Assembly: GCA_027451445.1 (NCBI GenBank)
Contig: DAIDJG010000536.1
Location: 1-64,000 of the forward strand
Length of the DNA stretch: 64,000 nt
From: Singulisphaera sp.
GTDB taxonomy: Bacteria; Planctomycetota; Planctomycetia; Isosphaerales; Isosphaeraceae
Direction: 5' to 3'
This document shows, one piece after another, positions 1 through 64,000 of this stretch; positions within the stretch are counted from its first letter, which is position 1, and the number at the start of each line of letters is the position of its first letter. Made by a program: the position numbers and the translations under genes. Under the pieces are notes generated by a model. It had not been told where the DNA came from. It saw only the letters and a program-made list of their open reading frames with translations, and searched no databases.

Positions 1-2
1 TA

Positions 3-2126
3 GGGACCGTGGTCGAGCCCTTCCCTCGGCTGGCGGTGTCGATGATGGTCAAGGGGCGAGCCTTGCGAGGGGCCGGCGGCGCGGAGGCGCAACTCTTCTT
101 CCTCGACGGACTCGGCACGCCGCTCCCGGATCCGACCGGAGGCGTCGGTCTCTTCCGCTGGTCGGGAACGTTCGACTGGCAGCGGGAGCAGGTGATTGTC
201 CCGGTACCGAACGGGGCCGTGCGCGCGGTGCTCCAACTCACCAAGTCCGACGGCTCCGGTGCGCTTTACGTGGATGATGTTTCGGTGCGCTCCGCCCCCG
301 ATCCGGACGCGGCGAGCTGGACGCCTTTTCATTCCCAGGATGACACCAACGGTTGGGCCGCGGTGCAGCCGTCGCCAACGATCGAGGCGAAGTCCGCTCT
401 GGACGCTTCGTTTCTGCTCGACGCGCCCGCGGGCAAGCATGGGTTCGTGACCGTCAAGGAGGGGCGTCTCTTCTTCACGAGCGGACGGCGGGCGCGGTTT
501 TACGGGGTCGCGCTGCTTCCCCCCGCGGCGTTCCTCGACACCGAACGTGCTGATGCATTCGCCGATCGTCTGGCACGCTCGGGCATCAATCTCGTCCGGA
601 TTGGCGATCTCGAGACGCCGCTGGGACCGGACCGGAGCCTCTACGACGACACGCTCGACGACACGAAGTCGTTCGACGAAATCGCGCTGGCGAAGCTCGA
701 TCACCTGATCGCCGCGCTCAAGAAACGCGGGATTTACATCGCGCTCGAGCTTCAGGGTACGCGCCGGTTTCGCTCGGGCGACGACGTCAAGGACGTAGGC
801 AAACTCCCCCTCGGTGGCGGCCCCGCCGCGGTGTTTGACCCGACCCTGAAAAAGCTGGCGCTGGACAGCGCGCTCGCTCTCCTGAACCACGTGAATCCCG
901 AAACGGGCCGTGCGTTGCGCGAAGAACCCGCGCTCGCCTGGGTGACGCTCGCGGGCGAAATCACGATGTTCAATCTAATCGACACTCCGTCTTTGCTCTC
1001 GCCGACCTACAACGCGGAGCTCAAGGAGATTGCGGCGAAAAGTAATGAGGTGTTCGGCCGTCATTTCTGGCAAACGCTCGAGGCCAAGCACTGGTCGGAG
1101 TTCGCGGGCACGTTGCGCAAGGACAAGGTCAAGGCCCCGATCGCGAGCGTCTCGCACTGGCTGCGGGAGAAGAACTTTGTCGATTCGCTGCAGGCACCGG
1201 GCCTGGACTTGATCGACGACCGGCTTTACTGGACGGCAAGCACCTGGTCGAATCCCTCGCGCAGGTCTTTGCTTTGGAGCCTGGACGGCGGGCTTGCCGC
1301 GGGCGCGCTTCGGAAGCGGAAGTCGGACCGGCCGTATGTTGTGGGCCAGTGGGCCGAGCAGACGGCAGGCGCCTGGGCGTCTCCGTACGAGGGGGCCGAC
1401 ATCATGCTCGCGTCGGCCACGGCCGCGGCGGAAGACTGGGATGCGCTCGTTCGCCGCGGGATCTTTGTTCATCCCATCAACTGGGGATCCAGTGCCGCGG
1501 GGATTGGCGGCGGGGAGGATATTTACCAGCTTCCGGAGGTCGTGAACGGCATTCCGCAGGTCTTCAGTCTCTGGCCGCACGCTGCCTCGGTGATGCTTCG
1601 GCGTGCAGCAACGGATGACGGCGCGAAGGACACGGACAAACGCTCCGCGCACGTCCGCCGGGCGCCGGTCAAGGGATGGGATCCGACGCGCGGACGGTTT
1701 GTGATCGACACACCTTACACGCAGGGGCTGGCCGGCTGGCCGGGTGACGAGCCTGCCAGTCTGGAGGGAATCTCGGTTCAGACCAACGAGCCCTTTGCAG
1801 TCATCGTCGCGTCATCCGTGGGCAAGGAGCCGATCATTTCGAGCAAGCGCATCCTTGTGACGGCTATCGCCCGGGTGGAGCCGACCGGCTTCCACTGGGT
1901 TGACGACTGGCGCAGGGACGTGGCCGATCCCGGCCGTCCGCCGTTGCTCCAGGAGCCCGTGTCCGCCCGAGTCCACTGGAACCGGAAGGGAGCCATCAAG
2001 GGTTACCACCTGGATAACACAGGCAAACGGGTCGCAGAGGTCAAGCTCCGGCGCGACGATCAGGGTGTCGAATTGGTAATCGATGGCACGGCATCGACGC
2101 TGCACTGGGAGCTGGTGATCGAGTGA
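3..2126 (+). CDS. Glycoside-hydrolase-like (TIM-barrel) protein with N-terminal jelly-roll module, 5'-partial
   Basis: The frame is open to the left edge of the window, so the gene almost certainly begins outside it; a GTG at 9 is the first internal start. Counting from that GTG, residues 1-95 look like the end of a carbohydrate-binding jelly roll (GALYVDDVSVRS near 85-95 is typical of such modules). Residues about 160-540 resemble a GH5/GH42-like barrel: ARFYGVALLPP, then SGINLVRIGD, IYIALELQG and AWVTLAGEITMFN, where the Glu near 315 sits where the acid/base residue of clan A enzymes is expected, although the usual Asn-Glu pair is Gly-Glu here. The last 100 residues look like a beta-rich C-terminal domain. 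Probably a secreted polysaccharide-active enzyme; substrate unknown. The family assignment is inference from fold-like motifs. Confidence 0.6.
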   Translation, partial: GTVVEPFPRLAVSMMVKGRALRGAGGAEAQLFFLDGLGTPLPDPTGGVGLFRWSGTFDWQREQVIVPVPNGAVRAVLQLTKSDGSGALYVDDVSVRSAPDPDAASWTPFHSQDDTNGWAAVQPSPTIEAKSALDASFLLDAPAGKHGFVTVKEGRLFFTSGRRARFYGVALLPPAAFLDTERADAFADRLARSGINLVRIGDLETPLGPDRSLYDDTLDDTKSFDEIALAKLDHLIAALKKRGIYIALELQGTRRFRSGDDVKDVGKLPLGGGPAAVFDPTLKKLALDSALALLNHVNPETGRALREEPALAWVTLAGEITMFNLIDTPSLLSPTYNAELKEIAAKSNEVFGRHFWQTLEAKHWSEFAGTLRKDKVKAPIASVSHWLREKNFVDSLQAPGLDLIDDRLYWTASTWSNPSRRSLLWSLDGGLAAGALRKRKSDRPYVVGQWAEQTAGAWASPYEGADIMLASATAAAEDWDALVRRGIFVHPINWGSSAAGIGGGEDIYQLPEVVNGIPQVFSLWPHAASVMLRRAATDDGAKDTDKRSAHVRRAPVKGWDPTRGRFVIDTPYTQGLAGWPGDEPASLEGISVQTNEPFAVIVASSVGKEPIISSKRILVTAIARVEPTGFHWVDDWRRDVADPGRPPLLQEPVSARVHWNRKGAIKGYHLDNTGKRVAEVKLRRDDQGVELVIDGTASTLHWELVIE

Positions 2127-2181
2127 TGGGTCTGGTCGTCGACGCTGGTTAGAGCGCATCACCCTTGCGTCGCGCACAGTC

Positions 2182-2346
2182 GGGAGGGCGAGGCTCCGTC
2201 CGAGCCAGCCTTGATCCATCGGCGAGTTTTCGAGCCGATGGATCATCGAACCCCGCCCAGGGAACCGCATCATCACTCGCGGTGTTCAGAGGACTCGAAG
2301 ACTCGTCCTCCGAACAAGGCTGGCTCGGACAGAGCCTCGCCCTCCC
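2182..2346. repeat. Dispersed inverted repeat, cloverleaf type, copy 1
   Basis: Two 32-nt arms (2182-2213 and 2315-2346) are complementary with one mismatch. Between them lie two further hairpins: GATCCATCGGC paired with GCCGATGGATC, and GAGGAC paired with GTCCTC. Together they would fold as a cloverleaf. A second copy with the same architecture is at 40333-40498. The left arm starts GGGAGGGCGAGGCTCCGTCC. Similar sequence is scattered through planctomycete genomes in my recollection, which suggests a non-autonomous, REP/MITE-like element. It fills most of the gap between the glycosidase and the HAD gene. Confidence 0.85.
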
Positions 2347-2417
2347 AAAAACATGCAGGCATCACACATAAATGATGTCGGGCGGTTCGGGCGTGCCCAA
2401 CGCGAGGGAAAATCGCC

Positions 2418-3071
2418 CTATATGAGCCCGAGGATCCGGAGCGCGTCGGCCGTTGGGGTGAGATTCATCAAACGTGGCGCCGCGCCGGTCCACTCGCCCG
2501 GCCCGCGGAGCTGGCAAAACGCGACGGCAGCGATTCCCGCTCCTTGCGCGGCCGCGAGACCGCTGCCGGAATCCTCGAGGACCACGGCGTCAGACGGCCG
2601 AAGCTTTAGTCGGCTCAAGGCGAGACGATACCCCTCCGGATCCGGCTTGGGTTTTTCAACATCTTCTTTCCCCACGATCACAGAGAATCGTTCGGCCAGA
2701 CCCGAAACCGCGAGCACCGTCTCGATGTTCGCGCGCCAGGTTGAGGACACCACAGCGAGCACAACTCGTGAGCCGGCTTCGCGGATGAGCGCGGCCATCC
2801 CCGGCACGAGACGAGGGGTATGCGTCAGCATTGAGATCGTGAGCTCTTGCTTCTTGCGAACCCAGCCTTCGATGTCGCCGTCCTCGATTCGTTTGGCGGC
2901 GAAGATCTCGGCGAGAAACACGCGATCGTCGATCTCCATCGAGCGCGCGCAGAGATCGTCGGACATCTCCCAGCCGAGCGAGGCGAAGGTGCGTTGCCAG
3001 GCGGCGATGTGAACGTTCTCGGTGTCGGCGATCACGCCATCGAAATCGAGGATTAGCGCACGCGGTGGCAT
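2418..3071 (-). CDS. HAD-superfamily hydrolase, beta-phosphoglucomutase-like
   Basis: 217 residues, the usual length for subfamily IA HAD phosphatases. Motif I is LDFDGVIADTEN (nucleophile Asp9, Asp11), motif II is AVVSST, motif III is the Lys in EKPKPDP and motif IV is VVLEDSGSG. A helical cap lies between residues about 18 and 90, as in beta-phosphoglucomutase and phosphoglycolate phosphatase relatives. The product is probably a soluble phosphatase or phosphosugar mutase; the substrate cannot be read from the sequence. The start ATG at 3071 opens directly with the motif I strand. Its neighbours are transcribed towards or away from it, so it appears monocistronic. Confidence 0.85.
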   Translation of the reverse strand: MPPRALILDFDGVIADTENVHIAAWQRTFASLGWEMSDDLCARSMEIDDRVFLAEIFAAKRIEDGDIEGWVRKKQELTISMLTHTPRLVPGMAALIREAGSRVVLAVVSSTWRANIETVLAVSGLAERFSVIVGKEDVEKPKPDPEGYRLALSRLKLRPSDAVVLEDSGSGLAAAQGAGIAAVAFCQLRGPGEWTGAAPRLMNLTPTADALRILGLI

Positions 3072-3417
3072 GGCAGACGACGCACTGGTGAGGGATCGAG
3101 GGTCGAGGGCCGGATCGGGATTATCGCTCGGAGCGCTCGGGCCGTCAAATCGTTGACAAGTGGGCGGTGGGTGCCTATGGTTGGCATCTTATCGCCCTCG
3201 CATCTAGCCGGCTCGTGAGTGGGGTGCGCGCGAGTGAACCCGATCGCTACCCTGCAAACCTTTCCCCTTGAGTAAGAGGGGGGAACATAGATGATTCCTT
3301 GCGAATGGGGACCGCAGGGGGCGAAGAATCCGAGTCGGCTGCCCCGTGCGATTCAACCGTTTGCCGCTCTCCCCGCGCTCGACTTGCAACCCAGCGACCC
3401 AACCCGGAGTACGCGCC
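3072..3417. other. Intergenic, divergent promoter region, nothing specific recognised
   Basis: About 345 bases between the divergently transcribed HAD and epimerase genes. It must hold both promoters, but I find no convincing sigma70 -35/-10 pair, no hairpin with a T-tract and no small ORF with a ribosome site. An in-frame upstream GTG at 3346 would extend the epimerase, but its 24 residues look non-coding. Confidence 0.5.
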
Positions 3418-4425
3418 ATGGCTCGACCCGTCACCTTGTTCACCGGCCAGTGGGCCGACCTGACCCTCGAAGTCATCTGTCAGAAGGCCAGCCAGTGGGG
3501 CTACGACGGCATCGAGCTCCCCTGTTGGGGGGATCACTTCAACGTTCAGAAAGCGCTCAGCGACGACAACTACTGCAAGGAGCGGCATGACCTGCTCGCC
3601 CGCTATGGCCTGAAGTGCTGGGCGATTTCGAACCACCTCGTCGGCCAGCTCGTACTCGACATTCTCGACGAGCGGACCGACGACTGGGTCCCGGCGAACA
3701 TTCGGGGGAACTCGGCCAAGAAGCGAGACTGGGCGATCCAGGAGATGAAAGACACCGCCCGCGCAGCCAAGAAGCTGGGTGTGAAGGTCGTCAACGGGTT
3801 CACCGGTTCGTCGATCTGGCACCTGCTCTACTCGTTCCCGCCCGTGCCCGATTCGATGATCTCGGACGGTTTCAAGCTGCTCGCGGAGCGCTGGAATCCG
3901 ATCCTGGACGTGTTTCGCGAGTGCGGGATCCGGTTCGGGTTGGAAGTGCACCCGACCGAGATCGCGTTTGACATCTATTCGGCCGAGATGGCGCTCAAGG
4001 CGCTCGACTTCCGGCCGGAATTCGGCTTCAACTTCGACCCCAGCCATCTCCACTGGCAGATGGTCTGCCCCGTTGCGTTCATCCGAGCGTTCCCCGATCG
4101 CATTTACCACGTCCACGTCAAGGACGCCGCCCGGACGCTCGACGGCCGGTCGGGTATCCTCGGCTCGCACCTGAACTTCGGCGACCCCCGGCGCGGTTGG
4201 GACTTCCGTTCGCCCGGCCGAGGGCAGGTGAACTTCGAGGAGATCGCCCGTGCCCTCAACCAGGTGGGCTATGATGGGCCGCTCTCGGTCGAGTGGGAAG
4301 ACCCCGGCATGGACCGCGAATGTGGCGCAGCCGAGGCTGCTCGCTTCGTCAAGGACCGAATGGGGTTCGCTCCCGCCGGACGCCTGTTCGACTCGGCGTT
4401 CGCTGATGCTCAGGCGAAGAAGTGA
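3418..4425 (+). CDS. Sugar phosphate isomerase/epimerase, xylose-isomerase-like TIM barrel
   Basis: 335 residues. The N-terminus ([20 protein letters not shown]) and the segment [14 protein letters not shown] match the AP-endonuclease-2/xylose-isomerase-like barrel family. The expected metal-binding acidic and His positions are present: [34 protein letters not shown] and [11 protein letters not shown]. Family members are cofactor-light isomerases or epimerases of sugars and inositols, and planctomycetes carry many paralogs. The ATG at 3418 is chosen over the upstream GTG at 3346 because homology-like sequence begins there. No ligand or pathway neighbour is present, so the substrate is unknown. 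Confidence 0.88.
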
Positions 4426-4552
4426 AATGAGCACGACCGGTTGACTCAATCCGCTCGGAGCGAAACACTAAAGATTGAAGCGAGCCGGGAGTGTAAGAGA
4501 GCGGGAATGACGACTCCCGGCCGCGCTGCCTTATTCAGGAGTGACTCCGACG

Positions 4553-4747
4553 ATGAGTGGACCGATCGTGCGCAAGTATGGCTTCCCGAACTTCGAAAAG
4601 ATCTTTGGCGATCGAGGACTTCAGCACGGCGTGGACGAGGAGGCCAAGCCCTCCGATACCAGCGCTGAGAAGGGCGCTTCCGAAGCATCGTCGAATCCGG
4701 CCGCGGCCGGGAAGGCGAATGATGAAGGCAAGAAATCCGCACGCTGA
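4553..4747 (+). CDS. Small conserved planctomycete-type hypothetical protein
   Basis: 64 residues beginning MSGPIVRKYGFPNFEKIFG and continuing LQHGVDE, followed by a low-complexity Ala/Ser/Glu/Lys tail. The ATG at 4553 has AGGAG upstream at good spacing. I recognise the first 27 residues as a recurrent small protein in planctomycete genomes, of unknown function. There is no membrane segment or Cys pair. It lies 127 bases after the epimerase on the same strand and ends just before a hairpin terminator. Confidence 0.7.
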   Translation: MSGPIVRKYGFPNFEKIFGDRGLQHGVDEEAKPSDTSAEKGASEASSNPAAAGKANDEGKKSAR

Positions 4748-4768
4748 GTGACTTGCCAGCCCTTTGGT

Positions 4769-4806
4769 CCTGCTCAGGGCGAGCCCTTGGTGGTCCTCTG
4801 AGCAGG
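4769..4806. terminator. Hairpin between convergent genes
   Basis: CCTGCTCAG (4769-4777) pairs perfectly with CTGAGCAGG (4798-4806). It lies between the stop of the 64-residue gene and the stop of the minus-strand sigma-like gene, as expected for a bidirectional transcription end. There is no T-tract on either side. Confidence 0.5.
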
Positions 4807-4810
4807 GCGC

Positions 4811-5587
4811 TCAGTCGAGATCGTCGGCGACGAGAGCCTCGCGGAGCTTCTGAAGCGCTCGGGTCTTCTCGTTGCTGACCGTCTTGGGAGCCACGCCCCA
4901 TTGCGTCGCGATCTCGGCGGGGGTCTTCCCCAGCAGCGTGTCGTTGATGAGCGATGCCTCGCGTGGTGTCAGTGATTGCGCGATGGCTTCTTGAAGTGCA
5001 CCGCTTTCGTTCGAACCCGAGCCGGAAGTGCTTGCCACGTCGATCAAATCGAGGGGCTGGAAGGTCTTCTCGCGCTGGGCTCGTTTCTTCACCGTGTCGA
5101 TCGCACGGAAGAAGTCGGGGCCGTCCGCAGTCTCCCGGCTGAGCACGTCGCGGATCCCGTTCTGGCCGATATCGGCCAACAGACTGTTGAAACGGACGCT
5201 TCCTAGATTTTGGAGGAGCGTTACGTAAACCGCCTGGGTCGAGTCGTCGTGCAACTGCGGGGGAATACCCGCCCGGTACCAGGCTCGGTTCAAATACCGG
5301 TTCAGTTGGGTGAGGCCGCTGGCAACCGCTTGCGCGTCCGCCTGGCTAATCGGCGGCGCCAGCAGCTCAGAGACTTGAGACTGCCCGAGCGCGGCATCCC
5401 AGGTTGCGTTCGAGTCGGCTGTGGTATCCGTCGCGAACGGAACGGCGCTGGGCGAGACATCGTGCGCCAGGGGAAGACCGGGAAGTGTCTGCGTAGCATC
5501 GCTCAAGAGCCGAAGCGATTCGAGCGCTTCGACTTTCGGACGATAGGAACGCCGCTTCTTCCCTTTGTCTTGATCCCTGGAAATCAT
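4811..5587 (-). CDS. Sigma-70 family (ECF-like) protein with an N-terminal LEPR-XLL-type leader
   Basis: 258 residues. Residues about 14-28 (YRPKVEALESLRLLSD) resemble the LEPR-XLL signature that normally begins very large exported planctomycete proteins. After a low-complexity linker of about 50 residues comes a sigma-like region: LNRYLNRAWYRAGIPPQLHDDSTQAVYVTLL resembles region 2, and the C-terminus LTPREASLINDTLLGKTPAEIATQWGVAPKTVSNEKTRALQKLREAL (about residues 205-252) is a region-4 helix-turn-helix. A DNA-binding sigma domain behind an export-associated leader is unexpected. I recall similar proteins in Isosphaeraceae, so it may be a lineage family. Its role could be a membrane-tethered or autoregulated sigma factor, but that is inference. 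No anti-sigma gene is adjacent. Confidence 0.7.
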   Translation of the reverse strand: MISRDQDKGKKRRSYRPKVEALESLRLLSDATQTLPGLPLAHDVSPSAVPFATDTTADSNATWDAALGQSQVSELLAPPISQADAQAVASGLTQLNRYLNRAWYRAGIPPQLHDDSTQAVYVTLLQNLGSVRFNSLLADIGQNGIRDVLSRETADGPDFFRAIDTVKKRAQREKTFQPLDLIDVASTSGSGSNESGALQEAIAQSLTPREASLINDTLLGKTPAEIATQWGVAPKTVSNEKTRALQKLREALVADDLD

Positions 5588-5793
5588 GCTTGCCCTCTTA
5601 GCCCATCGCGCCGACCGGATCCGCTCTCGGTCTCTCTCTATAACCCGGCTGGAACCAACCTTAGAACGCGAATCACGCGCATTTGGTTCTGTTCCAGACT
5701 AAAATATTGCACGACTCAGAGCGAGACCAAACGACTTACCTACCCTCTACGATAGCATGCATGCAATTGTTCGGGAAGCCCTTGAGATTTGTG

Positions 5794-6891
5794 TTACTGC
5801 AACATCCCTCGTCCCAACAAGTCCCATGCCGCTTCGACGCGTCCCTGGCGCACCCCGAGCACGCGGTTATGGAGGACAAAGGTAAAATCGCTATAACCAG
5901 GGATGACGGTCAGTTTTTCTCCGATTTTGGGAAGATTCTCACCGACCCAGGCGATAGTTGCGTGCTCTGCGGAAAGTGAAACGATTGCGCTGGCCGGATG
6001 GTCCCTCAAAACGGGCGGCGTGCGATACTGACTCACCGATTTCTGGCCGATGTCCAGGATGGCGCGGTCCGGGGTGGGCCGGCTGACGACGGTGGCGAGT
6101 AAGAATAGAGAAGGGCGGTGGCCATCAACGTGGCAGACCTGGGTGTAATACTGGCAGGCGAAGATGCCGCCCCCAGCCTGAATTTCCGTCAGCCCAGGAA
6201 TGTCGGGGGTGTACTGGTACGAGCCCGATCCGCCGGCGGAGAGGATGCGGCACGGAAGCCCGGCGGCTTCGACAGCGGATTTCGCGGCGAGCAGCCGTCC
6301 GATTGCGTCCTGGATGGCGGATCGCTTTTCGGTCGGGTCGACAATGGCCAGAGTGTGGCCTTCATAACCCATCAGGCCGTCGAAACGCAGCCCGGGGGTA
6401 TCGGCAATGCGCTGGGCGAGCCGAACGGCGGCCTCGGGTGACTCAACCCCGCAGCGCTTCATACCGAGGTCCACGTCCACGACCAATCCGATCGACACGC
6501 CAGCGGCGCGTGCCGCCGTGGCCAAGGCGGGGAGATGGTCGGGGTGATCGACGGTTGCCTTGACTTCAGCATGTCGTTGAAGACCAGCAAGCCGGGAGGC
6601 CTTCGACGGGCCGACGACGAGGTGGGCGATCAGAATGTCGTCGATGCCGGCGGCGGCCATCACCTCAGCCTCGGAGACCTTGGCCACGGTGACGCCAATG
6701 GCGCCCGCCTTGCGCAGGATGTGGGCGATCGCGGGGCATTTGAATGCCTTCGCGTGGGGACGCCAGCTCACGTTCCGAGACCGAAAGTGCTCGGCCATCT
6801 TGCGGACGTTGAAGTCCAGATTGTCGAGGTCGAGCCAGAGCGTGGGGGTATCGAGGTCTTCGACTCTCAGGCCGATCGCGCTGAGCTGCAT
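5794..6891 (-). CDS. PLP-dependent D-threonine aldolase / D-serine dehydratase-like enzyme (DSD1 family)
   Basis: 365 residues in the alanine-racemase-like fold III PLP family. The N-terminus DLDTPTLWLDLDNLDFNV and the PLP lysine motif RPHAKAFKCP are diagnostic. GLVVDVDLGMKRCGV, LMGYEGH and SAGGSGSYQYT follow in the expected order. The C-terminal SAEHATI and VIPGYSDFTFVLHNRVLGV match the metal-binding end domain of D-threonine aldolases. The start is ATG 6891, preceded by AAGGAG at 5 nt spacing, rather than the GTG at 6897. Catalyses retro-aldol cleavage or dehydration of D-amino acids in the cytoplasm. The gene stands alone. Confidence 0.88.
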   Translation of the reverse strand: MQLSAIGLRVEDLDTPTLWLDLDNLDFNVRKMAEHFRSRNVSWRPHAKAFKCPAIAHILRKAGAIGVTVAKVSEAEVMAAAGIDDILIAHLVVGPSKASRLAGLQRHAEVKATVDHPDHLPALATAARAAGVSIGLVVDVDLGMKRCGVESPEAAVRLAQRIADTPGLRFDGLMGYEGHTLAIVDPTEKRSAIQDAIGRLLAAKSAVEAAGLPCRILSAGGSGSYQYTPDIPGLTEIQAGGGIFACQYYTQVCHVDGHRPSLFLLATVVSRPTPDRAILDIGQKSVSQYRTPPVLRDHPASAIVSLSAEHATIAWVGENLPKIGEKLTVIPGYSDFTFVLHNRVLGVRQGRVEAAWDLLGRGMLQ

Positions 6892-7140
6892 GGGCACTCC
6901 TTCGTGATGAGGCGGTTTCAGGACCGATCCGATGATAGGCTTCGCGGCTCCGAAAATCAGCGCTGGTGACGCCTCGAATCAAGGAACGGGTACGATCTCG
7001 CTGCTGTCTGCCGTGAGAGACGCCGTTGACCCGCGACTTGGGGTATTCAATAATCATGACAACTGTCCGTTCGATCGCGTGAACTCTCCCCTGGGGCCTT
7101 CCGTCCTTGGTTCGTGCGCTGTCCGGGAAGGTGGGACCTG

Positions 7141-8379
7141 TTGAATCTGCTCAACCGCGCGAAGAAGCTGCTTCAAGGTGCGACGTCCGCGCCGGTGAAC
7201 AAGACGCAGCATTACCACGTCATGTGTCCGGAAGGCCACAGACTGTCGGGAACGCGCAACGAGGGGTATCAGGCCCTGCGGTGTCCGACCTGCGGTGAAG
7301 GTGTCTTCGTGCTGCCCCGCAGCCCGTTCGCCGAAATCCCGCCGCCCGCGCGATCGGCCGCGTCCACGTCGGCGCCTCGCGTGCGCGCTTCGGAGCCCGA
7401 CCTCGATGAACCGATCGGCCTGAGCGACCACGTACCGACCGAGGCTGCGGAGGAGACCGAGGAACTCGCGGAGATCGAGTGGGAGGAAGAAGTCGCCGAA
7501 GCGCAAGAGCGGGCCGCCCAGGCGGAGGAATCACGCCGTGCTAAAGCGGCACCCGTCCACAGGCCGTCGCCCGCACCAAGACCCAAACCGCGGCCCTCGC
7601 GAACCGAGCCTGTGAGGGATGAGGGGACCAGGTCCCCGCGCGTTCCGTTCTCCCTGGGGGAGTGGGTGCTGAGACGACGCAATCCCCTTATTTTCACTGC
7701 AGTTGTCCTTGTCGTCGTGTGCACACTTGGATTGGTAAACTGGCGCTCGAAGCTCGACGATTACCCCAGACAGGCGGAAATCGGACGTACGCAGGGGCTC
7801 AAGGCGCTGGAAGAAGGCCGGTTTGACACGGCGCACCAACTCCTGTCCGAGGCCAAACGCGCGGTCAACGCCCTGGGTGGGAACGTCGAAGGAGCCGACG
7901 ACATTCGCCATGGAGCGGATGAGGCCGCGCTCTACGCGAACCTCCTCCCCGAGTCACTTGAAACGCTCATCGAGCAAGCGGATGCCTCCGAATCGTCCAG
8001 TTGGCCGAGCCGGTTTGAGAAGCTGTACAAGGGACGGGCCTACCTGTTCGACTCCTACGTGGCGGCGGCTCCCGGCGAGAATGGAGCGACGGGCTACGAC
8101 CTCGACTATCGCGTCTTTCCGAACGGTGAAGGCCGAATTCGCCGCGTCGGACGGCTCGACCTCACGGGATTCAAGCTGTTTCACGACGAACGCCAGCCCA
8201 AGGTTGGAGCGCGGATTCAGTTCGGGGCGAGGTTGAAGTCATTCACGTACGACTCGAGCCGCGACGAATGGCTCATCGGCCTGGAACCCAACAGCGGCGT
8301 CCTGCTCCTGCACCACAAGGCACTCGAAACGATCGGCTGGCCCTCGGAAGAAGTCACGACCGGGGAGGGCCGACCATGA
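7141..8379 (+). CDS. Membrane protein with N-terminal zinc ribbon, function unknown
   Basis: About 412 residues from a TTG at 7141; a GTG at 7114 is an alternative. An N-terminal zinc-ribbon-like segment (HVMCPEGHRLSG and RCPTCGEGVFVLP) is followed by an acidic and Pro-rich linker, then one hydrophobic segment (IFTAVVLVVVCTLGLVNW) near residue 190 and a C-terminal region with a short helical stretch and a beta-rich end. I do not recognise the family. The stop codon overlaps an ATG at 8376 (ATGA), so the following reading frame may once have been translationally coupled to it. The combination of ribbon, linker and single membrane span suggests an envelope-associated protein. Confidence 0.6.
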   Translation: MNLLNRAKKLLQGATSAPVNKTQHYHVMCPEGHRLSGTRNEGYQALRCPTCGEGVFVLPRSPFAEIPPPARSAASTSAPRVRASEPDLDEPIGLSDHVPTEAAEETEELAEIEWEEEVAEAQERAAQAEESRRAKAAPVHRPSPAPRPKPRPSRTEPVRDEGTRSPRVPFSLGEWVLRRRNPLIFTAVVLVVVCTLGLVNWRSKLDDYPRQAEIGRTQGLKALEEGRFDTAHQLLSEAKRAVNALGGNVEGADDIRHGADEAALYANLLPESLETLIEQADASESSSWPSRFEKLYKGRAYLFDSYVAAAPGENGATGYDLDYRVFPNGEGRIRRVGRLDLTGFKLFHDERQPKVGARIQFGARLKSFTYDSSRDEWLIGLEPNSGVLLLHHKALETIGWPSEEVTTGEGRP

Positions 8380-8490
8380 CGCGCTGGCATGTTCAAGTGC
8401 GGAACGCGCTCTCGATATCGAGAGTTTCTCGTCGAGGTTGCGCGCGGTGCGCCGTTGCGCCGTCCCCTTCGCCGACGGGGGAACCTCAAA

Positions 8491-8659
8491 ACTCCCCCCC
8501 TTGGGAAGGGGGGGTTGGGGGGGTGGGGAGTGGCCGTCCGATTCGTGTGATTCTCCCGCAAACCACTCTCCCGGCCGGAACATTTGAGGAGCGCGGAATT
8601 CGCCGAGAACGGGCGCTGACTCCCCACCCCCCCTACCCCCCCTTCCCAAGGGGGGGAGT
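8491..8659. repeat. 41-bp inverted repeat, G/C-tract type
   Basis: Arms 8491-8531 and 8619-8659 are complementary over 41 bp with one mismatch, separated by 87 bp. Each arm has a CCCCCCC-TTGGGAA-GGGGGGG core and further G-tracts. The sequence is translated without a stop in the frame of the downstream gene. It is a dispersed planctomycete-type repeat in appearance. G-tracts could also form quadruplex structures, but the pairing of the two arms is the stronger signal. Confidence 0.8.
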
Positions 8660-8735
8660 AATATGTTCCGGTGTTCCAAACGGGGGATTGGCCAAGCGAT
8701 GTGCGCAACCGGAGCGACGACCGCTCTCAAGGCGA

Positions 8736-10340
8736 GTGCGTGCCCGTCCCGTGTTCGCAACGGCGTGCCTTCTCGCCATCCTCCTGACCTGCACGATTGA
8801 TCCGGCATCCGGGGCCGACACAAAACAGGGGCTCACGACGCTCGAACCATCGGAACTGGTGAAGCGGCCCGATCTGATCGGTCATGAAATCGCGACGGAG
8901 GACCGTATCCGCCTGTTTCAGTTCCATAAGGGCGAAGGTTACGACGAGGTCTTGCTGAAACGCACGACCGTCGTTTTTCGCCTGCCGCAACGCTTGCGCC
9001 CCGACCATCCGCCGAGCCAGCGCGTGTTCAGTGTGCAAGGCATCCTGGGACGGAACGGCGACGACTGGTACTGCGATGTCACGGTGCTGGAGCCTCTTCC
9101 CGACGACCTGGACCGGCTCAACCGCGGGACCGCCGGGCTGAGACCGACGGATGCCGACGGTCGTTTCGCGTGGGCACGTTGGGCAGAGAAGCGCGGCAAG
9201 GATTTTGGGGATGAGAAGCTCCTCGAACGCGCCAAGGCGCTGGAGGAGGAAGCGTTTCGCATTGAGTCCGACCGCCCGTCGGCGGATCCCGCCAAGAATG
9301 CACTCGCCCTGGCCGAACGGGCTCGGAGCCGGCACATCCCCGAGCCGGAACCCTCGGCGCTGGCCCATCGCGGCTTTCGCAAGCTGTTCGTCGAGGCGAA
9401 GAACGCCCAGGCGTTCGAAGGGCTCATGACCCGGATCGAAGCCTTTTTCCCGAAGGCGACCCAGGCTCTCGCCCAGCCGGCAGAGCTGGGACGTTGGGAA
9501 GTGCCCTACGCCAACGACCCGGCCGAGGCTTACCGCCAGGCACCTCCCGACGTGCGGAAAACGCTTGACCACCGGCTCTGGGCCGACACAGCCCAACGCT
9601 TTTTCGAATCGAAGGCGGCGGAAGATCCGGCCGGAGCGCTGGTGCTTGCGGACACGGCCGAGACCCGGCTCCCGGATCGGCCGAATGTCGCCGTAAAGCT
9701 GCTCGAGTTGGGGCTGAAATCGGCGACGGCCGAGCTGACAAAACTACGCCAGGCGGAGGTGGAGAACCTGGCTCGAGTTTACCGGGACAGGCTTCGGGAC
9801 CCGGAACGGGGTCGGGCTCTGATTCGCAACTGGCTCGATACGCACCGTCAGAATTCACTTCGCAGAACCGATGCCGAAGGCCGGCTTACTCTGGCGGACC
9901 AGTACAGCACCCTCCTCGATGATAAGGACACAGCGGCCGACCTCCTGGTCGAGGCCGCCAAGATCGATCCCGAGTCCAAGGAGATTGCCGCCGCGCTGCT
10001 GAACCTCAACTACCATAAGGTGAGTGGCAAGTGGGTTCCGCGCAAGCCGTCCCAGAGTATGGCGAACTCGTCGTCCGGGGATTCGGAACCGGTTCGTCCG
10101 GCTCCGTCGAATGCGAGCCTGCGCGGGTCCACCCCGGAAGAGGTTCGGTCTCGCATGGGTGGTGAACCCCAGCGCAAGTCGTTGACAGCTTCGCAGGGGC
10201 AGGCCATGGAACAGTGGATCTATTACACGCCCGACCGTGTACACTTTGTCAATTTTTCCCGCTCCGCCAGTGAAACCCGTCCTAAGGTTGTTGCGTTCTA
10301 CTCACGCCCCCGCACTGCCAGCGATCCCCCCTCCCGTTGA
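8736..10340 (+). CDS. Secreted helical-repeat protein, function unknown
   Basis: 534 residues from GTG 8736, which has AAGG upstream and opens a signal-peptide-like segment (VFATACLLAILLTCT then ASGAD). The mature part has a beta-rich N-terminus (residues about 30-130), a long charged helical region compatible with TPR-like repeats (about 150-430; TAADLLVEAAKIDPESKEI is TPR-like) and a C-terminal segment containing YYTPDRVHFVNF. The frame is open further upstream to an ATG at 8376 that overlaps the previous stop, so the original start may have been there, with the inverted repeat inserted between. I do not recognise a family. It is probably cotranscribed with the zinc-ribbon membrane protein. 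Confidence 0.65.
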   Translation: MRARPVFATACLLAILLTCTIDPASGADTKQGLTTLEPSELVKRPDLIGHEIATEDRIRLFQFHKGEGYDEVLLKRTTVVFRLPQRLRPDHPPSQRVFSVQGILGRNGDDWYCDVTVLEPLPDDLDRLNRGTAGLRPTDADGRFAWARWAEKRGKDFGDEKLLERAKALEEEAFRIESDRPSADPAKNALALAERARSRHIPEPEPSALAHRGFRKLFVEAKNAQAFEGLMTRIEAFFPKATQALAQPAELGRWEVPYANDPAEAYRQAPPDVRKTLDHRLWADTAQRFFESKAAEDPAGALVLADTAETRLPDRPNVAVKLLELGLKSATAELTKLRQAEVENLARVYRDRLRDPERGRALIRNWLDTHRQNSLRRTDAEGRLTLADQYSTLLDDKDTAADLLVEAAKIDPESKEIAAALLNLNYHKVSGKWVPRKPSQSMANSSSGDSEPVRPAPSNASLRGSTPEEVRSRMGGEPQRKSLTASQGQAMEQWIYYTPDRVHFVNFSRSASETRPKVVAFYSRPRTASDPPSR

Positions 10341-10742
10341 TCGATGCTGACCGCTCCGATCGGAAGATTCGTTGCTTTGGGAACGAAATGTCTCGTTCCC
10401 GCGTCTGACCTGCGAGAAGGCGAAAAAGTTACGGTTTTCGCCAAACACTTGCGTTTGAGCGACGTAATACCTCTGTTGATCACAAAAAAGTCCTGCAGCC
10501 CTTGCCCATGGCGCATAATGTGCTTGAGTGAGACACGAACCATGGAGCGGAACGTAGGCTTACTGTGATCACGTGCCTAGGGCGTTGCGCTGGTGTGAGA
10601 AGGGCTCGATCCGGTGCCGCTTTTAATTGATTGATCGAGGGGTTTGTTTCATCCCGAACCGGGTCGATAGCACGAGATGCGGGTCCTCAGGTCCTGCCCC
10701 GGCCGCCTTTGATCCGCTGCGACGTACACCTGGAGGTGTTCA
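10341..10742. other. Intergenic region, no gene supported
   Basis: About 400 bases before the DksA-like gene. A 74-codon frame at 10344-10568 lacks a ribosome site and any recognisable feature. The ribosome-binding site of the next gene (GGAGGTG at about 10731) is the only clear element. Confidence 0.5.
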
Positions 10743-11225
10743 ATGGCCCGCAAAGATGCCTTGCTTCGACTTCACACGCGGCTGGTCGCCCGCCGCGATG
10801 CGCTTCGTAAAGCTTTGAGTGGCGAGATGGATCACCGCGAGTTCGCCGCGTCGGTCGATGTGGGCGATAACGTGGACGCGGCCGTGGATACGGCCAATGA
10901 AGAAATCTCCTCCCAACTGGCCGAAATTGAAAGCCGGGAATTGGGACAAATCGAGCACGCCCTGCAACGAATTGTGCAAGGGGTGTATGGGCGTTGCGAA
11001 TTCTGCGGCGAGAAGATCGGCGATGCTCGTTTGAACGCGCTCCCATATACCAATTCCTGCATCGACTGCCAGCGGGAAAACGAACGCCACGGCGGTCCTT
11101 CCTTTGGCCGGGCCGGCGAAGATCAGCGCTGGGCGAAGGTCTTCTCCAAGCCGATGGAAGACACGGACTCCGACGCGGACATCAACCTGAGCGACTTCGA
11201 GATGGATCTCAGCGAGTCTCGCTAA
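10743..11225 (+). CDS. DksA/TraR-family C4 zinc finger protein
   Basis: 160 residues. An N-terminal coiled-coil (residues about 5-70) precedes a C4 zinc finger of the form CEFC...CIDC at about residues 86-110 (GRCEFCGEKIGDARLNALPY then NSCIDCQRE), as in DksA. The acidic tip equivalent is DVGDNVDAAVDTANEE. The C-terminus adds about 40 acidic residues. DksA-type proteins enter the RNA polymerase secondary channel and modulate initiation with ppGpp. The start ATG follows GGAGGTG. A perfect intrinsic terminator sits 36 bases after the stop, so the gene is a single transcription unit. Confidence 0.88.
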   Translation: MARKDALLRLHTRLVARRDALRKALSGEMDHREFAASVDVGDNVDAAVDTANEEISSQLAEIESRELGQIEHALQRIVQGVYGRCEFCGEKIGDARLNALPYTNSCIDCQRENERHGGPSFGRAGEDQRWAKVFSKPMEDTDSDADINLSDFEMDLSESR

Positions 11226-11260
11226 GATTGGGCAGCGGATTCCTGCCGAAGGGGCACCCC

Positions 11261-11290
11261 AACCGCCGGTTTGACCGGCGGTTTTTGTTT
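11261..11290 (+). terminator. Intrinsic terminator of the DksA-like gene
   Basis: AACCGCCGGT (11261-11270) and ACCGGCGGTT pair perfectly around a 3-nt loop and run into TTTTGTTT. It ends transcription 36 bases after the zinc finger gene. Confidence 0.92.
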
Positions 11291-11490
11291 CCCCATGTCG
11301 AGTTCGTGGCATCGCCGTCAAAACGGGTGTGGGAATCACGCCGAGTGCGGAATCGCACTTTGACTTTTTCCGCAGGTTGGCCCTATACTACCGTGGTCCT
11401 ACCGCCTGCCGGCAACCCGCGGTTCCTGGCTGCGCATTTCCGGCGAAAGCCGACTGATCCCTCCGCAAATACCGGCGTGGAGCTTCGTTG

Positions 11491-13032
11491 ATGACGTCGC
11501 GCAACTCCTCTCCGTTTCTCATCGCTGCGACCCTTCTTCTGGGCATCGTTGTGGGAATCGCGGTCGATCGAGGGGCGTTCCTGTCCGCGCAGAGCGCAAA
11601 GCCCAGGCAAACGGACGGCGTACCGGTCCGCAATACGACGCAGGCGAGTGGCCAGGATGCCGTATTCGAACAACTCGCGCGGCAGTACGAGCAATTCCAT
11701 CACGTCAACCGCACCTTCGAGATGGTCGCGCGCGCGATTGCCCCCTCAGTCGTGCACATCGTCGCCGAAAAGACCGGTGGTGGAACCGGCAAGAAATCGC
11801 GAACCCGTTACGAGGAGACCGGCTCCGGCGTGATCGTTCGGAGCGAAGCCGCCAAGGGTCTCTATGTGCTGACGAATAACCATGTTGTTGTGAATGCATC
11901 GGCAGCAAAAATCACCATTTCGCTTCAAGACGGACGTACCCTACGTCCCCAGCGCTACTGGCTGGACGCCAAGGCCGACATCGCCGTTTTGAGCCTGGGA
12001 CGCGATGACCTGCCCGCCGCCCGGTTCGGGGACAGCGACGAAATGACGGTGGGGCAGTGGGTCCTTGCGTTAGGGAGCCCTTATGGTTTGACCCATTCCG
12101 TGAGCCAGGGGATCATCAGCGCCCAGGGGCGCCACCTGGATGAGCTTAGCGACGTCGAGAACCAGGACTTCCTCCAGACCGACGCCGCGATCAACCCGGG
12201 AAATTCCGGCGGGCCGCTCGTGAACATGAAGGGGCAGGTTATTGGGATCAATAACTCGATCGCGTCGCAGAACGGCGGAAACGACGGCGTCGGGTTTAGC
12301 ATTCCGAGCAATCTCGCGCGCTGGATCATGAACGAGTTGATCGCCCACGGAGAGGTGCGCCGTGGCGGATTGGGTGTCGACCTGCACACCGAGTTCCTCC
12401 AAGAGGATGCCCAGTCGATGGGCATGGAACGTGCCCGAGGGGCCTGGGTCGTGAAGGTCCATCCCAACTCCGGTGCCGCGGAGGGGGGAGTTCGGGGCGG
12501 TGACGTGATCTTGAAATATAAGGGTGTGGAAGTTCACGACCTCAATCATCTGATCAACATGGTTTCGATGACACCGATTGGGCAATCCGCCGAAATCCTC
12601 GTCTGGCGCGATCGCAAATCGATCCCGATGACGGTCAAAATCGGCGCCCGAACGGAGCCGGCCGCTGCGCCGAGTGTCGAGTCAGAGATTTCGGCGGGAC
12701 GGGGTCTGCTGCGCCGGCCGAACCGGCCGGCGGAGGGCCCGTCGATCGCGCTCGGTCTGGAATTCGCGACGCTGAATGAAGAAACGCGACGAGCTCTGAA
12801 GCTACCGGAACCGTCCCGAGGCGCGGCGATCACGAAAGTCACGCCCGACAGTCCGCTGGCTGCTTTCTTGAAGCCGCAAGATGTGATCACATCGATCGAC
12901 GGGCAAGCCATTCGAACGGCTGAGGAGGCCGCCAAGGTGCTTAACGACCATGCTGCACGCGACCCGCTGGTTATCGGGTTTGATCGCGTGGCGGCTGGTG
13001 TCGTCGAGCGCAGGTCGGTTCGGATCCCCTGA
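11491..13032 (+). CDS. HtrA/DegP-family trypsin-like serine protease with two PDZ domains
   Basis: 513 residues from ATG 11491, preceded by GGAG. A single N-terminal hydrophobic anchor (FLIAATLLLGIVVGIAV, about 9-25) exports or tethers it to the envelope. The catalytic triad is visible: His131 in LTNNHVVV, Asp163 in KADIAVL and Ser239 in NPGNSGGPLV. PDZ1 covers about 285-385 and PDZ2 about 420-510 (ITKVTPDSPLAAFLKPQDVI). DegP-type enzymes degrade misfolded periplasmic proteins. The stop overlaps the trpD start by one base (TGATG), so the two are probably cotranscribed, although they share no obvious pathway. Confidence 0.93.
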   Translation: MTSRNSSPFLIAATLLLGIVVGIAVDRGAFLSAQSAKPRQTDGVPVRNTTQASGQDAVFEQLARQYEQFHHVNRTFEMVARAIAPSVVHIVAEKTGGGTGKKSRTRYEETGSGVIVRSEAAKGLYVLTNNHVVVNASAAKITISLQDGRTLRPQRYWLDAKADIAVLSLGRDDLPAARFGDSDEMTVGQWVLALGSPYGLTHSVSQGIISAQGRHLDELSDVENQDFLQTDAAINPGNSGGPLVNMKGQVIGINNSIASQNGGNDGVGFSIPSNLARWIMNELIAHGEVRRGGLGVDLHTEFLQEDAQSMGMERARGAWVVKVHPNSGAAEGGVRGGDVILKYKGVEVHDLNHLINMVSMTPIGQSAEILVWRDRKSIPMTVKIGARTEPAAAPSVESEISAGRGLLRRPNRPAEGPSIALGLEFATLNEETRRALKLPEPSRGAAITKVTPDSPLAAFLKPQDVITSIDGQAIRTAEEAAKVLNDHAARDPLVIGFDRVAAGVVERRSVRIP

Positions 13033-14060
13033 TGTCGCTCGAACTCAAGTACGCCCTCGAACGGCTTGCCGGCCGCCATGACCTGACCGCCGACGAAACG
13101 CGGGCGGCGGTTGGGGCGATCATGGAGGGCGATGCCTCCGAAGTCGCCGTCGCGGCGTTCCTGACCGCGCTGCGCGTTAAGGGAGAAACGGCCGAGGAAC
13201 TCGCGGGAGCCGTGGAGGCCGTGCGGGCGCGGATGGGCCGCTGGGAGGCATCGCCGACAGGGCGCACGCTGCTCGACACATGCGGCACCGGGGGCGATGG
13301 TGCCATGTCCGTCAACGTATCCACGGCAACGGCGGTGGTCGTCGCGGCGTGTGGCGTGCCGGTCGCGAAGCATGGCAACCGGTCGGCGTCGGGCAACTCC
13401 GGGAGTGCGGAGGTGCTTCAGGAGTTCGGTGTGGACATTGAGGCGGATGGCGTGGTCCTGGAGCGGTGCCTGGTCGAACTGGGAATCACCTTCTTGTTCG
13501 CGCCCCGTTTCCATCCGGCCCTTCGTTTTCTGGGTCCCGTGCGGCGACAATTGCCCTACCGGACGTTGTTCAACCTCGTAGGTCCGCTGGCCAACCCGGC
13601 ACGTCCCGAGCGCCAACTGATTGGCGTGGCCGGGGACCGGCAAGCCGAGCTTGTCGCCGGAGCGATCGGGCGGCTCGGAACGACTCGCGCAGCCGTCGTG
13701 ACAGGGTCGGACGGCATCGATGAGGTGACGCTCGACGGCGAGACGCGCGTGCGGCTCGTGGAAGGCGGGAGCGTCGAGGTGTTATCGTGGACTGCCGAAG
13801 ATTTTGGGTTGCCTCGCGTTCGTGCCGAGGAGTTGCGAGTGACTGGACCGTCGGATAGCGCGACGCGGCTCCGTGCCCTCTTCCGAGGCGAGCCTGGACC
13901 GGTCCGCGACATGGTGCTTGCGAACAGTGCGGCCGCCCTATGGACGGCAACGGGTACGGACCTGCGGGCGGGCATTGAGATGGCGGCGGGAGCCATCGAC
14001 TCGGGCGCAGCGGGGAACCTGCTCGAACGCTGGGCCAAGCTCAGTCGCGGTGAGCCGTGA
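13032..14060 (+). CDS. trpD: Anthranilate phosphoribosyltransferase
   Basis: 342 residues, normal length. Diagnostic motifs are DTCGTGGDG (residues about 82-90) that binds the pyrophosphate of PRPP, NVSTATA, and KHGNRSASGNSGSAEVLQ (about 113-130). RFHPALRFLGPVRRQLPYRTLFNLVGPLANPA continues in the expected order. It transfers the phosphoribosyl group to anthranilate in tryptophan synthesis. No other trp gene is in the window, so the pathway is dispersed, as is common in planctomycetes. Its start overlaps the HtrA stop by one base, and its 3' end overlaps the convergent acetyltransferase gene by 20 bases. Confidence 0.96.
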   Translation: MSLELKYALERLAGRHDLTADETRAAVGAIMEGDASEVAVAAFLTALRVKGETAEELAGAVEAVRARMGRWEASPTGRTLLDTCGTGGDGAMSVNVSTATAVVVAACGVPVAKHGNRSASGNSGSAEVLQEFGVDIEADGVVLERCLVELGITFLFAPRFHPALRFLGPVRRQLPYRTLFNLVGPLANPARPERQLIGVAGDRQAELVAGAIGRLGTTRAAVVTGSDGIDEVTLDGETRVRLVEGGSVEVLSWTAEDFGLPRVRAEELRVTGPSDSATRLRALFRGEPGPVRDMVLANSAAALWTATGTDLRAGIEMAAGAIDSGAAGNLLERWAKLSRGEP

Positions 14061-14538
14061 TCCGGTCTGGCCAGAGCTCCTCAAAGACGTGGTATCCGCC
14101 CGGCTTCATGCCGAGGCGTTGGTAGGTGGCCTGGGCCGCATCGTTCTCGTGTTCGACATAAAGGCGCAAGCCGATTACGTCGTTCGCGTTGCGCGCCAGC
14201 TCACGGATGTGCTCATAGATGCTTCGGAAGACGCCGGAACCCCGGTATTCCTGGGCCACATAGACGCTTTGTAACCACCACAGCCACCCAAAACGCCAGT
14301 CGGTCCACTCGCGCGAGATGGCGGCTTGACCGATCACGACGCCATCCGTGCTCGACTCGGCGACCCAGTAGCGCAAGCGGTCGGGCTCGGCGAGCGCCAG
14401 GCCCACGCCCTTCGCCAGGACGGCGCGGTCGAGGGTTTTCCCCTCCGTCTCCTGGGCAAGGCGGAAGTTGAAGTCCACGACCACGTTGAGATCGCTCGGC
14501 CGCGCGTCGCGCACCTGGAAGCCGTTCGCCTTGGACAT
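14041..14538 (-). CDS. GNAT-family N-acetyltransferase
   Basis: 165 residues. The GNAT core is clear: VRDARPSDLNVVVDFNF at the N-terminus, WWLQSVYVAQEYRGSGVFRSIYEHI for motif A (acetyl-CoA pyrophosphate loop in RGSGV), and LRLYVEHENDAAQATYQRLGMK for motif B. The acceptor substrate is unknown. ATG 14538 shares one base with the rhomboid stop (TGATG), indicating translational coupling with that upstream gene. The 3' end overlaps trpD on the other strand by 20 bases, which is unusual in a genome with generous spacing but common for convergent pairs. Confidence 0.88.
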   Translation of the reverse strand: MSKANGFQVRDARPSDLNVVVDFNFRLAQETEGKTLDRAVLAKGVGLALAEPDRLRYWVAESSTDGVVIGQAAISREWTDWRFGWLWWLQSVYVAQEYRGSGVFRSIYEHIRELARNANDVIGLRLYVEHENDAAQATYQRLGMKPGGYHVFEELWPDRITAHRD

Positions 14539-15461
14539 CACAGTCGGTCGCTCCGGCGGCTCCGAGCGCGGCGGCTGGCTTCTTGCAGCAACCGATTCTC
14601 TTCTTCGGTCAGGCTCTCGCGCCCTTCTCGGGCGATCTTGGCAAGGATCTCATCGAGCCTTGCGTCGAGCAGTTCCTGAGGCAGTACGACGGTCGCCGCC
14701 GGTTTCGCGGTGTTCGGCGGCGCCGATGACCAGGTCGGGCTCGGTGCAGGTCGCGGCGCGACCTTTTCACGCGGCTCCGGCGTCACGATTCGCAAACGCG
14801 GACGCTTCAGCCTATCACCGGTGAGGCGAGAGAGCCGGAGGTCGAAGTACTTGTAGAGAAACCCGTATGCCGCCCCGGTGAGGTGGGAGGCTACCGCCAC
14901 ACTCAGGTTCGGATCGTGATTGAAGAACTGGACGAGGTTCACCGCGAGATACACCGCGACGATGAAGCGCATCTCCACAGGAACCACGAAGAACAGCAAG
15001 ATCTCCCTGCGCGGATAGTACATGGCGTAAACCACGATCACCGCCATGATCGCGCCGGACGCGCCGACCATATAGTCGTGCTGCTCAAAGTAATACTTGT
15101 CCGCAAGCGCCCATCCCAACGTGCTGATGACCGCGGCCGTGAGATAGAGCGCAACGAAATTGCGCGTGTTGTACATCGCCTCCATTTCGCGCCCCACCAT
15201 CCAGAGGAACAGCATGTTCCAGAAGAGGTGAAGGATGTCGCCGTGGAGGAATGTGGCCGTGATCAGTTGCCAGATATGACCGCTTCGGAGGATCGCGTCG
15301 CTCGAGGCCTTGAGGCTGGTCTCGAGAGACGGGTCGATTCTCTGGAGAATGAAGGCTGCAACGTTGAGGACGATGATCGCCTTGCAGGCGGGGGCGGCGC
15401 CCGTCAGCCACCCGGAGCCCTGCGTTTCACCACGATAGTACTCGCGGTCGTAAATACCCAT
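14538..15461 (-). CDS. Rhomboid-family intramembrane serine protease
   Basis: 307 residues from ATG 15461, chosen because MGIYDREYYRGE begins the conserved part; an upstream GTG at 15518 adds 19 unlikely residues. Six hydrophobic segments lie between about 25 and 205. The catalytic serine is Ser135 in MVGASGAIMA and the histidine is His193 in VASHLTGAAYG. HLFWNMLFLWMVG matches the conserved loop after the first transmembrane helix. A charged cytosolic tail of about 100 residues follows. It cleaves membrane proteins within the bilayer; the substrate is unknown. It is coupled to the downstream acetyltransferase gene. Confidence 0.92.
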   Translation of the reverse strand: MGIYDREYYRGETQGSGWLTGAAPACKAIIVLNVAAFILQRIDPSLETSLKASSDAILRSGHIWQLITATFLHGDILHLFWNMLFLWMVGREMEAMYNTRNFVALYLTAAVISTLGWALADKYYFEQHDYMVGASGAIMAVIVVYAMYYPRREILLFFVVPVEMRFIVAVYLAVNLVQFFNHDPNLSVAVASHLTGAAYGFLYKYFDLRLSRLTGDRLKRPRLRIVTPEPREKVAPRPAPSPTWSSAPPNTAKPAATVVLPQELLDARLDEILAKIAREGRESLTEEENRLLQEASRRARSRRSDRL

Positions 15462-15611
15462 GACGGCTCCGGCGGAGAGCGGCCCCGATGCGCGGTCGAG
15501 GCGAAAGCGAACGGCCAACCACCTGTATCATCGGGCGAGGCCGCGAACCTGTCAACGGGTCTCGCGTTTTGGTGGTTGACGCGTGAAAATATATGGTTCG
15601 AATGGCGGTGC

Positions 15612-15986
15612 TCAGTCGGACAGCAGCGCTTCCATCGCCTCGCGTTTGGTTGCGTAGATCGGCCAGACGATATCGAGCGACGTGAGGCGCAGCAACTCCT
15701 TGGCGTGGTCGGAGACACCGGCCAGGGCCATGGTACCCCCGCGCGCGATGGCCAGCTTCCAGCAGCGGATCAGGAGGGCGAGGAACATCGAACCGAAGTA
15801 GTTCACCTGGCTCAGGTCGAAGATCAGGAGCGGGCTCTCCAGGTCACTGACCAGGCCCATGATCAACTGGGCGGCCTGCTCCTCCACACCTTCTTCCAAG
15901 GTTTCGAGGGCAGGGGTTGCGGAAATCACAATCAGGTCGTCGTGCCGTTCGATGGTGAAGGCGTCACTCGAAAGGGGACTGTTCAT
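15612..15986 (-). CDS. STAS-domain anti-sigma-factor antagonist-like protein
   Basis: 124 residues forming one STAS domain. The phosphorylatable serine of SpoIIAA-type antagonists corresponds to the Ser in QVNYFGSMFLALLIR, preceded by LLIFDLSQV. GGTMALAGVSDHAKELLRLT is the typical second half. Such proteins are controlled by a serine kinase and phosphatase and release a partner from an anti-sigma factor or regulate a signalling enzyme. No kinase or phosphatase gene is adjacent. Confidence 0.85.
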   Translation of the reverse strand: MNSPLSSDAFTIERHDDLIVISATPALETLEEGVEEQAAQLIMGLVSDLESPLLIFDLSQVNYFGSMFLALLIRCWKLAIARGGTMALAGVSDHAKELLRLTSLDIVWPIYATKREAMEALLSD

Positions 15987-16384
15987 CGGTCCTTGTCACC
16001 TGGCTCGCCACGGATCCGTCTTTAGACTCGGAATGGTTCTTATCAAGCCTAGAAGCTTCGCGCGCGATCAACAAGATCATTCGGACGAAGAGGTCATCGG
16101 GCGCTCTCAGAACAACACATCACCCTTGAAAAAAAGCCGTTTGGGCCGGTTATTCTCAGTCGCGAAGCGCTTTCTTCCCAAACCCACGGGAATTGGCTGA
16201 TGCTGGGCCGCGGGTTCGGCCGATTCCTTACGTTAGCGACCGTTCGCGCTCTTCACAACACGTCTCACGCAGTCCCTTGTCTCCGAATGCGAACGCTCCG
16301 CACGAAGGTTCATGGATCGTGCGGGACCACCTCAAACCTTGGAGTGGTCCCGGCCAAGGAACGCAGGGAGGAGGATCAAATCCC
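15987..16384. other. Intergenic region with a leader hairpin
   Basis: About 400 bases between the divergent STAS and 75-residue genes. The only structure I find is GGGACCAC (16323-16330) pairing with GTGGTCCC (16344-16351), an 8-bp stem with a 13-nt loop about 20 bases upstream of the AGGAGG ribosome site of the next gene. It has no T-tract, so it is more likely a leader structure than a terminator. Confidence 0.5.
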
Positions 16385-16612
16385 ATGGCGACCGCCCGTC
16401 TGCGTCTGTTTCCCTATCCCGACGACGAGCCGCACCACGAACCCCACGCCCCCTCCGTTCCCATCCGGCTGATGGACTTGTACCCCTTGCTCGCGCAAGC
16501 CTATCGCGATAATTATGTGTGGCTTCGCGACTTCGAAGACGACGAGCTGCTCGTGAGCAACGATCTCTACGAAGTGATCCGCGCCTTTACGAATTGCCGT
16601 CCTTCAGCTTAG
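16385..16612 (+). CDS. Small hypothetical protein, planctomycete type
   Basis: 75 residues. ATG 16385 is preceded by AGGAGG; a longer frame from 16193 lacks support. The N-terminus is RLRLFPYPDDEPHHEPH and the conserved-looking core is LMDLYPLLAQAYRDNYVWL followed by FEDDELLVSNDLYEVI. I recall similar small proteins in planctomycetes; the function is unknown. It is soluble and acidic, and lies about 240 bases upstream of the tRNA-His gene. Confidence 0.65.
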   Translation: MATARLRLFPYPDDEPHHEPHAPSVPIRLMDLYPLLAQAYRDNYVWLRDFEDDELLVSNDLYEVIRAFTNCRPSA

Positions 16613-16852
16613 AACGCGTCGTCTTGAAACTGGAACGGGCGACTCAGTGGCGTCCGTCAGGCCGTCGCCTGGGCAACGATCGAGCACGTCATTCGCGGTT
16701 CATGCGTCCGCTCAGTACGCATATTTCGGCCAAGGCGTCCGTTCCCTCGGGCCATTCACGTCCGATGTTGGGTCGCTCGAGAGCATGCTGGACGAGAATA
16801 CTTGACTCAGCCGGCCCCCATCCTTTATCGTAACTTTCAGCCGAACGATGAT

Positions 16853-16926
16853 GGTGGGTGTGGCCTAGCGGTTAAGGCGCCAGATTGTGGATCTGGATAT
16901 CGCGGGTTCGAATCCCGTCATCCACC
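16853..16926 (+). tRNA. tRNA-His (anticodon GTG)
   Basis: A full cloverleaf can be drawn. The acceptor stem GTGGGTG (16854-16860) pairs with CATCCAC (16919-16925), with the histidine-specific extra G(-1) at 16853 facing C73. The D arm is GCCTAGCGGTTAAGGC, the anticodon arm CCAGA-TTGTGGA-TCTGG carries GTG, and the T arm is GCGGG-TTCGAAT-CCCGT. CCA is not encoded. The 3' part from 16881 is the attachment core of the integrated element, so the gene is restored by the element. Its original downstream sequence and terminator now lie at 35.8 kb. Confidence 0.96.
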
Positions 16927-18245
16927 CTAGCCGACTCGATCCGACTACGACCGCCAAGAACCGACCCCACAAGGGGTTGTGACTTGGCGGTCATTTCGTT
17001 GGTAGACGCCTCCAATCCGCCAGTAACCGTCAGTTTCCGGCTCAATCCGTCCTCTGCGGTGGGCAAATGGTGGGCAAAGCCACCGCTTATATGTTTCCCA
17101 TCCGTGCCCGTCGCGTGGGCCGAAGCCGGCTCATCTTTGCGGGGTGGCGTGGTGAGGTCGGGAAGCCCCTCAACGGCGCCGGCTACGTCGTGGAGGTTGA
17201 GGCGGGCATACACCCCCATGGTCAAGCGCGGGTCCGAATGTCGGGCCAGGGTCTGGATGACCTTCAGGGGGGCGCCGGTCTTTGAGAGCTCCGTGATGTA
17301 GGCGTAGCGAAGCGAGTGCATGTCGACCACTTCGCCGCGCTCGTTCACGTCCTTGATGCCGGCGCGTGCCAGATCCTTGCGGAGCATGATGCAGGTCGCT
17401 TTGGGCACGTGACCGAACAGGGGTTCCCCGGGCGCCTTGCGGTCTAACCAGGCTCGAAGCGCTGGTACCAGGCTCGGCGGGATCGGCTGCGTAGCCTCAT
17501 GCTTGTTTTTCGTGTAACCGCACCGTGCGATGATCGCGGGAGTCGCGTCGTCGAGGCGGAACGACTGGCGTGCGAGCCTCTGCATCTCGGTACGCCGCAA
17601 TCCTGTGACGGCCCCGACCAAGTACATGGCGGCCCGGTCCGGCCCCGACACTCCTCGCCACTCGGGGGCCTGGCGGGTCACGTCAAGCAAGGTTCGTAAC
17701 TCATCGGCCGAGAGGGGGCAACGGATACGCCGGCGGTCGCTCTTGACGTCGCCACGCTCCAAACCCCGGAGTGCGTAGTCGCCACAGCGACCGTCATCCC
17801 AGAGCCACTTGCTGAGAGCCTTGGCGGCTGTGATGTAGGAGTTGAGCGTCCGGACCGAAAACTCCTCGACGTCGCGTAGCGTGCCTATCACCGACAGCAC
17901 CGCCGAGGGGGTGAGGTCGCCGATCCGCTCGAGTTTGCCGTCCCGGATTACGCGCTCGAGGTAAGTGCGGGTCTGGTCGATGTGCTGCTGGTTGCGGCCC
18001 TTGTCGACCATCGTGCCGATGAACTCGTCCACGTGCTCCTGGATCGGCCGGCGGGACTCTTTGAGGATGCGGAGCGTCTTTGGGTCCAACTCGCCGGACC
18101 GGATGCGGTGGGCCTCCGTCTCGGCGTGGCGGGCCATGGCCTCGGTCTCGCGTCGGTCTGGGCAACCAGCCGACTCACGTTTGACGCCGTTGGCGTCGGT
18201 GTACCTATAGTGCCAAACCCGTCCGCGTTTTCTAAGCGATGCCAT
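16872..18245 (-). CDS. Tyrosine recombinase / integrase of the tRNA-His element (integrated form)
   Basis: 457 residues from ATG 18245 (MASLRKRGRVWHYRY); 14 more residues would be read from 18287. An N-terminal Arm-binding-like segment and core-binding domain (about 65-165) precede the catalytic domain: Arg217 in TGLRRTE, a Lys in TKNKHEATQPIP, His310 and Arg313 in MHSLRYA, His336 in ARHSDPR and the nucleophile Tyr346 in GVYARL. All catalytic residues are present. The last 17 or so residues are encoded by the antisense of tRNA-His and end LAP. The reading frame crosses the attachment core: in the excised circle it would continue after Leu455 into the frame at 35764-35528, giving about 533 residues. 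Transcription is opposite to the tRNA. Confidence 0.95.
   Translation of the reverse strand: MASLRKRGRVWHYRYTDANGVKRESAGCPDRRETEAMARHAETEAHRIRSGELDPKTLRILKESRRPIQEHVDEFIGTMVDKGRNQQHIDQTRTYLERVIRDGKLERIGDLTPSAVLSVIGTLRDVEEFSVRTLNSYITAAKALSKWLWDDGRCGDYALRGLERGDVKSDRRRIRCPLSADELRTLLDVTRQAPEWRGVSGPDRAAMYLVGAVTGLRRTEMQRLARQSFRLDDATPAIIARCGYTKNKHEATQPIPPSLVPALRAWLDRKAPGEPLFGHVPKATCIMLRKDLARAGIKDVNERGEVVDMHSLRYAYITELSKTGAPLKVIQTLARHSDPRLTMGVYARLNLHDVAGAVEGLPDLTTPPRKDEPASAHATGTDGKHISGGFAHHLPTAEDGLSRKLTVTGGLEASTNEMTAKSQPLVGSVLGGRSRIESARVDDGIRTRDIQIHNLAP
16881..16927 (+). repeat. attL core (47 bp)
   Basis: Identical over 47 bp to 35765-35811. It spans the anticodon arm through the 3' end of tRNA-His plus one base. 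The flanking bases differ on both sides (C/T on the left, T/C on the right), which defines the limits. It also encodes, on the opposite strand, the residues IRTRDIQIHNL near the end of the integrase. Confidence 0.95.
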
Positions 18246-18316
18246 GGAGGCCTCCTTCGGCGCAGGGCGCCGGCATGATGCGCGCACTGTCGGCGCGGGT
18301 CAAGTAGGAACTTGAG

Positions 18317-21010
18317 TCAACAGGAAGCGCCGAACGCTTCGAGTGGCGGAGCAGTAGGGTCGAGAGTGATGACACGCGTACCCCAAGCGGTCACACGGCC
18401 GACAACCTCACTTCGTCGGGTCACAGGAGGTGAGTCATGCAAGCGGTGAGGATGACGAGGATGAACGAGGATGTTTTGGCCGGTCTCCGTACGTGTTGAC
18501 GTATCACCACACGTATTCAAGTAGTTATGAGATCGGAAATCTTCCGCGCTAGGGGTAAAACATCCTCGTTCATCCTCGTCATCCTCACCGCTAGGTTTGG
18601 AGTTTGGGGGGGTTGAGTCGGATCGGGTAACTCGCCAGAGTTTCGCCCGATGCTTTTCGCCCGCGAGGCGGAAGCATAGCCCCGCGATGAAACTGTCCTT
18701 CATTCCGCGAAGGATCTTGCCGAGGCTTTGCCCGTCGATGGGTTTTCCGGAGCGCTCGAGGCTCGATAGGGCGTCCCGCATCGTCGGAAAGTCCGACTCT
18801 GACCCCTCCGCCAGCAACCGTAGAGCCTGCTTGACCGTGATCCCAGTGTCACCACCGGGGAGCTCGAGCCATCCTTCGAGCAACGCCACCTTGGCGCGTC
18901 GAGAGTCAGAGTCGGCCGCTACCTCCAGCCTGGTTGCGCAGCAATCGAGCCCGGTCGCAAACCACGTCGCCCCTCGTACACATCGGTCCCACGCCTCATA
19001 CGAACCCAGGAGTGGCCAACCTCCGTTGGGATGACCGGCCAACGCGTGGGCCTTTAGGATCGTCAGGACGTCCCCGATTCGGTTGGGGCGTGATTCGCGG
19101 ATGTAGGTGCGCAGGTCCTTGATGTGGATGTCGTCCCGCTCTTCGGGATATTCGAGTGGTGTGACGAGCCGACATGGAAGCCACCGGCGGTAAGCGTCTT
19201 TGGTCGGGGTGATGTTGTTGCCCGATAAGAACCAGGTGAGGCGCAGCGGCAATTCGCCAGTCAGAGACGGCGTGCCGAGGATACGGCCGTTCACGGAGTC
19301 GGAGGTCAACGCGGAGTCGAGCGCCGAATTGCCGTAACTGGATCCCTCATCCAGGTTGTCGAAATGAACAGTACGTTGACCGCTCAGGGCAAGCGCGATC
19401 TTGACCTTATCCGCTTCAACGGAATCTCGCGGGTACGCGGTCGACGGTACGCAACGCCCGTAAGCCGTCAACCCGATGGTGTCGATCAAGATTCCCTTCC
19501 CGGATCCAGCCTTGTTGCCGATCAACGCAACGCCCGGGACGGGCCCGGGAATCGCTGGCCGCGCGACCTCAGTAAGGAGTGCCGAAAGGTAAACCGCCCA
19601 GTCGTTCTCCGTCTCGAACGGGAATTGTCGGACCGGCTCACGAAGTCTCTCAGCGGCGGCGATCGCATCGTCTCGGGTTGGTTCGGCGGGGATCGGCGGA
19701 AAGTCGATCGATGGCCGGTACATGATGCCGGTTGCCGGGTCATAGCCGGGCGTGTCAACGATCGTCCCGTCCGGGCGCGGGAACGGACACTCCGACACAG
19801 CTACCAAAGGTCGAACGCCTGGGTACTCTTTGGTCGCGGCGATGGCGCGAATCAGCCAGTTTGGCGGGTGGCAATCGACGGCGATTTCCTCACCGGCTTT
19901 ATCTCTCTTGACCTCAAAGAACGATGCGCAGCGCGTGAGTCTACAGCCGATCGTGGCTTCCGATAGCGTGATGACTTTTGGGGTCCCGAGTACCTGGTTC
20001 AGAAGCGTTCGACCCGTCAACGGCACTGCGTCCTTTGCCTCGCTCGTGATCGAGACGAGGGACCCACCGCGCTGGTATAGGCCTGGATCGCGGGCGAGCG
20101 TCGGAAGGGTCTCGGCCAACACGATGTCGCGTCGAGTGGTGACCTCGATGGCCGGGCGGTCGTCGGCGCCGGTCCCCGCCTGATTGTCGTTTAATTGGTC
20201 GACCGGGGGAGCGCTCCAAGGTGGCGTCGCATCAATGATCGCCCGTAGGCTCTCCGCGGTTTCGCCGACGTCGAACCAGTCGGAGACGTCGCCATGGTCT
20301 GGCAGCTCGGGGAGCTCGACAACCTTCACGCTGGCCGCAACCGGCGCGACGGATCGGGCAACCAGTTCGGCATGGTCCCGGCCGGGCTTGTCGTTGTCGG
20401 GCAAGATGACGACGTGGCGATCGGCCAGGTGGTCAGAGTATTCGTCCCGCCACTTCCCAGCTCCGCCAACGTTGCAGGTGGCCTTGAAGCCCTCGGCGCG
20501 GAGGCGGTCGACATCCTTTTCGCCCTCAACGATCACGATCACGCCAGCGTCGGAGGCAATGAGTTCGGGCAATCGGTACGGGACGAGCCGGACCCCTTTC
20601 ATGCAGCCCTTGCCAGTTCGCCAACCGCCGTTGCCGTCGGGTGGGTTCTGAAAGAAGTCCTTGGGACTGGTCCGGGTGACTCGGTAAAGCACACTCCCGG
20701 ACTCGTCACGGTAGAGGTACGTCGCGACGATTTCGGGGTGCCCGTTTGTCTTCGCGTGTCCGCTTCGCTCCGGGCCGGGCACGTGCTCCACACCACAGGG
20801 GCATTTACCACTCGAGCGGTGGCTCCACGTTTGGCTCCGTGGGTGGAACCTGGCGTTACCGGCGTGCTCTTCACGCGTGCAGTGGACCCATCCATCGAAA
20901 CCATCGAATCCAAAGCAACGTTGATCGTGGCCGCGGGGAAGATCCTCGTGACCTCCACAGACGGGGCACGGATGTTCGGCCGTGTGACGCTGCGGGGTGG
21001 TTGTCGTCAT
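18317..21010 (-). CDS. Primase-helicase-type replication protein (zinc finger, TOPRIM, helicase-like ATPase)
   Basis: 897 residues. The N-terminus has a zinc-binding CPVCGG (15-20) with further Cys/His to residue 44 and a second pair CPCG (70-73). A TOPRIM domain follows: VIVIVEGEKDVDRL (about 157-170) carries the Glu and VVILPDNDKPGRDH (200-213) the Asp pair. The C-terminal half has a Walker A GNKAGSGKG (498-506) and a Walker B-like VHFDNLDE (548-555). This order matches replication primases of phages, plasmids and phage satellites, so it probably replicates the excised element. Its start overlaps the small HTH gene upstream as ATGA. The last 90 residues are encoded by an inverted repeat region (18442-18592) and look poorly constrained. 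Confidence 0.85.
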   Translation of the reverse strand: MTTTTPQRHTAEHPCPVCGGHEDLPRGHDQRCFGFDGFDGWVHCTREEHAGNARFHPRSQTWSHRSSGKCPCGVEHVPGPERSGHAKTNGHPEIVATYLYRDESGSVLYRVTRTSPKDFFQNPPDGNGGWRTGKGCMKGVRLVPYRLPELIASDAGVIVIVEGEKDVDRLRAEGFKATCNVGGAGKWRDEYSDHLADRHVVILPDNDKPGRDHAELVARSVAPVAASVKVVELPELPDHGDVSDWFDVGETAESLRAIIDATPPWSAPPVDQLNDNQAGTGADDRPAIEVTTRRDIVLAETLPTLARDPGLYQRGGSLVSITSEAKDAVPLTGRTLLNQVLGTPKVITLSEATIGCRLTRCASFFEVKRDKAGEEIAVDCHPPNWLIRAIAATKEYPGVRPLVAVSECPFPRPDGTIVDTPGYDPATGIMYRPSIDFPPIPAEPTRDDAIAAAERLREPVRQFPFETENDWAVYLSALLTEVARPAIPGPVPGVALIGNKAGSGKGILIDTIGLTAYGRCVPSTAYPRDSVEADKVKIALALSGQRTVHFDNLDEGSSYGNSALDSALTSDSVNGRILGTPSLTGELPLRLTWFLSGNNITPTKDAYRRWLPCRLVTPLEYPEERDDIHIKDLRTYIRESRPNRIGDVLTILKAHALAGHPNGGWPLLGSYEAWDRCVRGATWFATGLDCCATRLEVAADSDSRRAKVALLEGWLELPGGDTGITVKQALRLLAEGSESDFPTMRDALSSLERSGKPIDGQSLGKILRGMKDSFIAGLCFRLAGEKHRAKLWRVTRSDSTPPNSKPSGEDDEDERGCFTPSAEDFRSHNYLNTCGDTSTRTETGQNILVHPRHPHRLHDSPPVTRRSEVVGRVTAWGTRVITLDPTAPPLEAFGASC
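18442..18592. repeat. Perfect 36-bp inverted repeat with internal iteron-like units, candidate origin
   Basis: Arms 18442-18477 and 18557-18592 are perfectly complementary over 36 bp, with 79 bp between. Each arm contains direct repeats of the unit GAGGATGA. Within the loop, ACGTGT and ACACGT pair again. The repeat lies inside the 3' end of the primase gene. Origins of element replication are often located at or in the initiator gene, so an origin is a reasonable guess; no experimental support is visible. Confidence 0.8.
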
Positions 21011-21249
21011 GACGCTCCCCCTGCCAACAGCGCGTCGAGTGCGTCAAGGTGCACGTAAAGCCCGCGACCGATCCTCTCGGTCTTGAGGCGTCCGGCGTCG
21101 ATGAGGCGTGTTACGGTCGCCACCGGGACGTCTGCCAGAGCGGCCGCGACCGCGACGGGGACGGTGGCTCGTGTGGGCCGAGGACCGGTGGGGGGATCGT
21201 GTGCGGGCCGCCCTTGCCGGGCGCGATGCTGCGATCTATCATGAACCAT
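21007..21249 (-). CDS. Small helix-turn-helix (MerR/excisionase-like) DNA-binding protein
   Basis: 80 residues. VAVAAALADVPVATVTRLIDAGRLKTERIGRGLYVHLDALDALL is a winged helix-turn-helix of the excisionase/AlpA kind: recognition helix VATVTRLID, then wing GRGLYV. The stop overlaps the primase ATG (ATGA), suggesting coupling. It may be the excisionase that directs the integrase, or a repressor of the replication gene. Two further proteins of the same type are in the element, at 21328 and 27174. Confidence 0.7.
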   Translation of the reverse strand: MVHDRSQHRARQGRPAHDPPTGPRPTRATVPVAVAAALADVPVATVTRLIDAGRLKTERIGRGLYVHLDALDALLAGGAS

Positions 21250-21327
21250 GTTGGAGATCCCGGTTGAAGCGCAATGAGGAAGTCGAGAGGACCCGTCGAG
21301 GGCACGGCGGGTCCTCTTTACGCGCGG

Positions 21328-21582
21328 TTACTTGGCGCCGCCGGCGTTGACCCAGGCGGCGATCGTCTCGGGCCGCCACAACGGCGCCCGCCCGATGCGC
21401 AAATCGGGTTGCGGGAACCGGCCCGCGCTACGCTCGCGCTCGAGGGTGCGACGCGAGATGTTGAGGGCTTTGGCAACGGTTTCGAGTCGCCATGCCAACA
21501 CCGCGGCGGTCAGAGTCGCCTGGGGTGTGACGGGATCCGGCGGTGGTGTGGGCGCCGGGAACGTCCGGAGGGCACGGGTCAT
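21328..21582 (-). CDS. AlpA/excisionase-like helix-turn-helix protein
   Basis: 84 residues. AWRLETVAKALNISRRTLERE then FPQPDLRIGRAPLWRPETIAAWV is the AlpA/DUF-type HTH pattern found in phage and satellite regulators. Proline-rich N-terminus. Its ATG overlaps the stop of a 59-codon ORF (21579-21758) as ATGA. Together with the gene at 21007 it forms a small regulatory block upstream of the primase. Candidate excisionase or transcription activator. Confidence 0.75.
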   Translation of the reverse strand: MTRALRTFPAPTPPPDPVTPQATLTAAVLAWRLETVAKALNISRRTLERERSAGRFPQPDLRIGRAPLWRPETIAAWVNAGGAK

Positions 21583-21758
21583 CGGGTGCCCCCTTTGGAT
21601 TCAGTGATGCCTGACTCGGATGTCTTCGGTGTCTGCTCGTTCGCGGCGCGAATCGAGAGTCGGTAGAGCGCCCGTAGCAGCCGGCCCTCACGGATGTGCT
21701 GGGCAAGGCGCTCACGGACCACTGGCGGGGACGGGATTAGGCTCTGCGTCTGGCTCAT
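21579..21758 (-). CDS. 59-residue conserved-type ORF of mobile elements
   Basis: A short ORF, ATG at 21758 with AGGAGG 8 bases upstream, stop overlapping the next ATG (ATGA). The product starts MSQTQSLIPSPPVVRERLA and contains HIREGRLLRALYRLSIRAA, an amphipathic helix pair. I recall proteins of this type beside HTH genes in planctomycete elements; function unknown. The ribosome site and the overlap are the main support. Confidence 0.6.
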   Translation of the reverse strand: MSQTQSLIPSPPVVRERLAQHIREGRLLRALYRLSIRAANEQTPKTSESGITESKGGTR

Positions 21759-21866
21759 CGGGTGATCCTCCTAGTGGTGGCAAGTCCACTCGGGATCACT
21801 CTACGGACGGCTTGTTACCGGCCCGTTACCGCTGAGTTACTTCTGAGTTACCGCTACGGTTTTTCC

Positions 21867-22745
21867 TCACGCTTTCACTTTGAAGACGCATCCGGATCCA
21901 GTCGTAAACTTGATGGGAACGCCGAACTCCACAAGAAAATCATTTGTCTTTGATGCGTTTGTCCGAATCGTTCCGTCGGAAGTTGTGTTGTCCCCATGAA
22001 CATGCTGCGCGACGTCATCGAAACTGGCGGATGTACGTTCGAGCATGAATTCTACGAGCGCGGCCTTCGTCGACGCCCCCTTCTTTTTCAGCTCTTGGAT
22101 TGCATCAACCTCCGTCATCTCGATCGTTGGAGTCGGCGGTGCGCCGCCATCTGATCGTCCCGGTCGATCGCCGGGAGCATGCCCGTCGTTCGGAGATAGA
22201 GTCTCATCGCCAGGCGGTGCCATAGGCTCCTCGGCCGCTACGTCGACGGATGGGGTCGGGACGTCCGCGGACGTGTCGATCGCCTCCAGGGTCGACTCTT
22301 GCCCCGGTGTTTGTGGTACCGGGAGACGATCGCCGAGGATCGCCGCGCGAAGTAGCCAAAGCCCTTCCAGGGGATTCCCGGACGCCTCGACGTCATGATC
22401 GACGTGCAAGCGCCTGGCGTGTGCGAGCGCGGCCGCAAGAAGGGCCTCCGGAGCGGCTTCCTGGTTGGACTCGAGCTCCTGGATCGTGGCTTCGTCATAC
22501 CGCCCTTCGAGCGGTCCACCACGGCGGTAGATTGCCTCGAAGATCCCGACGCGTTTAATCCAGGTTTCGAGCCATTCGAGGAGCGCGGCTTTGGACGTCG
22601 GCGCCTTGTCGGGTTGCCGCTCGTCTTTCCATCCGAACACGAGGTCGTCACGTTGAACGACCGGTAACGGCTTGCCCTGATCGTCAAGGAATGGGATAGG
22701 TTTGGCGTCCGGTGCGGGCGCCTGCTCGCGCGATGGGGTTGACAT
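21867..22745 (-). CDS. Hypothetical protein with C-terminal winged-helix-like end
   Basis: 292 residues from ATG 22745 (MSTPSREQAPAPDA). Residues about 40-170 are helical and charged (KAALLEWLETWIKRVGIFEAIYRRGG), followed by a long Pro/Ala/Asp linker (about 170-215). The last 85 residues (VDAIQELKKKGASTKAALVEFML, then DDVAQHVHGDNTTSDGTIRTNASKTND) look like a winged helix, with the wing near FTTGSGCVF. Possibly a DNA-binding regulator of the element. No known family recognised. It ends 108 bases before the 59-residue ORF. Confidence 0.5.
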   Translation of the reverse strand: MSTPSREQAPAPDAKPIPFLDDQGKPLPVVQRDDLVFGWKDERQPDKAPTSKAALLEWLETWIKRVGIFEAIYRRGGPLEGRYDEATIQELESNQEAAPEALLAAALAHARRLHVDHDVEASGNPLEGLWLLRAAILGDRLPVPQTPGQESTLEAIDTSADVPTPSVDVAAEEPMAPPGDETLSPNDGHAPGDRPGRSDGGAPPTPTIEMTEVDAIQELKKKGASTKAALVEFMLERTSASFDDVAQHVHGDNTTSDGTIRTNASKTNDFLVEFGVPIKFTTGSGCVFKVKA

Positions 22746-22891
22746 CTTGCACCATGCTTTCAAGGGCCGGTCCGTGTGGCGCGCCGGGCATGGTTCCGGA
22801 GCGCCACACGGTCCGCTTGGCCGTCCAGCTTGCAATCTGGACGACCGTCCCTCGCAGGTGATTCTACGCCCTTCGAACGGCCGTGGGAACG

Positions 22892-23206
22892 TCAGTTCAC
22901 CAGGACCTCTACGGGATCGGCGATGCGGCGGATTGTGGCCGGCAGTGCCTCCCAGGCGATGTAAAACAGGACTTCATCATCGCCGTAACGGACGTGTTCG
23001 TTCCGAACCTTCGTCACGGTCACATCGACATAGTGGACGCCTGGGACAAAGCGAAATCCGTCCGGGTAATCCTTGACCGCCTCGGCGAACCGGACCGTCT
23101 GCCCCACCGTCAGGCGCTCCCCGCGGTGGATTGGGATCACGGCATCGTGCCGCCGCCCACGTTGCATCTTCGTCAGTTCACAGTTGTCAATCGGGTACGT
23201 TCGCAT
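22892..23206 (-). CDS. Hypothetical small protein, possibly ASCH-like
   Basis: 104 residues. The N-terminus ELTKMQRGRRHDAVIPIH, the following LTVGQTVRFAEAVKDY and the strand VHYVDVTVTKVRNEHVRYGDDEVLF read as a small beta-barrel like the ASCH/DUF3850 fold. That fold usually binds RNA or nucleotides. The call rests on pattern only. Frame and composition are coding-like, and it lies in the minus-strand block of the element. Confidence 0.4.
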   Translation of the reverse strand: MRTYPIDNCELTKMQRGRRHDAVIPIHRGERLTVGQTVRFAEAVKDYPDGFRFVPGVHYVDVTVTKVRNEHVRYGDDEVLFYIAWEALPATIRRIADPVEVLVN

Positions 23207-23284
23207 GGTTGCACTCCATGGTGCAGGTTGTGGAGGCCGAGACGGGAACGCGACGATTCCCGCCTCTGGCCTTCTCTGGGTTCA

Positions 23285-23593
23285 TCAAGCCCACCAGGTC
23301 CGTCGTTCGGCGGGTGGCTGGTCATCTTGAATATCTTCCCTGATCGATTCGTGTGGTACACTTCCAGTGTGCGGCGGCAAAACCTTATGGGCCGCATCCT
23401 GCCTGGGGTTGCTCGGCGAAGGTTCCCGGAATCGAGCTTGAACGCTGGCACCGTTCCACTCAATTTCGCGAAGCCTTCCGAGCAAGGTGACGACGGTTTG
23501 CCTGACGCTCGGGATCCACATCAGGGCAATGGTGCCGCAACCAATGAGGCACCGGTAGACGAGCCAATCGGCCACGTCAACGTGTAACTGCAT
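23285..23593 (-). CDS. Possible small membrane protein
   Basis: 102 residues. One hydrophobic segment near the N-terminus (LVYRCLIGCGTIALMWIPSV) with a charged hydrophilic tail. No homolog recognised. It is in the minus-strand block but separated from neighbours. It could be spurious; only the membrane segment and frame length support it. Confidence 0.3.
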   Translation of the reverse strand: MQLHVDVADWLVYRCLIGCGTIALMWIPSVRQTVVTLLGRLREIEWNGASVQARFREPSPSNPRQDAAHKVLPPHTGSVPHESIREDIQDDQPPAERRTWWA

Positions 23594-23949
23594 TTCGCAC
23601 TTTCAATCAAAGGGTGCAGGGGACAGAAACGAGGTCCCGGTCTTTCATTGATGCGGTCGAGTGCGTTGAACCGATCGAGAAAGGCCGAATGGCCTCGTGA
23701 AACGCGAAGTGGAATTTCCTATTGTCAACAAGTCTACGACGGCATCGTCAAGGCAGCAAACCAAACGCAAATAAAAAACTCTTCGTTGTCGATACGATCG
23801 CTACAACCGTTAGTTCCAGAAAGTCCGGCACCGTCGCGGTCCGCAGGTTCTCTACCACCGGCGGAATCGCAACTCCACGCTCAGTTCCGACGCGGGAGTC
23901 AGTTAGCGCAAATTTGCGCTAACTGGTCTGCGGTGGGATGGCGGTGCGT
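23594..23949. other. Intergenic region with perfect palindrome
   Basis: About 355 bases with no ORF supported. Its one clear feature is the 26-bp palindrome at 23900-23925 just downstream of the minus-strand gene that ends at 23950. The rest is A-rich compared with the neighbourhood. Confidence 0.5.
23900..23925. promoter_or_regulatory. Perfect 26-bp palindrome, copy 1
   Basis: CAGTTAGCGCAAA followed by its exact reverse complement. A second copy with one mismatch is at 33702-33729 in the same element. There is no T-tract, so this is more like a protein-binding operator or a replication or packaging site than a terminator. Confidence 0.7.
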
Positions 23950-24789
23950 TCAAAACTCCGCGACAAGACCGGCGATCGCCCGCGCGAGCATGTCACGACG
24001 ACCTTCTGGGCACTCCCTTATTGCCTCCCGGATGCGAGGGGAGATGTCAGACCAGATTGCGTTGAACAGCTCCTCGTCTTCATCGGTAACGGGAGGGGTA
24101 ATCGGCTTGCTCTTCGGCTCGGGCGGCGCGGCCTTGGCTTTCACCTTCGCCACGGACGCCTTGACCTGTTTCGCCGTGGGAGTCTTGCCATCGGCGGATT
24201 TCGTCGCGTCCCGCCAGGCTTCACGCTGCTCTTCGGGTTCGAGGCCGGAGAGCGGCCGGAGTTGGGATTCGCGGACCTCCGGTGGAGGGGGCGGCGCGGA
24301 AGATTCGTCCACAATTGTGGACATTTTCAGCGAGGGCAGACCAATATTCTCGGCCGTTTCGCTGGCGTCGATGAGTTGATACGCTCGCGATTTCGCCATA
24401 TTCCATCGCGTCGAAACATACTCTTCAAACGTCGGGAACTCTGCACGATAGAGGCGTTGCTCCTTGATGCCGAGCAACGCCGAACCGACCTCGAGGAACG
24501 TGCGCATACCTTGTCTGATGGTTTCTTCGTGATGCTGGAGTCTGCTGTACTCGTCATCGGATAGCCGGTTTGGGCCGGGGGTGGTCGAAGCGTTTTCGGC
24601 GCCGACTGGCCTGAGAATCGGGCGTCGATTGCCTTGTGCCCTTCTGACTTCTCGTCGGCACTCGAGCGAGCAAACGTCAACGTTCTTACCCTGGTAGCGC
24701 TGAACCCAGGATGTGCGAGGACGCCCGCATACGAAGCAAGCCACCGTTTCAGTCCTCTCAGTTGGTGCCCATCTCCCCGCCGGCCACAC
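23950..24789 (-). CDS. Zinc-finger protein with ParB/KorB-like central segment
   Basis: 279 residues from GTG 24789, which has AGGAG nine bases upstream. The N-terminus has a zinc-binding pattern CFVCG...CSLECRR. The middle (EVGSALLGIKEQRLYRAEFPTFEEYVSTRWNMAKSRAYQLIDASE) is a segment I know from phage and plasmid regulatory or partition proteins that contain a helix-turn-helix. The C-terminus is charged and Ala/Lys-rich, then amphipathic. Possibly a regulator or a partition-like protein of the element. It sits just upstream of the palindrome copy 1. Confidence 0.55.
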   Translation of the reverse strand: MWPAGRWAPTERTETVACFVCGRPRTSWVQRYQGKNVDVCSLECRREVRRAQGNRRPILRPVGAENASTTPGPNRLSDDEYSRLQHHEETIRQGMRTFLEVGSALLGIKEQRLYRAEFPTFEEYVSTRWNMAKSRAYQLIDASETAENIGLPSLKMSTIVDESSAPPPPPEVRESQLRPLSGLEPEEQREAWRDATKSADGKTPTAKQVKASVAKVKAKAAPPEPKSKPITPPVTDEDEELFNAIWSDISPRIREAIRECPEGRRDMLARAIAGLVAEF

Positions 24790-24801
24790 GCCAGGCGGCT
24801 C

Positions 24802-25029
24802 CTACCGCAAAGGCGGAGCTCGGAACCCCTTCGCTGCCGCCAGCGCTTTCATCGACTCACGGAACAGATCGGCCTCCGTTCCGCCGAGATGCTTCGCGAA
24901 CTCGCCCATCCAGGTCTTGTACTCAGGCGATGTCTTCACGGCGAACGTCGTCGTGATCCGGCCCGGCCCCGAACCCTGCGGTCGCCCAGACCCCGGACGT
25001 GGCCCCCCGCGCTTCTTCGGTTCGCTCAT
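24802..25029 (-). CDS. Small basic phage-type protein
   Basis: 75 residues from ATG 25029. MSEPKKRGGPRPGSGRPQGS is the GGxRPGxGRP motif found at the N-terminus of phage terminase small subunits and DNA-binding proteins. The rest (TTTFAVKTSPEYKTWMGEFAKHLG) resembles a ribbon-helix-helix or small helical domain. An upstream extension to 25221 overlaps the promoter region and is not favoured. It may be a DNA-binding protein of the element. Confidence 0.55.
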   Translation of the reverse strand: MSEPKKRGGPRPGSGRPQGSGPGRITTTFAVKTSPEYKTWMGEFAKHLGGTEADLFRESMKALAAAKGFRAPPLR

Positions 25030-25177
25030 GATTCGCTCCACCCTGTTCGCGTGCGTGGTCTGGTAGGAATCATCCCACGAGGGGATTCTATCCCACGTTT
25101 GGTTGAAGGTCAAACTCTGGTTTGGAAGTAATTTCTTATCGCTCGAAGAAAAATCGAGAATCGTGTTTGGTTTCTGG

Positions 25178-25206
25178 TTGACACCATAGTAAAACCGTAG
25201 TATAGT
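25178..25206 (+). promoter_or_regulatory. Sigma70-type promoter
   Basis: TTGACA (25178-25183), 17-bp spacer, TATAGT (25201-25206). This is the best consensus match seen in the window. It drives the plus-strand cluster that starts at 25312, through a leader of about 100 bases. The region 25030-25311 contains no other feature apart from this promoter and the hairpin. Confidence 0.75.
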
Positions 25207-25246
25207 TCTGATGTCGGGCAAGCAATGGGCAAGCCCGAAACAAAAC

Positions 25247-25280
25247 GAGCCTTACGAGTGCTGTAACACCCGCAAGGCTC
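25247..25280 (+). promoter_or_regulatory. Leader hairpin
   Basis: GAGCCTT (25247-25253) pairs with AAGGCTC (25274-25280) between the promoter and the first gene. The 20-base loop has further partial pairing. It precedes the AAGGAG ribosome site, so it could control translation or stability. Confidence 0.5.
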
Positions 25281-25311
25281 TAGGCAAAAGGCTAACAAGG
25301 AGCCCTCCGCC

Positions 25312-25572
25312 ATGACGACCATCCTGTTCGACTCGACCCGCCCCGTCAAGCCCGTCAACCGCCTGTTCGGCCTCGGCCTGGCCAAGAGCCGCCCCACCCG
25401 CCAGCGCTTCCAGCCCACCCCCGAAGACATCGCCTGGAACGCCGAGACCAGCCCCCTCAACCGCTCGAATTACGAAGTCGTCGGCCCCACCGCCTATGAC
25501 CTCCACGTCGACCAGATGGCCCAGGAGGCCGCCTGGCAGGCCAGCTACGAAGCGGGCTACGTCGCCTGCTGA
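25312..25572 (+). CDS. Small hypothetical protein expressed from strong promoter
   Basis: 86 residues, ATG 25312 preceded by AAGGAG. Sequence MTTILFDSTRPVKPVNRLFG then FQPTPEDIAWNAETSP, ending AYEAGYVAC with two Cys-free segments before. I recall similar short proteins in planctomycete genomes, sometimes near mobile elements. No membrane segment. It is followed by a GC-rich hairpin (25582-25612). The strong promoter and leader suggest a highly expressed or regulated product. Confidence 0.65.
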   Translation: MTTILFDSTRPVKPVNRLFGLGLAKSRPTRQRFQPTPEDIAWNAETSPLNRSNYEVVGPTAYDLHVDQMAQEAAWQASYEAGYVAC

Positions 25573-25581
25573 AACCCTCAC

Positions 25582-25612
25582 GGCCCCTGGGAGTCGTTCC
25601 CGGGGGCCTTCC
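25582..25612 (+). terminator. GC-rich hairpin after the 86-residue gene
   Basis: GGCCCCTGGGA (25582-25592) pairs with TCCCGGGGGCC (25598-25608), one mismatch, then TTCCTT. It may attenuate transcription into the following genes. Confidence 0.55.
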
Positions 25613-25639
25613 TTGACCAGCAAGATGGAGGGTTTCACG

Positions 25640-25855
25640 ATGGCCACGACAGACGACCCGATGGACTTCCCGCGACGCGTGACCAGTTCGGTCCCAATGT
25701 CCGCACCGCCGGCGGTCGATCGCCGCAAGGGCGTTTCGCTCGACCTCGACGAAGAGGTTCGGCTCGAGCGCGACGCCGACGTTGACCGGTACCACGAATG
25801 GCAAGGGCGTATGAGCGCCTGGCTCCGCAACCCGGTCGGACCGCAGCCTTACTAA
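25640..25855 (+). CDS. Small hypothetical protein
   Basis: 71 residues from ATG 25640, preceded by GGAGGG. Acidic and charged (GVSLDLDEEVRLERDADVDRYHEW). No family recognised. It follows the 86-residue gene after a terminator-like hairpin and is likely in the same leftover transcript. Confidence 0.5.
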   Translation: MATTDDPMDFPRRVTSSVPMSAPPAVDRRKGVSLDLDEEVRLERDADVDRYHEWQGRMSAWLRNPVGPQPY

Positions 25856-25918
25856 GGATCCCTAGGGCAAGGAAGCCCATCACCCCATATCTTGACGCGA
25901 ATCAAGCCAGGAGACATC

Positions 25919-26203
25919 ATGCATAGCATCATCGGACACGACGGAGCGACCACGATCCCCACCATTCCCCGGTTCTCGCCTGACGTTGACGGCCCTGAAG
26001 GGCGTTTTCCGATCCGAACCCGCAGTCAACAACTCTTCACGTGCCGGAAGACCGGCTTACGCCTGATGGGCGAGATCACGACGATCGTGGCCGAGGAGTC
26101 GGACTGGACCTCCCTACCGGAGTCACTCGATCCTGCGTGGTCGGTGGCGCGTACGGATGACCTCGTGGTTGCGACTCGGACGTTACTGGCGAACGCGGAC
26201 TGA
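25919..26203 (+). CDS. Small hypothetical protein
   Basis: 94 residues from ATG 25919 with CAGGAG upstream; a TTG at 25892 is a less likely start. Contains FTCRKTGLRLMGEITTIVAEESDW, suggesting a small beta-rich fold. No family recognised. It ends before a strong hairpin. Confidence 0.5.
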   Translation: MHSIIGHDGATTIPTIPRFSPDVDGPEGRFPIRTRSQQLFTCRKTGLRLMGEITTIVAEESDWTSLPESLDPAWSVARTDDLVVATRTLLANAD

Positions 26204-26225
26204 ACACGGCCGGCGCGCAGGCCCT

Positions 26226-26264
26226 GGACCGCCGCGGATCCCTGGGAGGGGGTCTCGGCGGTCC
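26226..26264. terminator. Hairpin between convergent genes
   Basis: GGACCGCCG (26226-26234) pairs with CGGCGGTCC (26256-26264), followed by TTTCAC on the plus strand. It separates the plus-strand small genes from the minus-strand membrane protein. Confidence 0.6.
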
Positions 26265-26280
26265 TTTCACGCTTGATGCC

Positions 26281-26949
26281 TTACCGCACCGTCCAAGTCA
26301 CCATCGCGTTCACGAGCGCAACCCGGACCCGTTTGACGAACTCAGCGTCTTCATCCTTCAGGGTCTCGCTCTGGCCGGACGACATCCAAAGCCGCAGGAG
26401 CTGCGTATCTGGAGTCTTGCTGGCCACGTAGGCGGCGGCTGCGATCGAGGCCGCGCCAATCACGACCCCCGCAGCGGCAATAACGCCACCGATCGCCAGA
26501 CCGCCAATCACGAAGACGGCGCCGAACAGGCTAAGGCAAATCGGCACCACCTTATCGCCGCTCTGGGAATCCGACTCGATCGAAACCAGGTGGGCAACCG
26601 CATAGACTCGCGCTGCGCCAATGACGATTCGGCGGTCGGTCACCATCACGAACTTTTCCTTGAGCAACTGACGCTCGCCGTACGGCGTAAGGGGTACCGC
26701 GGTCGGGGATGGGTCGGATTCTTCGCTATCCTCGGCTTCATCGACATCCGCCTCGGCATCGCTGACCGCGGAGGGAAGCGGCGGCGGCCCGTTCGAGGCC
26801 CCGTCGATGTCGATCGCAAGGATCGCCTCGAGCGCGGGCTCTGGAACGTCCATGATCGCCCCACAGGCCTTGCAGCGGCCCTTCTTGCCCGCGGCCTCAT
26901 CGGGCGCGTAGATGACTTTGCCGCACTTGCACGTTACCTCGATCGACAT
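26281..26949 (-). CDS. DUF6232-like membrane protein with N-terminal zinc ribbon
   Basis: 222 residues from ATG 26949. N-terminus CKCGKVIYAPDEAAGKKGRCKACG is a zinc ribbon of the C-x-C...C-x2-C type. An acidic linker (about 50-90) leads to FVMVTDRRIVIGAARVYAVAHLVSIES, two hydrophobic segments (LSLFGAVFVIGGLAIGGVIAAAGVV), and a C-terminal LRLWMSSGQSETLKDEDAEFVKRVRVALVNAM. That order matches DUF6232 phage and bacterial membrane proteins of unknown role. It could reduce superinfection or be a cargo gene. It is transcribed alone on this strand. Confidence 0.65.
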   Translation of the reverse strand: MSIEVTCKCGKVIYAPDEAAGKKGRCKACGAIMDVPEPALEAILAIDIDGASNGPPPLPSAVSDAEADVDEAEDSEESDPSPTAVPLTPYGERQLLKEKFVMVTDRRIVIGAARVYAVAHLVSIESDSQSGDKVVPICLSLFGAVFVIGGLAIGGVIAAAGVVIGAASIAAAAYVASKTPDTQLLRLWMSSGQSETLKDEDAEFVKRVRVALVNAMVTWTVR

Positions 26950-27108
26950 GGCCAGCTCCCTTGTGCGCAGACTTTCTCCCCTTTCATCGGACCGAAGCCG
27001 GGACCGTTCAGCAAGGGAAAAAAGCAAGGATTCACTTTCGCCTCATGTTAGAGATTTCCGAATCGAATATTAGATTTAGAAAGACTTTTGAAATCTGAAA
27101 GTCATTAC

Positions 27109-27137
27109 TTGACACTAGCCGTCGTGCGTGGACAATG
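27109..27137 (+). promoter_or_regulatory. Probable promoter of the right-hand cluster
   Basis: TTGACA at 27109-27114 with a GACAAT -10-like box after 16 bases (27131-27136). It would begin transcription near 27144, upstream of the excisionase-like gene and the tail module. The -10 is a four-of-six match. Confidence 0.45.
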
Positions 27138-27173
27138 GAATCAATCGGGTCAATCAGCACAGAGGGCCTAAAC

Positions 27174-27380
27174 GTGCCAGAGCAACCCCGCATGAGCATT
27201 CCGGAGGCGGCCAAGCTCCTCGGGATCTCTCGATCGTCCATGCAAAGGATCGTCCGGGCCGGACGCGTGGCGTCGATCCAGGTACCGGGCATGAGGACAC
27301 GCCGGTTACTACGCGAGGACGTCGAGCAGCTCGCCCGCGCGTCGATCCGGCCCGCGACCGTAGCCAGTGGAGAGTCATGA
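27174..27380 (+). CDS. Excisionase-family helix-turn-helix protein
   Basis: About 68 residues from GTG 27174, preceded by AGAGGG; the ATG at 27135 overlaps the promoter -10 and is unlikely. MSIPEAAKLLGISRSSMQRIVRAGRVASIQVPG then TRRLLREDVEQLA is a typical MerR-like excisionase HTH. It is the first gene of the plus-strand tail cluster, so it may regulate that transcript. It overlaps the following zinc-ribbon gene as ATGA. Confidence 0.75.
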   Translation: MPEQPRMSIPEAAKLLGISRSSMQRIVRAGRVASIQVPGMRTRRLLREDVEQLARASIRPATVASGES

Positions 27381-27589
27381 TGGGGGTGCACCAACGGATT
27401 ACGTGCGATCGGTGCGGAACTCTCATCGAGGCCGGTCGTACCGTGCTCCGCGCAGAGTGCGGTCCCCACCGGGATCGGTTCCCGACTTTTGACATCTGCG
27501 TCTCGTGCTGTGAAGACCTCATCGCCTGGTTTTCAGCAATCCACACGACCCAGGAGGCTCACGCGAATGTCGGTCAAAACAACGTGTGA
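27377..27589 (+). CDS. Zinc-ribbon small protein, tandem paralog 1
   Basis: 70 residues, start overlapping the previous stop (ATGA). CDRCGTLIEAGR then DICVSCCEDLIAWFSA fit a four-cysteine ribbon. The next gene encodes a similar protein, and the two overlap, suggesting a tandem duplication. Function unknown. Confidence 0.55.
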   Translation: MMGVHQRITCDRCGTLIEAGRTVLRAECGPHRDRFPTFDICVSCCEDLIAWFSAIHTTQEAHANVGQNNV

Positions 27590-27920
27590 TCGGTGCAAGT
27601 GCGATCTCGGGCCGGCCGACGACCGGGTCACGATCACCTGGGAGCCATCACCGCTCGCCCAGATGGTTCCCCCGGCCGATCTCTGCGAGCGCTGCACGGC
27701 GGCCCTTCTTTGCTGGATCGACGGCATTCGCGAGCCGGCTCTCGCTGGCGGGCTCGAGTCCATGACCGAGCAGGACCTCGAGCGGTTCAGGGCGAAGCTA
27801 GCTGCATCCGGGGTAGACATGGACGCCGAAGTAAGAGTCACTGGCTTCCGGGGCGTTCTCGGCTCGCCCAACGATGACGATGACGATCTCTCGTTTGATC
27901 TTAAACCGTCGTGGAATTGA
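27567..27920 (+). CDS. Zinc-ribbon small protein, tandem paralog 2
   Basis: 117 residues from ATG 27567, preceded by CAGGAGG inside the previous gene. CDRCKCDLGPADD then LCERCTAALLCWIDG parallel the previous protein, with an acidic extension (DDDDDLSFDLKP). It ends nine bases before the tape-measure gene. It could be a tail assembly or regulatory factor; that is inference from position. Confidence 0.6.
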   Translation: MSVKTTCDRCKCDLGPADDRVTITWEPSPLAQMVPPADLCERCTAALLCWIDGIREPALAGGLESMTEQDLERFRAKLAASGVDMDAEVRVTGFRGVLGSPNDDDDDLSFDLKPSWN

Positions 27921-27929
27921 GCGCTCGCC

Positions 27930-30014
27930 ATGCCAGATCGTGAATACAACCTGATATATAAGAGCGACAATACCGACATCCTGTCAAAGACCGCGCAAGT
28001 CATTGCGGCCTTGACGGCCCTTGACGCCATGGCCGTCAAGACGAATTCGAGCCTCAGTGGGTTTGCCGGCGGAGGCGGACGGTCGGCAGCCGCAGCGTCC
28101 CGGCAAATCCAAAAGCTCGACGCCGCGATGGTCGCCCTTCAGGCTCAGGCCGCCACAACAAGGAGCTCTCTGGCTAGCATCGGGAGCGGTCTCGGCGCGG
28201 TTAGTGGAAAAGCCGGGAGCGCCACGTCTGCCCTCGGGCGCTTCGGTGCCGCCGGTCTTGCCCTCGGCGCTGTCCATAAGGTTCTCGGCGACGTGCTTAA
28301 AGCCACGGAGGAACTTGAACAATACTGGAAATCGCTTTCAAAGGAAGCAATTGGGTTTCGCGATTCGCTCAGGGAACTCAAGGACATCACCGGCCATAAA
28401 GGCCCGACGGACAAGGTTGTCGAGAAGAACGTTCTCGACATTTCCAATGAAGCCCACATGATGCCGGCGGCGGCCCGGGAACTCTATCAGAGCGCCGAAA
28501 ACATCCTCCCGGCCGCGAGAGAGAAGGGCAACATTGTGCCCGAAGCGGGAGAGACCGTTGAAGAGCTTCAACATAAAATCATTGTTCAGGCCGCAAAGTT
28601 GGGGCGAGAGAAGGGAATCGACGAGGCGGCGGTTGGCGAGGCGGTAGGGACGGCTGCACTGTTCGGGAAGGTCCACAACGTCCAGGAAGCCATGGAGCCA
28701 CTCGGGACCGCATTCGAGGGTCTCAGTCGTGGAAACCTTCGCTACAGCACGGCCGTGCCAGCTCTGAACGAAGCGGCGGCCGCCATGGTGACACCCGAGA
28801 AAGCGGCTGCGGATGCAGAAAACGACGATGACGAGGGGAACCGGGCCAGGGCTGGAAGGCTCGGAAGCTATGGCGAAGCCGGCGTCTATATGGGTGTGGT
28901 TTCGTTGGGCACCGGCCAGCGCAACCCGCAAAAAGCCAAGGAACGCATGATCCAGGTCAGTCGGCTCCTCAACACGTCGTCCGACAAGGGACGCGCGGCC
29001 CTCAAGGGAGCCGGCATCACGGACGAAATGACAGACACCGACAAGCTCATTCAGTTGCGCAAGTACACGGATGAGCGAAGCGCGAAGGATAAGAAGTTCG
29101 ATACTCAGGATTGGCTCAAACAGAATAAACTTGGAAGCGACCGAACCCGGGAAGCGACCATCGCCGTGCTGAAAAATGCCGACGTGCTCGACACACGGCT
29201 CCGGGAGCTCGGGGTCGAGTCGTACCAGGATCGAAAGACCCCCGAGAAGCGCGCAGCCGCCCTAAAGATCCGGACCGAGACGGCCCGTAGGACGGTCGAA
29301 AACTCCAACAAGTTTGCGGAGAGCGATCCAACCGCACTCGCCGCTGGCGCGGAGTCCGCGAACAAGGTTTGGGAGCTTCAGACCGGTGAGGAGATGTCGG
29401 CATACGAAACCGCGAAACGATACGCCGACGTTCGAATGAAGTTCAAAAACCCAGCCCATATGGGCGTTGATCAGTGGGCACACCAGAACTTTTTCCAACC
29501 TTTCAACCTGATGGCATACGGAGAAGGCTCGAAGGAAATGCACCTGGTAGCGGGTTTTGAGTCGTCCGCCTCCGAGGGTAAGGAGTGGCACGGCACCGGT
29601 GCGCGTCCCACGCTCATCCGGGAAGGGAAAAAAGTTGGTGTGGACGTCGAGAGGCAGTTCCCCGAGGTCTACTCTCACGACCTTCCTACACGTGCGAAAG
29701 CGTTCGGGGAAGCCGCGCGGGCGGTCCAGGGCGCCGGGGGGGATCCGTACGCTGCCAAGGAGGTGCAGGCCTTTCAACGGCAGCGCATCCCTGGCTTCGG
29801 TACCGCGTCCGAACCCCCAGGGCAGCGCCAGCTCAACGATCCTGGAGTTGCCAGGGACGTCAATCAACTCGTGAAGGAAACGCAAGAAACGAACCGTCTA
29901 TTGCGTGATGGACTCCAACGCCCGGGCGGCGCCGGTGGCAGCATCCCACAGGGCGGCGGCCCGGTACCGGTGGCGCCCGTAAACATCCCAGGCCAAGGCC
30001 CTGTGAGGGAATAA
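27930..30014 (+). CDS. Phage-type tail tape measure-like protein
   Basis: 694 residues. The N-terminus has a coiled-coil/Ala-Gly-Ser-rich part (KLDAAMVALQAQAATTRSSLASIGSGLGAVSG then ALGRFGAAGLALGAV), with the expected small hydrophobic stretch, and a long helical remainder. This is the appearance of tail tape measure proteins. If real, its length would give a tail of about 100 nm by the rule of 1.5 angstrom per residue. The 3' end overlaps the next gene by one base (TAATG). No lysozyme or peptidase domain is evident. Confidence 0.65.
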   Translation: MPDREYNLIYKSDNTDILSKTAQVIAALTALDAMAVKTNSSLSGFAGGGGRSAAAASRQIQKLDAAMVALQAQAATTRSSLASIGSGLGAVSGKAGSATSALGRFGAAGLALGAVHKVLGDVLKATEELEQYWKSLSKEAIGFRDSLRELKDITGHKGPTDKVVEKNVLDISNEAHMMPAAARELYQSAENILPAAREKGNIVPEAGETVEELQHKIIVQAAKLGREKGIDEAAVGEAVGTAALFGKVHNVQEAMEPLGTAFEGLSRGNLRYSTAVPALNEAAAAMVTPEKAAADAENDDDEGNRARAGRLGSYGEAGVYMGVVSLGTGQRNPQKAKERMIQVSRLLNTSSDKGRAALKGAGITDEMTDTDKLIQLRKYTDERSAKDKKFDTQDWLKQNKLGSDRTREATIAVLKNADVLDTRLRELGVESYQDRKTPEKRAAALKIRTETARRTVENSNKFAESDPTALAAGAESANKVWELQTGEEMSAYETAKRYADVRMKFKNPAHMGVDQWAHQNFFQPFNLMAYGEGSKEMHLVAGFESSASEGKEWHGTGARPTLIREGKKVGVDVERQFPEVYSHDLPTRAKAFGEAARAVQGAGGDPYAAKEVQAFQRQRIPGFGTASEPPGQRQLNDPGVARDVNQLVKETQETNRLLRDGLQRPGGAGGSIPQGGGPVPVAPVNIPGQGPVRE

Positions 30015-30610
30015 TGGACGAAGAACCGAAAAACGACCCTGGCTCCGAACAACCCTCCGATCCACCACTTCCCCCCGACGCCCCCACGCCTCGCGAGCGG
30101 ATGCGGAAAGCGTTCCGGCCTGGCGTGAAGCTCGTCGACCGCCACCGGCGGCTTTGGATCTTGCCGTGGTCCGGGATCTCACCGATCCTTTCTGAGGTCA
30201 GGGATAAGGTCTTTGATCTGTGCGCGCTCCGAAAGTCCGTTGGTATGACGGATCTCTACTATGCCTGCTCTATTCTTATTCAAGCAAACTATGATGTTGA
30301 CGATAAGGAAGTCGATGACATCATGACGGTGTGCGACGAACAAGAACTCGGCCGGGCCACGATCACGGCCCTGATCGGTCCGCAGCAGTTCCGGAGGACT
30401 CTCACCAACTGGATCGCAGCGTCTTTCTTCGCCAATGGCATCAATCCCGAGATTGTTCCGGCGGCCATGATTCCACATGTGATGTTTATTTTGGTCCGCA
30501 CCGGTCGAACGCTCGATCAAGAGTCCTACATCGAGTCGTGCGAGGCGGCCGGCAAGCGTGCGGCGCTGCTCCGTCAGTTTCAAATGCCGATGGGGCCGCC
30601 CCCCCAGTAA
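30014..30610 (+). CDS. Hypothetical protein of the tail module
   Basis: 198 residues. Proline- and acid-rich N-terminus (DEEPKNDPGSEQPSDPPLPPDAP) precedes a helical domain (LYYACSILIQANYDVDDKEVDDIM, then FRRTLTNWIAASFFANGINP). Overlaps the tape measure stop by one base. I do not recognise the family. The position directly after a tape measure would suit an assembly chaperone in phages, where the chaperone usually precedes it, so this is only a positional guess. Confidence 0.5.
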   Translation: MDEEPKNDPGSEQPSDPPLPPDAPTPRERMRKAFRPGVKLVDRHRRLWILPWSGISPILSEVRDKVFDLCALRKSVGMTDLYYACSILIQANYDVDDKEVDDIMTVCDEQELGRATITALIGPQQFRRTLTNWIAASFFANGINPEIVPAAMIPHVMFILVRTGRTLDQESYIESCEAAGKRAALLRQFQMPMGPPPQ

Positions 30611-30620
30611 GGAGTATCGC

Positions 30621-31073
30621 ATGGCCAGCATCCCGACCCTCATCGGAGAGCTTCAACGCTTTTGCGACGCGTTCGACTTCACGACCCCCGGCTTGGCCGA
30701 CGAGATTGCTGAGGCAGCCGCGGCGGGAATCGCGGTCAACATGGACGCAGAGCAGGACCCGGACGGTAACGCCTGGCCTGCGCTCTCGCCAGCTTACGAG
30801 GCCTGGAAGAGTGCTCACTTCCCGGGGCAGGAAATGGCGGTCTTACGTGGGGCCATGAAGACCGCTCAGCAGCTCAAGGGCGAAGTCGTCGCGACGCCCG
30901 GTGAAATAAAGCAAACGTACGGAGTGGACCCGCAGGCCCGCCAGGAGGCGACCCAGTTCCAGGAGGGTGATGCAAACCAACCTCCGCGGCCCTTCTACGC
31001 CTTCAGCAATGTCGCGGTCATGCTCGTCGACCAGGTCCTGGATCGTCGGTTTGACGTGGTTGTGCCTCCGTGA
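30621..31073 (+). CDS. Phage virion morphogenesis / tail-completion-like protein
   Basis: 150 residues, ATG 30621 with AAGGAG. MDAEQDPDGNAWPALSPAYEAWK and RPFYAFSN match the pattern of phage tail completion/virion morphogenesis proteins (PF05069-like: DPDGxxWxxLSPxY and RPFLGxS). In those phages the protein helps connect or complete the tail. The C-terminal segment (SNVAVMLVDQVLDRRFDVVVPP) is repeated in degraded form at 33595-33669, downstream of the next gene. Confidence 0.7.
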   Translation: MASIPTLIGELQRFCDAFDFTTPGLADEIAEAAAAGIAVNMDAEQDPDGNAWPALSPAYEAWKSAHFPGQEMAVLRGAMKTAQQLKGEVVATPGEIKQTYGVDPQARQEATQFQEGDANQPPRPFYAFSNVAVMLVDQVLDRRFDVVVPP

Positions 31074-31140
31074 CCCCATGTGCGTAAACCTCCGCAAATC
31101 TGCTCGACGCTCTCACAGACTTTCATATGAGGCTGCCGCG

Positions 31141-33564
31141 ATGCCAGTTTCCGACCCGTTTATTCCACAGCCAGACCAGAATGGTCAGACACCATCATGT
31201 CGCCCCTGCATCCCCATCAAGGTTTACCAGTGGGATGGTGAGTCGGACCCGGTCGAGTTCCCGAACGTGCGATGCCTGTCGATTCAGCAGACCCTCGGCC
31301 CCGATCCTGGCATGGCCGTGTTCCGGTACGTGTTCGACCAGCGCCCGTCCTCCCCAGGCCCCTACTACGTCGAGCAGGCCCTCAGTACGAACTACAACGG
31401 TCCGTACGTGATCACGCCGGCCATGCGGCTCTTGGTCTCGGCTACCCAACCGGACGGCACCCTGGTGTACATCTTCGACGGGATCGTGCTCGAGTTCGAC
31501 GGCATGATCGGGGGCGAGACCGAGGGTGTCACGTTTGAGGCCCAAGGGATCGCGTTGCACGCGTTTGATGATAAGGTGCAGGACGTGTTACAGCGTGACT
31601 GTGACGCGCCGACAACAGTCTCCGATGTCAAGGTCCAAAAGGTTCCGCAGTTCAACCCACGCGGCAAACCGAACCGTTGTCCTGATGACGCCAACTCGGG
31701 CACCCCACCGAACGATTACCCGGTGTTCCTCGATCCCACCTTGATCGGCCAATCAGAGGACGAACAGGATATCGAGGACGACAGTCCCGACCAGTCCGAC
31801 GACGCCGATCCTCCCGACCAATCCGAGACCGGCGCTCCCCAGCAGCTCTGGCGTCTCCACGATGCCGCCCGGTACCTACTCTTCCGCCACAACGCCCCTC
31901 CGGACGACGGTAGTGCGCCGTATGTCCAGAACCCCAAGGGCGAAGACCTCGATGCGCTCCTGATCTCCAGGGAGCCGATCAACGACGATTCCTTTGACCC
32001 CGGCGACTCCTCCACCTATAACGCCAAGGCGATCATTGTCCCCGACACGCCGTTCCTGGGCATGGCGTGGCCGACGTTGATCGACAAGCTCATCGAGCCC
32101 TACGGGTTCGCGTGCTGGTTCGCACTCTCTACCCGCAACCCTGACCAGAACTCCGAGTCCGACAGCGGCGGCGGCAGCGCCCCCACTCCCCAAACTGATT
32201 TCAAGATCCAGCTCAAGCAGCTCGCCCCCACCAAGCAGCTCGCCCTCCAGCAACGCCGCACCTTCAAGCAGTACAGCCCATTCGAGGCCAGCACGACGAA
32301 CCTCGGTGAGGCGCAGCTTGGCCGCGACCTCCGTCCGGTCCGAAACAAGATCATCGTCATGGGGGGTCTGAAGGAATACGAGTGTTCGTTGGTCCTGGCA
32401 CCGGCCTGGCAGTCGAGCGCGGACGACCTGGACAACCTCAGCAGCTTCCTGTCCACTGACGTTGCCTTTGCGACCGGAGAAACGTACAACGCGTACAGGA
32501 CCTGGATCTTCGATGAGGCGGGTGACGGCCACTATCCCAACGCGGTCTCGTCGGACAGGTCAAACACCGTTCCGAGCCTGGACGCCGTCTTCGGCAAGGG
32601 CAACTACGTGAAGAGTCATCGCCCGCCAATCGGGCAACTTTTCCAAAAGGACATCGCTGGCAAGGCACTCCAGTACCGGCTCTCGATGAGCGACGACTAC
32701 CCGGGTCCCTACCCGGCCGTCTGGGATGGCTCCGGAACCTGGCGGCATGTCAACGGTGGATTCCGGATGCTGCGCGACCGGATCGGGATCCGGGTGACGA
32801 TCAACAACCCAAATGCATGGTCGGTCGGGACCGCCAACCAGGGTAGCGACTTCCTCAAATCCTCGGTCGTCAAGATCATTGACTGTTTTGCGAACCCAAG
32901 CACGCCCGGCCCGACCGCCGCAAACCCCAACTTCTTTCTCAGGTTGACGTGCGTCATCAAGGGAGATCAGTGCATCGTCTCAATGCCCCCCCGGGCGGTC
33001 TCGTCGGCGCTCAACTATGATGTCGAGGAGATCGTTGATGCCAGGGATCGGTTCCACTACCAGGAGCGGAGTGCGAACTCGGAGTTCAACACGACCGACA
33101 AGGCTGTTGTGATTCGGGACGATACCAGCAAGATGGACGCCGAATCGAAGGCGCGTCGCAATGACCTGGAAGCCGGCGTCTTCGATGCCGAAATCCACAT
33201 TCCGAGGTTCACGACCTATTACGACCTGTGCGACCGCATCGACCAGATCGAGGGCCGTGATCTCTACCTGCGAACCGACAACGGCGGTCCCCGCTCGGCA
33301 CCAGTCTACCCGATCGTGATTGCGCGCCGGTGGGACTTCACGAACGGCCAACACACCTTCCTGACTTTATCCGATCGCGGCATGCACCATGGACGTCAGT
33401 CGGGCCGGGCGGAGCGGCTGAAGCGAAAGGCCAACACCATCAAGCGCACGGCCAAGGAAGCGGCCGACCTGGTGGGGCGTCACCCGTCCGAGCGTAAACA
33501 CGTTGGTTCGACATCCCTCAAGGGCGGCCTTTCGACAACGGACCCCGATCGCATGAGGTCATAG
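31141..33564 (+). CDS. Large tail-hub or baseplate-like protein
   Basis: 807 residues from ATG 31141. The N-terminal part (CLSIQQTLGPDPGMAVFRYVFD, then LLVSATQPDGTLVYIFDGIV) resembles a tail hub/late-control-D beta domain that binds the tail tube end. An acidic insert (EDEQDIEDDSPDQSDDADPPDQ) lies near 210. The rest is beta-rich and ends with a Lys/Arg-rich tail (LKRKANTIKRTAKEAADLV). I recognise the overall tail-hub-like pattern rather than a family. No lysozyme fold is evident. Confidence 0.45.
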   Translation: MPVSDPFIPQPDQNGQTPSCRPCIPIKVYQWDGESDPVEFPNVRCLSIQQTLGPDPGMAVFRYVFDQRPSSPGPYYVEQALSTNYNGPYVITPAMRLLVSATQPDGTLVYIFDGIVLEFDGMIGGETEGVTFEAQGIALHAFDDKVQDVLQRDCDAPTTVSDVKVQKVPQFNPRGKPNRCPDDANSGTPPNDYPVFLDPTLIGQSEDEQDIEDDSPDQSDDADPPDQSETGAPQQLWRLHDAARYLLFRHNAPPDDGSAPYVQNPKGEDLDALLISREPINDDSFDPGDSSTYNAKAIIVPDTPFLGMAWPTLIDKLIEPYGFACWFALSTRNPDQNSESDSGGGSAPTPQTDFKIQLKQLAPTKQLALQQRRTFKQYSPFEASTTNLGEAQLGRDLRPVRNKIIVMGGLKEYECSLVLAPAWQSSADDLDNLSSFLSTDVAFATGETYNAYRTWIFDEAGDGHYPNAVSSDRSNTVPSLDAVFGKGNYVKSHRPPIGQLFQKDIAGKALQYRLSMSDDYPGPYPAVWDGSGTWRHVNGGFRMLRDRIGIRVTINNPNAWSVGTANQGSDFLKSSVVKIIDCFANPSTPGPTAANPNFFLRLTCVIKGDQCIVSMPPRAVSSALNYDVEEIVDARDRFHYQERSANSEFNTTDKAVVIRDDTSKMDAESKARRNDLEAGVFDAEIHIPRFTTYYDLCDRIDQIEGRDLYLRTDNGGPRSAPVYPIVIARRWDFTNGQHTFLTLSDRGMHHGRQSGRAERLKRKANTIKRTAKEAADLVGRHPSERKHVGSTSLKGGLSTTDPDRMRS

Positions 33565-33594
33565 AAGCAATCGAATGGCGTACATTAAGACCTT

Positions 33595-33669
33595 TTTCTT
33601 CCGTCAACGACGTCGCGGTGATGCTCGTGGGTCCTGGATCGCCGATTCGACGCTGTCGTCCCGCCATGA
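33595..33669 (+). pseudogene. Degraded duplicate of the end of the tail-completion gene
   Basis: The frame reads SVNDVAVMLVG and, after a shift, VLDRRFDAVVPP and stop. It corresponds to 31001-31073 (SNVAVMLVDQ...VLDRRFDVVVPP) with a short deletion that breaks the frame. The pair flanks the tail-hub gene as an imperfect direct repeat of about 70 bp. Confidence 0.75.
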
Positions 33670-33701
33670 CATCCCCCAACTTACCACCCTTATGCCAGGT
33701 A

Positions 33702-33729
33702 CCAGTTAGCGCAAATTTGCGCGAACTGG
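33702..33729. promoter_or_regulatory. 28-bp near-palindrome, copy 2
   Basis: CCAGTTAGCGCAAA followed by its complement with one mismatch (A in the left arm faces G in the right). It shares the 26-bp core of 23900-23925. It lies in the gap before the terminase-small-like gene. No T-tract. Confidence 0.7.
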
Positions 33730-33823
33730 GGTCCGGCGGAATCCGCGGCGTGGCGTAACCCGTCCGACTTGATGAACACCGGTATCCCAGATACGCTTGA
33801 CGAGACCTCACGAGGATCCACCG

Positions 33824-34606
33824 ATGCCCGCACGGCCCGCCAAAACTCCTGCCACGGTCACCTTCCAGAATCCCTGGGAGCGGCGACACGGTGAGTCCGC
33901 GAGCGCCTACAGGGCCTTCCAGGTCTACCTGCACCTGGGACCGTCCAGGACCCTCGACGATGCGTCCATCGCCTATCGGGCGGCAAACGAATCGGGGGTC
34001 AAAAGTGGGTCAAAAGTGGGTCAAGAACCCCCCCGAAAAAGGCCCCTAAGTAGCCGCATCTCGGAGTGGTCCCGTCAATTCGCCTGGACCGAGCGTGCGA
34101 CCGCCTACGATCGTCATCTCGATCACGTCGAATCCGAGGAGCGCCGTCGGCTCGACGAGGAACGACGGGTCTCGTGGGTCCAGAAGGATGAGAAGCGGCT
34201 CGAGCAGAACTGGTCGATTGCGGCCCAGTTGAAGATCAAAGCCCTCCAGATGCTGGGATGGTCACTAGACGGCGAAGTGAGGACCGTCAAGGTGCTCAAC
34301 GACGATGGTAGCGTGACCGAGCAAAAGGTCGTGGTCGCGCCAGCCTGGCGGATGCGGGATGCCGCAACCCTCCTCGGAATGGCGAACCTCCTTGAGCAGA
34401 CCGTCATTGGGGCCATTGCGGGTAAGCAGTCCGAAGCTCCAACGGCCGCCGAGCAGATCACGGACGAATCCCTCGAAGGTGCGGAAAAACGGCTATTCGA
34501 GTGGCGCAAAAAAGTGCGCAACCGCATCAATGAAATACGGGAAGACTCACCCTACGATCCGGGTGACGGTCCCGGGAAACCGGTCGAGCCATTGCCAGAT
34601 CACTAA
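33824..34606 (+). CDS. Terminase-small-subunit-like or phage DNA-binding protein
   Basis: 260 residues from ATG 33824, preceded by GAGGAT. Pro-rich N-terminus; ESASAYRAFQVYLHLGPSRTLDDASIAYR then ISEWSRQFAWTERATAYDRHLDHVE is the HTH-plus-coiled-coil pattern of small terminases in actinobacterial and planctomycete phages. The helical middle and C-terminus (WRMRDAATLLGMANLLEQTV) fit oligomerisation. No large terminase follows. It could package DNA in trans, as satellites do. Confidence 0.6.
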   Translation: MPARPAKTPATVTFQNPWERRHGESASAYRAFQVYLHLGPSRTLDDASIAYRAANESGVKSGSKVGQEPPRKRPLSSRISEWSRQFAWTERATAYDRHLDHVESEERRRLDEERRVSWVQKDEKRLEQNWSIAAQLKIKALQMLGWSLDGEVRTVKVLNDDGSVTEQKVVVAPAWRMRDAATLLGMANLLEQTVIGAIAGKQSEAPTAAEQITDESLEGAEKRLFEWRKKVRNRINEIREDSPYDPGDGPGKPVEPLPDH

Positions 34607-34651
34607 CCCCTCGGTCGCCATGCTGGCGATCGCTAACCGATAGGTGTACCC

Positions 34652-35122
34652 ATGCATACGAACGCCAATGTCCAATTCGCCTGGAACGCTCTCGGCTGTC
34701 CCTCCCTGGTTACGCTCGCGAGGGAGCTCGGCCTCCCGATCTCGGCCTTCCGTCTCGTGAACGGTGTCCCGACGCTCGCGCAGCCGAGTCCCGCCCCGAC
34801 CCCTTCGACGAGCTCGGTCGCGACCGGCGGCATGACCGACAGCCAGCGGTCCCTGCAGGCCCAACTCGACAGCATCGGCGCCCGGTTGGCCGCGGATCGG
34901 GAGGCCCGGGCCCGGGAGCGTCTGGCCGAGGAGGCCGCGACTCCACGCCAACCCACCCCCGACGAGCTCGCCCGGCACCGGACCCTGATGGCGCTGGCCG
35001 GACGGTGCGGGGTCCCGGTGATGGGTGTCAACGACGAAGCGGCCCAGCAGTCCGACGAGTACCAGGCCACCGTGGGGTGGATCAACCGCGGCAACCGCCA
35101 GTTCGCCAATCAGGCCCGCTGA
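34652..35122 (+). CDS. Hypothetical protein with helical C-terminal half
   Basis: 156 residues, ATG 34652 with AGGTG. Starts MHTNANVQFAWNALGCPSLV; the middle is Ala/Pro-rich and the second half helical (LQAQLDSIGARLAADREARARERLAEEAATP) with GVPVMGVNDEAAQQSDEYQATVGWI. Not recognised. It is in the plus-strand cluster between the terminase-like and the 94-residue genes. Confidence 0.5.
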   Translation: MHTNANVQFAWNALGCPSLVTLARELGLPISAFRLVNGVPTLAQPSPAPTPSTSSVATGGMTDSQRSLQAQLDSIGARLAADREARARERLAEEAATPRQPTPDELARHRTLMALAGRCGVPVMGVNDEAAQQSDEYQATVGWINRGNRQFANQAR

Positions 35123-35215
35123 CACCGCCGTCGGTACAGTTTGGTTTTCGAGGCCGCCACCGGGCACCGTTTGCCCTGGGGCGGCCCGTCAGCGCTTCCG
35201 AGGGAGCAAGCGGCG

Positions 35216-35500
35216 ATGTCGATGGTCGATCGCTCTGGTAGCCGTGTAGAGGCTCACAAGGATCCCGCGCTACGAGGCCACAACATCACACTGGCCGAGG
35301 CTCGACGGCTGCACGACATCCTGATCGTGATCCTCCACCGTCTCATCGGGCTCTCTGTGCCCGACGTGAGCGTGGTGTTGACCCGCGGAGCAACCCCGAA
35401 CCACGTGTACAAGCGCCTCAGAGAATGCCCCATGTCGTCGGAGGATGCGGTCAACCAGCTCCGCACCTGGATCCGGTCGGGGGCGTTGCGGGCCAGTTGA
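35216..35500 (+). CDS. Small HTH-like protein
   Basis: 94 residues from ATG 35216, preceded by AGGGAG. GHNITLAEARRLHDILIVILHRLIG then PDVSVVLTRGATPNHVYKRLRECP suggests a helix-turn-helix. It ends 27 bases before the detached integrase segment on the opposite strand. Possible late regulator of the element. Confidence 0.55.
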   Translation: MSMVDRSGSRVEAHKDPALRGHNITLAEARRLHDILIVILHRLIGLSVPDVSVVLTRGATPNHVYKRLRECPMSSEDAVNQLRTWIRSGALRAS

Positions 35501-35527
35501 CCCGCCCGAGGCTCTCCATCGGTTCGC

Positions 35528-35767
35528 CTACTTGCGACCCGCGCGTTTTCGCTTCTTGTCGCCCTCACCATGGGTGGATGGAGCCGACGCCCGTACCATC
35601 GCGACCATGCCGGCCCGGACCGCCTCGGGGAGTTCGCCCCACCGCTCCACGATCAACGCGAGGTCGGGATCGGTTTGACGGGTGTCGGTGGGCACAGGGT
35701 GGGCAAGCGACAATGGAGGTTGACGTAAGTCGTTGGAATGAGTCTGGTTGCGGGAATCGGGGTTCAG
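35528..35767 (-). pseudogene. Detached 3' segment of the integrase gene (attP-side C-terminal tail)
   Basis: From the Leu codon at 35765-35767 in the attachment core, the minus-strand frame continues for 78 codons to a stop at 35528. It is in the same frame as the integrase when the element is closed as a circle. It encodes NPDSRNQTHSNDLRQPP, then DPDLALIVERWGELPEAVRA and GMVAMVRAS, then a Lys/Arg-rich end. This tail resembles the C-terminal motif I associate with planctomycete integrases. In the integrated state it has no start of its own, so it is unexpressed or expressed only by chance. Confidence 0.85.
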
Positions 35768-35811
35768 ATTGTGGATCTGGATATCGCGGGTTCGAATCCC
35801 GTCATCCACCC
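35765..35811 (+). repeat. attR core (47 bp)
   Basis: Perfect copy of 16881-16927, holding the displaced original tRNA-His 3' end. It is followed directly by the former downstream sequence of the tRNA gene and its terminator. Confidence 0.95.
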
Positions 35812-35822
35812 CTCCTACATGA

Positions 35823-35864
35823 GACGACCGTCGGCCATCCCGGCTGACGGTCGTCTTTCGTTTT
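35823..35864 (+). terminator. Original tRNA-His terminator, displaced by the element
   Basis: GACGACCGTC (35823-35832) pairs perfectly with GACGGTCGTC (35846-35855), with inner pairing of GGCC and CGGCT, then TTTCGTTTT. It lies 12 bases after attR, at the distance expected after tRNA-His before integration. The tRNA at 16.9 kb has no such hairpin. Confidence 0.88.
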
Positions 35865-36470
35865 GAACCCCGATGATGTTCGGGCTTCGCACCTGCTAGC
35901 CGACGCCGCTCACAAGCGCCCGGCTTTCCACTCGTTCGCACGCGCGCCGAAGCGCCGCCTGCGCGTGTTCTCGCGCTCGCCGGTTCCGTGACATGAGTGG
36001 CGGCGTCCCTTCCCTGGCTTGCCCCGCCGACCACGATCGACACCGTCCGCCGGATTGGTGCCCCGGGCATACCGCCTCCACGCGTCTGCAAAGTCGTTCT
36101 GACCGCTGTCGGCACCTGACTGCCTGGCCTGGCTTCATGCCCGTCGAGTATCCGGCGAATGGCGACAGTGCCAAACACCCTAATCATAGTCAGAGAAGTT
36201 CACGGATTTGTTCCATTCTCGCCATAAACTCCCTGAACGCCATAAACGCCGGCAATTTCAATCTGAGTGTCGAGTCTGGTCAACTGAGGCGGTTTTGAAG
36301 CCCGCCGGAAGTCGCGTCGTTGAGAACTTTCGCCGGTCTGAGGCGTAAAAAGAGGAATACGAGGGCTTTGATATTCGGCGGCTCGTCAGAACCCACCGAA
36401 GGCGTGGGGACCCACCAGATCGCAGCCGCGTTTCGGAATTTGGTCATAATTTCGGGCCGCGGGATAAGTG
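35865..36470. other. Intergenic region, no gene supported
   Basis: About 600 bases between the displaced tRNA terminator and the ECF sigma gene. A long minus-strand frame that reaches 36187 is an upstream extension of the detached integrase tail and has no ribosome site. I find no hairpin or promoter I would defend. Confidence 0.5.
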
Positions 36471-37025
36471 ATGGGCAAGAGGGAGGGCAAGGAGTCGATC
36501 GTGGATGGACAGACCCGACAGGCGATGAAGCTCTGGACGTTGGCTCAGCCGGTGGTCTCGGCGTTTGTGACATCGGTGGTGCGCGACTTCACGGCCCGAG
36601 ATGACGTGCTGCAAGAAGTTGCGATCGCGGTGATCGAATCGTTTGACCGTTACGATCCAGCTCGACCCTTCGTGGGATGGGCGCTCGGCATTGCGCGGAA
36701 CCAGGTGGGACTCTATCTAAGGAGGTTGGAACGCGATTGCTTGGTCTTCGACAACGCGCTCATCACCTGTCTGGCCTCGACGTTCGAGGCGGTGCCGGCG
36801 GAAGGTACGCGGTCACTGGATCTCCTCAGCGAATGCCTGGGCAGGCTCGACGCAAGAGCTCGAGAACTGTGCGACCTCCGCTACGTCCACGACCTGAAGC
36901 CGATCGCGATCGCCGGAAGGGTCGGGATGACGGCGAATTCGGTGGCGAAGGCGCTCCAGCGGATTCGCGACCAACTGCGCGAGTGCATCGAGCAGAAGTC
37001 CGCGCTGCAAGGAGGTGCGCCATGA
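36471..37025 (+). CDS. ECF-type RNA polymerase sigma factor, planctomycete type
   Basis: About 184 residues from ATG 36471 (a GTG precedes it at 36468). Region 2 is FVTSVVRDFTARDDVLQEVAIAVIESFDRYDPARPFVGWALGIARNQ. Region 4 is LDARARELCDLRYVHDLKPIAIAGRVGMTANSVAKALQRIRDQL. It directs polymerase to a regulon. Its stop overlaps the next ATG (ATGA), pairing it with a membrane anti-sigma-like protein. Confidence 0.9.
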   Translation: MGKREGKESIVDGQTRQAMKLWTLAQPVVSAFVTSVVRDFTARDDVLQEVAIAVIESFDRYDPARPFVGWALGIARNQVGLYLRRLERDCLVFDNALITCLASTFEAVPAEGTRSLDLLSECLGRLDARARELCDLRYVHDLKPIAIAGRVGMTANSVAKALQRIRDQLRECIEQKSALQGGAP

Positions 37026-38023
37026 CGCTGATTCCCCGGACGCTGATTGACGGCTATCTGGACGAGACACTCTCTCCGGACGAGCACGCCGCCCTTGCGC
37101 GTTGGCTTAAAGCCGCTCCAGAGAATGCTCAGGAGTTTGCACGGGCCGTGCTCTTGCACGATCGTCTGCGAGGTGAGCTTCTCGCTCAGGCCGCGGCTGA
37201 GTCGGAAACGGCGTCTCGATTGTCCAGGGGATCCTGGCCCCGCCGCCTCCGGCCCCTCGTGGCGCTCGCGGGAGTGCTTCTCGCCATGGCGGCCTTGGTG
37301 CTCGTGCTGTTGAGAGGATTGGCGGAAACCCCGGTATCGGCAGCCGTCGTGGAGCTGAACCGGCTCATCGTATCCAGTACCCGGCCGACCGATCGCACGT
37401 ATCAGATCACCGTCGAGGACCGCACGCTGTCCCAGGCGCGCGGACCGGGTTCGGAACCATTCGATTGGGGCCGACCGCCGAAACCGCCGCTGGACGGGGC
37501 CGTGCTGCACGTCCGGGGGAAAAATCAATTCGTCCTGGTGCGCATGACGAAGGAGGGGCTGCCGTTTGTCACCGGCAGTAACGGCAAGACCAGTTGGGCC
37601 GCGCGGCCGGATGGACCGGTGCGCGTCAGTCCCGACCTGACCCGGTTCAATCGCGATGTCCCCGGTCACGAGCACGCGATGCCGCTCAGCAACATCAAGG
37701 AAGCTCTGGAGCGCCTGCGCACGGCTTACGAGGTGCAGCTGCTGCCGGTCGAAACGGCCGAAGGGGACGTGCGGTCGGAGGAGAGATCAACCCGGCTGCT
37801 CGTCGCCGTCAAGAAGCGCGGGTATCGCGGCCCAAGGCGCGTCGAGATCACGTACGACGTCGCCAGCGGCCGGATTCAGCAGATGCGCTTCATCAAGATG
37901 CCGTACGGCCCCGACCGGTTGACCTTGAGGCTGGACCTGAATGAAGAGCGGGACCTGGGTGCGGCCTTTTTTGATCATGCGTCCCATCATGCGGCGGATC
38001 GGACCGTCGAGTTGGAGGAGTGA
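37022..38023 (+). CDS. Membrane anti-sigma / FecR-like protein
   Basis: 333 residues from ATG 37022, preceded by AAGGAGGT. The first 70 residues (LIDGYLDETLSPDEHAALARWLKAAPENAQEFARAVLLHDRL) resemble the anti-sigma zinc-finger-less ASD of planctomycete FecR-like proteins. One membrane segment (PLVALAGVLLAMAALVLVLL) lies near 82-102. The rest is extracytoplasmic, beta-rich. ATGA overlap with the sigma gene supports the pair: the N-terminus would hold the sigma factor at the membrane until a signal is sensed outside. Confidence 0.78.
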   Translation: MTLIPRTLIDGYLDETLSPDEHAALARWLKAAPENAQEFARAVLLHDRLRGELLAQAAAESETASRLSRGSWPRRLRPLVALAGVLLAMAALVLVLLRGLAETPVSAAVVELNRLIVSSTRPTDRTYQITVEDRTLSQARGPGSEPFDWGRPPKPPLDGAVLHVRGKNQFVLVRMTKEGLPFVTGSNGKTSWAARPDGPVRVSPDLTRFNRDVPGHEHAMPLSNIKEALERLRTAYEVQLLPVETAEGDVRSEERSTRLLVAVKKRGYRGPRRVEITYDVASGRIQQMRFIKMPYGPDRLTLRLDLNEERDLGAAFFDHASHHAADRTVELEE

Positions 38024-38369
38024 CTCCTGAAAGCATGACGAATTTTGCGGAAGACACGAACGTCCCCCCCCAGCCCCCCTTCTAGAAGGTTGACCGCCGG
38101 TCGCCGTTCAAGGAGGGGCGGCTGGGGTCGAGCCCGCCGCGTTTCCACAGAGTGCGATGGCTGCCCTACTGAGGAATCACCGCGCGGGCTCGACCCCAGC
38201 CGCCCCTGCCGAGCTTCCATCCGAAGCGATCGGTCGAGCGGGCGCGCGGCGAACGCGGGGCCAGAGCCGGCTGGTTGCAAAGAGGTCGAAGTACAGACGT
38301 TTCGTCCTGACCGCGAGGATCGCGTCTGCCTCAAACGCGCAGACCTGCGCGCTGCGAAAACGGTGCTTC
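38024..38369. other. Intergenic region with inverted repeat
   Basis: About 345 bases. It holds the 22-bp inverted repeat at 38115-38206. A start-less upstream extension of the YHYH gene (from 38157) runs through it and is not favoured. Confidence 0.5.
38115..38206. repeat. 22-bp inverted repeat
   Basis: Arms 38115-38136 and 38185-38206 are perfectly complementary: GGGGCGGCTGGGGTCGAGCC on the left. They are 48 bases apart. The G/C-rich tract just upstream (about 38066-38090) resembles other dispersed repeats. No T-tract. Confidence 0.75.
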
Positions 38370-40271
38370 ATGTCTCGACTTGCCAAATGTTTCATTGTGT
38401 TGCTGTCGATGGTCGCGGCGGACTCGATCGCCAACGCCCATCCCGGTCACTCCCATCAACGGTCGTCGACGGCCGATGATTCGCATCAGGATCTGCCGTC
38501 CGAGCGCACGTGGGCCGCGGCGTCCGGGGTGTTTCGCGAACGGGGATCGTTCGTGATGGCTCGCGAGGGCATGGTGCAGATTCGTCGCGACGACGACACG
38601 CTGGTCTTGCTCCCTGTCAGCTTGCTCGAACCCGAGGATCAGCACAGGATCGAGCATCGCCTGGCCGAGATCCGTCGGGCAGCGGAGAGAAACGGGGGTG
38701 TTCGCTTCGATCACGGACACGACGAGGAACACCACGCCGCGCGGGCTGCCCCGCGGCTGGGGATCGTCGATCGTGGTGTTCCCGACGTCGAAAGGCTGGT
38801 CGCCCAACTCGAGACGGGAAGGGACAAAGCAAACGTGGCGCGTGAAGCGATTCCCGAGATTGCGAGCGCGTTCCAGGCCTTCGTCGACCTCAAGGCGATC
38901 AGGACGCGCTGGGACGATTGCTACTTCTACGTCGAGTCGAATGGGATTCCGGGCCATCCGATGATGATCGGCATCCGGTCGTGGCAGCAGCAGGTACCGA
39001 TCCCACAGAATTACGTTGGCGACAATGCGTGGCAGATTCCGCTTCATCCCGTCCCGGCGGCTCGCCCCCGGTCGACGAACGGCCAATTCCTGCGCGGGGC
39101 GATCGCGGTTGCGGTGAATGGCATCCCGATCTTCAATCCGCTCAACAATCGGGGAGACGATGCCTACCTCTTTGGCGAGCTCGACGAGTACGGCGGCCAC
39201 TGCGGGCGGGCTGACGACTATCACTACCACCTCGCCCCGGTGCATCTCGAAAAGACGACCGGCAAGGGGAAGCCCGTTGCGTACGCGCTCGACGGCTATC
39301 CCATCTACGGGTATGACGAGGCAGACGGCTCCCCGGTCAAGGATCTCGACGCGTTCAACGGGCACAAGGACGCAAACGGCAACTACCACTATCACGCGAC
39401 CAGGCAGTATCCCTACCTCAACGGTGGCTTTCACGGTGAAGTGACCGAGCGTGGGGGCCAGGTCGATCCTCAACCTCGGGCCGAGCCGATTCGCCCTGAC
39501 CTTCGTCCGTTGCGCGGGGCGAGGATCACGGATTTTCGAGAAACGAAGCCCGGCACCTACGCGCTGACGTACGACGTGAATGGCAAGAGCGGGACGGTGA
39601 GTTATACCCTCGCGGGCGACGGATCGGCACGGTTCGTCTTCGTGGATACGAACGGCCAGACGAGGGCCGAGACCTACATGCCAGGGCGTCGTGGACCCGG
39701 CGACCCGGAGCGCCCCCCGCGCCGCGCCGAAACCCGCACGCCGCTTTCGAGGGATGCGCGGCCGCCCGCGACGGTGGGCAACGACTCGGCCACGACGACA
39801 CCGAACGGCAAGCATCCTCGGCTCGTCGTGACGAGTTCCTCCGTCGACGCCAAGGGGCTACTCTCGGTCGCCTGTACCTGTGATGGGGTCGGTCTCTCGC
39901 CCGCGGTCGCGTGGAAGAACGCGCCCGAGGGCACGAAGTCGTTCGCGGTGAGTCTCTGGCATACGGCTCCCGACCAGGAGAAATCGTACTGGGTTGTGTA
40001 CAACATTCCCGCCGACGTCACGAGCCTGCCATCGAATTCGAAGTCGATCGGCCGGATCGGACTCAACGACCGCCGACGCGCCGAGTACGACCCGTTGTGC
40101 TCGAAGGGACCGGGCCTGAAAACTTATCATGTCACGGTCTTCGCCCTCTCCGCCGAGCCTCGGCTTGCCCCCGGCAATGCGACGCGTGCCCAACTGCTCA
40201 GGGCAATTCAAGGGATCACTCTCGCGGAAGGGACGTTGGACTTTGTGTACGAACGGAAGGGTGTGCGGTGA
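38370..40271 (+). CDS. Secreted SHD1 - YHYH - PEBP fusion protein
   Basis: 633 residues from ATG 38370 (MSRLAKCFIVLLSMVA, a signal peptide ending ANAHPGHSH). Residues about 45-105 (RTWAAASGVFRERGSFVMAREGMVQIRRDDDTLVLLPVSLLEPED) match an SHD1 domain, common in planctomycetes. The middle contains the YHYH signature twice (DDYHYHLAPVHL and GNYHYHATRQYPYL), with YALDGYPIYGYD. After a linker, residues about 485-630 match the YbhB/YbcL PEBP fold (LVVTSSSVDAKGLL, LSPAVAWKNAPEGTKSFAV, SYWVVYNIPADV). Probably periplasmic; YHYH and PEBP domains are found together in bacterial secreted proteins. Role unknown. Confidence 0.8.
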   Translation: MSRLAKCFIVLLSMVAADSIANAHPGHSHQRSSTADDSHQDLPSERTWAAASGVFRERGSFVMAREGMVQIRRDDDTLVLLPVSLLEPEDQHRIEHRLAEIRRAAERNGGVRFDHGHDEEHHAARAAPRLGIVDRGVPDVERLVAQLETGRDKANVAREAIPEIASAFQAFVDLKAIRTRWDDCYFYVESNGIPGHPMMIGIRSWQQQVPIPQNYVGDNAWQIPLHPVPAARPRSTNGQFLRGAIAVAVNGIPIFNPLNNRGDDAYLFGELDEYGGHCGRADDYHYHLAPVHLEKTTGKGKPVAYALDGYPIYGYDEADGSPVKDLDAFNGHKDANGNYHYHATRQYPYLNGGFHGEVTERGGQVDPQPRAEPIRPDLRPLRGARITDFRETKPGTYALTYDVNGKSGTVSYTLAGDGSARFVFVDTNGQTRAETYMPGRRGPGDPERPPRRAETRTPLSRDARPPATVGNDSATTTPNGKHPRLVVTSSSVDAKGLLSVACTCDGVGLSPAVAWKNAPEGTKSFAVSLWHTAPDQEKSYWVVYNIPADVTSLPSNSKSIGRIGLNDRRRAEYDPLCSKGPGLKTYHVTVFALSAEPRLAPGNATRAQLLRAIQGITLAEGTLDFVYERKGVR

Positions 40272-40332
40272 TGGCGACAGGCGTGGGTTGTGTCGTGTTC
40301 CTTTCAGCGGTTTACGGTCGCGTTGCGCGCAC

Positions 40333-40498
40333 GGGAGGGCGAGGCTCCGTCCGAGCCAGCCTTGATCTATCGGCGAGTCTTCGAGCCGATGGATCATCGC
40401 GTGCCGCCCCGGGGAATCGCGTCATCACACGCGATGTTCAGAGGACTCGAAGACTCGTCCTCCGAACAAGACTGGCTCGGACGGAGCCTCGCCCTCCC
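40333..40498. repeat. Dispersed inverted repeat, cloverleaf type, copy 2
   Basis: 166 bp, same architecture and near-identical sequence to 2182-2346. Outer 32-nt arms 40333-40364 and 40467-40498; internal hairpins conserved, with some compensated differences. It lies after the YHYH gene. Confidence 0.85.
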
Positions 40499-41054
40499 AA
40501 AACATGCTGGCGCCAAACATAAAACGATGTCGGGTGGTACGGGCGTACGCAACGCGAGAGAAAACCGCTGTAAAGTGATGTTGCGGACCTTCCGTTCCAG
40601 TCGGTCCCATTTTGGGTGCAGCCGTCCAGGAACTGTAGCACTGTTGTCCGTTTTCCTTTCAACTTGAAAAACCAAGTAAGCCATGTGATCCTATGCGGCT
40701 TCTCTGCTGTGTAGGTAAACGCCATCTTGCATGAGTGCTAAATGGTATCCCCGTCGCTTTTTCACCACGCGCGGTTTGTGGGGCTCGACCGCTTTGACAA
40801 TCCCCCATAACTGACTTACGTTTGCAGCGAGAGTCTTCCCGATCACCCTCACCTCATTATCGTGGTCCCATCGATTGTAGCGAGCGCAAAAGTCAGTCGC
40901 GGGGTTGCTGAAACAGAGCCTACGGATTGGATGGAAGTTGGAACTTCCGGAAATGATTACTGCTGTGCAGCCAGGCTAAGTCGTGTTTCGTCCGTGGCCT
41001 GAATTTCGTCGTTAGTAACCCTGTGGTCTCGATTTCCGTCGAGGAGCGCTCAAC
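40499..41054. other. Intergenic region, no gene supported
   Basis: About 555 bases up to the TadE-like gene. A start-less minus-strand frame (about 40697-40975) with basic residues VEPHKPRVVKKRRGYHLAL vaguely resembles the end of a transposase, but there is no start and no conserved catalytic motif. I see no terminator or promoter I would defend. Confidence 0.4.
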
Positions 41055-41516
41055 GTGAGGCAACGGTTGTCCGTGCGCGCTAAGAATCGGCCCGGTCTTG
41101 CGGCCGTCGAACTGGCGCTTTTGCTCCCTCTGCTCGCTTACATGCTGATGGCCGCGGTGGACTTCGCCCGGATTTTTTACTCCGAGATGGTCCTGGACGG
41201 CTGCGCCCGGAACGGCGCGCTTTACGGCCAGCTCACGGCGAACGATCCGACATCCGCTTTCGCGAGCCTCCAGGCCGCTGCCCTGGCTGACGCCAACGCC
41301 AACGGTCTGACACCCGCACCGACGGTTGCCGTCGGCTACGGTTCGAGCGCCGCTGGCCCCTTTTCCCAAACGAACTACGCCGGCTCCAGCTTTGTCCAGG
41401 TGTCCGTCACATGGACATTCGACACCCTTGCGTCTTATCCGGGCATCCCCAATCAGTCGCAAATCACGCGTGTCTGCACGATGGCGATCCCACCGACGTT
41501 TCCGATCCTGAATTGA
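41055..41516 (+). CDS. TadE-like pilus-associated protein 1
   Basis: 153 residues, GTG start with GAGGAG. RPGLAAVELALLLPLLAYMLMAAVDFARIFY is the typical TadE N-terminal membrane segment (a Glu five residues into the hydrophobic stretch). The rest is a small beta-rich extracytoplasmic domain. TadE/TadF are minor pseudopilins of Flp pili. The same cluster encodes a second TadE-like and a TadG-like protein, but no ATPase, secretin or prepilin peptidase gene is here. Confidence 0.78.
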   Translation: MRQRLSVRAKNRPGLAAVELALLLPLLAYMLMAAVDFARIFYSEMVLDGCARNGALYGQLTANDPTSAFASLQAAALADANANGLTPAPTVAVGYGSSAAGPFSQTNYAGSSFVQVSVTWTFDTLASYPGIPNQSQITRVCTMAIPPTFPILN

Positions 41517-41565
41517 CCCCAAGTTGCCCCCGTCCCGCAGACGAGGGGATTCCTGAGGCCGAACG

Positions 41566-42018
41566 ATGCGAACTCAATGCGGGCACCGTCAACGACGCGG
41601 TGCGACGGTCGTCGAATACAGCCTGGTGTGCTCTGCCCTCGTCCTCGTTCTTTTCGGCATCCTGGTTGCCGGCATGGGGGTCTTTCGCTACCAGCAGGTC
41701 TCGTTGCTGGCGCGTGAGGGGGCCCGCTGGGCGTCGGTGCACGGGGCCCTGTATGCCAAGGAGACGGGCCTGCAAGCGGCCTCGGCGGCGGACGTATTCA
41801 CGCAGGCCATCCAGTCCCGGGCCGTCGCGCTCGACCCGACCCTTCTGAGCAGTACGGTGACCTGGAACACGTCCAACCAGCCTTACCATTACGACACGGT
41901 CAGCGGGACCTATATCGCCAACACAGTCACGGTGACACTCAGCTACAACTGGATCCCCGAGTGGGCCGGCTCGGGTATGACGCTGACGTCCTCGTCGACG
42001 GTGCCGATGTTTTACTAG
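41566..42018 (+). CDS. TadE-like pilus-associated protein 2
   Basis: 150 residues. RRGATVVEYSLVCSALVLVLFGILVAGMGVFRYQQV is a TadE-type membrane segment with the conserved Glu. The remaining region contains a beta-rich domain with TVTVTLSYNWIPEW. Together with the preceding gene it gives two minor pseudopilins of different sequence. Spacing of 50 bases from the first gene supports one operon. Confidence 0.8.
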   Translation: MRTQCGHRQRRGATVVEYSLVCSALVLVLFGILVAGMGVFRYQQVSLLAREGARWASVHGALYAKETGLQAASAADVFTQAIQSRAVALDPTLLSSTVTWNTSNQPYHYDTVSGTYIANTVTVTLSYNWIPEWAGSGMTLTSSSTVPMFY

Positions 42019-42092
42019 TCGTACCGGGCCGCGCGCCGCCTCTCTCTGGAGCGGCGTGCTAGCCTTGAGGCCTGCTTACTGGGAGTCGATCC

Positions 42093-43379
42093 GTGAGATG
42101 CCAGAGCCGATCTTCCCGCCGCCGAGGGGCGGTGGCCCCATTCATCGCCCTGTGCTCGCTCGTCCTTCTCGGCGTCATGGCGCTTTCGCTGGACGGCGGC
42201 TTGCTGATGTACGAACGGCAGCGGACGCGTACGGCCGCCGATGCCGCCGCCCTGGCCGCCGCGCAGCAGCTCTTCCTCCATTACCCGACCAACGCCGGGC
42301 TTGATCTGGATGGAAGCGCCAAGCAGGCCGCGCTGGCGGTGGCCGCCGCCGCGGGATATACGAATGATAGCGTGAATAGCGTTGTGACGGTCAATACGCC
42401 TCCCCAGTCGGGGCCGTTCGCAGGGACAACGGGTTACACCGAAATCATCCTCCAGCTCAATCAGCCCCGGTGCTTCAGCGCGATCTGGGGCTCCAGCAGC
42501 CTCACCGTGACCGCTCGATCCGTCGCCCGCGGCCTTTGGGCCCCCTTCAACAACGGTATCATCCTGCTGGACCCGACGATGCCGAGCGCACTGGCCCTTA
42601 GCGGAGGGGGCACGGTCACCGTACAGAACTCCTCGGTGATCGTCGATTCGAACAACTCAGAGGCCGCGTATTCCGGCGGCGGAAGCATTGCCGCGGCCAA
42701 TGAGTTCGACGTCGTGGGCGGATATGGCGTGAGCAATGGAGGTTCCTTCGTCGGCCCGGTTTACACCGACTCCATCCCGGCCCCTGATCCACTCGCGTAC
42801 CTACCCGAGCCCGACCCCACCACGCTCACGCTTCAGAGCACAAAGAAGATCAATATCACCGGGGGAAACGTCACCTTGTCGCCCGGCGTGTACGAGGGGG
42901 GTATTGCCATCTCGGGGAACGCGAACGTCACGCTCTCGCCCGGAATCTACTATATGGGCGGGGGTGGTTTTTCGTTCGGTGGTGGCGGGTCGGTCGGCGG
43001 CACGCTGACCGGTTCCGGCGTGATGATTTATAACGCACCGTCGTCGAAGAGCAACAGCGACGTCATCTCCATCAAAGGCAACTCCAGCTCGAGCATCAGC
43101 CTCAGCCCGCCAACGTCCGGTCTCTATCAAGGCATTTCGCTCTTCCAGGAGCGCACCGCGAATCAGCCGATCAACATCACCGGAAACGGCTCGTTCACGG
43201 TTACGGGGACATTTTATGGCGCGGCGGCCAACCTGAGCGTCGCGGGCAACGGCGTGAACAACATTATCGGGTCACAGTACATTAGCGACTCGCTGACCAC
43301 GTCGGGTGGCGGCTCCTACTACGTTGCCTGGGACGCCAACAAGAGCGCACGCAAGCGCATTATCGGCCTGGTCGAGTAG
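42093..43379 (+). CDS. TadG-like protein with N-terminal pilus motif
   Basis: 428 residues, GTG 42093 preceded by GGGAG. RRRGAVAPFIALCSLVLLGVMALSLDGGLLMYERQRTRTAADAAALAAA is the TadG/putative Flp pilus-assembly N-terminus (DUF2134-type). The middle and C-terminus are Gly/Ser/Thr-rich beta sheet with GGGGSVGGTLTGSGVMIYN. Presumably extracellular or pilus-attached. It is the last gene of the TadE/TadE/TadG cluster. Confidence 0.85.
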   Translation: MRCQSRSSRRRGAVAPFIALCSLVLLGVMALSLDGGLLMYERQRTRTAADAAALAAAQQLFLHYPTNAGLDLDGSAKQAALAVAAAAGYTNDSVNSVVTVNTPPQSGPFAGTTGYTEIILQLNQPRCFSAIWGSSSLTVTARSVARGLWAPFNNGIILLDPTMPSALALSGGGTVTVQNSSVIVDSNNSEAAYSGGGSIAAANEFDVVGGYGVSNGGSFVGPVYTDSIPAPDPLAYLPEPDPTTLTLQSTKKINITGGNVTLSPGVYEGGIAISGNANVTLSPGIYYMGGGGFSFGGGGSVGGTLTGSGVMIYNAPSSKSNSDVISIKGNSSSSISLSPPTSGLYQGISLFQERTANQPINITGNGSFTVTGTFYGAAANLSVAGNGVNNIIGSQYISDSLTTSGGGSYYVAWDANKSARKRIIGLVE

Positions 43380-43894
43380 GGACCTGCCGACCCTGGGCTC
43401 AGGCGAGATAGATAAGGATTCTCAAGTGATTCCACTATTTGCTTGATCTGGCCCTCAGGGCGTTGTGGGTTCGCAAGAGACGGTTCGGCCACCCTGTGAA
43501 AACAACCTTCAACATGCGTTGCTCGCATATTCCTCTCAGTAATGCTCCTGCGGCCCTTTCGGCTCATTCCGTGGTCTTGATGTCGAGCTACGGGAACGGG
43601 TGTCGGGCCTTACTCAGTTCGGCCGAATCGGCATCAGGGATTACGAGGACGCGATGCTCGGGGCGAGCAAACCTAGCACCCCAGGGATCCCGGTGCTATC
43701 GCATGTCCTCCCATCTGCCCCGAACGGGGATTTCAGCATTCTCGCCCGGGCATCGCAGGCGTACCATTTCGAGGTCGGTCATGACCGCTGCTCAGTCATC
43801 GCGCGATGCGATATGATAACGCCTCATCCGCCGGCAATGCTCGACGAACTTGGTGGATCGGCCGAGCGCGCCGGCGACATGGGATCAATCGACG
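43380..43894. other. Intergenic region, no gene supported
   Basis: About 515 bases. Overlapping frames of 80-136 codons exist on both strands but none has both a ribosome site and recognisable sequence. The frame at 43600-44010 overlaps the next gene in another register and is probably a shadow. Confidence 0.45.
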
Positions 43895-44485
43895 ATGAGC
43901 TATGGGATCATGCCGTTTACCGTGCAATTGGCCCTCGTAGAGCGGGCCTTCGGCTCTCAGGATGCGGCCCTCGTGTCCGCGATCGCCGACGAGTTCGCCG
44001 ACCTCTTTGAGCAGGATCGGTTCGATGCCGATGATGAGGACGAACTGACGCTGGAACTAGCCCTCCACGAGATCGTCGAGGGAAAGCCGCTACGGGAGGG
44101 ATACGGCAGTAAGTACGGCTATGTGCTTAAGATGCTTTGCTGGCACCTCGGCAAGCACCTGCCGAACGCCCATTTTTCTTCGATGGACTCCGACTGGGCC
44201 GACGAGGTGGACCGGGGACTGAGCCGGGCGGGAGTCCCGCCCGAGACGCTTGCCCTGAGCTGGCACCTCATTTACCGGGGTTCGCCCGTCGCCATCCCGG
44301 AACCAGATGACTTCCCGGCAATCGGCTACCTCAGAGCTGTCGAGGTCACCCCGGCTCTGCGTGCCCTCGAGTCCGCCAACCTGGCGGCGCTGGAGCCCGA
44401 GGTTCGAGAGGCCGTGAGGGAACTCATCGGCTGGTTGGAGGAGTGCAGCAGGTCGGCCTGCGACCTCGTGTGCTTCTACCACTGA
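43895..44485 (+). CDS. DUF7691-like hypothetical protein
   Basis: 196 residues from ATG 43895 (MSYGIMPFTVQLALVERAFGS). The opening motif and the pattern EGKPLREGYGSKYGYVLKML then VDRGLSRAG fit the DUF7691 family of small cytoplasmic proteins, often in toxin-immunity or defence neighbourhoods of other bacteria; the function is unknown. The ORF starts 15 codons earlier at 43850 but the MSYG start fits family members. Confidence 0.6.
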   Translation: MSYGIMPFTVQLALVERAFGSQDAALVSAIADEFADLFEQDRFDADDEDELTLELALHEIVEGKPLREGYGSKYGYVLKMLCWHLGKHLPNAHFSSMDSDWADEVDRGLSRAGVPPETLALSWHLIYRGSPVAIPEPDDFPAIGYLRAVEVTPALRALESANLAALEPEVREAVRELIGWLEECSRSACDLVCFYH

Positions 44486-44724
44486 CCGACTCGCCCAACC
44501 AGAAGTTTATTAGCGTTGTCCATAGCGTTCTTTGCCCATCGCCCGAAAGGGGCGTCCGAACCCTCGAGGCTTCGGTTCCCTCCTTCGAGAAGCGACGGAT
44601 GGGCGCATCGCGGCGACGGCACGTGTGAAGCGATGGTGGTCCGCTGGAGAGAACGCGCGCGTTAGGCCACGACTTTGCGACGAATTCTCGAACGGGCGAC
44701 CTGTCGGTAACGCCCGTTCGGCCA

Positions 44725-45432
44725 CTACTCGCCAGCGTCGTCCAACAGCTTTGAAATCAAGATTCCGCCCTCGTTGACCTCAACGACGTAGACCTTGTCC
44801 TGGATCTCGATCTCCGTTTCGTAGACGTGGCCGTCGATCCCTGTAGAGCGCGTGATGGAACCGATCTTACCGTCGTGGGCTTGGTCTTTGAACGCCTTCT
44901 GGACGGCCGCAGGGCACTTATCGAGCTCGATCTCGTCTTCGTCGATGATGAGCGATTTCTCGATGAGCATGCCGTCGTGCGCGACGACGATCTCGTACTC
45001 GCGGTTTCCGATCGCCACAATGGCCGCGTAGATCGTCCCGCCGTACTTCACGTCCTTGCCGACGGTCTCGATTTTCGTGCCCTTGGCCTCGAAGTGAAGT
45101 GCCTTCTGAACGGCGGCCGGACACTCGTTGAACGGAACCTCGTCGGCGTCGGCCTCCATGCTGATTTCCTGGAGCGTTCCGTCCTCGGCAACCGCCATCT
45201 CGTAATGCTTGGTGCTGCTGATGAACACGGCCCAAAACGTCGTCTTTCCGTCCTCGGTCTCCTTGCTCACCTTGTCGATCCGCGCGCCCTTCGATTCGGC
45301 CTGGATCGTCTTCTGGACCGGAACGGGGCACGCGGTCAACTTGATCTCCGTGTCGTCATCGCCACGGACCGCGGTTGTCCACAGCGCGACGGAAAGCCCA
45401 AGTGCAAGCACACGGATTGGCAACTGGTTCAT
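44725..45432 (-). CDS. Secreted protein with three PepSY-like repeats
   Basis: 235 residues. A signal peptide (MNQLPIRVLALGLSVALWTTAVRG) is followed by three tandem units of about 65-70 residues, each starting with a CPxxVQKxx motif: CPVPVQKTIQAES, CPAAVQKALHFEA and CPAAVQKAFKDQA. Each unit then has an alpha helix and beta strands ending near EMAVAEDG, EIVVAHDG and VVEVNEGG. This is the pattern of PepSY-like/BLIP-like inhibitory domains. Probably an extracytoplasmic inhibitor or ligand-binding protein. Function unknown. Confidence 0.7.
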   Translation of the reverse strand: MNQLPIRVLALGLSVALWTTAVRGDDDTEIKLTACPVPVQKTIQAESKGARIDKVSKETEDGKTTFWAVFISSTKHYEMAVAEDGTLQEISMEADADEVPFNECPAAVQKALHFEAKGTKIETVGKDVKYGGTIYAAIVAIGNREYEIVVAHDGMLIEKSLIIDEDEIELDKCPAAVQKAFKDQAHDGKIGSITRSTGIDGHVYETEIEIQDKVYVVEVNEGGILISKLLDDAGE

Positions 45433-45580
45433 GGGTTGGAAACTCGTTTGTGAGGAAGGTCGAACGACACGTTAAGCGCTGTCGGAACCTCGTGATTCCG
45501 GACGATGGCGCCCGCGATTGAGAGCAGAGACGGACACGAAACTTTGGTAGCGCGGGCGCTCGTTTGAGGATCCCGGTCGA

Positions 45581-46381
45581 TCAACGCACGGTCAAGGCGG
45601 TGTGGAGTTCTCGAGCGGCCATCTGCACGTGATTCACGGCTTGGCCGTGTCGCGTCGTTCCCGACTGGCTCATCATGTGCGAGCCAATGGTTTGCAGCCG
45701 CTGGAGCGATCGGTTCATCAGGCTGTCCGACTGGGCCTGGGACATCCGCATGCGACCCCGATTGCCGCCTTGGTTTTTGCCGCGGTTGTTCATGGTCCTC
45801 ATCGAGGTTCGCATGTACCCGGACGAGGAGTGGCTGAGCACTCGGATCGCTCGGCTCACGTGCTGGGCCGCGCGGGCGCGATGTCCTTTATAGTCGTGAT
45901 CGATGCGCGTCAGCGTTCGGTGCACCGAACGCAACTGCGAGACTAGAGCCCGGTTGTAACGATGCATTCCGGCGTAGCGGTTCCGGCCATAGTAGCCGTG
46001 GCCCGAAGAGCGCCGGCGGTGCGGGTAACGGCCAGTGTAGGCGCGGGTGCTCCCCGTGCCGGTGCTCCGGGTCGCCATGTTGTGGCGCGCCGTGGTCTGC
46101 GGCTTGGCCCCGTTTGTCGCGGTGTGCGTGGTGGTGTGGTGTGCGATGGAGGGGCGCAGCGTCTTCGCGTGCGCTGTTGACGGACGCGGTTTTGGCATGC
46201 GCGGTTTCGACGGACGCGGCATCCTGGGCATGCGCATGGACGGGCGAGGCGCCGCATGGGCGTGTCCACCGCCGTGGCCTCCTCCATGACCGCCTTTCGC
46301 CAACGCGGGGGCGGTGATCGAAAGGAGGAGGAATCCCGGCAGGATCGTCCAAAGTCCCAGGCACCGCAGAAGTCTTCTCAT
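45581..46381 (-). CDS. Secreted His/Gly/Arg-rich low-complexity protein
   Basis: 266 residues from ATG 46381, with GAGG at a suitable distance. A signal peptide (LWTILPGFLLLSITAPALA) precedes a Gly/His stretch (GGHGGGHGGGHAH), a Met/Pro/Arg-rich region (RPSMRMPRMPRPSKPRMPKP) and a basic helical C-terminus (MSQAQSDSLMNRSLQRLQTIGSHMM). The His-rich segment could bind metal. It is a tail-heavy secreted protein of unknown role. Confidence 0.55.
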   Translation of the reverse strand: MRRLLRCLGLWTILPGFLLLSITAPALAKGGHGGGHGGGHAHAAPRPSMRMPRMPRPSKPRMPKPRPSTAHAKTLRPSIAHHTTTHTATNGAKPQTTARHNMATRSTGTGSTRAYTGRYPHRRRSSGHGYYGRNRYAGMHRYNRALVSQLRSVHRTLTRIDHDYKGHRARAAQHVSRAIRVLSHSSSGYMRTSMRTMNNRGKNQGGNRGRMRMSQAQSDSLMNRSLQRLQTIGSHMMSQSGTTRHGQAVNHVQMAARELHTALTVR

Positions 46382-46925
46382 AACAGATTCCTCGCCCGCT
46401 TGGGTTTCGGCCGGATGCACGCGATAGGAGGCGTCTGAACAGGCCCCTCGCCCTGTCCAACGTGATTCACGGAGTTGCCGAGAGTGACGACACTCCCGGC
46501 ATCCGGTAGCCCGTGAATGGACTTGGGACGCCGCTTTATCCGGGTGCACCGATCTTTGTGTGTGTGAGTGCCACCATCTTAAACACCAGGTGGGGCAAAA
46601 AGTTCTGACGACGTGCCACAGGAATTGGTTGGAGCCGGGAAGAGATGGGATTCGATCCTGATTCGGACGCCCTCGTCGAGAGAGGGATCAGCCAGATTCC
46701 GAGCGCTGGAAGTCGAGAATTGGCGAGAGCGATTCACGTTAAGGCTCTGCAAAAAAATCGACGGATCGCGCGAGGTTGACCCGAGTGGTAGGGTGGGTAA
46801 CGCGACGGCAAAGCGCGTCTCGATCGCTCCGATGGCCCGCGCGGCCCTCATGTCGACCAGGAAACGCTAAAGTACGATTATGAGTTTGTCTAGGCGCGCA
46901 ACGTCCCGGTCAGTATACTCCCCCG
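46382..46925. other. Intergenic region before ncRNA candidate
   Basis: About 540 bases. A 44-codon frame, 46645-46779 (MGFDPDSDALVERGISQIP), is coding-like but unsupported otherwise. TATACT at 46914-46919 may be a -10 box, with no good -35 at normal spacing. Confidence 0.4.
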
Positions 46926-47126
46926 CGCTCGTTGGGAGGCGTTCACCGTCTTTTGCGAGCCGCTCGCCACTCGCCCTGATCCCGTGAAACGGTGATGGGG
47001 TCATTCGCTCTCGGTTGGCAATCGGGACTCCGCACCTCAGACGCGTCGGCCGCGCGCAGGGCCGACTGCACCCGAGACCACGCCGCTGGCGGCCAGCCCT
47101 CCGGACGCGCGCCGGAGGGCTTTTTT
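46926..47126 (+). ncRNA. Candidate structured small RNA
   Basis: About 200 bases from a TATACT-like -10 (46914-46919) to an intrinsic terminator at 47095-47126, with no coding frame supported on the plus strand. It has several hairpins: GCGAG-CCG-CTCGC, CCGT-GAA-ACGG, and GTCGGCC (47045-47051) paired with GGCCGAC (47060-47066). Size is in the 6S-like range, but I do not recognise a family. The 5' end is a guess. Confidence 0.45.
47095..47126 (+). terminator. Strong intrinsic terminator with no upstream coding gene
   Basis: AGCCCTCCGG and CCGGAGGGCT pair perfectly around ACGCGCG and run into TTTTTT. The nearest plus-strand coding gene is far away, which points to a non-coding transcript. Confidence 0.88.
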
Positions 47127-47526
47127 CTGTGCGCCCGCCCATGCTGCGGCGGACGATGGAGAACTGCGCCGAATCGTGAGATCTCGCCTGACGAGTCCTG
47201 ATGGATATGGCGACTCTATGGTTTTTAATCGCGCACTTGCTTCCCTCCTGGAGCAATGGCACCTCGGGAACGGACACGCGCGCAATCGGCCAGTCTGGGA
47301 GAAGGATGCCGCGTGTTGAGGCTGCGTGGCATCATTCGCGACGGACGGTCTCAATTCCCGCTGACCAGTTGCCACCGACTTCTCGGCGCACTATTGTCAA
47401 ACAGATGGAATTCGTCTTTCCCAGGACGCATCCACACACACTCTGAGGAGTTCGGTGCCCCAGGGGGCGGGACGGTTCCCTCAAAACTCCTCAGGGTCTG
47501 TCAGTTCCCTCTCAAGGAGCGAGACG
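47127..47526. other. Intergenic region with leader hairpin
   Basis: About 400 bases. CTGAGGAGTT (47443-47452) pairs perfectly with AACTCCTCAG (47485-47494), 22 bases upstream of the AAGGAG ribosome site of the next gene, so it may be a leader structure. Otherwise nothing recognised. Confidence 0.5.
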
Positions 47527-47760
47527 ATGCCGCCTTTCCCGCCGGGGATGGGTCGATTCGAGCAAGGACAAGGATCCGTCGCTTCTCCAGGCGAAGAGCT
47601 CTTGCCCATGCAAATCGTGGTCGGATCCGTGCTTTGCGATCTGAAGGTGTGGAGCGACGAGGAGTGGGCCGCCCTCTCCGAAACGGAACGGCCTCTCGTG
47701 TACGAGCATTTCCCACAGTTGGGCTGGGTGGGCGGGGTGCCGAGGGTGCAGTTGAATTAA
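47527..47760 (+). CDS. Small hypothetical protein, planctomycete type
   Basis: 77 residues, ATG 47527 with AAGGAG. Sequence IVVGSVLCDLKVWSDEEWAALSETERP then EHFPQLGWVGGVP. I recall small proteins with this kind of motif in planctomycetes; function unknown. It has a long leader with a hairpin and ends just before a strong terminator, so it forms a single-gene unit. Confidence 0.6.
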   Translation: MPPFPPGMGRFEQGQGSVASPGEELLPMQIVVGSVLCDLKVWSDEEWAALSETERPLVYEHFPQLGWVGGVPRVQLN

Positions 47761-47806
47761 GCTGAATTCGATCGCGTCGTCCGCCACAAATCGTGAAATA
47801 AACTCA

Positions 47807-47860
47807 AAGATTTCCTCTCCGCCGTGGTTTTTCGCCGGTGGGGAGGAAATCTTGTATTTT
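47807..47860 (+). terminator. Intrinsic terminator
   Basis: AAGATTTCCTC pairs with GAGGAAATCTT, continuing with CC/GG pairs, followed by GTATTTTTTTC. A strong terminator after the 77-residue gene. Confidence 0.9.
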
Positions 47861-47872
47861 TTTCATTTTTTG

Positions 47873-47902
47873 GTTGTCTAAGAAGACCGCGGTGTCCTAT
47901 AG
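47873..47902 (+). promoter_or_regulatory. Sigma70-type promoter candidate
   Basis: TTGTCT (47873-47878), 18-bp spacer, TATAGT (47897-47902). It lies between the preceding terminator and the 99-residue gene and would give a leader of about 115 bases. Confidence 0.6.
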
Positions 47903-48022
47903 TCACCACTGTTGGCGCTATGGAAGCTCCAATTGTGAGAGCAGGACGCTCAAGGATGACACAACGCACCCTCAACGTGGCGAAGTTGCTACGCGGGAAT
48001 GCCCCACGAAGGAGCACCTTCG

Positions 48023-48322
48023 ATGAGTCAACGTCAAGCCTCTCAGCAAACCGTCGAACTGCTTCCCCCGCCCAATGCGTCTGGACACTCCTGGACCGAT
48101 CGCAAGGCCAGTGAGCGTTCCCAACGCGCCGCGAAGGCTCGCAATTCGAGCACTCGTCGTCGCCTGGTGGATCCGACCACCTGCGATCGCGACTACACGG
48201 ATGTCGAGCTGGAATTCATGCGTGCCATGCAGGACTACAAGCAGCAAAGCGGCCGGATGTTCCCGACCTGGAGCGAAGTTCTCGAAGTGCTCAAAGCCCT
48301 GGGCTACGAGAAGAGCCGCTGA
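48023..48322 (+). CDS. Small conserved-type hypothetical protein
   Basis: 99 residues from ATG 48023, preceded by AAGGAG. The C-terminal half ([39 protein letters not shown]) is a sequence I recognise as recurrent in planctomycete small proteins. The N-terminus is low-complexity. Unknown function. It precedes a sigma factor by about 110 bases. Confidence 0.75.
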
Positions 48323-48430
48323 TCCCAGTCTGATTCGATCTCCTCTCCTCATCAGCATCATTCAAAACACAGGAAGTTTCCTCATCCTCAAACCCTGCCC
48401 GTCGGCAGGTGTTCACCGGAGCCGTGCGCG

Positions 48431-49261
48431 ATGAGCCATCGTCATCGGAAGAGCTTGTATCGAGACTCAACGCTCGCCCCCTACTTGAACCAGATCAACG
48501 ACACGCCACTCCTTTCGGCCGCGGAAGAGCGTGAGTTGTCCAGCCAGGTCGCCGAGGGAGACCCGTACGCTCGCGAGCGGATGGTCCGGGCCAACCTGCG
48601 CCTCGTGGTTAACATTGCACGGGAATACCGCAACAAAGGTCTCTCTCTCGAAGATCTGATCGAGGAGGGGAACCTGGGACTGATGCGTGCCGTCGAGGGA
48701 TATGACGGGGGCGTCGGGGTCCGCTTCAGCACCTACGCAAGCTACTGGATCAAACAATCGATCCGCTCGGCCCTGATCCGACATGGGAAGTCGATCCGCC
48801 TGCCCGCCTACATGGTCGTGCTGCTCGGCAAGTGGCGGCGCGCGACGGCGGCGCTGAGCGAGGAACTGGGACGGCCTCCGATGCCCGACGAAGTGGGCGC
48901 GTTGCTGGGCCTGTCCAAAAAGAAGACCGCCATGGTCGTCGTCGCCCTGCAGGTCCAGGACCTCAACCGACACGAAGACGATGTCGAGGGTGAGGAGTCC
49001 GTACTCGATTCCTTGACCGACCCGCGACACGTCATCCCCGACGCCCATCTGTCCGAGCGTGAGGAATGGGAACGGATCGCCGACCGTCTCGATTCCCTGG
49101 GAACGCGCGAAGCGGCCATCATCCGGATGCGGTTCGGGCTGGGACCCGATCAACCGATGACCCTCCAGGAAGTTGGCCGCCAATTGAACCTGACTCGCGA
49201 ACGCGTCCGCCAACTGGAACGTGGCGCACTGGCCGAGCTCGCGGCCGTGGCAAGCGCTTGA
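48431..49261 (+). CDS. Sigma-70 family factor, group 2/3 primary-like
   Basis: 276 residues. Region 1.2-like YLNQINDTPLLSAAEERELS; region 2 has NLRLVVNIAREYRNKGLSLEDLIEEGNLGLMRAVEGYD and RFSTYASYWIKQSIRSAL, the canonical primary-like 2.2-2.4; region 3 and region 4 end with TREAAIIRMRFGLGPDQPMTLQEVGRQLNLTRERVRQLERGAL. Short region 1, so a non-primary RpoD-like or stationary-phase type factor. The regulon is unknown. A terminator follows after 44 bases. Confidence 0.93.
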   Translation: MSHRHRKSLYRDSTLAPYLNQINDTPLLSAAEERELSSQVAEGDPYARERMVRANLRLVVNIAREYRNKGLSLEDLIEEGNLGLMRAVEGYDGGVGVRFSTYASYWIKQSIRSALIRHGKSIRLPAYMVVLLGKWRRATAALSEELGRPPMPDEVGALLGLSKKKTAMVVVALQVQDLNRHEDDVEGEESVLDSLTDPRHVIPDAHLSEREEWERIADRLDSLGTREAAIIRMRFGLGPDQPMTLQEVGRQLNLTRERVRQLERGALAELAAVASA

Positions 49262-49304
49262 GCCTCCATTCGGCTCCGTACGGAATCTTCCGATATCCAT
49301 TCCG

Positions 49305-49333
49305 GGAGCGCTCCTTTTGGGGAGCGCTCCTTT
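49305..49333 (+). terminator. Terminator after the sigma factor
   Basis: GGAGCGCTCC, TTTTGG, GGAGCGCTCC and TTT: each arm is itself palindromic, so the second arm folds against the first. It lies 44 bases after the sigma stop. Confidence 0.8.
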
Positions 49334-50074
49334 GTGCTTTCGAACGCTCGTCATGTCTTGCTATCTTCCGGCGCCCTGAGCACGCAAGCGTAGATCTCCC
49401 CGCTTTACAACAACAAGCCTCACCGCCCGGACTTTCGTCGAGCTGACAAAATCACTATATCATCAAATAATAATGTGCTTAAGTATTGCCTACAAAACAT
49501 AATCCATGAGTTCGAGTCCAACGACGCGCTGATCCACCCGCGATGAGGTCTTGTCGCGGTGTCTTCGCCGTGGAGTTGACCTACCCACACGGCATTCTGA
49601 AGAAAAAAGTCAGGCCAGCGGGAGCGCGACCGACGCCTATAAATATCGTGGTGGTCTCTTCCCCCGATAGACGGGAGAGATGTCAACCTTGATTCGCCGA
49701 AGAGTTTCATTCAGGTCTTCAGAGAATGAGATGCCGGTGTGACAATCAGCGAGGGAAGCCGTATTCCTTACGGAGAAGTGCTTGATACGCTGGATTGGCT
49801 TTGGCTCTCCTCCTATTTTCTTCCTGAACCCTCGGTGGCAGGCGAGACCGTGGCGGTGATCGCGCAATAGCGGTCCTTCTCGCCTCAAGGTCTTTGTGGG
49901 AATCATCGTCGTCTGAAGCGGGCACGGTCGATTTCGGACCGGCCCGGCTTCCGGGGATCGTCGCGCGGTTTTCGAACTCATCGTAGGACGTGCGTGCCGA
50001 GCTCTTCCACGCGTGCGGCAGGAAGATCGTTTTGCGCGCAGCTCGAGGGGAATGATTTCATTCTTGTTCATACC
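49334..50074. other. Intergenic region, no gene supported
   Basis: About 740 bases, more AT-rich than neighbours at about 49.45-49.52 kb. Frames up to 144 codons exist on the minus strand but contain nothing I recognise and no ribosome site. Confidence 0.45.
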
Positions 50075-50266
50075 ATGATTTTGCTTGCCTACTTCTCTCC
50101 GGAAACGACACTTCCTCTAGCCTCGACCGCGGCGGCCGCGACGGGACTAGTCATGCTGTTCGGACGCGCCTCGTTGCGCGTTCTCAAACGCTGCCTCCGT
50201 CGGCCCTTGCGCGGGATCGACGGCGTGGGTTCACTTCGATTGGCGAAGCGACTGCGGCGTTTGTGA
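50075..50266 (+). CDS. Small membrane protein
   Basis: 63 residues, ATG 50075. LLAYFSPETTLPLASTAAAATGLVMLFGRASLRVL has one hydrophobic segment with a charged tail (KRCLRRPLRGIDGVG, then LRLAKRLRRL). I recall small planctomycete proteins with a YFGPE-like start of this kind. Unknown role; a longer frame upstream (49994) is not required. Confidence 0.55.
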   Translation: MILLAYFSPETTLPLASTAAAATGLVMLFGRASLRVLKRCLRRPLRGIDGVGSLRLAKRLRRL

Positions 50267-50579
50267 GCTTGGAGCCCGCAACGATTGGGTGGCACACGGA
50301 GCCTCGCCCGCGAGGCTGTGCGCAACGCCATCACCAGGCGCTTGCAGAGAGCCGGAACCGTCACCAGCACGCTCGTTCGCCCGGATACGAGTAGGTGGAC
50401 GCGGAACATACTCGACGCTTGCGGCTTCCCGCGAGGAGAGCAGCTACCGTCCCCGGGAAGCGCTGTCTGATGCGCCAAGCCCCGAATGGATGGGAAAGCG
50501 CTCTCGCCCCGCCCGATTCGCAAAGCGTTGGCGGATCGACTGCGCGCGGAATCTCGCTCGAGATACCGAGAGGTGACCA
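50267..50579. other. Intergenic region
   Basis: About 310 bases. AGCCTCG and CGAGGCT (50300-50317) form a short hairpin without T-tract. Frames here are shadows of each other. Nothing else recognised. Confidence 0.45.
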
Positions 50580-52499
50580 ATGGAGGACTCGACAACGGAG
50601 CAGGCATTCTCCTCCGAGCCGAACGGAGAGGAAAAGCGCTCGCTGGTTGTTGGTCTATGGCTCCACGCTGTGTGGTGCGGCTTCGCCGTTGGTCTGGCGG
50701 AATTGGCAATTGTCGCTGCCCGTCGAGTCTGGCTCTCCGGACCCCAAGGACCACTCGGGGTCAGTCGTCACTTTCTCTGGATGATCCCGGCGTCTCATCT
50801 GATTCTCTTCGTTGCAAGCGGCTCTTTGCTAGCGGCGTGCGTATGCTTGCGCCCTCGGTTCGCGGTCGTGGCGCGTTACGTTCTGGCGTTCCAGGCAGCG
50901 CTGGCGCTACTTCTCAACGTACCGGCTTTCACAGGCGTCGCATGTGTGCTTCTCGCAAGCGGCATTTCGTACCAAGGTGTCCGGTGGGCCTGCCAGCCGC
51001 GTCGGGTCGACCGGCTTCGGGCCCTGGAACGCCGCAGCCTCACGGCATTTGCGGCGGTGGCGCTGGGATTCTTGCTGCTCTGTCTCGGGCGCGAATGCTG
51101 GGAGGAGCACCGAGCCTTAGCACTGCTCCCCACGCCTTCCGCAAACGCGCCGAACGTCCTCCTGATCGTTCTCGACACGGTCCGCGCCGACCACTTGAGC
51201 GCCTACGGATACTCGCGTGATACGAGCCCTGAGCTCGTCCGCCTGGCTCGTCGCGGCGTTCGGTTTGAGCACGCGTATGCGACGGCGCCGTGGACTCTGC
51301 CGTCACACTCCAGCCTCCTTACGGGTCGTTGGCCTCACGAACTGGCGACGAGTCGTGGGAAGCCGCTGGAGACAAACGTCCTGACCCTTGCCGAATCCCT
51401 CGCGGCGCGGGGTTATGTGACGGGCGGCATCGTGGCGAATCATTATTTCTGTAGCCGCGATCATGGACTGAGCCGGGGATTTGCCCACTACGAGGATTTC
51501 GAGGTCTCTCCGCTCTCCCTACTGGGTTCGTCAGGGATGGGCTGGCTCATCGTCCAGGCGTCGGCGAAAGCCCAGGCCAAGCTCGTTGACTGGATTGATG
51601 ATGCATCTCCTTGCTACGACCCTCTGGGGTTCCGACGCAAATCCGCCGCCCGCGTCAATCGAAATGCGTTGCGTTGGCTCTCCCAGATTTCGAACCGTCC
51701 CTTCTTTCTGTTCTTGAACTACTTCGACGTCCATGATCCGTATCTGCTGCCGCACGGGGCGCGGAACAGGGTGGGTCTGAGCCCGACGACCGAGGCGGAG
51801 GTCCGTCTGCTTCGCGACTGGGCGACGCTGGACAAGTCGAAAGTCTCCTCACGAGGCATCACCCTGGCGCGCGACAGTTACGACGCGTGCGTCGCTTACC
51901 TCGACCAGCAACTGGGCCGTTTGATCGATGCGCTCGACCGTCGCAAGCTCCTCGACAACACGATCGTCATCGTGACGTCGGATCACGGCGAACACCTGGG
52001 CGAACACGGACTGTTCGGGCACGCGCTCAGCGTGTACGAACCCGAGGCGCGCGTGCCGCTGTTGCTGTTCTATCCTCCCGTGGTCCCGCAAGGTCGAATC
52101 ATCATGGACCCGGTCAGCCTGCGAGATATCCCGGCGACGGTCAGTCATCTCATGGGAGCCAGGAACCAAACACCGTTCCCGGGTTCGTCGTTGACCCGTT
52201 ACTGGATGTCTGACGGCATGCCGACGCCGCCGGTAGCGAGTCCGGTTGTATGCGAGTTAGAAAACATCGGGCTCATCACCTCGGCACGCGGCAATGCAAT
52301 GCTTGCCGACGGCTCCATTCGAGCGCTGACCGACGGGCGGCAGGTTTACGTCCGCCATCAGAGTGGGCGCGAGGAACTTTTCGATCTGGACACCGATCCT
52401 GGCGAGGTCTGCAACCTCGCAGGCCAGCCGAAGGCTGGTTCGATTTTGAAGCGGCTTCAGTCGTCGATGGACGCGTTCCTGTATCAGCCCCGTAAATGA
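50580..52499 (+). CDS. Membrane-anchored sulfatase-fold enzyme with Thr at the nucleophile position
   Basis: 639 residues. Four to five hydrophobic segments occupy residues about 20-170. An alkaline-phosphatase superfamily domain begins at NVLLIVLDTVRADHLSAYGY (about 192-211). The usual sulfatase signature CxPSR is TLPSHSSLLTG here: Thr239 is in the formylglycine position and His replaces the Arg. The metal-ligand motif VTSDHGEHLGEHGLFGH is present. Thr in this position is the nucleophile of lipoteichoic-acid synthase and phosphoethanolamine transferases, so this is more likely a phospho- or glycerophosphotransferase than a formylglycine sulfatase. Confidence 0.75.
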   Translation: MEDSTTEQAFSSEPNGEEKRSLVVGLWLHAVWCGFAVGLAELAIVAARRVWLSGPQGPLGVSRHFLWMIPASHLILFVASGSLLAACVCLRPRFAVVARYVLAFQAALALLLNVPAFTGVACVLLASGISYQGVRWACQPRRVDRLRALERRSLTAFAAVALGFLLLCLGRECWEEHRALALLPTPSANAPNVLLIVLDTVRADHLSAYGYSRDTSPELVRLARRGVRFEHAYATAPWTLPSHSSLLTGRWPHELATSRGKPLETNVLTLAESLAARGYVTGGIVANHYFCSRDHGLSRGFAHYEDFEVSPLSLLGSSGMGWLIVQASAKAQAKLVDWIDDASPCYDPLGFRRKSAARVNRNALRWLSQISNRPFFLFLNYFDVHDPYLLPHGARNRVGLSPTTEAEVRLLRDWATLDKSKVSSRGITLARDSYDACVAYLDQQLGRLIDALDRRKLLDNTIVIVTSDHGEHLGEHGLFGHALSVYEPEARVPLLLFYPPVVPQGRIIMDPVSLRDIPATVSHLMGARNQTPFPGSSLTRYWMSDGMPTPPVASPVVCELENIGLITSARGNAMLADGSIRALTDGRQVYVRHQSGREELFDLDTDPGEVCNLAGQPKAGSILKRLQSSMDAFLYQPRK

Positions 52500-52643
52500 G
52501 CCTAAGGGAGGCGTGACGAGGGTTGGAGTCAGACTCGCTACGGGTTAAAGTGGTCGTCATCGCGACGATCCCGTGTTCGCAGGTCAGGGCTCGCTCGCGA
52601 CTGGTACTGACTTCGGTCGCAACCCTCTGACTCTGTGATCGCC

Positions 52644-53501
52644 ATGAATACTCCTGCCAAGAGTCTCTTCGACGGCCTGCGCGTCGTGACGTTCGAAAGC
52701 CGCCTCGCCGGCCCAATTGCCGAGACCATTACGCGACAGGGCGGCGTGCCCGTGGAGGCCCCTGCCCTCCGCGAGATCGCGCTGGAAGACAATACCGACG
52801 CCCTTGCGTTTGCCGAGCGCCTCCTTCGAGATGAGTTTGATGTCGTGATCTTCCTCACGGGTGTCGGCACCCGTTACCTCGCACAAGCGATCGAAACCCG
52901 ACATGCGAGAGCCGACTGGACAGGCGCACTGGCAAGGGTGAAGGTCGTCGTCCGAGGTCCGAAGCCGCTCGTTCCGCTGCGCGAGTTCAAGGTGCGGGTC
53001 GACCTTCAAGCACCGGAACCGAATACGTGGCATGAAGTGCTCGCTTTGCTCGATGCAAAGCTCCCCGTCGCCGGTCAGCGGATCGCGGTCCAGGAATATG
53101 GGAAGCCCAACCTCGAGCTCATTGCCGGTCTGCGCGACCGAGGAGCCGAGGTGACACCGGTGCCCGTCTATCGCTGGGCACTTCCGGAAGACACCGGTCC
53201 CCTAAGGCGTGGGATTGAGGAAATCGCCTCCGGACGCGCCGGTGCCGCACTGTTTACGTCGGCCCAGCAAATCGAACATATGCTTCGAATCGCAGCGGAG
53301 GAAGGACGGGAGGGCGACCTGCGGAGCGCTCTGAACACGTCGACCGTTGTCGGTTCCGTCGGGCCGACGACTTCAGAGATGTTGCTCGAGAAGGGTTTGC
53401 CCGTGGATATCGAGCCCGAACACCCCAAGATGGGGCCTCTGGTTTCTGCGGTCGCGAACGGGTGGAGGGAGGCCCTAGCAAGGAAGCAGAAGGGCTCCTG
53501 A
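52644..53501 (+). CDS. hemD: Uroporphyrinogen-III synthase-like protein (HemD family)
   Basis: 285 residues from ATG 52644. The two-domain HemD pattern is seen: VVTFESRLAGPIAETITRQGG, then DVVIFLTGVGTRYLAQAIE (domain 1), VVVRGPKPLVPLREF, then ELIAGLRDRGAEVTPVPVYRWA and GAALFTSAQQIEHMLRIA (domain 2), and TVVGSVGPTTSEMLLEKG. In haem and sirohaem synthesis, HemD inverts ring D to make uroporphyrinogen III. No other hem gene is nearby. Confidence 0.82.
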   Translation: MNTPAKSLFDGLRVVTFESRLAGPIAETITRQGGVPVEAPALREIALEDNTDALAFAERLLRDEFDVVIFLTGVGTRYLAQAIETRHARADWTGALARVKVVVRGPKPLVPLREFKVRVDLQAPEPNTWHEVLALLDAKLPVAGQRIAVQEYGKPNLELIAGLRDRGAEVTPVPVYRWALPEDTGPLRRGIEEIASGRAGAALFTSAQQIEHMLRIAAEEGREGDLRSALNTSTVVGSVGPTTSEMLLEKGLPVDIEPEHPKMGPLVSAVANGWREALARKQKGS

Positions 53502-53665
53502 CGGACCGCACATCCGCTACTGGCGACGTACCGTCACTTGTCAACGACCGTCGACGCGTGGGATAATCGGACAGAATCTCCATGGATCCCGCCTCGACAA
53601 CTCGCCTGCAGACCTCCGCGCGCAATGGGCGCGGCTTGCTCCCTCGAAAAGAGGTCCTCGCCACC

Positions 53666-56600
53666 ATGAATGGCCCCTGGATTCGTTCGACCTTCGTCGT
53701 CGTTGCCTTATCCGCGATCGGTGTCTCTGCCAGCGCGGCGGATCCCGTGGGCAACAAAGGAAGTATCGACTTCGACCGGCAGGTCCGTCCGATCCTTTCG
53801 AACACCTGTTTCAAGTGCCACGGTCCGGACGAGGAGGTGCGTGAGTCTGGCTTGCGGCTCGATGTGCGAGACGAGGCGCTGCAACCGGCCGATTCGGGCA
53901 AGCCCGCGATCGTGCCGGGCAAGGCTGACGAGAGCACGCTGGTCAAGCGCATCATGTCGAGCAATCCCAAGTTTGTGATGCCGCCGCCCAAGAGCAACAA
54001 GACGCTGACCCAGGATCAGAAAGATCTCCTCAAAGCGTGGATCGAGCAAGGGGCTGATTATCGCCAGCACTGGTCGTTTACCAAGCCGATCAGGCCCGCA
54101 CTCCCGCAGGTCAAGAACGAGGCGTGGTCGCGAAACCCCGTCGACCGCTTCATCCTCGCCAGGCTCGAAGCCGAGGGTTTGCGTCCTTCGCCCGAGGCGG
54201 ATCGTGCAACTCTGATCCGACGTCTCACTCTCGACCTGACCGGGCTTCCCCCCACTCCGTCCGAAGTGGACGCGTTCCTGAGCGACAAGCGAGCGAATGC
54301 CTACGAGCTCCTTGTGGACCGTCTGCTTAGCTCGCCCCATTACGGCGAACGCATGGCGCTCGACTGGCTCGACGCGGCCCGGTTCGCCGATACGCACGGC
54401 TACCACATCGACTCTGGCCGAGACATGACCCGTTGGCGCGAGTGGGTGATCGACGCCTTCAACCGCGATCTCCCGTTCGATCAATTCACGATCGACCAGC
54501 TCGCCGGTGACCTCGTTCCGGGCGCGACTCTCGAGCAGAAGATCGCCAGCGGCTTCAACCGCAACCACATGATCACCTTCGAAGGGGGCGCGATCCCGGA
54601 GGAATACCTGACGGCGTACAACGTCGACCGGGTCAACACGACCGGCACCGTCTGGCTCGGCCTGACCGTCGCCTGCACGCAATGCCACGATCATAAGTTT
54701 GACCCCTTGACGCAAAAGGAGTTCTACGGGCTCTACGCGTTCTTCAACAACATTCCCGAAAACGGACTCGATGGCCGGAAGGGGAACGCCGTTCCGATGA
54801 TCCCCGCTCCCTCGGCGCTCGAGCAACAAAAGCTCGACCAGCTTGCCGCGGCGATTCGGGAAGCGGAGACCAAGCTCGACGCCCCCATGCCAACCGTCGA
54901 CGCGGCTCAACTCGATTGGGAACGTGCCGCTGGTAAAGAGACGCCCCTGGCATGGAGCACGCTCGAACCCGGAACGTTGAAGTCCCAAGGGGGCACGACA
55001 CTCAAGAAGCGTCCCGACGGGACGATCCTCGCATCCGGTGCCACCCCGGCCACTGAGGTCTACAACGTCAGCGCCGTCACCAAGCTGCGCTCCGTATCGG
55101 CGATTCGTGTCGAACTGCTTCCGGACGATCGTCTCGCAGGAAAGGGCCCTGGGCGTTCCGTCAACGGCAACATCGTCATGACGGATGTGCGTCTCTTAAT
55201 TGATGGAAAACCCGTCAAGTTCCGAAACGCGGCCGCCGACTTCAGCCAGCAGGATTATGCCGTTGCGCAGGCGATCGACGATCAGCCGAGCACCGGCTGG
55301 GCCATCTACCCCGAGGTGGGAAAGCCGCACTCCGCATCGTTCGAGATCGAGCCCGCGGCGCAGATCGACGGGAAAGGTGAATTGAGCGTTGCCCTCGCCT
55401 TCGAGTCCGCCTACGCCGGACACCAGCCCAGCACGTTCCGTCTTTCCGTCACCGAGGCTCGCGACCCCTTACGCAAGAACCCGATTCCTGCGAACCTTGC
55501 AAAGGTGCTCGCGGCGGCACCCGATCAGCGCACCGAGGCGCAACGTGCGGAGCTACGGCGGTATTATCGCTCGCAGATTTCCGACGAGTGCCGTCCGCTT
55601 TCGGATAGCCTGACAAAACTCCGGAACGAGCGCACGGAGGTCGAGAACGGCGTTCGGACCGCGATGATCATGCAGGAGTTACCCCAGCCTCGCGACACAT
55701 TCATGCTGGTTCGGGGTCAGTACGACAAGCATGGCGAGAAGGTTGAGGCGCACGTGCCTGCCTTCCTTCCGCCGCTTCCAGCCGGTGCGCCTCGCAATCG
55801 TTTGACGCTGGCACGTTGGCTTGTTGACCCCGCGCACCCGCTCACCGCGCGAGTCACAGTCAATCGCTTCTGGCAAACCTTCTTCGGCACGGGACTGGTG
55901 AAGACTGCCGAAGACTTCGGCTCGCAAGGCGAGCTGCCGAGCCACCCTGCCCTGCTCGACTGGCTCGCGGTCGAGTTCATGACGCCCGAGGCCGCCCGGG
56001 TACCGGGTTGGGACGTGAAGGCGCTCGTCAAGCTGCTTGTGACGTCCGCGACCTACCGTCAGTCGTCGGTCGCCACCGAGGCGCTGATTGCCAGGGATCC
56101 GGAGAACCGCCTTCTCGCGCGAGGGACGCGGCACCGTCTGCCCGCCGAATTCATCCGTGACCAGGCGCTGGCGGTGAGCGGTCTACTCAATGCCGAAATC
56201 GGCGGCCGGAGCGTTTCGCCCTACCAACCGCCGGGAATCTGGGAAGAGCTTGCGTCTCGGGCCGACGGTGCGAACTGGACCGCACAGGTCTACTCCCAGA
56301 GCCACGGTAAGGATCTCTACAGGAGGACGATGTACACCTTCTGGAAGCGCACCGCGCCTCCGCCGAGCCTCATGACGTTCGATGCCCCTGACCGCGAGAC
56401 CTGCACGGTGCGCAGGGCGCGCACCAACACGCCACTCCAGGCCCTCGTCCTGATGAACGACCCGACCTACGTCGAGGCCGCGCGTAAGCTCGCCGAACGG
56501 ATGATGACGGAAGGGGGCGCGACGGCCGACGAGCGGATCGCCTTCGCGTTCCGGCTCGCGACCGCCCGGCCTCCCTCGGCAGAAGAGGGACGCGTGCTGA

Positions 56601-56776
56601 AGGACGTTTTCGACGCGGAGCTGGCGGCGTTTCGGAAAGACCCTGCTGCTGCTTTGAAGCTGCTCGCCATCGGCGAGTCGCCTCGTAACACCAAGCTCGA
56701 CGCCGCCGAGCTGGCCGCGTGGTCCACCGTGGCGAGTGTGATCTTGAACCTCGACGAAACCGTGACCAAGGGGTAA
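53666..56776 (+). CDS. DUF1549/DUF1553 protein with N-terminal cytochrome-C-like CxxCH (planctomycete PSCyt1/PSD1 type)
   Basis: 1036 residues from ATG 53666. A signal peptide ([18 protein letters not shown]) is followed by a CFKCH haem-binding motif (about 48-52) in the PSCyt1 domain. DUF1549 covers about 130-335 ([16 protein letters not shown], then [24 protein letters not shown]) and DUF1553 the C-terminal part ([31 protein letters not shown] to [22 protein letters not shown], then [16 protein letters not shown]). This is a planctomycete hallmark. It occurs next to DUF1501 genes and is thought to be exported and envelope-linked; the biochemical role is not known. Confidence 0.93.
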
Positions 56777-56781
56777 AAACG

Positions 56782-58245
56782 ATGGACCCGAATCACGAAT
56801 CGCTTCGCCTCCAGACGCGCAGGGCTCTCTTCGGCCGAACCGCAACCGGCATCGGCACCGCCGCGCTGGCCTCGCTGCTGAATCCGCAGCTCTTCGCCGC
56901 AACGATTCGCCGAGGCGCCGCCGAGCCGGGTGTGCTTGCCGCGCCGCATTTCGCTCCGAAAGCGAAGCATGTGATCTACCTGTTCATGTCGGGCGGCCCG
57001 TCGCACATCGACCTGTTCGACTACAAGGCGAAGCTGAAGGACTATCACGGCACGGAGCTGCCGGGTTCGGTTCGAATGGGCCAGCGCATCACGGGGATGA
57101 CCTCGGGGCAGAAGTCGTTTCCGTGCGTTGCGCCGATGTTCAAATTCGCCCAGCACGGCCAGTCGGGAGCGTGGGTCAGCGAGCTCTTGCCGCACACGGC
57201 GTCGATCGTCGACGACATCGCGATCGTGAAGTCGCTCAACACCGAGGCGATCAATCACGATCCCGCCACCACGTACATCCAGACCGGTACGCAGCAACCC
57301 GGCCGTCCGAGTCTCGGCGCATGGCTCAGCTATGGGCTCGGGAGCGAAAACGAGAACCTGCCGGCGTTCATCGTCTTGATCTCGCAGGGAAGCGGTAACA
57401 AGACGGACCAGCCGATCTTTTCGAGGCTCTGGGGCAGCGGCTTCCTGCCGACGAGGCACCAGGGGGTTCGCTTCCGGTCCGGTGACGACCCGGTCCTCTA
57501 CCTCTCGAACCCGCCGGGCATCGATTCCGAGACCCGGCGCCGGATGCTCGACGGCGTCGGCCGGCTCAACCAGATGGCCGCGCACGCGTTCGGCGATCCC
57601 GAGATCAACACGCGCATCGCGCAGTACGAGATGGCCTTCCGGATGCAGACGTCGGTCCCCGAGTTGACCGACCTTTCAGACGAGCCCAAATCGGTTCGCG
57701 ACCTCTACGGATTGGATAACGATACGGACGGCGGCTTTGCCCGCAATTGCCTGCTCGCCCGCAGGATGGTGGAACGCGGGGTCCGGTTCGTCCAGCTCAT
57801 GCACCGAGGTTGGGACCAGCACAGCAACCTACCGACCCAGATCCGCGGCCAATGCAAGGATGTCGATCAGCCCGCCGCCGCTCTCGTCAAGGACTTGCAG
57901 AAGCGAGGATTGCTCGACGAGACGCTTGTCATCTGGGGCGGCGAGTTCGGACGCACGGTCTATAGCCAGGGCACGTTGACCAAGGACAACCACGGGCGCG
58001 ACCACCACGGCCGGTGTTTCACCATGTGGATGGCCGGCGGCGGCATCAAACCCGGCATCACATACGGCGAAACCGACGACTACTGCTACAACATCGTCAA
58101 GGACCCCGTGCACATCCACGACTTCAACGCGACGATCCTGCGGTCCCTGGGCATCGATCATACGCGTTTGACGTTCCGCTTCCAGGGCCGGGACTTCCGG
58201 CTGACGGATGTGCATGGAAATGTCGTGAATGCGCTATTCGCGTGA
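56782..58245 (+). CDS. DUF1501 protein
   Basis: 487 residues from ATG 56782, six bases after the previous stop. A twin-arginine-like [21 protein letters not shown] leader is followed by [23 protein letters not shown], the DUF1501 signature (alkaline-phosphatase-like fold), and [33 protein letters not shown]. It is the usual partner of DUF1549/DUF1553 proteins, and both are probably in one operon. Exported, enzymatic role uncertain. Confidence 0.93.
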
Positions 58246-58286
58246 GGATGGGAGCCATTGAGCGTCAACTTTGTAGAGGCGATGGC

Positions 58287-58955
58287 TCACGCGTTTCCGC
58301 CCGCACTGAGAAGCAGCAGCCGAAAGGGTCTGACCGCGGAGGGTTGGAGACTGGTGGCGAAGCTGAGCGAGAGGGCGAAATCGCCGGGGAACTGGGCGAG
58401 GATGCATTCGGCGAGGGTGATGCGATCACCCGCGCACGGGACCGAGACGAATCGGCCGTCGAGGAGTTGCTGCTTGACGCTATCGAGATCGTTTAAACCG
58501 AGCTCGCGTGCGCGCTCGGCGAAGAGGTTGGGATCGCGGCGGCGGTGAAGCTGGCCCAGTTCGACGGGCTTCAAACGTTCGGAGGGATCGGCGACGCGGC
58601 GGAAGTAGCCCAGGGCGAGCGCATCGCGATAGATGGCGAGCGGCTGATTGTGGGCACGCCGTAACGTGGCCGGGTCGAGGATCAAGGCGTGCGTGTAGAT
58701 CTGGCGGCCGCCTCTTCCACTGTATTCGGCCCCTCCCTCACACGTCCGCGCCAGGGCAAACCGGCCGCTCGATAGGGGATGGAAGCTGACACTCGTGCGA
58801 TTCCCCGCGTCCACAACCAGTGCGCCGTGGGACGGCGACCAGGTCGCGAGCGAGCTTGCCTCGGAGTCGGTTACCCCGGGCGAGCGTGCGACCACATGAT
58901 AGCCCGCTTTACCTTGCCGGGACAGGGACGTGAAGATGGCTTGATCGACCCACAC
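58287..58955 (-). CDS. GTPase-associated protein 1-like, N2 domain (GAP1-N2), short form
   Basis: 222 residues. VDQAIFTSLSRQGKAGYHVVARSPG, then ARTCEGGAEYSGRGGRQIYTHALIL fit the GAP1-N2 domain; ALSLSFATSLQPSAVRPFRLLLL fits the start of a GAP1-M-like part. Such proteins are partners of double-GTPase NTPases in predicted conflict and signalling systems (GTPase-centric systems described by the Aravind group). This protein is shorter than typical GAP1 proteins, lacking the C-terminal part. It is the last gene of the minus-strand run. Confidence 0.7.
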   Translation of the reverse strand: MWVDQAIFTSLSRQGKAGYHVVARSPGVTDSEASSLATWSPSHGALVVDAGNRTSVSFHPLSSGRFALARTCEGGAEYSGRGGRQIYTHALILDPATLRRAHNQPLAIYRDALALGYFRRVADPSERLKPVELGQLHRRRDPNLFAERARELGLNDLDSVKQQLLDGRFVSVPCAGDRITLAECILAQFPGDFALSLSFATSLQPSAVRPFRLLLLSAGGNA

Positions 58956-58983
58956 GGTTGGCTCGTTCCTCGGTCATGCTGCG

Positions 58984-59066
58984 AATGGGCCGCAGAAGCC
59001 CATTCCGAGGGAAATGGGAATACACCGGAGTTGCATGGCCCTTGCCTGTGTCGGGAAGGCAAGGGC
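58984..59066. promoter_or_regulatory. Two hairpins between the GTPase and GAP1-like genes
   Basis: GCCCTTGCC (59038-59046) pairs perfectly with GGCAAGGGC (59058-59066); AATGGGC (58984-58990) pairs with GCCCATT (58998-59004). Both lie in the 220-base gap between the genes, on the transcript of the minus-strand run. No T-tract on the minus strand. They may attenuate or process the transcript. Confidence 0.5.
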
Positions 59067-59177
59067 GATCGGCGTTTTCAAGGGACCGAGAGGAGCGAGA
59101 CTTTGAACGACGATCGAAGCGAAGTCCCCTCGGCCTTGAGGGTTGGCGTTGCCGCGCGGCCGGTGTCCGAACCGCGA

Positions 59178-60071
59178 TTAGATCATGGAAAGCAACCAGG
59201 AAAAAGGTTCGATGATGCCGCGAGGCTCGACGCGGAGTGGGACGAGGCACTCGATCCCATCACGATCGACGAGCGTAGCGGTTGACCCCGCCACCGCCGC
59301 TCCGAAGAACCGGAAGTGCCGAAGGCGAGATTCGCACAGCTTCCAGAGGCCGGTGGCGTTGGTTCTCGCGAACTCCTCGGGATTCTGAATCGAATCCTCG
59401 CAGAGGTCGGCCTTGGTGAAGATCAGGGCGACGGGAAGGTTCAACGGACGATTCCCGCGCGTCGGGCGCAGCGATGAGAGGTAAGTGATGAGCTGCATCG
59501 CGAACAGTTCTTGACCCTGGCCGTCGGCGACGACTTGCAGCGTGTCGACCAGCACGACGAGCCCGGCACAGCGGCCGATGAGCGAGCGGACAGTAGGATT
59601 CGAGCGCGGGGTGATCAACTCGTTGAGCACTGCCTCGCCGGCGACGTCCGGAGTCACGATGTCGTAGATGGGCGATTTCTTCCCACGGGAAACCTCGCAG
59701 TGAACCCACTTCCAGCGATCGGGCTCCACCGGCGTTTTCTCCGGGAAGCGCTGGCGCTCGAGGGCCAGGACGAGGTTGCGATGCACCTCCATCGAGAACG
59801 GACCCCGCGGCAACCCGTGAAGACCGCCTGCACCGCGCGATAGGAGATCGAGCAGCATTCCGAGGTAAACGGTCTTACCCACTCCGCTCGGGCCGAGAAC
59901 GCCCACGAACCGCGCCGGGACATGACGCTCGGCGAGCGAACCGATTACCTCGGACGGGGCATGGCAGTGCCCGCAAGGCTCCCCGAGGTAGACACAGCCG
60001 CCGCACAGCGGACAGGCGGGATACGAGTCGCCCCCAAGGCTCCGAGACGTTAGTAGGTTGACCCTGTGCAT
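59178..60071 (-). CDS. Zinc-ribbon double-GTPase (DO-GTPase2-like) NTPase
   Basis: 297 residues from ATG 60071, with GGAGTGG upstream. A zinc ribbon (CPLCGG at 20-25 and CGHCHA at 33-38) is followed by a P-loop GPSGVGKTVYL (60-70), a G3-like TPDVAGE (140-146) and a G4-like FTKADL (218-223). This is the pattern of the TRAFAC-class double-GTPase type 2 family. DO-GTPases are central NTPases of predicted conflict systems, thought to switch on partners such as GAP1 proteins. It is adjacent to the FGE-fold and GAP1-N2 genes. Confidence 0.78.
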   Translation of the reverse strand: MHRVNLLTSRSLGGDSYPACPLCGGCVYLGEPCGHCHAPSEVIGSLAERHVPARFVGVLGPSGVGKTVYLGMLLDLLSRGAGGLHGLPRGPFSMEVHRNLVLALERQRFPEKTPVEPDRWKWVHCEVSRGKKSPIYDIVTPDVAGEAVLNELITPRSNPTVRSLIGRCAGLVVLVDTLQVVADGQGQELFAMQLITYLSSLRPTRGNRPLNLPVALIFTKADLCEDSIQNPEEFARTNATGLWKLCESRLRHFRFFGAAVAGSTATLVDRDGIECLVPLRVEPRGIIEPFSWLLSMI

Positions 60072-60102
60072 GCTCCACTCCTGGACCTTCGAATCATTCT
60101 TT

Positions 60103-61143
60103 TCAAGGATTTGAGGTTTCACCGGTGCCCGGAATGGGGCGCAGACGATCGAGCGAAACCGCGCAGCGGAACCCAATGTTCACCCGCCGGTCGAGCTCAG
60201 GTTGGCCGGTAATAAAGTGACAAGTCAATTCGTTTGTAAAGTACGTGTCAAAAGCGCCCCCGGTGATTCGGCGCAGGGGTCGCGCCGACTGCAAGTGCTC
60301 GGTGTGATGGCAGGGGATCGCATCGAGCGGATCATCGAGCCATTCCCAGACGTTGCCCGTCAACTGGTAAATCCCGTTGGGTGTGGTCCCTTTTTCGAAC
60401 TCGCGAACCGGCACCGTTTGGCCGATGTTGCTCGCCCAGACGTTGGCGCGGCTGGGGTCGAAACTGTTACCCCAGGGGTAACGATTGCAAGCACCGCCGG
60501 TGAGCTGTTCGGGCCAGCTACCGGCCTTCTGCCACTCAATCGCCGTCGGGAGCCGCTTGCCGACCCAGCGGGCATAGGCGAGGGCCTCGAACCAGCAGAC
60601 GCCGACCACAGGGTGCTCGCCGAGGCCGGCCGGATAGCGGCCGTTTTCCCACTCGCGAGGGCCGGGATTGCCCGTGCGGTCCGTGAATCGGAGCAGACCG
60701 GGCCACACCTCGCGCGGCCAGATTTCGAGGTTCTCGTAGCCGCCGGCACGCACGAAGCGCTGGTATTGCCGGTTTGTCACCGAGTAGCGATCAAGGTAGA
60801 AGGCTGGGACCTCCACCGACTCGGTTGCACCGCTATAAGAGTGCAACGGCATGACGCCGTACGGCACCAGCGCCATTTGATTCTCGATCGCCCGCCAGGC
60901 GATGGAAACCTCCGACTCATCCACCTCGGCGTCTTTAAGTAGGACGAACAGGTAGCGGTCCTCAGCGATCAGCCGGGTGGCGATGTCGAGGCTGGAATCG
61001 GCGTCGAGGGGGATAGGGCCCGTCGTGGCGCTGCGACCCGCCGGAGCAACCGGCGCGGTGTCCCGGCCCCAGAAGGACCGCAGAAAACGTGACGCCCAGC
61101 CTCGGTGCAAGGCGTTGGAGGGAAGGGTCGTTTGGACCGACAT
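60103..61143 (-). CDS. Formylglycine-generating-enzyme-fold (SUMF1/FGE-sulfatase) protein
   Basis: 346 residues from ATG 61143. The FGE-sulfatase domain occupies about 120-340: YSVTNRQYQRFVRAGGYENLEIWPREVW, HPVVGVCWFEALAYARWVGKRLPTAIEWQKAG, YPWGNSFDPSRANVWAS, IYQLTGNVWEWLDD and RRVNIGFRCAVS. In FGE enzymes these bind copper and the target cysteine. In conflict systems, FGE-like domains also act as sensors or effectors, so target modification is not proved. A non-FGE N-terminus of about 110 residues precedes the domain. Confidence 0.85.
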   Translation of the reverse strand: MSVQTTLPSNALHRGWASRFLRSFWGRDTAPVAPAGRSATTGPIPLDADSSLDIATRLIAEDRYLFVLLKDAEVDESEVSIAWRAIENQMALVPYGVMPLHSYSGATESVEVPAFYLDRYSVTNRQYQRFVRAGGYENLEIWPREVWPGLLRFTDRTGNPGPREWENGRYPAGLGEHPVVGVCWFEALAYARWVGKRLPTAIEWQKAGSWPEQLTGGACNRYPWGNSFDPSRANVWASNIGQTVPVREFEKGTTPNGIYQLTGNVWEWLDDPLDAIPCHHTEHLQSARPLRRITGGAFDTYFTNELTCHFITGQPELDRRVNIGFRCAVSLDRLRPIPGTGETSNP

Positions 61144-61279
61144 CGTCGCGAGACCTTTCTCAACGGTTTTCCGGGGACCGATTACGTCGTCTTCCGGCAA
61201 GCATAGTTCAGAATAGGGAAGGAAAAGAGGCTGCGGTGATTTCGATCAATGTAGATGCATGCGTGCAGGGTCCGCCGCG

Positions 61280-61873
61280 TCAACCTGCGGGTGCACCACC
61301 CACATTGCGTCGAACGTCGCGCCGGACGGCCTGGAACTGGCGGAGGATCGCCTGTTCGACGGGGTTGTTGTCGTCGGAGGCGATGACGGGTCGGAGGATC
61401 TGGGGCGAAACACGCTCCGCCCGTAACGGACCGTTCTGGGGCTGGTCGGGGCGATCGGCTTTTTCGCGCTCGAGAGTTTCCCAGGCCTCGGCCAGCAGAC
61501 GGCGATCGTGCTCGAGTTGTTCGATCAGGGCCTGCCGTTCGGTTTCCCAGCGTTCGCGCTCGGCGCGGATCCGGCGTTGAAGTTCCTCGATCTCGGTGAC
61601 CCGTTGTTGGGTCTCGGTTGCGCGTTGGCGGACGTCGCGGTCGCGTTGTTCGATTTCGGCCTCGTTCAAGGGTGCGCTTTCCATGCGCTGACGGATCCCT
61701 GTCTCCAGCACCCCGAGGCGTTCCAGCAACGTGGCGCGGAGGCGTTCCAATCCGCTGGCCATCGCGGCCGTTTCTTGTCGTAGCGTCCCGCCCTTCGTTT
61801 CGGCGGGAGTCGCCGTCCGCACGTGGGGAACGGTTTCGCCCGGCATGAAGAGCTCCATAGTTGCTTGGTTCAT
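61280..61873 (-). CDS. Coiled-coil protein 1 of the GTPase cluster
   Basis: 197 residues. Residues about 55-140 are a long coiled coil (LERLGVLETGIRQRMES, then QRVTEIEELQRRIRAERERWETERQALIEQLEH). The C-terminus contains NGPLRAERVSPQILRPVIASDD and QAILRQFQAVRRDVRRNV. No catalytic motif. Sixteen bases separate it from the next upstream gene, consistent with an operon. It may be a scaffold for the DUF4388 and GTPase proteins. Confidence 0.7.
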   Translation of the reverse strand: MNQATMELFMPGETVPHVRTATPAETKGGTLRQETAAMASGLERLRATLLERLGVLETGIRQRMESAPLNEAEIEQRDRDVRQRATETQQRVTEIEELQRRIRAERERWETERQALIEQLEHDRRLLAEAWETLEREKADRPDQPQNGPLRAERVSPQILRPVIASDDNNPVEQAILRQFQAVRRDVRRNVGGAPAG

Positions 61874-61889
61874 CTTAGGTGACCATTAA

Positions 61890-62855
61890 TCAAAGCACGG
61901 GCCCTGTATGGCGCCAGAGCCGCGAGAGCCGGGAAGAGAGCTTGTTCCGATCACGTTCCTCACGTTCTCTATCGTGAATCTCAATGAGATGCTGGCGCAG
62001 CGCGCGGATGCGCTCGTCAACCGAGAGGGTGGCGGTCGCATCCACGGGCGCGGGCGCGGCTGCCGGCGCGGGACGCGATGGCTCTTCGGCCGGTTTCAAG
62101 GACGCGACGGCGAGTTGATTGCGCAACGAGGCGATGGTGTTTTCCGCCTCCAGCCGTTCGCGCTTGTGTTCATCCACCGCCTGGCCGTGCTCGCGACGGA
62201 GTTCGTCGAGCTGGGCCTGAGTGGCCGCGAGTTGCGAACGAAGACGATTGGCGTCGGCCGCTTCGGCCGAACCGCGTACGAGCGTGTGGCAGGTCTCTCG
62301 CAGGCGCCTGTTCTCGGTCTCGAGTGCCTGGTAGGCGGCATCCGGTCCGCCGTCGGGCCGGGCGGCGAGCTTGGCAAGCTCGTCGCGATGGCGCTGGGCC
62401 TCGTCCTCGTACACCTCTCGCTGCGCTTCCCACAAGGCACGGTCCTTCTCGATCGCGCGCCGCTGCGCCTCGAGTTGGTTCCTTGCGGTTTCGAGTTCGA
62501 GCTGAAGCTCCTGGGCCGCGGGGTCACGTCGTTCGACGCGCCGTTCGACCTCGGACACCCAGTTGTTGAGCTGTTCCCACTCGGCGCGGGAAGCGCTCTC
62601 GGCTTCTTCAAAGAGTCGCACCTGTTCCAGCAACAGGGCGATCGATTCATCGCGGCTAGCCAGATCGGCGGACAACTCGTCGATCTTCCGTTCGAGGTGA
62701 AGCGAGTCGGGCACGATGTGTACCGTCGCTTCCCCATCTTGGAACGATTCGACCATGGCCTCGTCACGGAGACGCAGCTCATATTCCAGACGCTCGATCT
62801 CTTCCTGGAGGAGCAACAGGGTCTCGTCGCCGTCCGTAGTCCATTCATCAATCAT
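61890..62855 (-). CDS. Coiled-coil protein 2 of the GTPase cluster
   Basis: 321 residues. Almost entirely coiled coil (about residues 10-235), with a Pro/Ala-rich break (PAEEPSRPAPAAAPAPVDATA) and a short C-terminal helix with a basic end (EREERDRNKLSSRLSRLWRH). No catalytic motif. Located between the DUF4388-receiver gene and coiled-coil protein 1. A structural or scaffold role is likely. Confidence 0.7.
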   Translation of the reverse strand: MIDEWTTDGDETLLLLQEEIERLEYELRLRDEAMVESFQDGEATVHIVPDSLHLERKIDELSADLASRDESIALLLEQVRLFEEAESASRAEWEQLNNWVSEVERRVERRDPAAQELQLELETARNQLEAQRRAIEKDRALWEAQREVYEDEAQRHRDELAKLAARPDGGPDAAYQALETENRRLRETCHTLVRGSAEAADANRLRSQLAATQAQLDELRREHGQAVDEHKRERLEAENTIASLRNQLAVASLKPAEEPSRPAPAAAPAPVDATATLSVDERIRALRQHLIEIHDREREERDRNKLSSRLSRLWRHTGPVL

Positions 62856-62896
62856 GGCCAGTTCCTTACGTGTTCGCTTCGGGATGCGAGGGCCGA

Positions 62897-64000
62897 TTAC
62901 GAAACCGCGGCCAGCTCATCGGCGTTCAGGAGGTGTTTGACGGTCGTTTTGAGATCGGTTTCCGAAACGGGTCGGTGCAAGACTCCGTCCAGGCCCATGG
63001 CGTCGAGCCGGGCCAGCTCGGACTCTTCGTTGATTCCGACGATTCCAATGAATTTGGTGCTCTCTGGTGCCTGCGACCGCATCGAGTGATAGAACGTGTC
63101 GTGCTCGGGCCGGTCGAGCGGCAGGATCACAACATCGAACGTGCTCCGCCGCAGCAGCAACTGCGCCCCGACGCGATCGCGTACGGCCTTCACCTGATAC
63201 CCCTCGCCCTCGGGGCCGAGTGCGCGCTGAGCCAGCAGGCTCGTTTCCGGGTCCTCGTCCAGGACGAGCAGTGACGCATTGATGATCGGACTTCTGCGCT
63301 CGATCATCCCCGCGAGCTCGAGCCCTCGGGCGACCGCGGCGACTTCCGGCAAGCTCAACCCGGCGCGGCTGGCGAGCGTCGCCAGGTCCTGTGTGCCGTC
63401 GAGCATGGTGTGGATCTTCAGTTCCGTCGGCGAGAGCCCCGCACGGTCGAGATTCGCGCCGCGGACGTTTTGACGGGCGAACACCAATCGCTGCCAGACG
63501 TCGAGGTCGGGTGCCTCACACCGCTTGCTCCCTTCCACGGCGAGCGCGGCGAGACTGATCTGCAGCGGAAACGCCTGGAACATCGGCGGGATGACGACCT
63601 TGGTCTCGAAGGCGAACTCGCCCGCGTCGCCAGTCAGGGCGAAGAGCGTGAGTGCCGACGCCTGGAACCGGAGGAGCGCGCGGAGCCGGCGGGGATCCGA
63701 AAGGCTCCGCTCGAGGAGCTTGACGAGACCGCCCATCGAGGGGTCCTGTTGCTCGCTGAGTGTCAGGGCAAGCAGAGGCGCGAGGTCACTGTTCTCAGGC
63801 GGGAGGAACGGCTCGATCCGATCGGGCTGGACCGTGGCCGATACGACCGCCTGGATGCGGCCGCCTGAGAGGAAGAACCGGATGCGGTCGCGTCCCACTT
63901 CCAGGGTAAGGCGGCCCTGGTGCTGGCCGTTGTTCAGGAAGTCGAGCATCCCCCGGAGCGGGAAGACACTGGTCTTGCCTTCGAGCGAGTGTTCGTTGAC
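62897..64000 (-). CDS. DUF4388 and receiver-like protein, 5'-partial
   Basis: The frame runs out of the window: codons upstream of the ATG at 63949 (EHSLEGKTSVFPLRG) are in frame and fit the start of a DUF4388 domain, so the gene begins beyond 64000. DUF4388 continues MLDFLNNGQHQGRLTLEVG, then a helical region with winged-helix-like LSPTELKIHTMLDGTQDLATLASRAGLSLPEVAAVARGLELAGMIE. The C-terminus (ASLLVLDEDPETSLLAQRALG, then FDVVILPLD and GVLHRPVSETDLKTTVKHLL) resembles a receiver domain with the acidic phospho-acceptor site replaced or degenerate. It is the first visible gene of the GTPase run. Confidence 0.7.
   Translation of the reverse strand, partial: VNEHSLEGKTSVFPLRGMLDFLNNGQHQGRLTLEVGRDRIRFFLSGGRIQAVVSATVQPDRIEPFLPPENSDLAPLLALTLSEQQDPSMGGLVKLLERSLSDPRRLRALLRFQASALTLFALTGDAGEFAFETKVVIPPMFQAFPLQISLAALAVEGSKRCEAPDLDVWQRLVFARQNVRGANLDRAGLSPTELKIHTMLDGTQDLATLASRAGLSLPEVAAVARGLELAGMIERRSPIINASLLVLDEDPETSLLAQRALGPEGEGYQVKAVRDRVGAQLLLRRSTFDVVILPLDRPEHDTFYHSMRSQAPESTKFIGIVGINEESELARLDAMGLDGVLHRPVSETDLKTTVKHLLNADELAAVS

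Follow-up and report, generated by a model that had tools for sequence, protein, structure and literature searches.

A planctomycete sigma factor family with a LEPR-XLL-type leader and a possible role for protein export in its control

We identified a family of planctomycete sigma factors that begin with a LEPR-XLL-type leader and that, in the reading we favor, would be gated by protein export through an address in their first 30 residues. We put the probability of this reading at about 0.4. The leader itself is genuine: it is N-terminal and under selection, and its sequence is related to that of leaders on other proteins, which are of extracellular type wherever their type is known. The member studied here is encoded in a 64,000-nucleotide stretch of Singulisphaera sp. 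DNA (assembly GCA_027451445.1, contig DAIDJG010000536.1), called the window below. Its orthologs form the LEPR clade; a sister clade of sigma factors, the Sec-like clade, has a different N-terminus.

A two-domain sigma factor

The gene lies at 4811–5587 on the minus strand, and its 258-amino-acid open reading frame begins with an ATG at 5585–5587, preceded by a purine-rich stretch. Its closest orthologs among the named genomes come from an Isosphaeraceae MAG (75%) and a Singulisphaera (66%); Singulisphaera acidiphila DSM 18658 has an ortholog as well (L112). The window holds two more sigma-70-type genes, both TIGR02937 matches on the plus strand (36528–36986 and 48569–49240), and the genome has 116 such matches. 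A small open reading frame of 64 amino acids, read by eye (MSGPIVRKYGFPNFEKIFGDRG..., 4553–4747, plus strand), is convergent to the sigma gene.

The initial annotation of this DNA had recognized a region-4 helix-turn-helix in the body of the protein, and this domain is present (4817–5014, minus strand; residues 192–257). PF00196 matches it above cut-off (7.5e-7), PF08281 (2.6e-4) and PF04545 (5.8e-4) below their cut-offs, and it has a fold match as well. Region 4 is the only part of the window protein that a sequence-based domain search recognizes with confidence. Across the LEPR sigma family, PF04545 occurs in 22 of 23 members and PF08281 in 19 of 23 (E up to 10); for region 2, the sequence search gave no PF04542 match and a PF07638 match in 2 of 23. 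TIGR02937 covers residues 96–252 of the window protein (4.7e-9) at 36.1 bits and so does not reach its cut-off of 42.9. The window protein's paralog is also below this cut-off, and one relative from the Sec-like clade (L149) scores 48.4 bits.

Region 2 (5063–5335, minus strand; residues 85–175) was assigned by the resemblance of its fold to those of sigma factors, ECF-type and others. AlphaFold2, run on 30 sequences including the window protein, returned two well-predicted helical domains at residues ~85–175 and 192–257 (mean pLDDT 74), together with a leader helix (17–33) and a second helix (59–75), both of low confidence. The best Foldseek matches of the window model were sigma factors across both domains, over residues 84–258 (SigH- and SigL-type, SigK, and sigmaE), with no match at E 0.001 or better and a best value of 7.8e-3. 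VIA-align paired the model with sigma factors at Z up to ~11; the rmsd of full-length matches was large, as a different placement of the two sigma domains would lead one to expect, and region 4 alone matched several sigma4 domains at Z ~10 and rmsd ~2.

We take DDSTQAVY to be region 2.2 and FFRAIDTVKKRAQR to be region 2.3–2.4. The D-x-x-Q-x-V of this assumed region 2.2 is invariant in the LEPR and Sec-like clades, as are the assumed region 2.4 residues, and the recognition helix of region 4 is largely invariant within each clade. According to these models, the window protein is a two-domain (sigma2–sigma4) alternative sigma factor whose sigma folds are predicted to be intact. The kept folds and the invariant residues of regions 2.2 and 2.4 argue for continued use with RNA polymerase.

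A selected leader related to those of extracellular-type proteins

The leader (5498–5560, minus strand; residues 10–30) comprises a basic stretch, KKRR, followed by Y-x-P and then VEALESLRLLSD; residues 15–30 of the window protein are YRPKVEALESLRLLSD. We could read it in 35 of the 37 genomes of family f1; among 36 ortholog sequences, 35 show it and one (L022) ends at a contig edge. From one genome (G011) there is only a fragment at a contig end, whose leader is a variant, and no copy of the LEPR sigma gene was found in another that is 68% complete (G022). In the collection of named genomes, which overlaps the numbered collection so that several genomes are counted in both, 32 of 33 LEPR-type loci carry the leader and the other (L132) ends at a contig edge. 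The search of related genomes thus turned up the same architecture, and the worry that relatives might lack the leader is laid to rest.

Y15, P17, and E20 are invariant in the 35 leader sequences, and R13 (33/35), E23 (33/35), R26 (32/35), L27 (33/35), and L28 (33/35) are nearly so; L25 is found in 31. Nei–Gojobori counts for 65 non-independent pairs of orthologs gave a pN/pS of 0.28 for the leader (residues 12–30), 0.75 for the adjacent linker (31–58), 0.46 for the helix at 60–75, 0.29 for sigma2 (90–175), and 0.25 for sigma4 (203–252). Purifying selection acts on the leader as it does on the sigma domains, and the export-type leader on a sigma factor that the initial annotation had pointed out is borne out as a selected architecture of the whole family.

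In 28 of 32 named orthologs, a start codon lies no more than 18 residues before Y-x-P (GTG in 15, TTG in 13; the window gene uses ATG), and four (L140–L143) have none within that distance. This proximity makes the leader N-terminal and leaves no room for a longer preceding signal in most orthologs. Downstream of the leader are a variable linker (5411–5497, minus strand; residues 31–59), with pLDDT below 50 at residues 34–57, and a conserved short helix, TWDAALGQSQVSELLA (5363–5410, minus strand; residues 60–75), which is modeled with low confidence. W63, D64, and A66 of the helix are nearly invariant among 23 sequences. The helix is present between leader and sigma2 in the LEPR clade and absent from the Sec-like clade.

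Usual leaders in the same and related genomes consist of a basic stretch followed by hExLE(D/E/S/P)R-x-(L/V)L(S/A). Scored with a PSSM made from 32 leaders of other proteins, the window leader reaches 14.8 bits, a value attained by 1 of 20,000 shuffled N-termini. Among 768 neighboring ORFs, from which those with an obvious sigma-type motif were omitted, the 99th percentile is 9.3 bits and the score of the window leader is surpassed twice, by a LEPR-type exoprotein at 27.5 and by one other ORF at 15.5. An hhalign comparison of the sigma leader with 32 other leaders gave a probability of 95.1 (P 3e-8, score 26.9, 24 of 24 columns), against a best score of 13.3 for 60 column-permuted profiles. 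The window leader is absent among the matches listed for NF012209 (to E 1) and among those listed for PF07595 (in one case reaching E ~1.2). The initial annotation's equation of this N-terminus with the LEPR-XLL signature therefore holds at the level of profiles but not of the curated models: judged from its sequence, the sigma leader is a divergent LEPR-XLL variant, with LR where usual leaders have R-x.

Neither a LEPR leader nor a hydrophobic N-terminus was seen in any of 60 other sigma-70 proteins, these being the best 30 of 116 and the best 30 of 148 TIGR02937 matches from two genomes.

To describe the proteins on which such leaders usually sit, we inspected the matches of the leader model. 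Thirty-seven were leader-like and five were not and were dropped (L084, L090, L099, L100, L220); from one list of non-sigma leader matches, 12 were inspected. Thirty of the 37 were scanned for domains, giving a Pfam match in 16 and none in 14. All 16 are of extracellular or surface type, judged by domain name: their domains include subtilase, matrixin, CAP, Ig-like, cadherin, VWA, FG-GAP, CBM6, CARDB, and others. We also observed a leader sub-type without the Arg at its usual position (e.g., VEALETLELLST and LESLESLTLLSG) on five proteins (L091, L092, L097, L098, L102), all non-sigma, ~180–570 amino acids long and without a Pfam match.

Families in which we did not find this sigma factor have LEPR-type leaders too, some of them many (G054 alone has 20 matches at E 0.1), which implies that the export route does not need the sigma factor. 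We know of no established working mode for the LEPR-XLL leader. The motif RRLxxExLExRxLLA (Studholme et al. 2004) is quoted in PMC8567305 as a presumed export signal; for Tuwongella, the same paper counts 52 proteins that carry a related motif.

A sister clade with Sec-like N-termini, and the genomic setting

All 37 f1 genomes encode a paralogous sigma factor, and Gemmataceae-type genomes encode a homolog. None of the sister-clade N-termini that we read carries a LEPR leader. All 38 Gemmataceae-type loci whose start could be read have a conserved hydrophobic segment such as R-x-x-MVAVVLGTAL (one more locus, L165, is cut off), and all 37 Isosphaeraceae paralogs have one such as AMALVIGLAALTA. 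The hydrophobic core of ~13 residues has a KD13 of 1.79–2.68 in all 38 Gemmataceae-type proteins and of at least 1.88 in all 37 family paralogs; 26% of 653 neighboring ORFs reach 1.8. All 38 Gemmataceae-type proteins have an n-region with a net charge of +1 to +5, and the 20 residues before the core are net positive in 33 of the 37 family paralogs and not in the other 4.

AxA sites are present in 32 of 38 Gemmataceae-type proteins, compared with 27.6 expected from shuffled Ala-rich segments, and in 29 of 37 family paralogs; three paralogs of genus g6 (L189, L201, L208) have an altered segment with no AxA in the stretch read. The enrichment of SPase I sites over composition is slight. We rejected a Tat signal because RR-x-hydrophobic-hydrophobic occurs in just 4 of 38 Gemmataceae-type proteins. 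Overall, the sister-clade N-termini look like Sec signals, as far as their residues tell. When the same thresholds were applied to both clades, 30 of 33 LEPR-clade N-termini were LEPR-like and none hydrophobic; in the sister clade 37 of 38 (Gemmataceae-type) and 37 of 37 (family paralogs) were hydrophobic and none LEPR-like.

A midpoint-rooted tree of 108 cores, in which long branches were flagged, separated the LEPR clade (33 rows) from the rest at 100/100. The Isosphaeraceae paralogs formed one group, also at 100/100, and the Gemmataceae-type rows did not. Cores of the Sec-like clade have YCxxCW and DC cysteines, with C52, C55, and C69 invariant, and were modeled as sigma factors over both domains. 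The window's genome has such a paralog of its own (L103, at G000:C110:1503–2144), with a Sec-signal-like N-terminus (AMALVIGLAALTAHATES) and the CxxC/DC cysteines.

Matches were obtained in 44 of the 59 genomes searched, with weaker matches in family f3 (6/6 genomes) and one in f6. In a draw of 244 genomes from across the phylum, a weak comparison with 13 candidates scored per genome, only the window's own genome matched at E 1e-12.

Around the LEPR sigma genes, in loci of up to ~17 kb, no neighbor family occurs in more than 13 of 33 and distances vary; these families come from simple ORF calling, and some clusters are probably antisense ORFs. By this count, no operon or anti-sigma partner is apparent in these loci, and there is no obvious dedicated protease gene. 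LEPR exoproteins beside the sigma gene were not clearly enriched, with 3 in 455 kb versus 1 in 479 kb around the Sec-like sigma genes. In two related genomes (L115:6132 and L120:3340), however, the LEPR sigma gene is followed on its own strand, after ~400 bp, by the gene of a LEPR-leader exoprotein that by eye looks beta-helix-like.

Two elements upstream of the gene, ~107–178 nt before the start codon, are nearly specific to it in the DNA searched. The first, TTGNNCTCG-N20-TA (5694–5734, minus strand), is a candidate promoter, operator, or RNA element. The second (5749–5765, minus strand) matches TGCATGCATGCTAYNRT; its conserved block reads TGCATGCATGCTAT. The first pattern was derived from 12 of 45 upstream regions, some of which represent the same genome from two collections; across the 45 it is found without mismatch in 21, with one in 16, and with two in 8. 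The resulting 37 of 45 at one mismatch or fewer compares with 3.2% in shuffles (0.1% with none, 3.1% with one). A scan with a PWM of this element, over 4.5 million positions on both strands with overlapping loci counted more than once, scored above 19 only at these sigma genes, the next score being 17.3. The top gapped pair, TCGA-N13-TTCG, is part of the same element and occurs in 5 of 23 regions versus at most 4 in 15 shuffles; promoter 7-mers were not above shuffles.

The site matching TGCATGCATGCTAYNRT is the only mismatch-free one in the genome, and 12 of the 32 regions upstream of orthologs contain the 7-mer core of TGCATGCATGCTAT (GCATGCA or TGCATGC), compared with 0.016 per 300 nt. Whole-genome searches at up to three mismatches, with a pattern taken from Paludisphaera-like sites, ranked the sigma-gene site as the single best in five of nine genomes (G024, G005, G029, G015, G036) and as tied in two (G017, G033). 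Two other sites were better in G027; in G010 the matches listed include a better site elsewhere and do not include the sigma-gene site. Neither the PWM scan nor these pattern searches found a regulon sharing the upstream element, and an Rfam search gave one match, far below cut-off, which we disregarded.

Possible roles of the leader and comparison with known systems

That sister sigma factors bear two unrelated export-type N-termini at the same place makes it likely that the leader has a role in export or at the membrane, and the Sec-like N-terminus of the sister clade argues for its use as an address of that kind. The simplest role common to both N-termini would be that of an address taking the sigma factor away from RNA polymerase. 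In the export-gated reading, the leader would direct export or membrane targeting on a sigma factor as well: it would send the newly made protein to the export apparatus or the membrane and thereby keep it from RNA polymerase, with which the sigma part presumably still works. When the export route is saturated, slow, or blocked, the sigma factor would stay in the cytoplasm, join RNA polymerase, and switch on a response, so that failed targeting would itself be the signal. Several observations count against this reading: the curated models do not list the leader, LEPR-type leaders occur in families where this sigma factor was not found, LEPR exoproteins are not clearly enriched near the gene, AxA sites and a positive n-region are imperfectly kept in the Sec-like clade, and the searches yielded no regulon.

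A wider form of this proposal takes in both clades, and we entertain it as a possible but rather unlikely extension. The Isosphaeraceae and Gemmataceae proteins would then be one export-gated family in which each factor's own signal, LEPR or Sec-like, acts as the sensor. Working export would remove or hold the factor, failed or saturated export would leave a cytoplasmic factor that reprograms transcription, and the paralog pair would monitor two routes per cell.

The main rival is a pro-sigma-like mechanism, which we consider unlikely: the leader would be a membrane-binding or inhibitory pro-sequence that holds the sigma factor on the cytoplasmic side of the membrane, to be removed by a protease. 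A short, basic, N-terminal leader with a low-confidence predicted helix, followed by a variable linker, resembles a removable pro-sequence, and PMC8999054 lists ECFs that have an N- or C-terminal extension and are activated by proteolysis. Against this, the helical moment of the leader motif is unremarkable (shuffle p 0.35) – which led us to drop the amphipathic-helix argument for a membrane tether – and the limited recurrence of neighbors (at most 13/33 loci) offers no obvious dedicated protease gene. Under the positive-inside rule, a positive n-region before a hydrophobic segment places the following domain outside. The n-region of the Sec-like clade is mostly positive and would point the sigma domain outward rather than tether it inside, and for this reason we favor gating over an inward tether.

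Both clades might alternatively consist of former sigma factors that are now exported and act outside the cytoplasm, no longer with RNA polymerase. Export-type N-termini in both clades would fit such a change, as would the sub-threshold TIGR02937 scores of the window protein and its paralog, and the invariant C52, C55, and C69 of the Sec-like clade could pair outside the cell. The sigma domains speak against it: purifying selection on sigma2 and sigma4 is strong (pN/pS 0.25–0.29), D-x-x-Q-x-V is invariant in both clades and the recognition helix largely so within each, and the models match sigma factors over both domains. Given these intact sigma residues, a full change to an exported protein is less likely than the pro-sigma-like mechanism, and we judge it improbable.

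Still less credit goes to the idea that the leader docks onto a cytoplasmic regulator or a receptor for LEPR proteins, in the manner of an ECF N-terminal regulatory extension. Such extensions are described for planctomycete ECFs, with mechanism unknown, in PMC8103513, and the shifted Arg of the sigma leader (L25 in 31/35, R26 in 32/35) could mean an altered use. However, the Arg-less related form (such as LESLESLTLLSG) sits on five non-sigma proteins – a weak counterargument, as these lack a Pfam match – and docking leaves the Sec-like N-terminus of the sister clade unexplained. Chance resemblance or a misread start would fit the absence of the sigma leader from the curated models' matches, but we reject it as highly improbable in view of the shuffles (1 in 20,000), the hhalign probability of 95.1, the leader in every ortholog with a readable N-terminus, and a leader pN/pS of 0.28, which speaks against an untranslated leader.

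Returning to the export-gated reading, the place and time at which this sigma switch works may be under the control of protein export; if export does gate it, a single protein would link protein export to gene expression. A 258-residue sigma factor with a LEPR leader and a Sec-like sister is in any case a small, tractable protein that offers a transcription read-out for the LEPR route. Searches of the open-access literature turned up no sigma factor described as having an export leader, and neither the LEPR–sigma combination nor the Sec-like sister family. The LEPR leader by itself is known, and so are planctomycete sigma factors with N-terminal extensions (PMC8103513).

Compared with the LEPR-XLL/Planc_extracel leaders (NF012209, PF07595), the sigma leader is alike in its N-terminal position, its basic stretch followed by ExLE..(R)LLS, and its profile match; it differs in being unlisted by the curated models, in having LR for R-x, and in sitting on a sigma factor rather than an extracellular-type protein. 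The Sec-like paralogs and Gemmataceae homologs share a related sigma core (~30–40% identity) and an export-type N-terminus in the same place, but have a hydrophobic segment (R..MVAVVLGTAL) in place of LEPR, CxxC and DC cysteines, and no WDAAL helix. Planctomycete ECF87–89 (original groups) have an N-terminal extension in common with the window protein, whose extension is an export-type leader; this likeness is drawn from the description in PMC8103513. With ECF sigma factors generally (sigma2–sigma4; TIGR02937), the window protein shares two sigma domains and fold matches to SigL, SigH, SigK, and sigmaE, and it differs in its 36.1 bits against the TIGR02937 cut-off of 42.9.

In Bacillus, pro-sigmaE and pro-sigmaK are held at the membrane until a protease removes their pro-sequence; with a short N-terminal pro-sequence on a sigma factor, they resemble the window protein and its leader in architecture. 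ATFS-1 of C. elegans mitochondria is a transcription regulator with a transport signal that acts when transport fails. If export does gate the sigma factor, bacteria would have their own counterpart of the ATFS-1 logic, the sigma factor and ATFS-1 sharing only this proposed logic as unrelated proteins of unrelated organisms.

Follow-up and report, generated by a model that had tools for sequence, protein, structure and literature searches.

An integrase gene of Planctomycetota phages and islands that very probably contains its own attP and exchanges its C-terminal tail on integration

An integrated element at a tRNA-His gene

The window, a 64,000-nucleotide stretch of a Singulisphaera sp. contig (DAIDJG010000536.1), contains an integrated element bounded by a 47-bp exact direct repeat in the window sequence (Table 1). 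The attL copy of this repeat forms the 3′ part of an intact tRNA-His gene. PHROGs matches within the element included integrase, primase/helicase-like and small-terminase-like genes, and the integrase itself matched PF00589 (5e-13) and a PHROG integrase (6e-38). A tRNA-Pro(CGG) called by ARAGORN at 35719-35812 was rejected as a false call, an artefact of the tRNA-His fragment at attR.

Table 1. Features of the integrated element and its attachment sites, in window coordinates.
Feature	Position	Strand	Remarks
Intact host tRNA-His (GTG), integration target	16854..16927	+	ARAGORN, Rfam
Tyrosine integrase, integrated form, 457 aa	16872..18245	-	ATG at 18245 (alternative GTG at 18287); gene end inside the tRNA
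Integrated element, 18.9 kb	16881..35811		Between both core copies; basis, 47-bp exact repeat and PHROGs matches
attL core, 47 bp	16881..16927		Antisense reading in the integrase frame, VDDGIRTRDIQIHNL
Putative arm-type tandem repeat GGTGGGCAAATGGTGGGCAA	17058..17077	+	Integrase side of the core, within coding sequence
Tail portion of the integrase remaining at attR (78 codons and a stop)	35528..35764	-	Continues the integrase frame across the core
Conserved two-helix tail motif DPDLALIVERWGELPEAVRAGMVAMVRASA	35582..35683	-	Profile match 1.5e-17; helical hairpin predicted for a phage homolog
Matching putative arm-type repeat GGTGGGCACAGGGTGGGCAA	35687..35706	+	Tail side of the core, within the tail frame
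attR core, 47 bp, identical to attL core	35765..35811		Exact repeat

Several further repeats were apparent in and around the element. Hairpins followed by T-rich sequence were located at 16949-16999, on the element side of attL, and at 35823-35864, in the host DNA beside attR; a replacement terminator for the tRNA-His gene may come with the element. A near-perfect inverted repeat at 18445-18589 (GGTGAGGATGACGAGGATGAACGAGGATG.../...CATCCTCGTTCATCCTCGTCATCCTCACC) occupied the 3′ end of the primase-like gene adjoining the integrase, and its comparison with Rfam returned only a sub-threshold mir-598 match. Two copies of a palindromic repeat (CAGTTAGCGCAAATTTGCGCTAACTG), a possible operator or replication site, were found within the element at 23900-23939 and 33703-33742.

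In its integrated form, the integrase frame runs antisense through the tRNA gene and ends ...IHNLAP, with its stop at 16872. Joining the sequence left of attR, the core and the sequence right of attL in silico gave a single 533-aa frame with the same ATG, reading ...VDDGIRTRDIQIHNL-NPDS...DPDLALIVERWGELPEAVRAGMVAMVRASA...GRK and continuing for 78 codons beyond the core to a stop at 35528. The excised circle of this element is thus a reconstruction deduced from sequence. R217, K246, H310, R313, H336 and Y346, corresponding to the R-K-HxxR-H-Y catalytic set, were invariant in the family alignment. The whole catalytic domain, including Tyr346, stays with the N-terminal part after integration and only the C-terminal tail is removed. 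The first-pass annotation had followed the integrase frame across both cores, with an attL form ending Leu-Ala-Pro-stop, and had placed Tyr346 in both an integrated and a longer rejoined protein. All its coordinates agreed with the repeat and the ORF reading, joining the element ends reproduced both protein lengths as well as the tail and its stop, and Tyr346 proved to be present in both forms.

The tail in cellular genomes, rejoined elements and phages

Tail homologs were detected in 42/294 Planctomycetota genomes by single-sequence search and in 149/394 genomes (126/273 genera) using a 35-column profile. Nucleotide entropy at the three codon positions of 75 non-redundant tails was 1.11/0.80/1.59, third positions being the freest, and conservation was confined to the reading frame that continues the integrase. 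A tryptophan was found in 75/75 of these tails, and key leucines in 73-74/75, encoded by 5-6 different codons. This combination of one conserved frame, free third positions and synonymous leucine codons indicates that the tail is translated and under protein-level selection. The tail had no match among Pfam, NCBIfam or PDB families, and a search of the PDB with the tail profile gave chance-level matches only. The window tail, a consensus tail and a full phage integrase had zero matches in INPHARED and PLSDB, two collections that contain few planctomycete elements, so these results do not establish that the tail is limited to the phylum. Divergence of the tail was not correlated with that of the integrase (Mantel r = 0.08, 303 of 5000 permutations), for which the possible reasons are that tails are exchanged, that so short a sequence is saturated, or that the role of the tail is generic. 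Long tail frames considered as possible fusions (L116-L120) were rejected as chance open frames.

In cellular genomes, the tail was separated from the integrase, lying at the opposite end of the element and following a piece of tRNA sequence. The peptide preceding most of the cellular tails examined was tRNA-derived, usually antisense (DGIRTRD, GLEPATFSLGS, TRTDDPLINS) and sometimes sense. A perfect tRNA T-arm occurred ≤350 bp upstream of the tail in 40/62 cases, compared to 0/62 for an equal stretch downstream and 2/62 further upstream.

We reconstructed the unintegrated gene from a sample of 60 tails, most of them on long contigs, by taking the DNA downstream of each tail, where the model places the remainder of the element followed by the integrase, and by matching the upstream flank of the tail to the integrase end for core detection. 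None of the tails fetched had an integrase domain in its own frame, and the integrases found beyond the tail were nearly all on the predicted strand (the same strand as the tail). A tRNA-like core was identified in 37 elements, comprising the window, two more in the genome of the window and 34 elsewhere. When rejoined, 35/37 gave one open integrase-core-tail ORF, in frame (chance 1/3; binomial, 6e-15). The single-ORF reconstructions with usable integrases represented 22 clusters at 50% integrase identity; therefore, relatedness does not explain this result. The two others in the genome of the window, L247 (G000:C20) and L248 (G000:C117), both restored a single integrase-core-tail ORF. Beyond the 37, the additional elements found with a tRNA-like core did the same (5/5). 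The out-of-frame reconstructions were L069 and L071, the latter possessing a tail but with a frame shift or stop in the linker. Three elements (L065, L093, L297) were left out of the frame statistic, since their longest repeat proved to be of the arm type and did not represent the core. For L266 and about 20 other tails, the region retrieved contained no integrase or core. Integration replaced a median of 69 tail residues after the core with a median of 12 host-derived residues (range 0-229).

Uncut forms of the gene were found in phages. Two IMG/VR phage contigs (L125/L126) encode a 492-aa integrase with the tRNA-like peptide and the tail as one ORF, and this phage also carries terminase, portal-like, major head and head-morphogenesis genes. 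Integrase and tail also share one ORF in the phage contig L153 (2e-10), in L142/L143 and L149 with weaker profile support (0.002-0.004) and, by eye only, in L172 and L173. In one phage contig (L184:3-1222), the integrase and tail were adjacent but in different frames, for which a frameshift, error or decay is offered as the reading. A reading of G525 and G526 as circular permutations of one phage was rejected, as the two contigs share 26,322 bp and extend in opposite directions; no claim of circularity is made. Among about 80 cellular integrases of the tail-bearing family, a single one (L328) was contiguous with a tail. Limnoglobus roseus and Lacipirellula limnantheis are among the planctomycetes with integrases of this family.

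The first-pass annotation had named as its check whether the 78-residue tail is a homologous integrase C-terminus. That it is one, and no chance open frame, is borne out by the homologs detected across the phylum with both searches, by the in-frame reconstructions and by the fused genes of the uncut phage contigs. Its case was understated, in that this is a recurrent system and not one element. The annotation had also suggested that the two forms could differ in activity or stability.

attP within the integrase gene and relation to known systems

The sequence GGTGGGCA-NNN-GGTGGGCAA occurs exactly twice in the window (0 expected); one copy lies to either side of the core, and each falls inside the reconstructed frame. 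Unusually long element-specific words were common to both core sides in 24/35 elements, as expected for putative arm-type sites. We are highly confident that the complete attP, i.e. the core plus the putative arm repeats, lies inside the integrase gene and that integration swaps the conserved two-helix tail for host-encoded residues. The AlphaFold model of a phage homolog consisted of a lambda-type body predicted with confidence, for which lambda integrase (1z1b) was the best PDB match, a disordered segment of 72 residues (389-460) corresponding to the attP-encoded part, and a two-helix hairpin (463-489, pLDDT about 73-91). A disordered linker would follow from the need to encode attP within the gene.

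The planctomycete enzyme shares the catalytic residues, the three-domain body and the core plus putative arm-type sites of lambda-type heterobivalent tyrosine integrases. Lambda has its attP outside int, and its integrase is the same protein before and after integration, whereas here attP lies inside the integrase gene. The archaeal suicidal integrases (SSV, pT26-2 and pTN3-type) have att in the gene at a tRNA, and their split has been proposed as a built-in directionality factor; they are described as exclusive to archaea (PMC8371274). As in these, attP is within the planctomycete integrase gene and integration partitions it. However, the archaeal split separates the catalytic and N-terminal parts into two inactive pieces, whereas the planctomycete catalytic enzyme stays whole and only its C-terminal tail is exchanged. 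The archaeal suicidal integrases also carry PF16795 (Phage_integr_3), whilst the window integrase matched PF00589 only.

Mycobacteriophage BPs and relatives carry attP within the repressor gene, and the repressor of the free phage bears a degradation tag, resulting in integration-dependent immunity (PMC4557955). The two systems are alike in having attP inside an ORF, with an extra C-terminal segment on the free-phage product and a shorter prophage product. In BPs, however, the altered gene is the repressor and the segment an ssrA-like tag, whereas here it is the integrase itself that changes and the segment is a conserved helical motif. The integration state of ICEKp1 is reported to switch the integrase promoter and alter expression (PMC13023037); both integrases would be state-dependent, with ICEKp1 changing the promoter and not the protein sequence. 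The planctomycete system belongs neither to the archaeal suicidal integrases nor to mycobacteriophage integration-dependent immunity. Our literature search turned up no case of a bacterial integrase whose conserved tail is swapped at attP, and a precedent is possible in the subscription literature, much of which lay outside the search.

Possible functions of the tail exchange

Because the tail is selected though disconnected in every ordinary integrated copy, it must act while the gene is whole, in an infecting or excised genome. Prior to integration, the gene on the circle or infecting phage genome would produce a full-length enzyme made up of the lambda-type body, the attP-encoded disordered linker and the two-helix tail. 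On integration into the tRNA gene, the tail codons are displaced to the opposite element end, leaving an integrase that keeps its own upstream region and whose C-terminus consists of tRNA-encoded and a few arbitrary host-encoded residues. The tail may serve a step confined to before or during integration, e.g. attP-attB synapsis or the building of the attP complex; once it is lost, the back-reaction between attL and attR may proceed less readily until an excision factor becomes available. Excision would restore the tailed enzyme, making the swap a self-executing directionality switch. The exchange is most simply read as such a built-in switch, with a tailed enzyme before integration and a tailless one afterwards, and we put the chance of this at even or a little under. 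Counting against the switch are the uncorrelated divergence of tail and integrase, the out-of-frame reconstructions of L069 and L071, and the absence of any family or PDB match that might point to a function. The broader proposal, a self-editing integrase lineage of Planctomycetota phages and islands in which each integration or excision rewrites the enzyme, so that the tailed form integrates and the tailless form maintains or excises, is offered as tentatively.

The tail could alternatively be needed in both directions, in which case the tailless enzyme would be inactive and the element locked until full-length enzyme arrived from a superinfecting relative or a tandem array. This follows the same logic as the archaeal suicidal integrases (PMC8371274), and L328 (2-1147) offers a candidate source, with its contiguous integrase-tail gene upstream of a second integrase that has the same core-derived peptide; this is apparently the junction of a tandem array, where the full-length gene would be restored. 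G231:C18 has elements in tandem as well, but the upstream integrase there uses a different frame. We nevertheless regard such a lock as unlikely, since the integrated gene keeps its entire catalytic domain, unlike the archaeal split of catalytic and N-terminal parts, and the tail is predicted to hang on a long disordered linker, as a piece of the active site would not. The adjacent G231:C18 elements (L105) share one tRNA, and the core is translated in a different frame by each of their integrases (GLEPSTFSLEG and RDSNPQHSAWKA).

It is less probable still that the tail is a timer of stability or of the lysis-lysogeny decision, making the free-phage integrase less stable or less active until integration relieves this effect. 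The geometry is that of mycobacteriophage BPs, whose repressor gene contains attP and whose repressor, as encoded by the virus, has a C-terminal degradation tag (PMC4557955). However, the conserved part of the planctomycete tail is an internal two-helix motif, whilst the extreme C-termini of the tails inspected were variable and often basic, with no recurrent ssrA-like end.

We consider it very improbable that the tail is a separate small gene next to attP, in frame by coincidence. Although it occupies a short ORF of its own in integrated elements, this is contradicted by the stop-free passage through the core in 35/37 rejoined elements, by the true phage fusions and by the many linkers that lack a start codon near the tail. 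An incidental open frame is scarcely credible: tRNA-derived peptides such as DGIRTRD are common at integrase ends, and this would account for the core peptide but not for a conserved motif beyond it with synonymous variation.

Over a third of the sampled Planctomycetota genomes hold what amounts to a bacterial counterpart of the suicidal integrases, in which the catalytic domain stays whole and the tail alone is exchanged. If the tail sets direction, tyrosine recombination would be controlled without a separate step, as the product of the reaction alters the enzyme. If these integrases are self-editing, directionality would be determined by rearranging the very DNA that encodes the integrase, and elements residing together at one tRNA could swap tails as well, because the tails lie beyond the crossover. 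Annotated planctomycete integrases often lack their true C-terminus, which is relevant to testing or engineering them.
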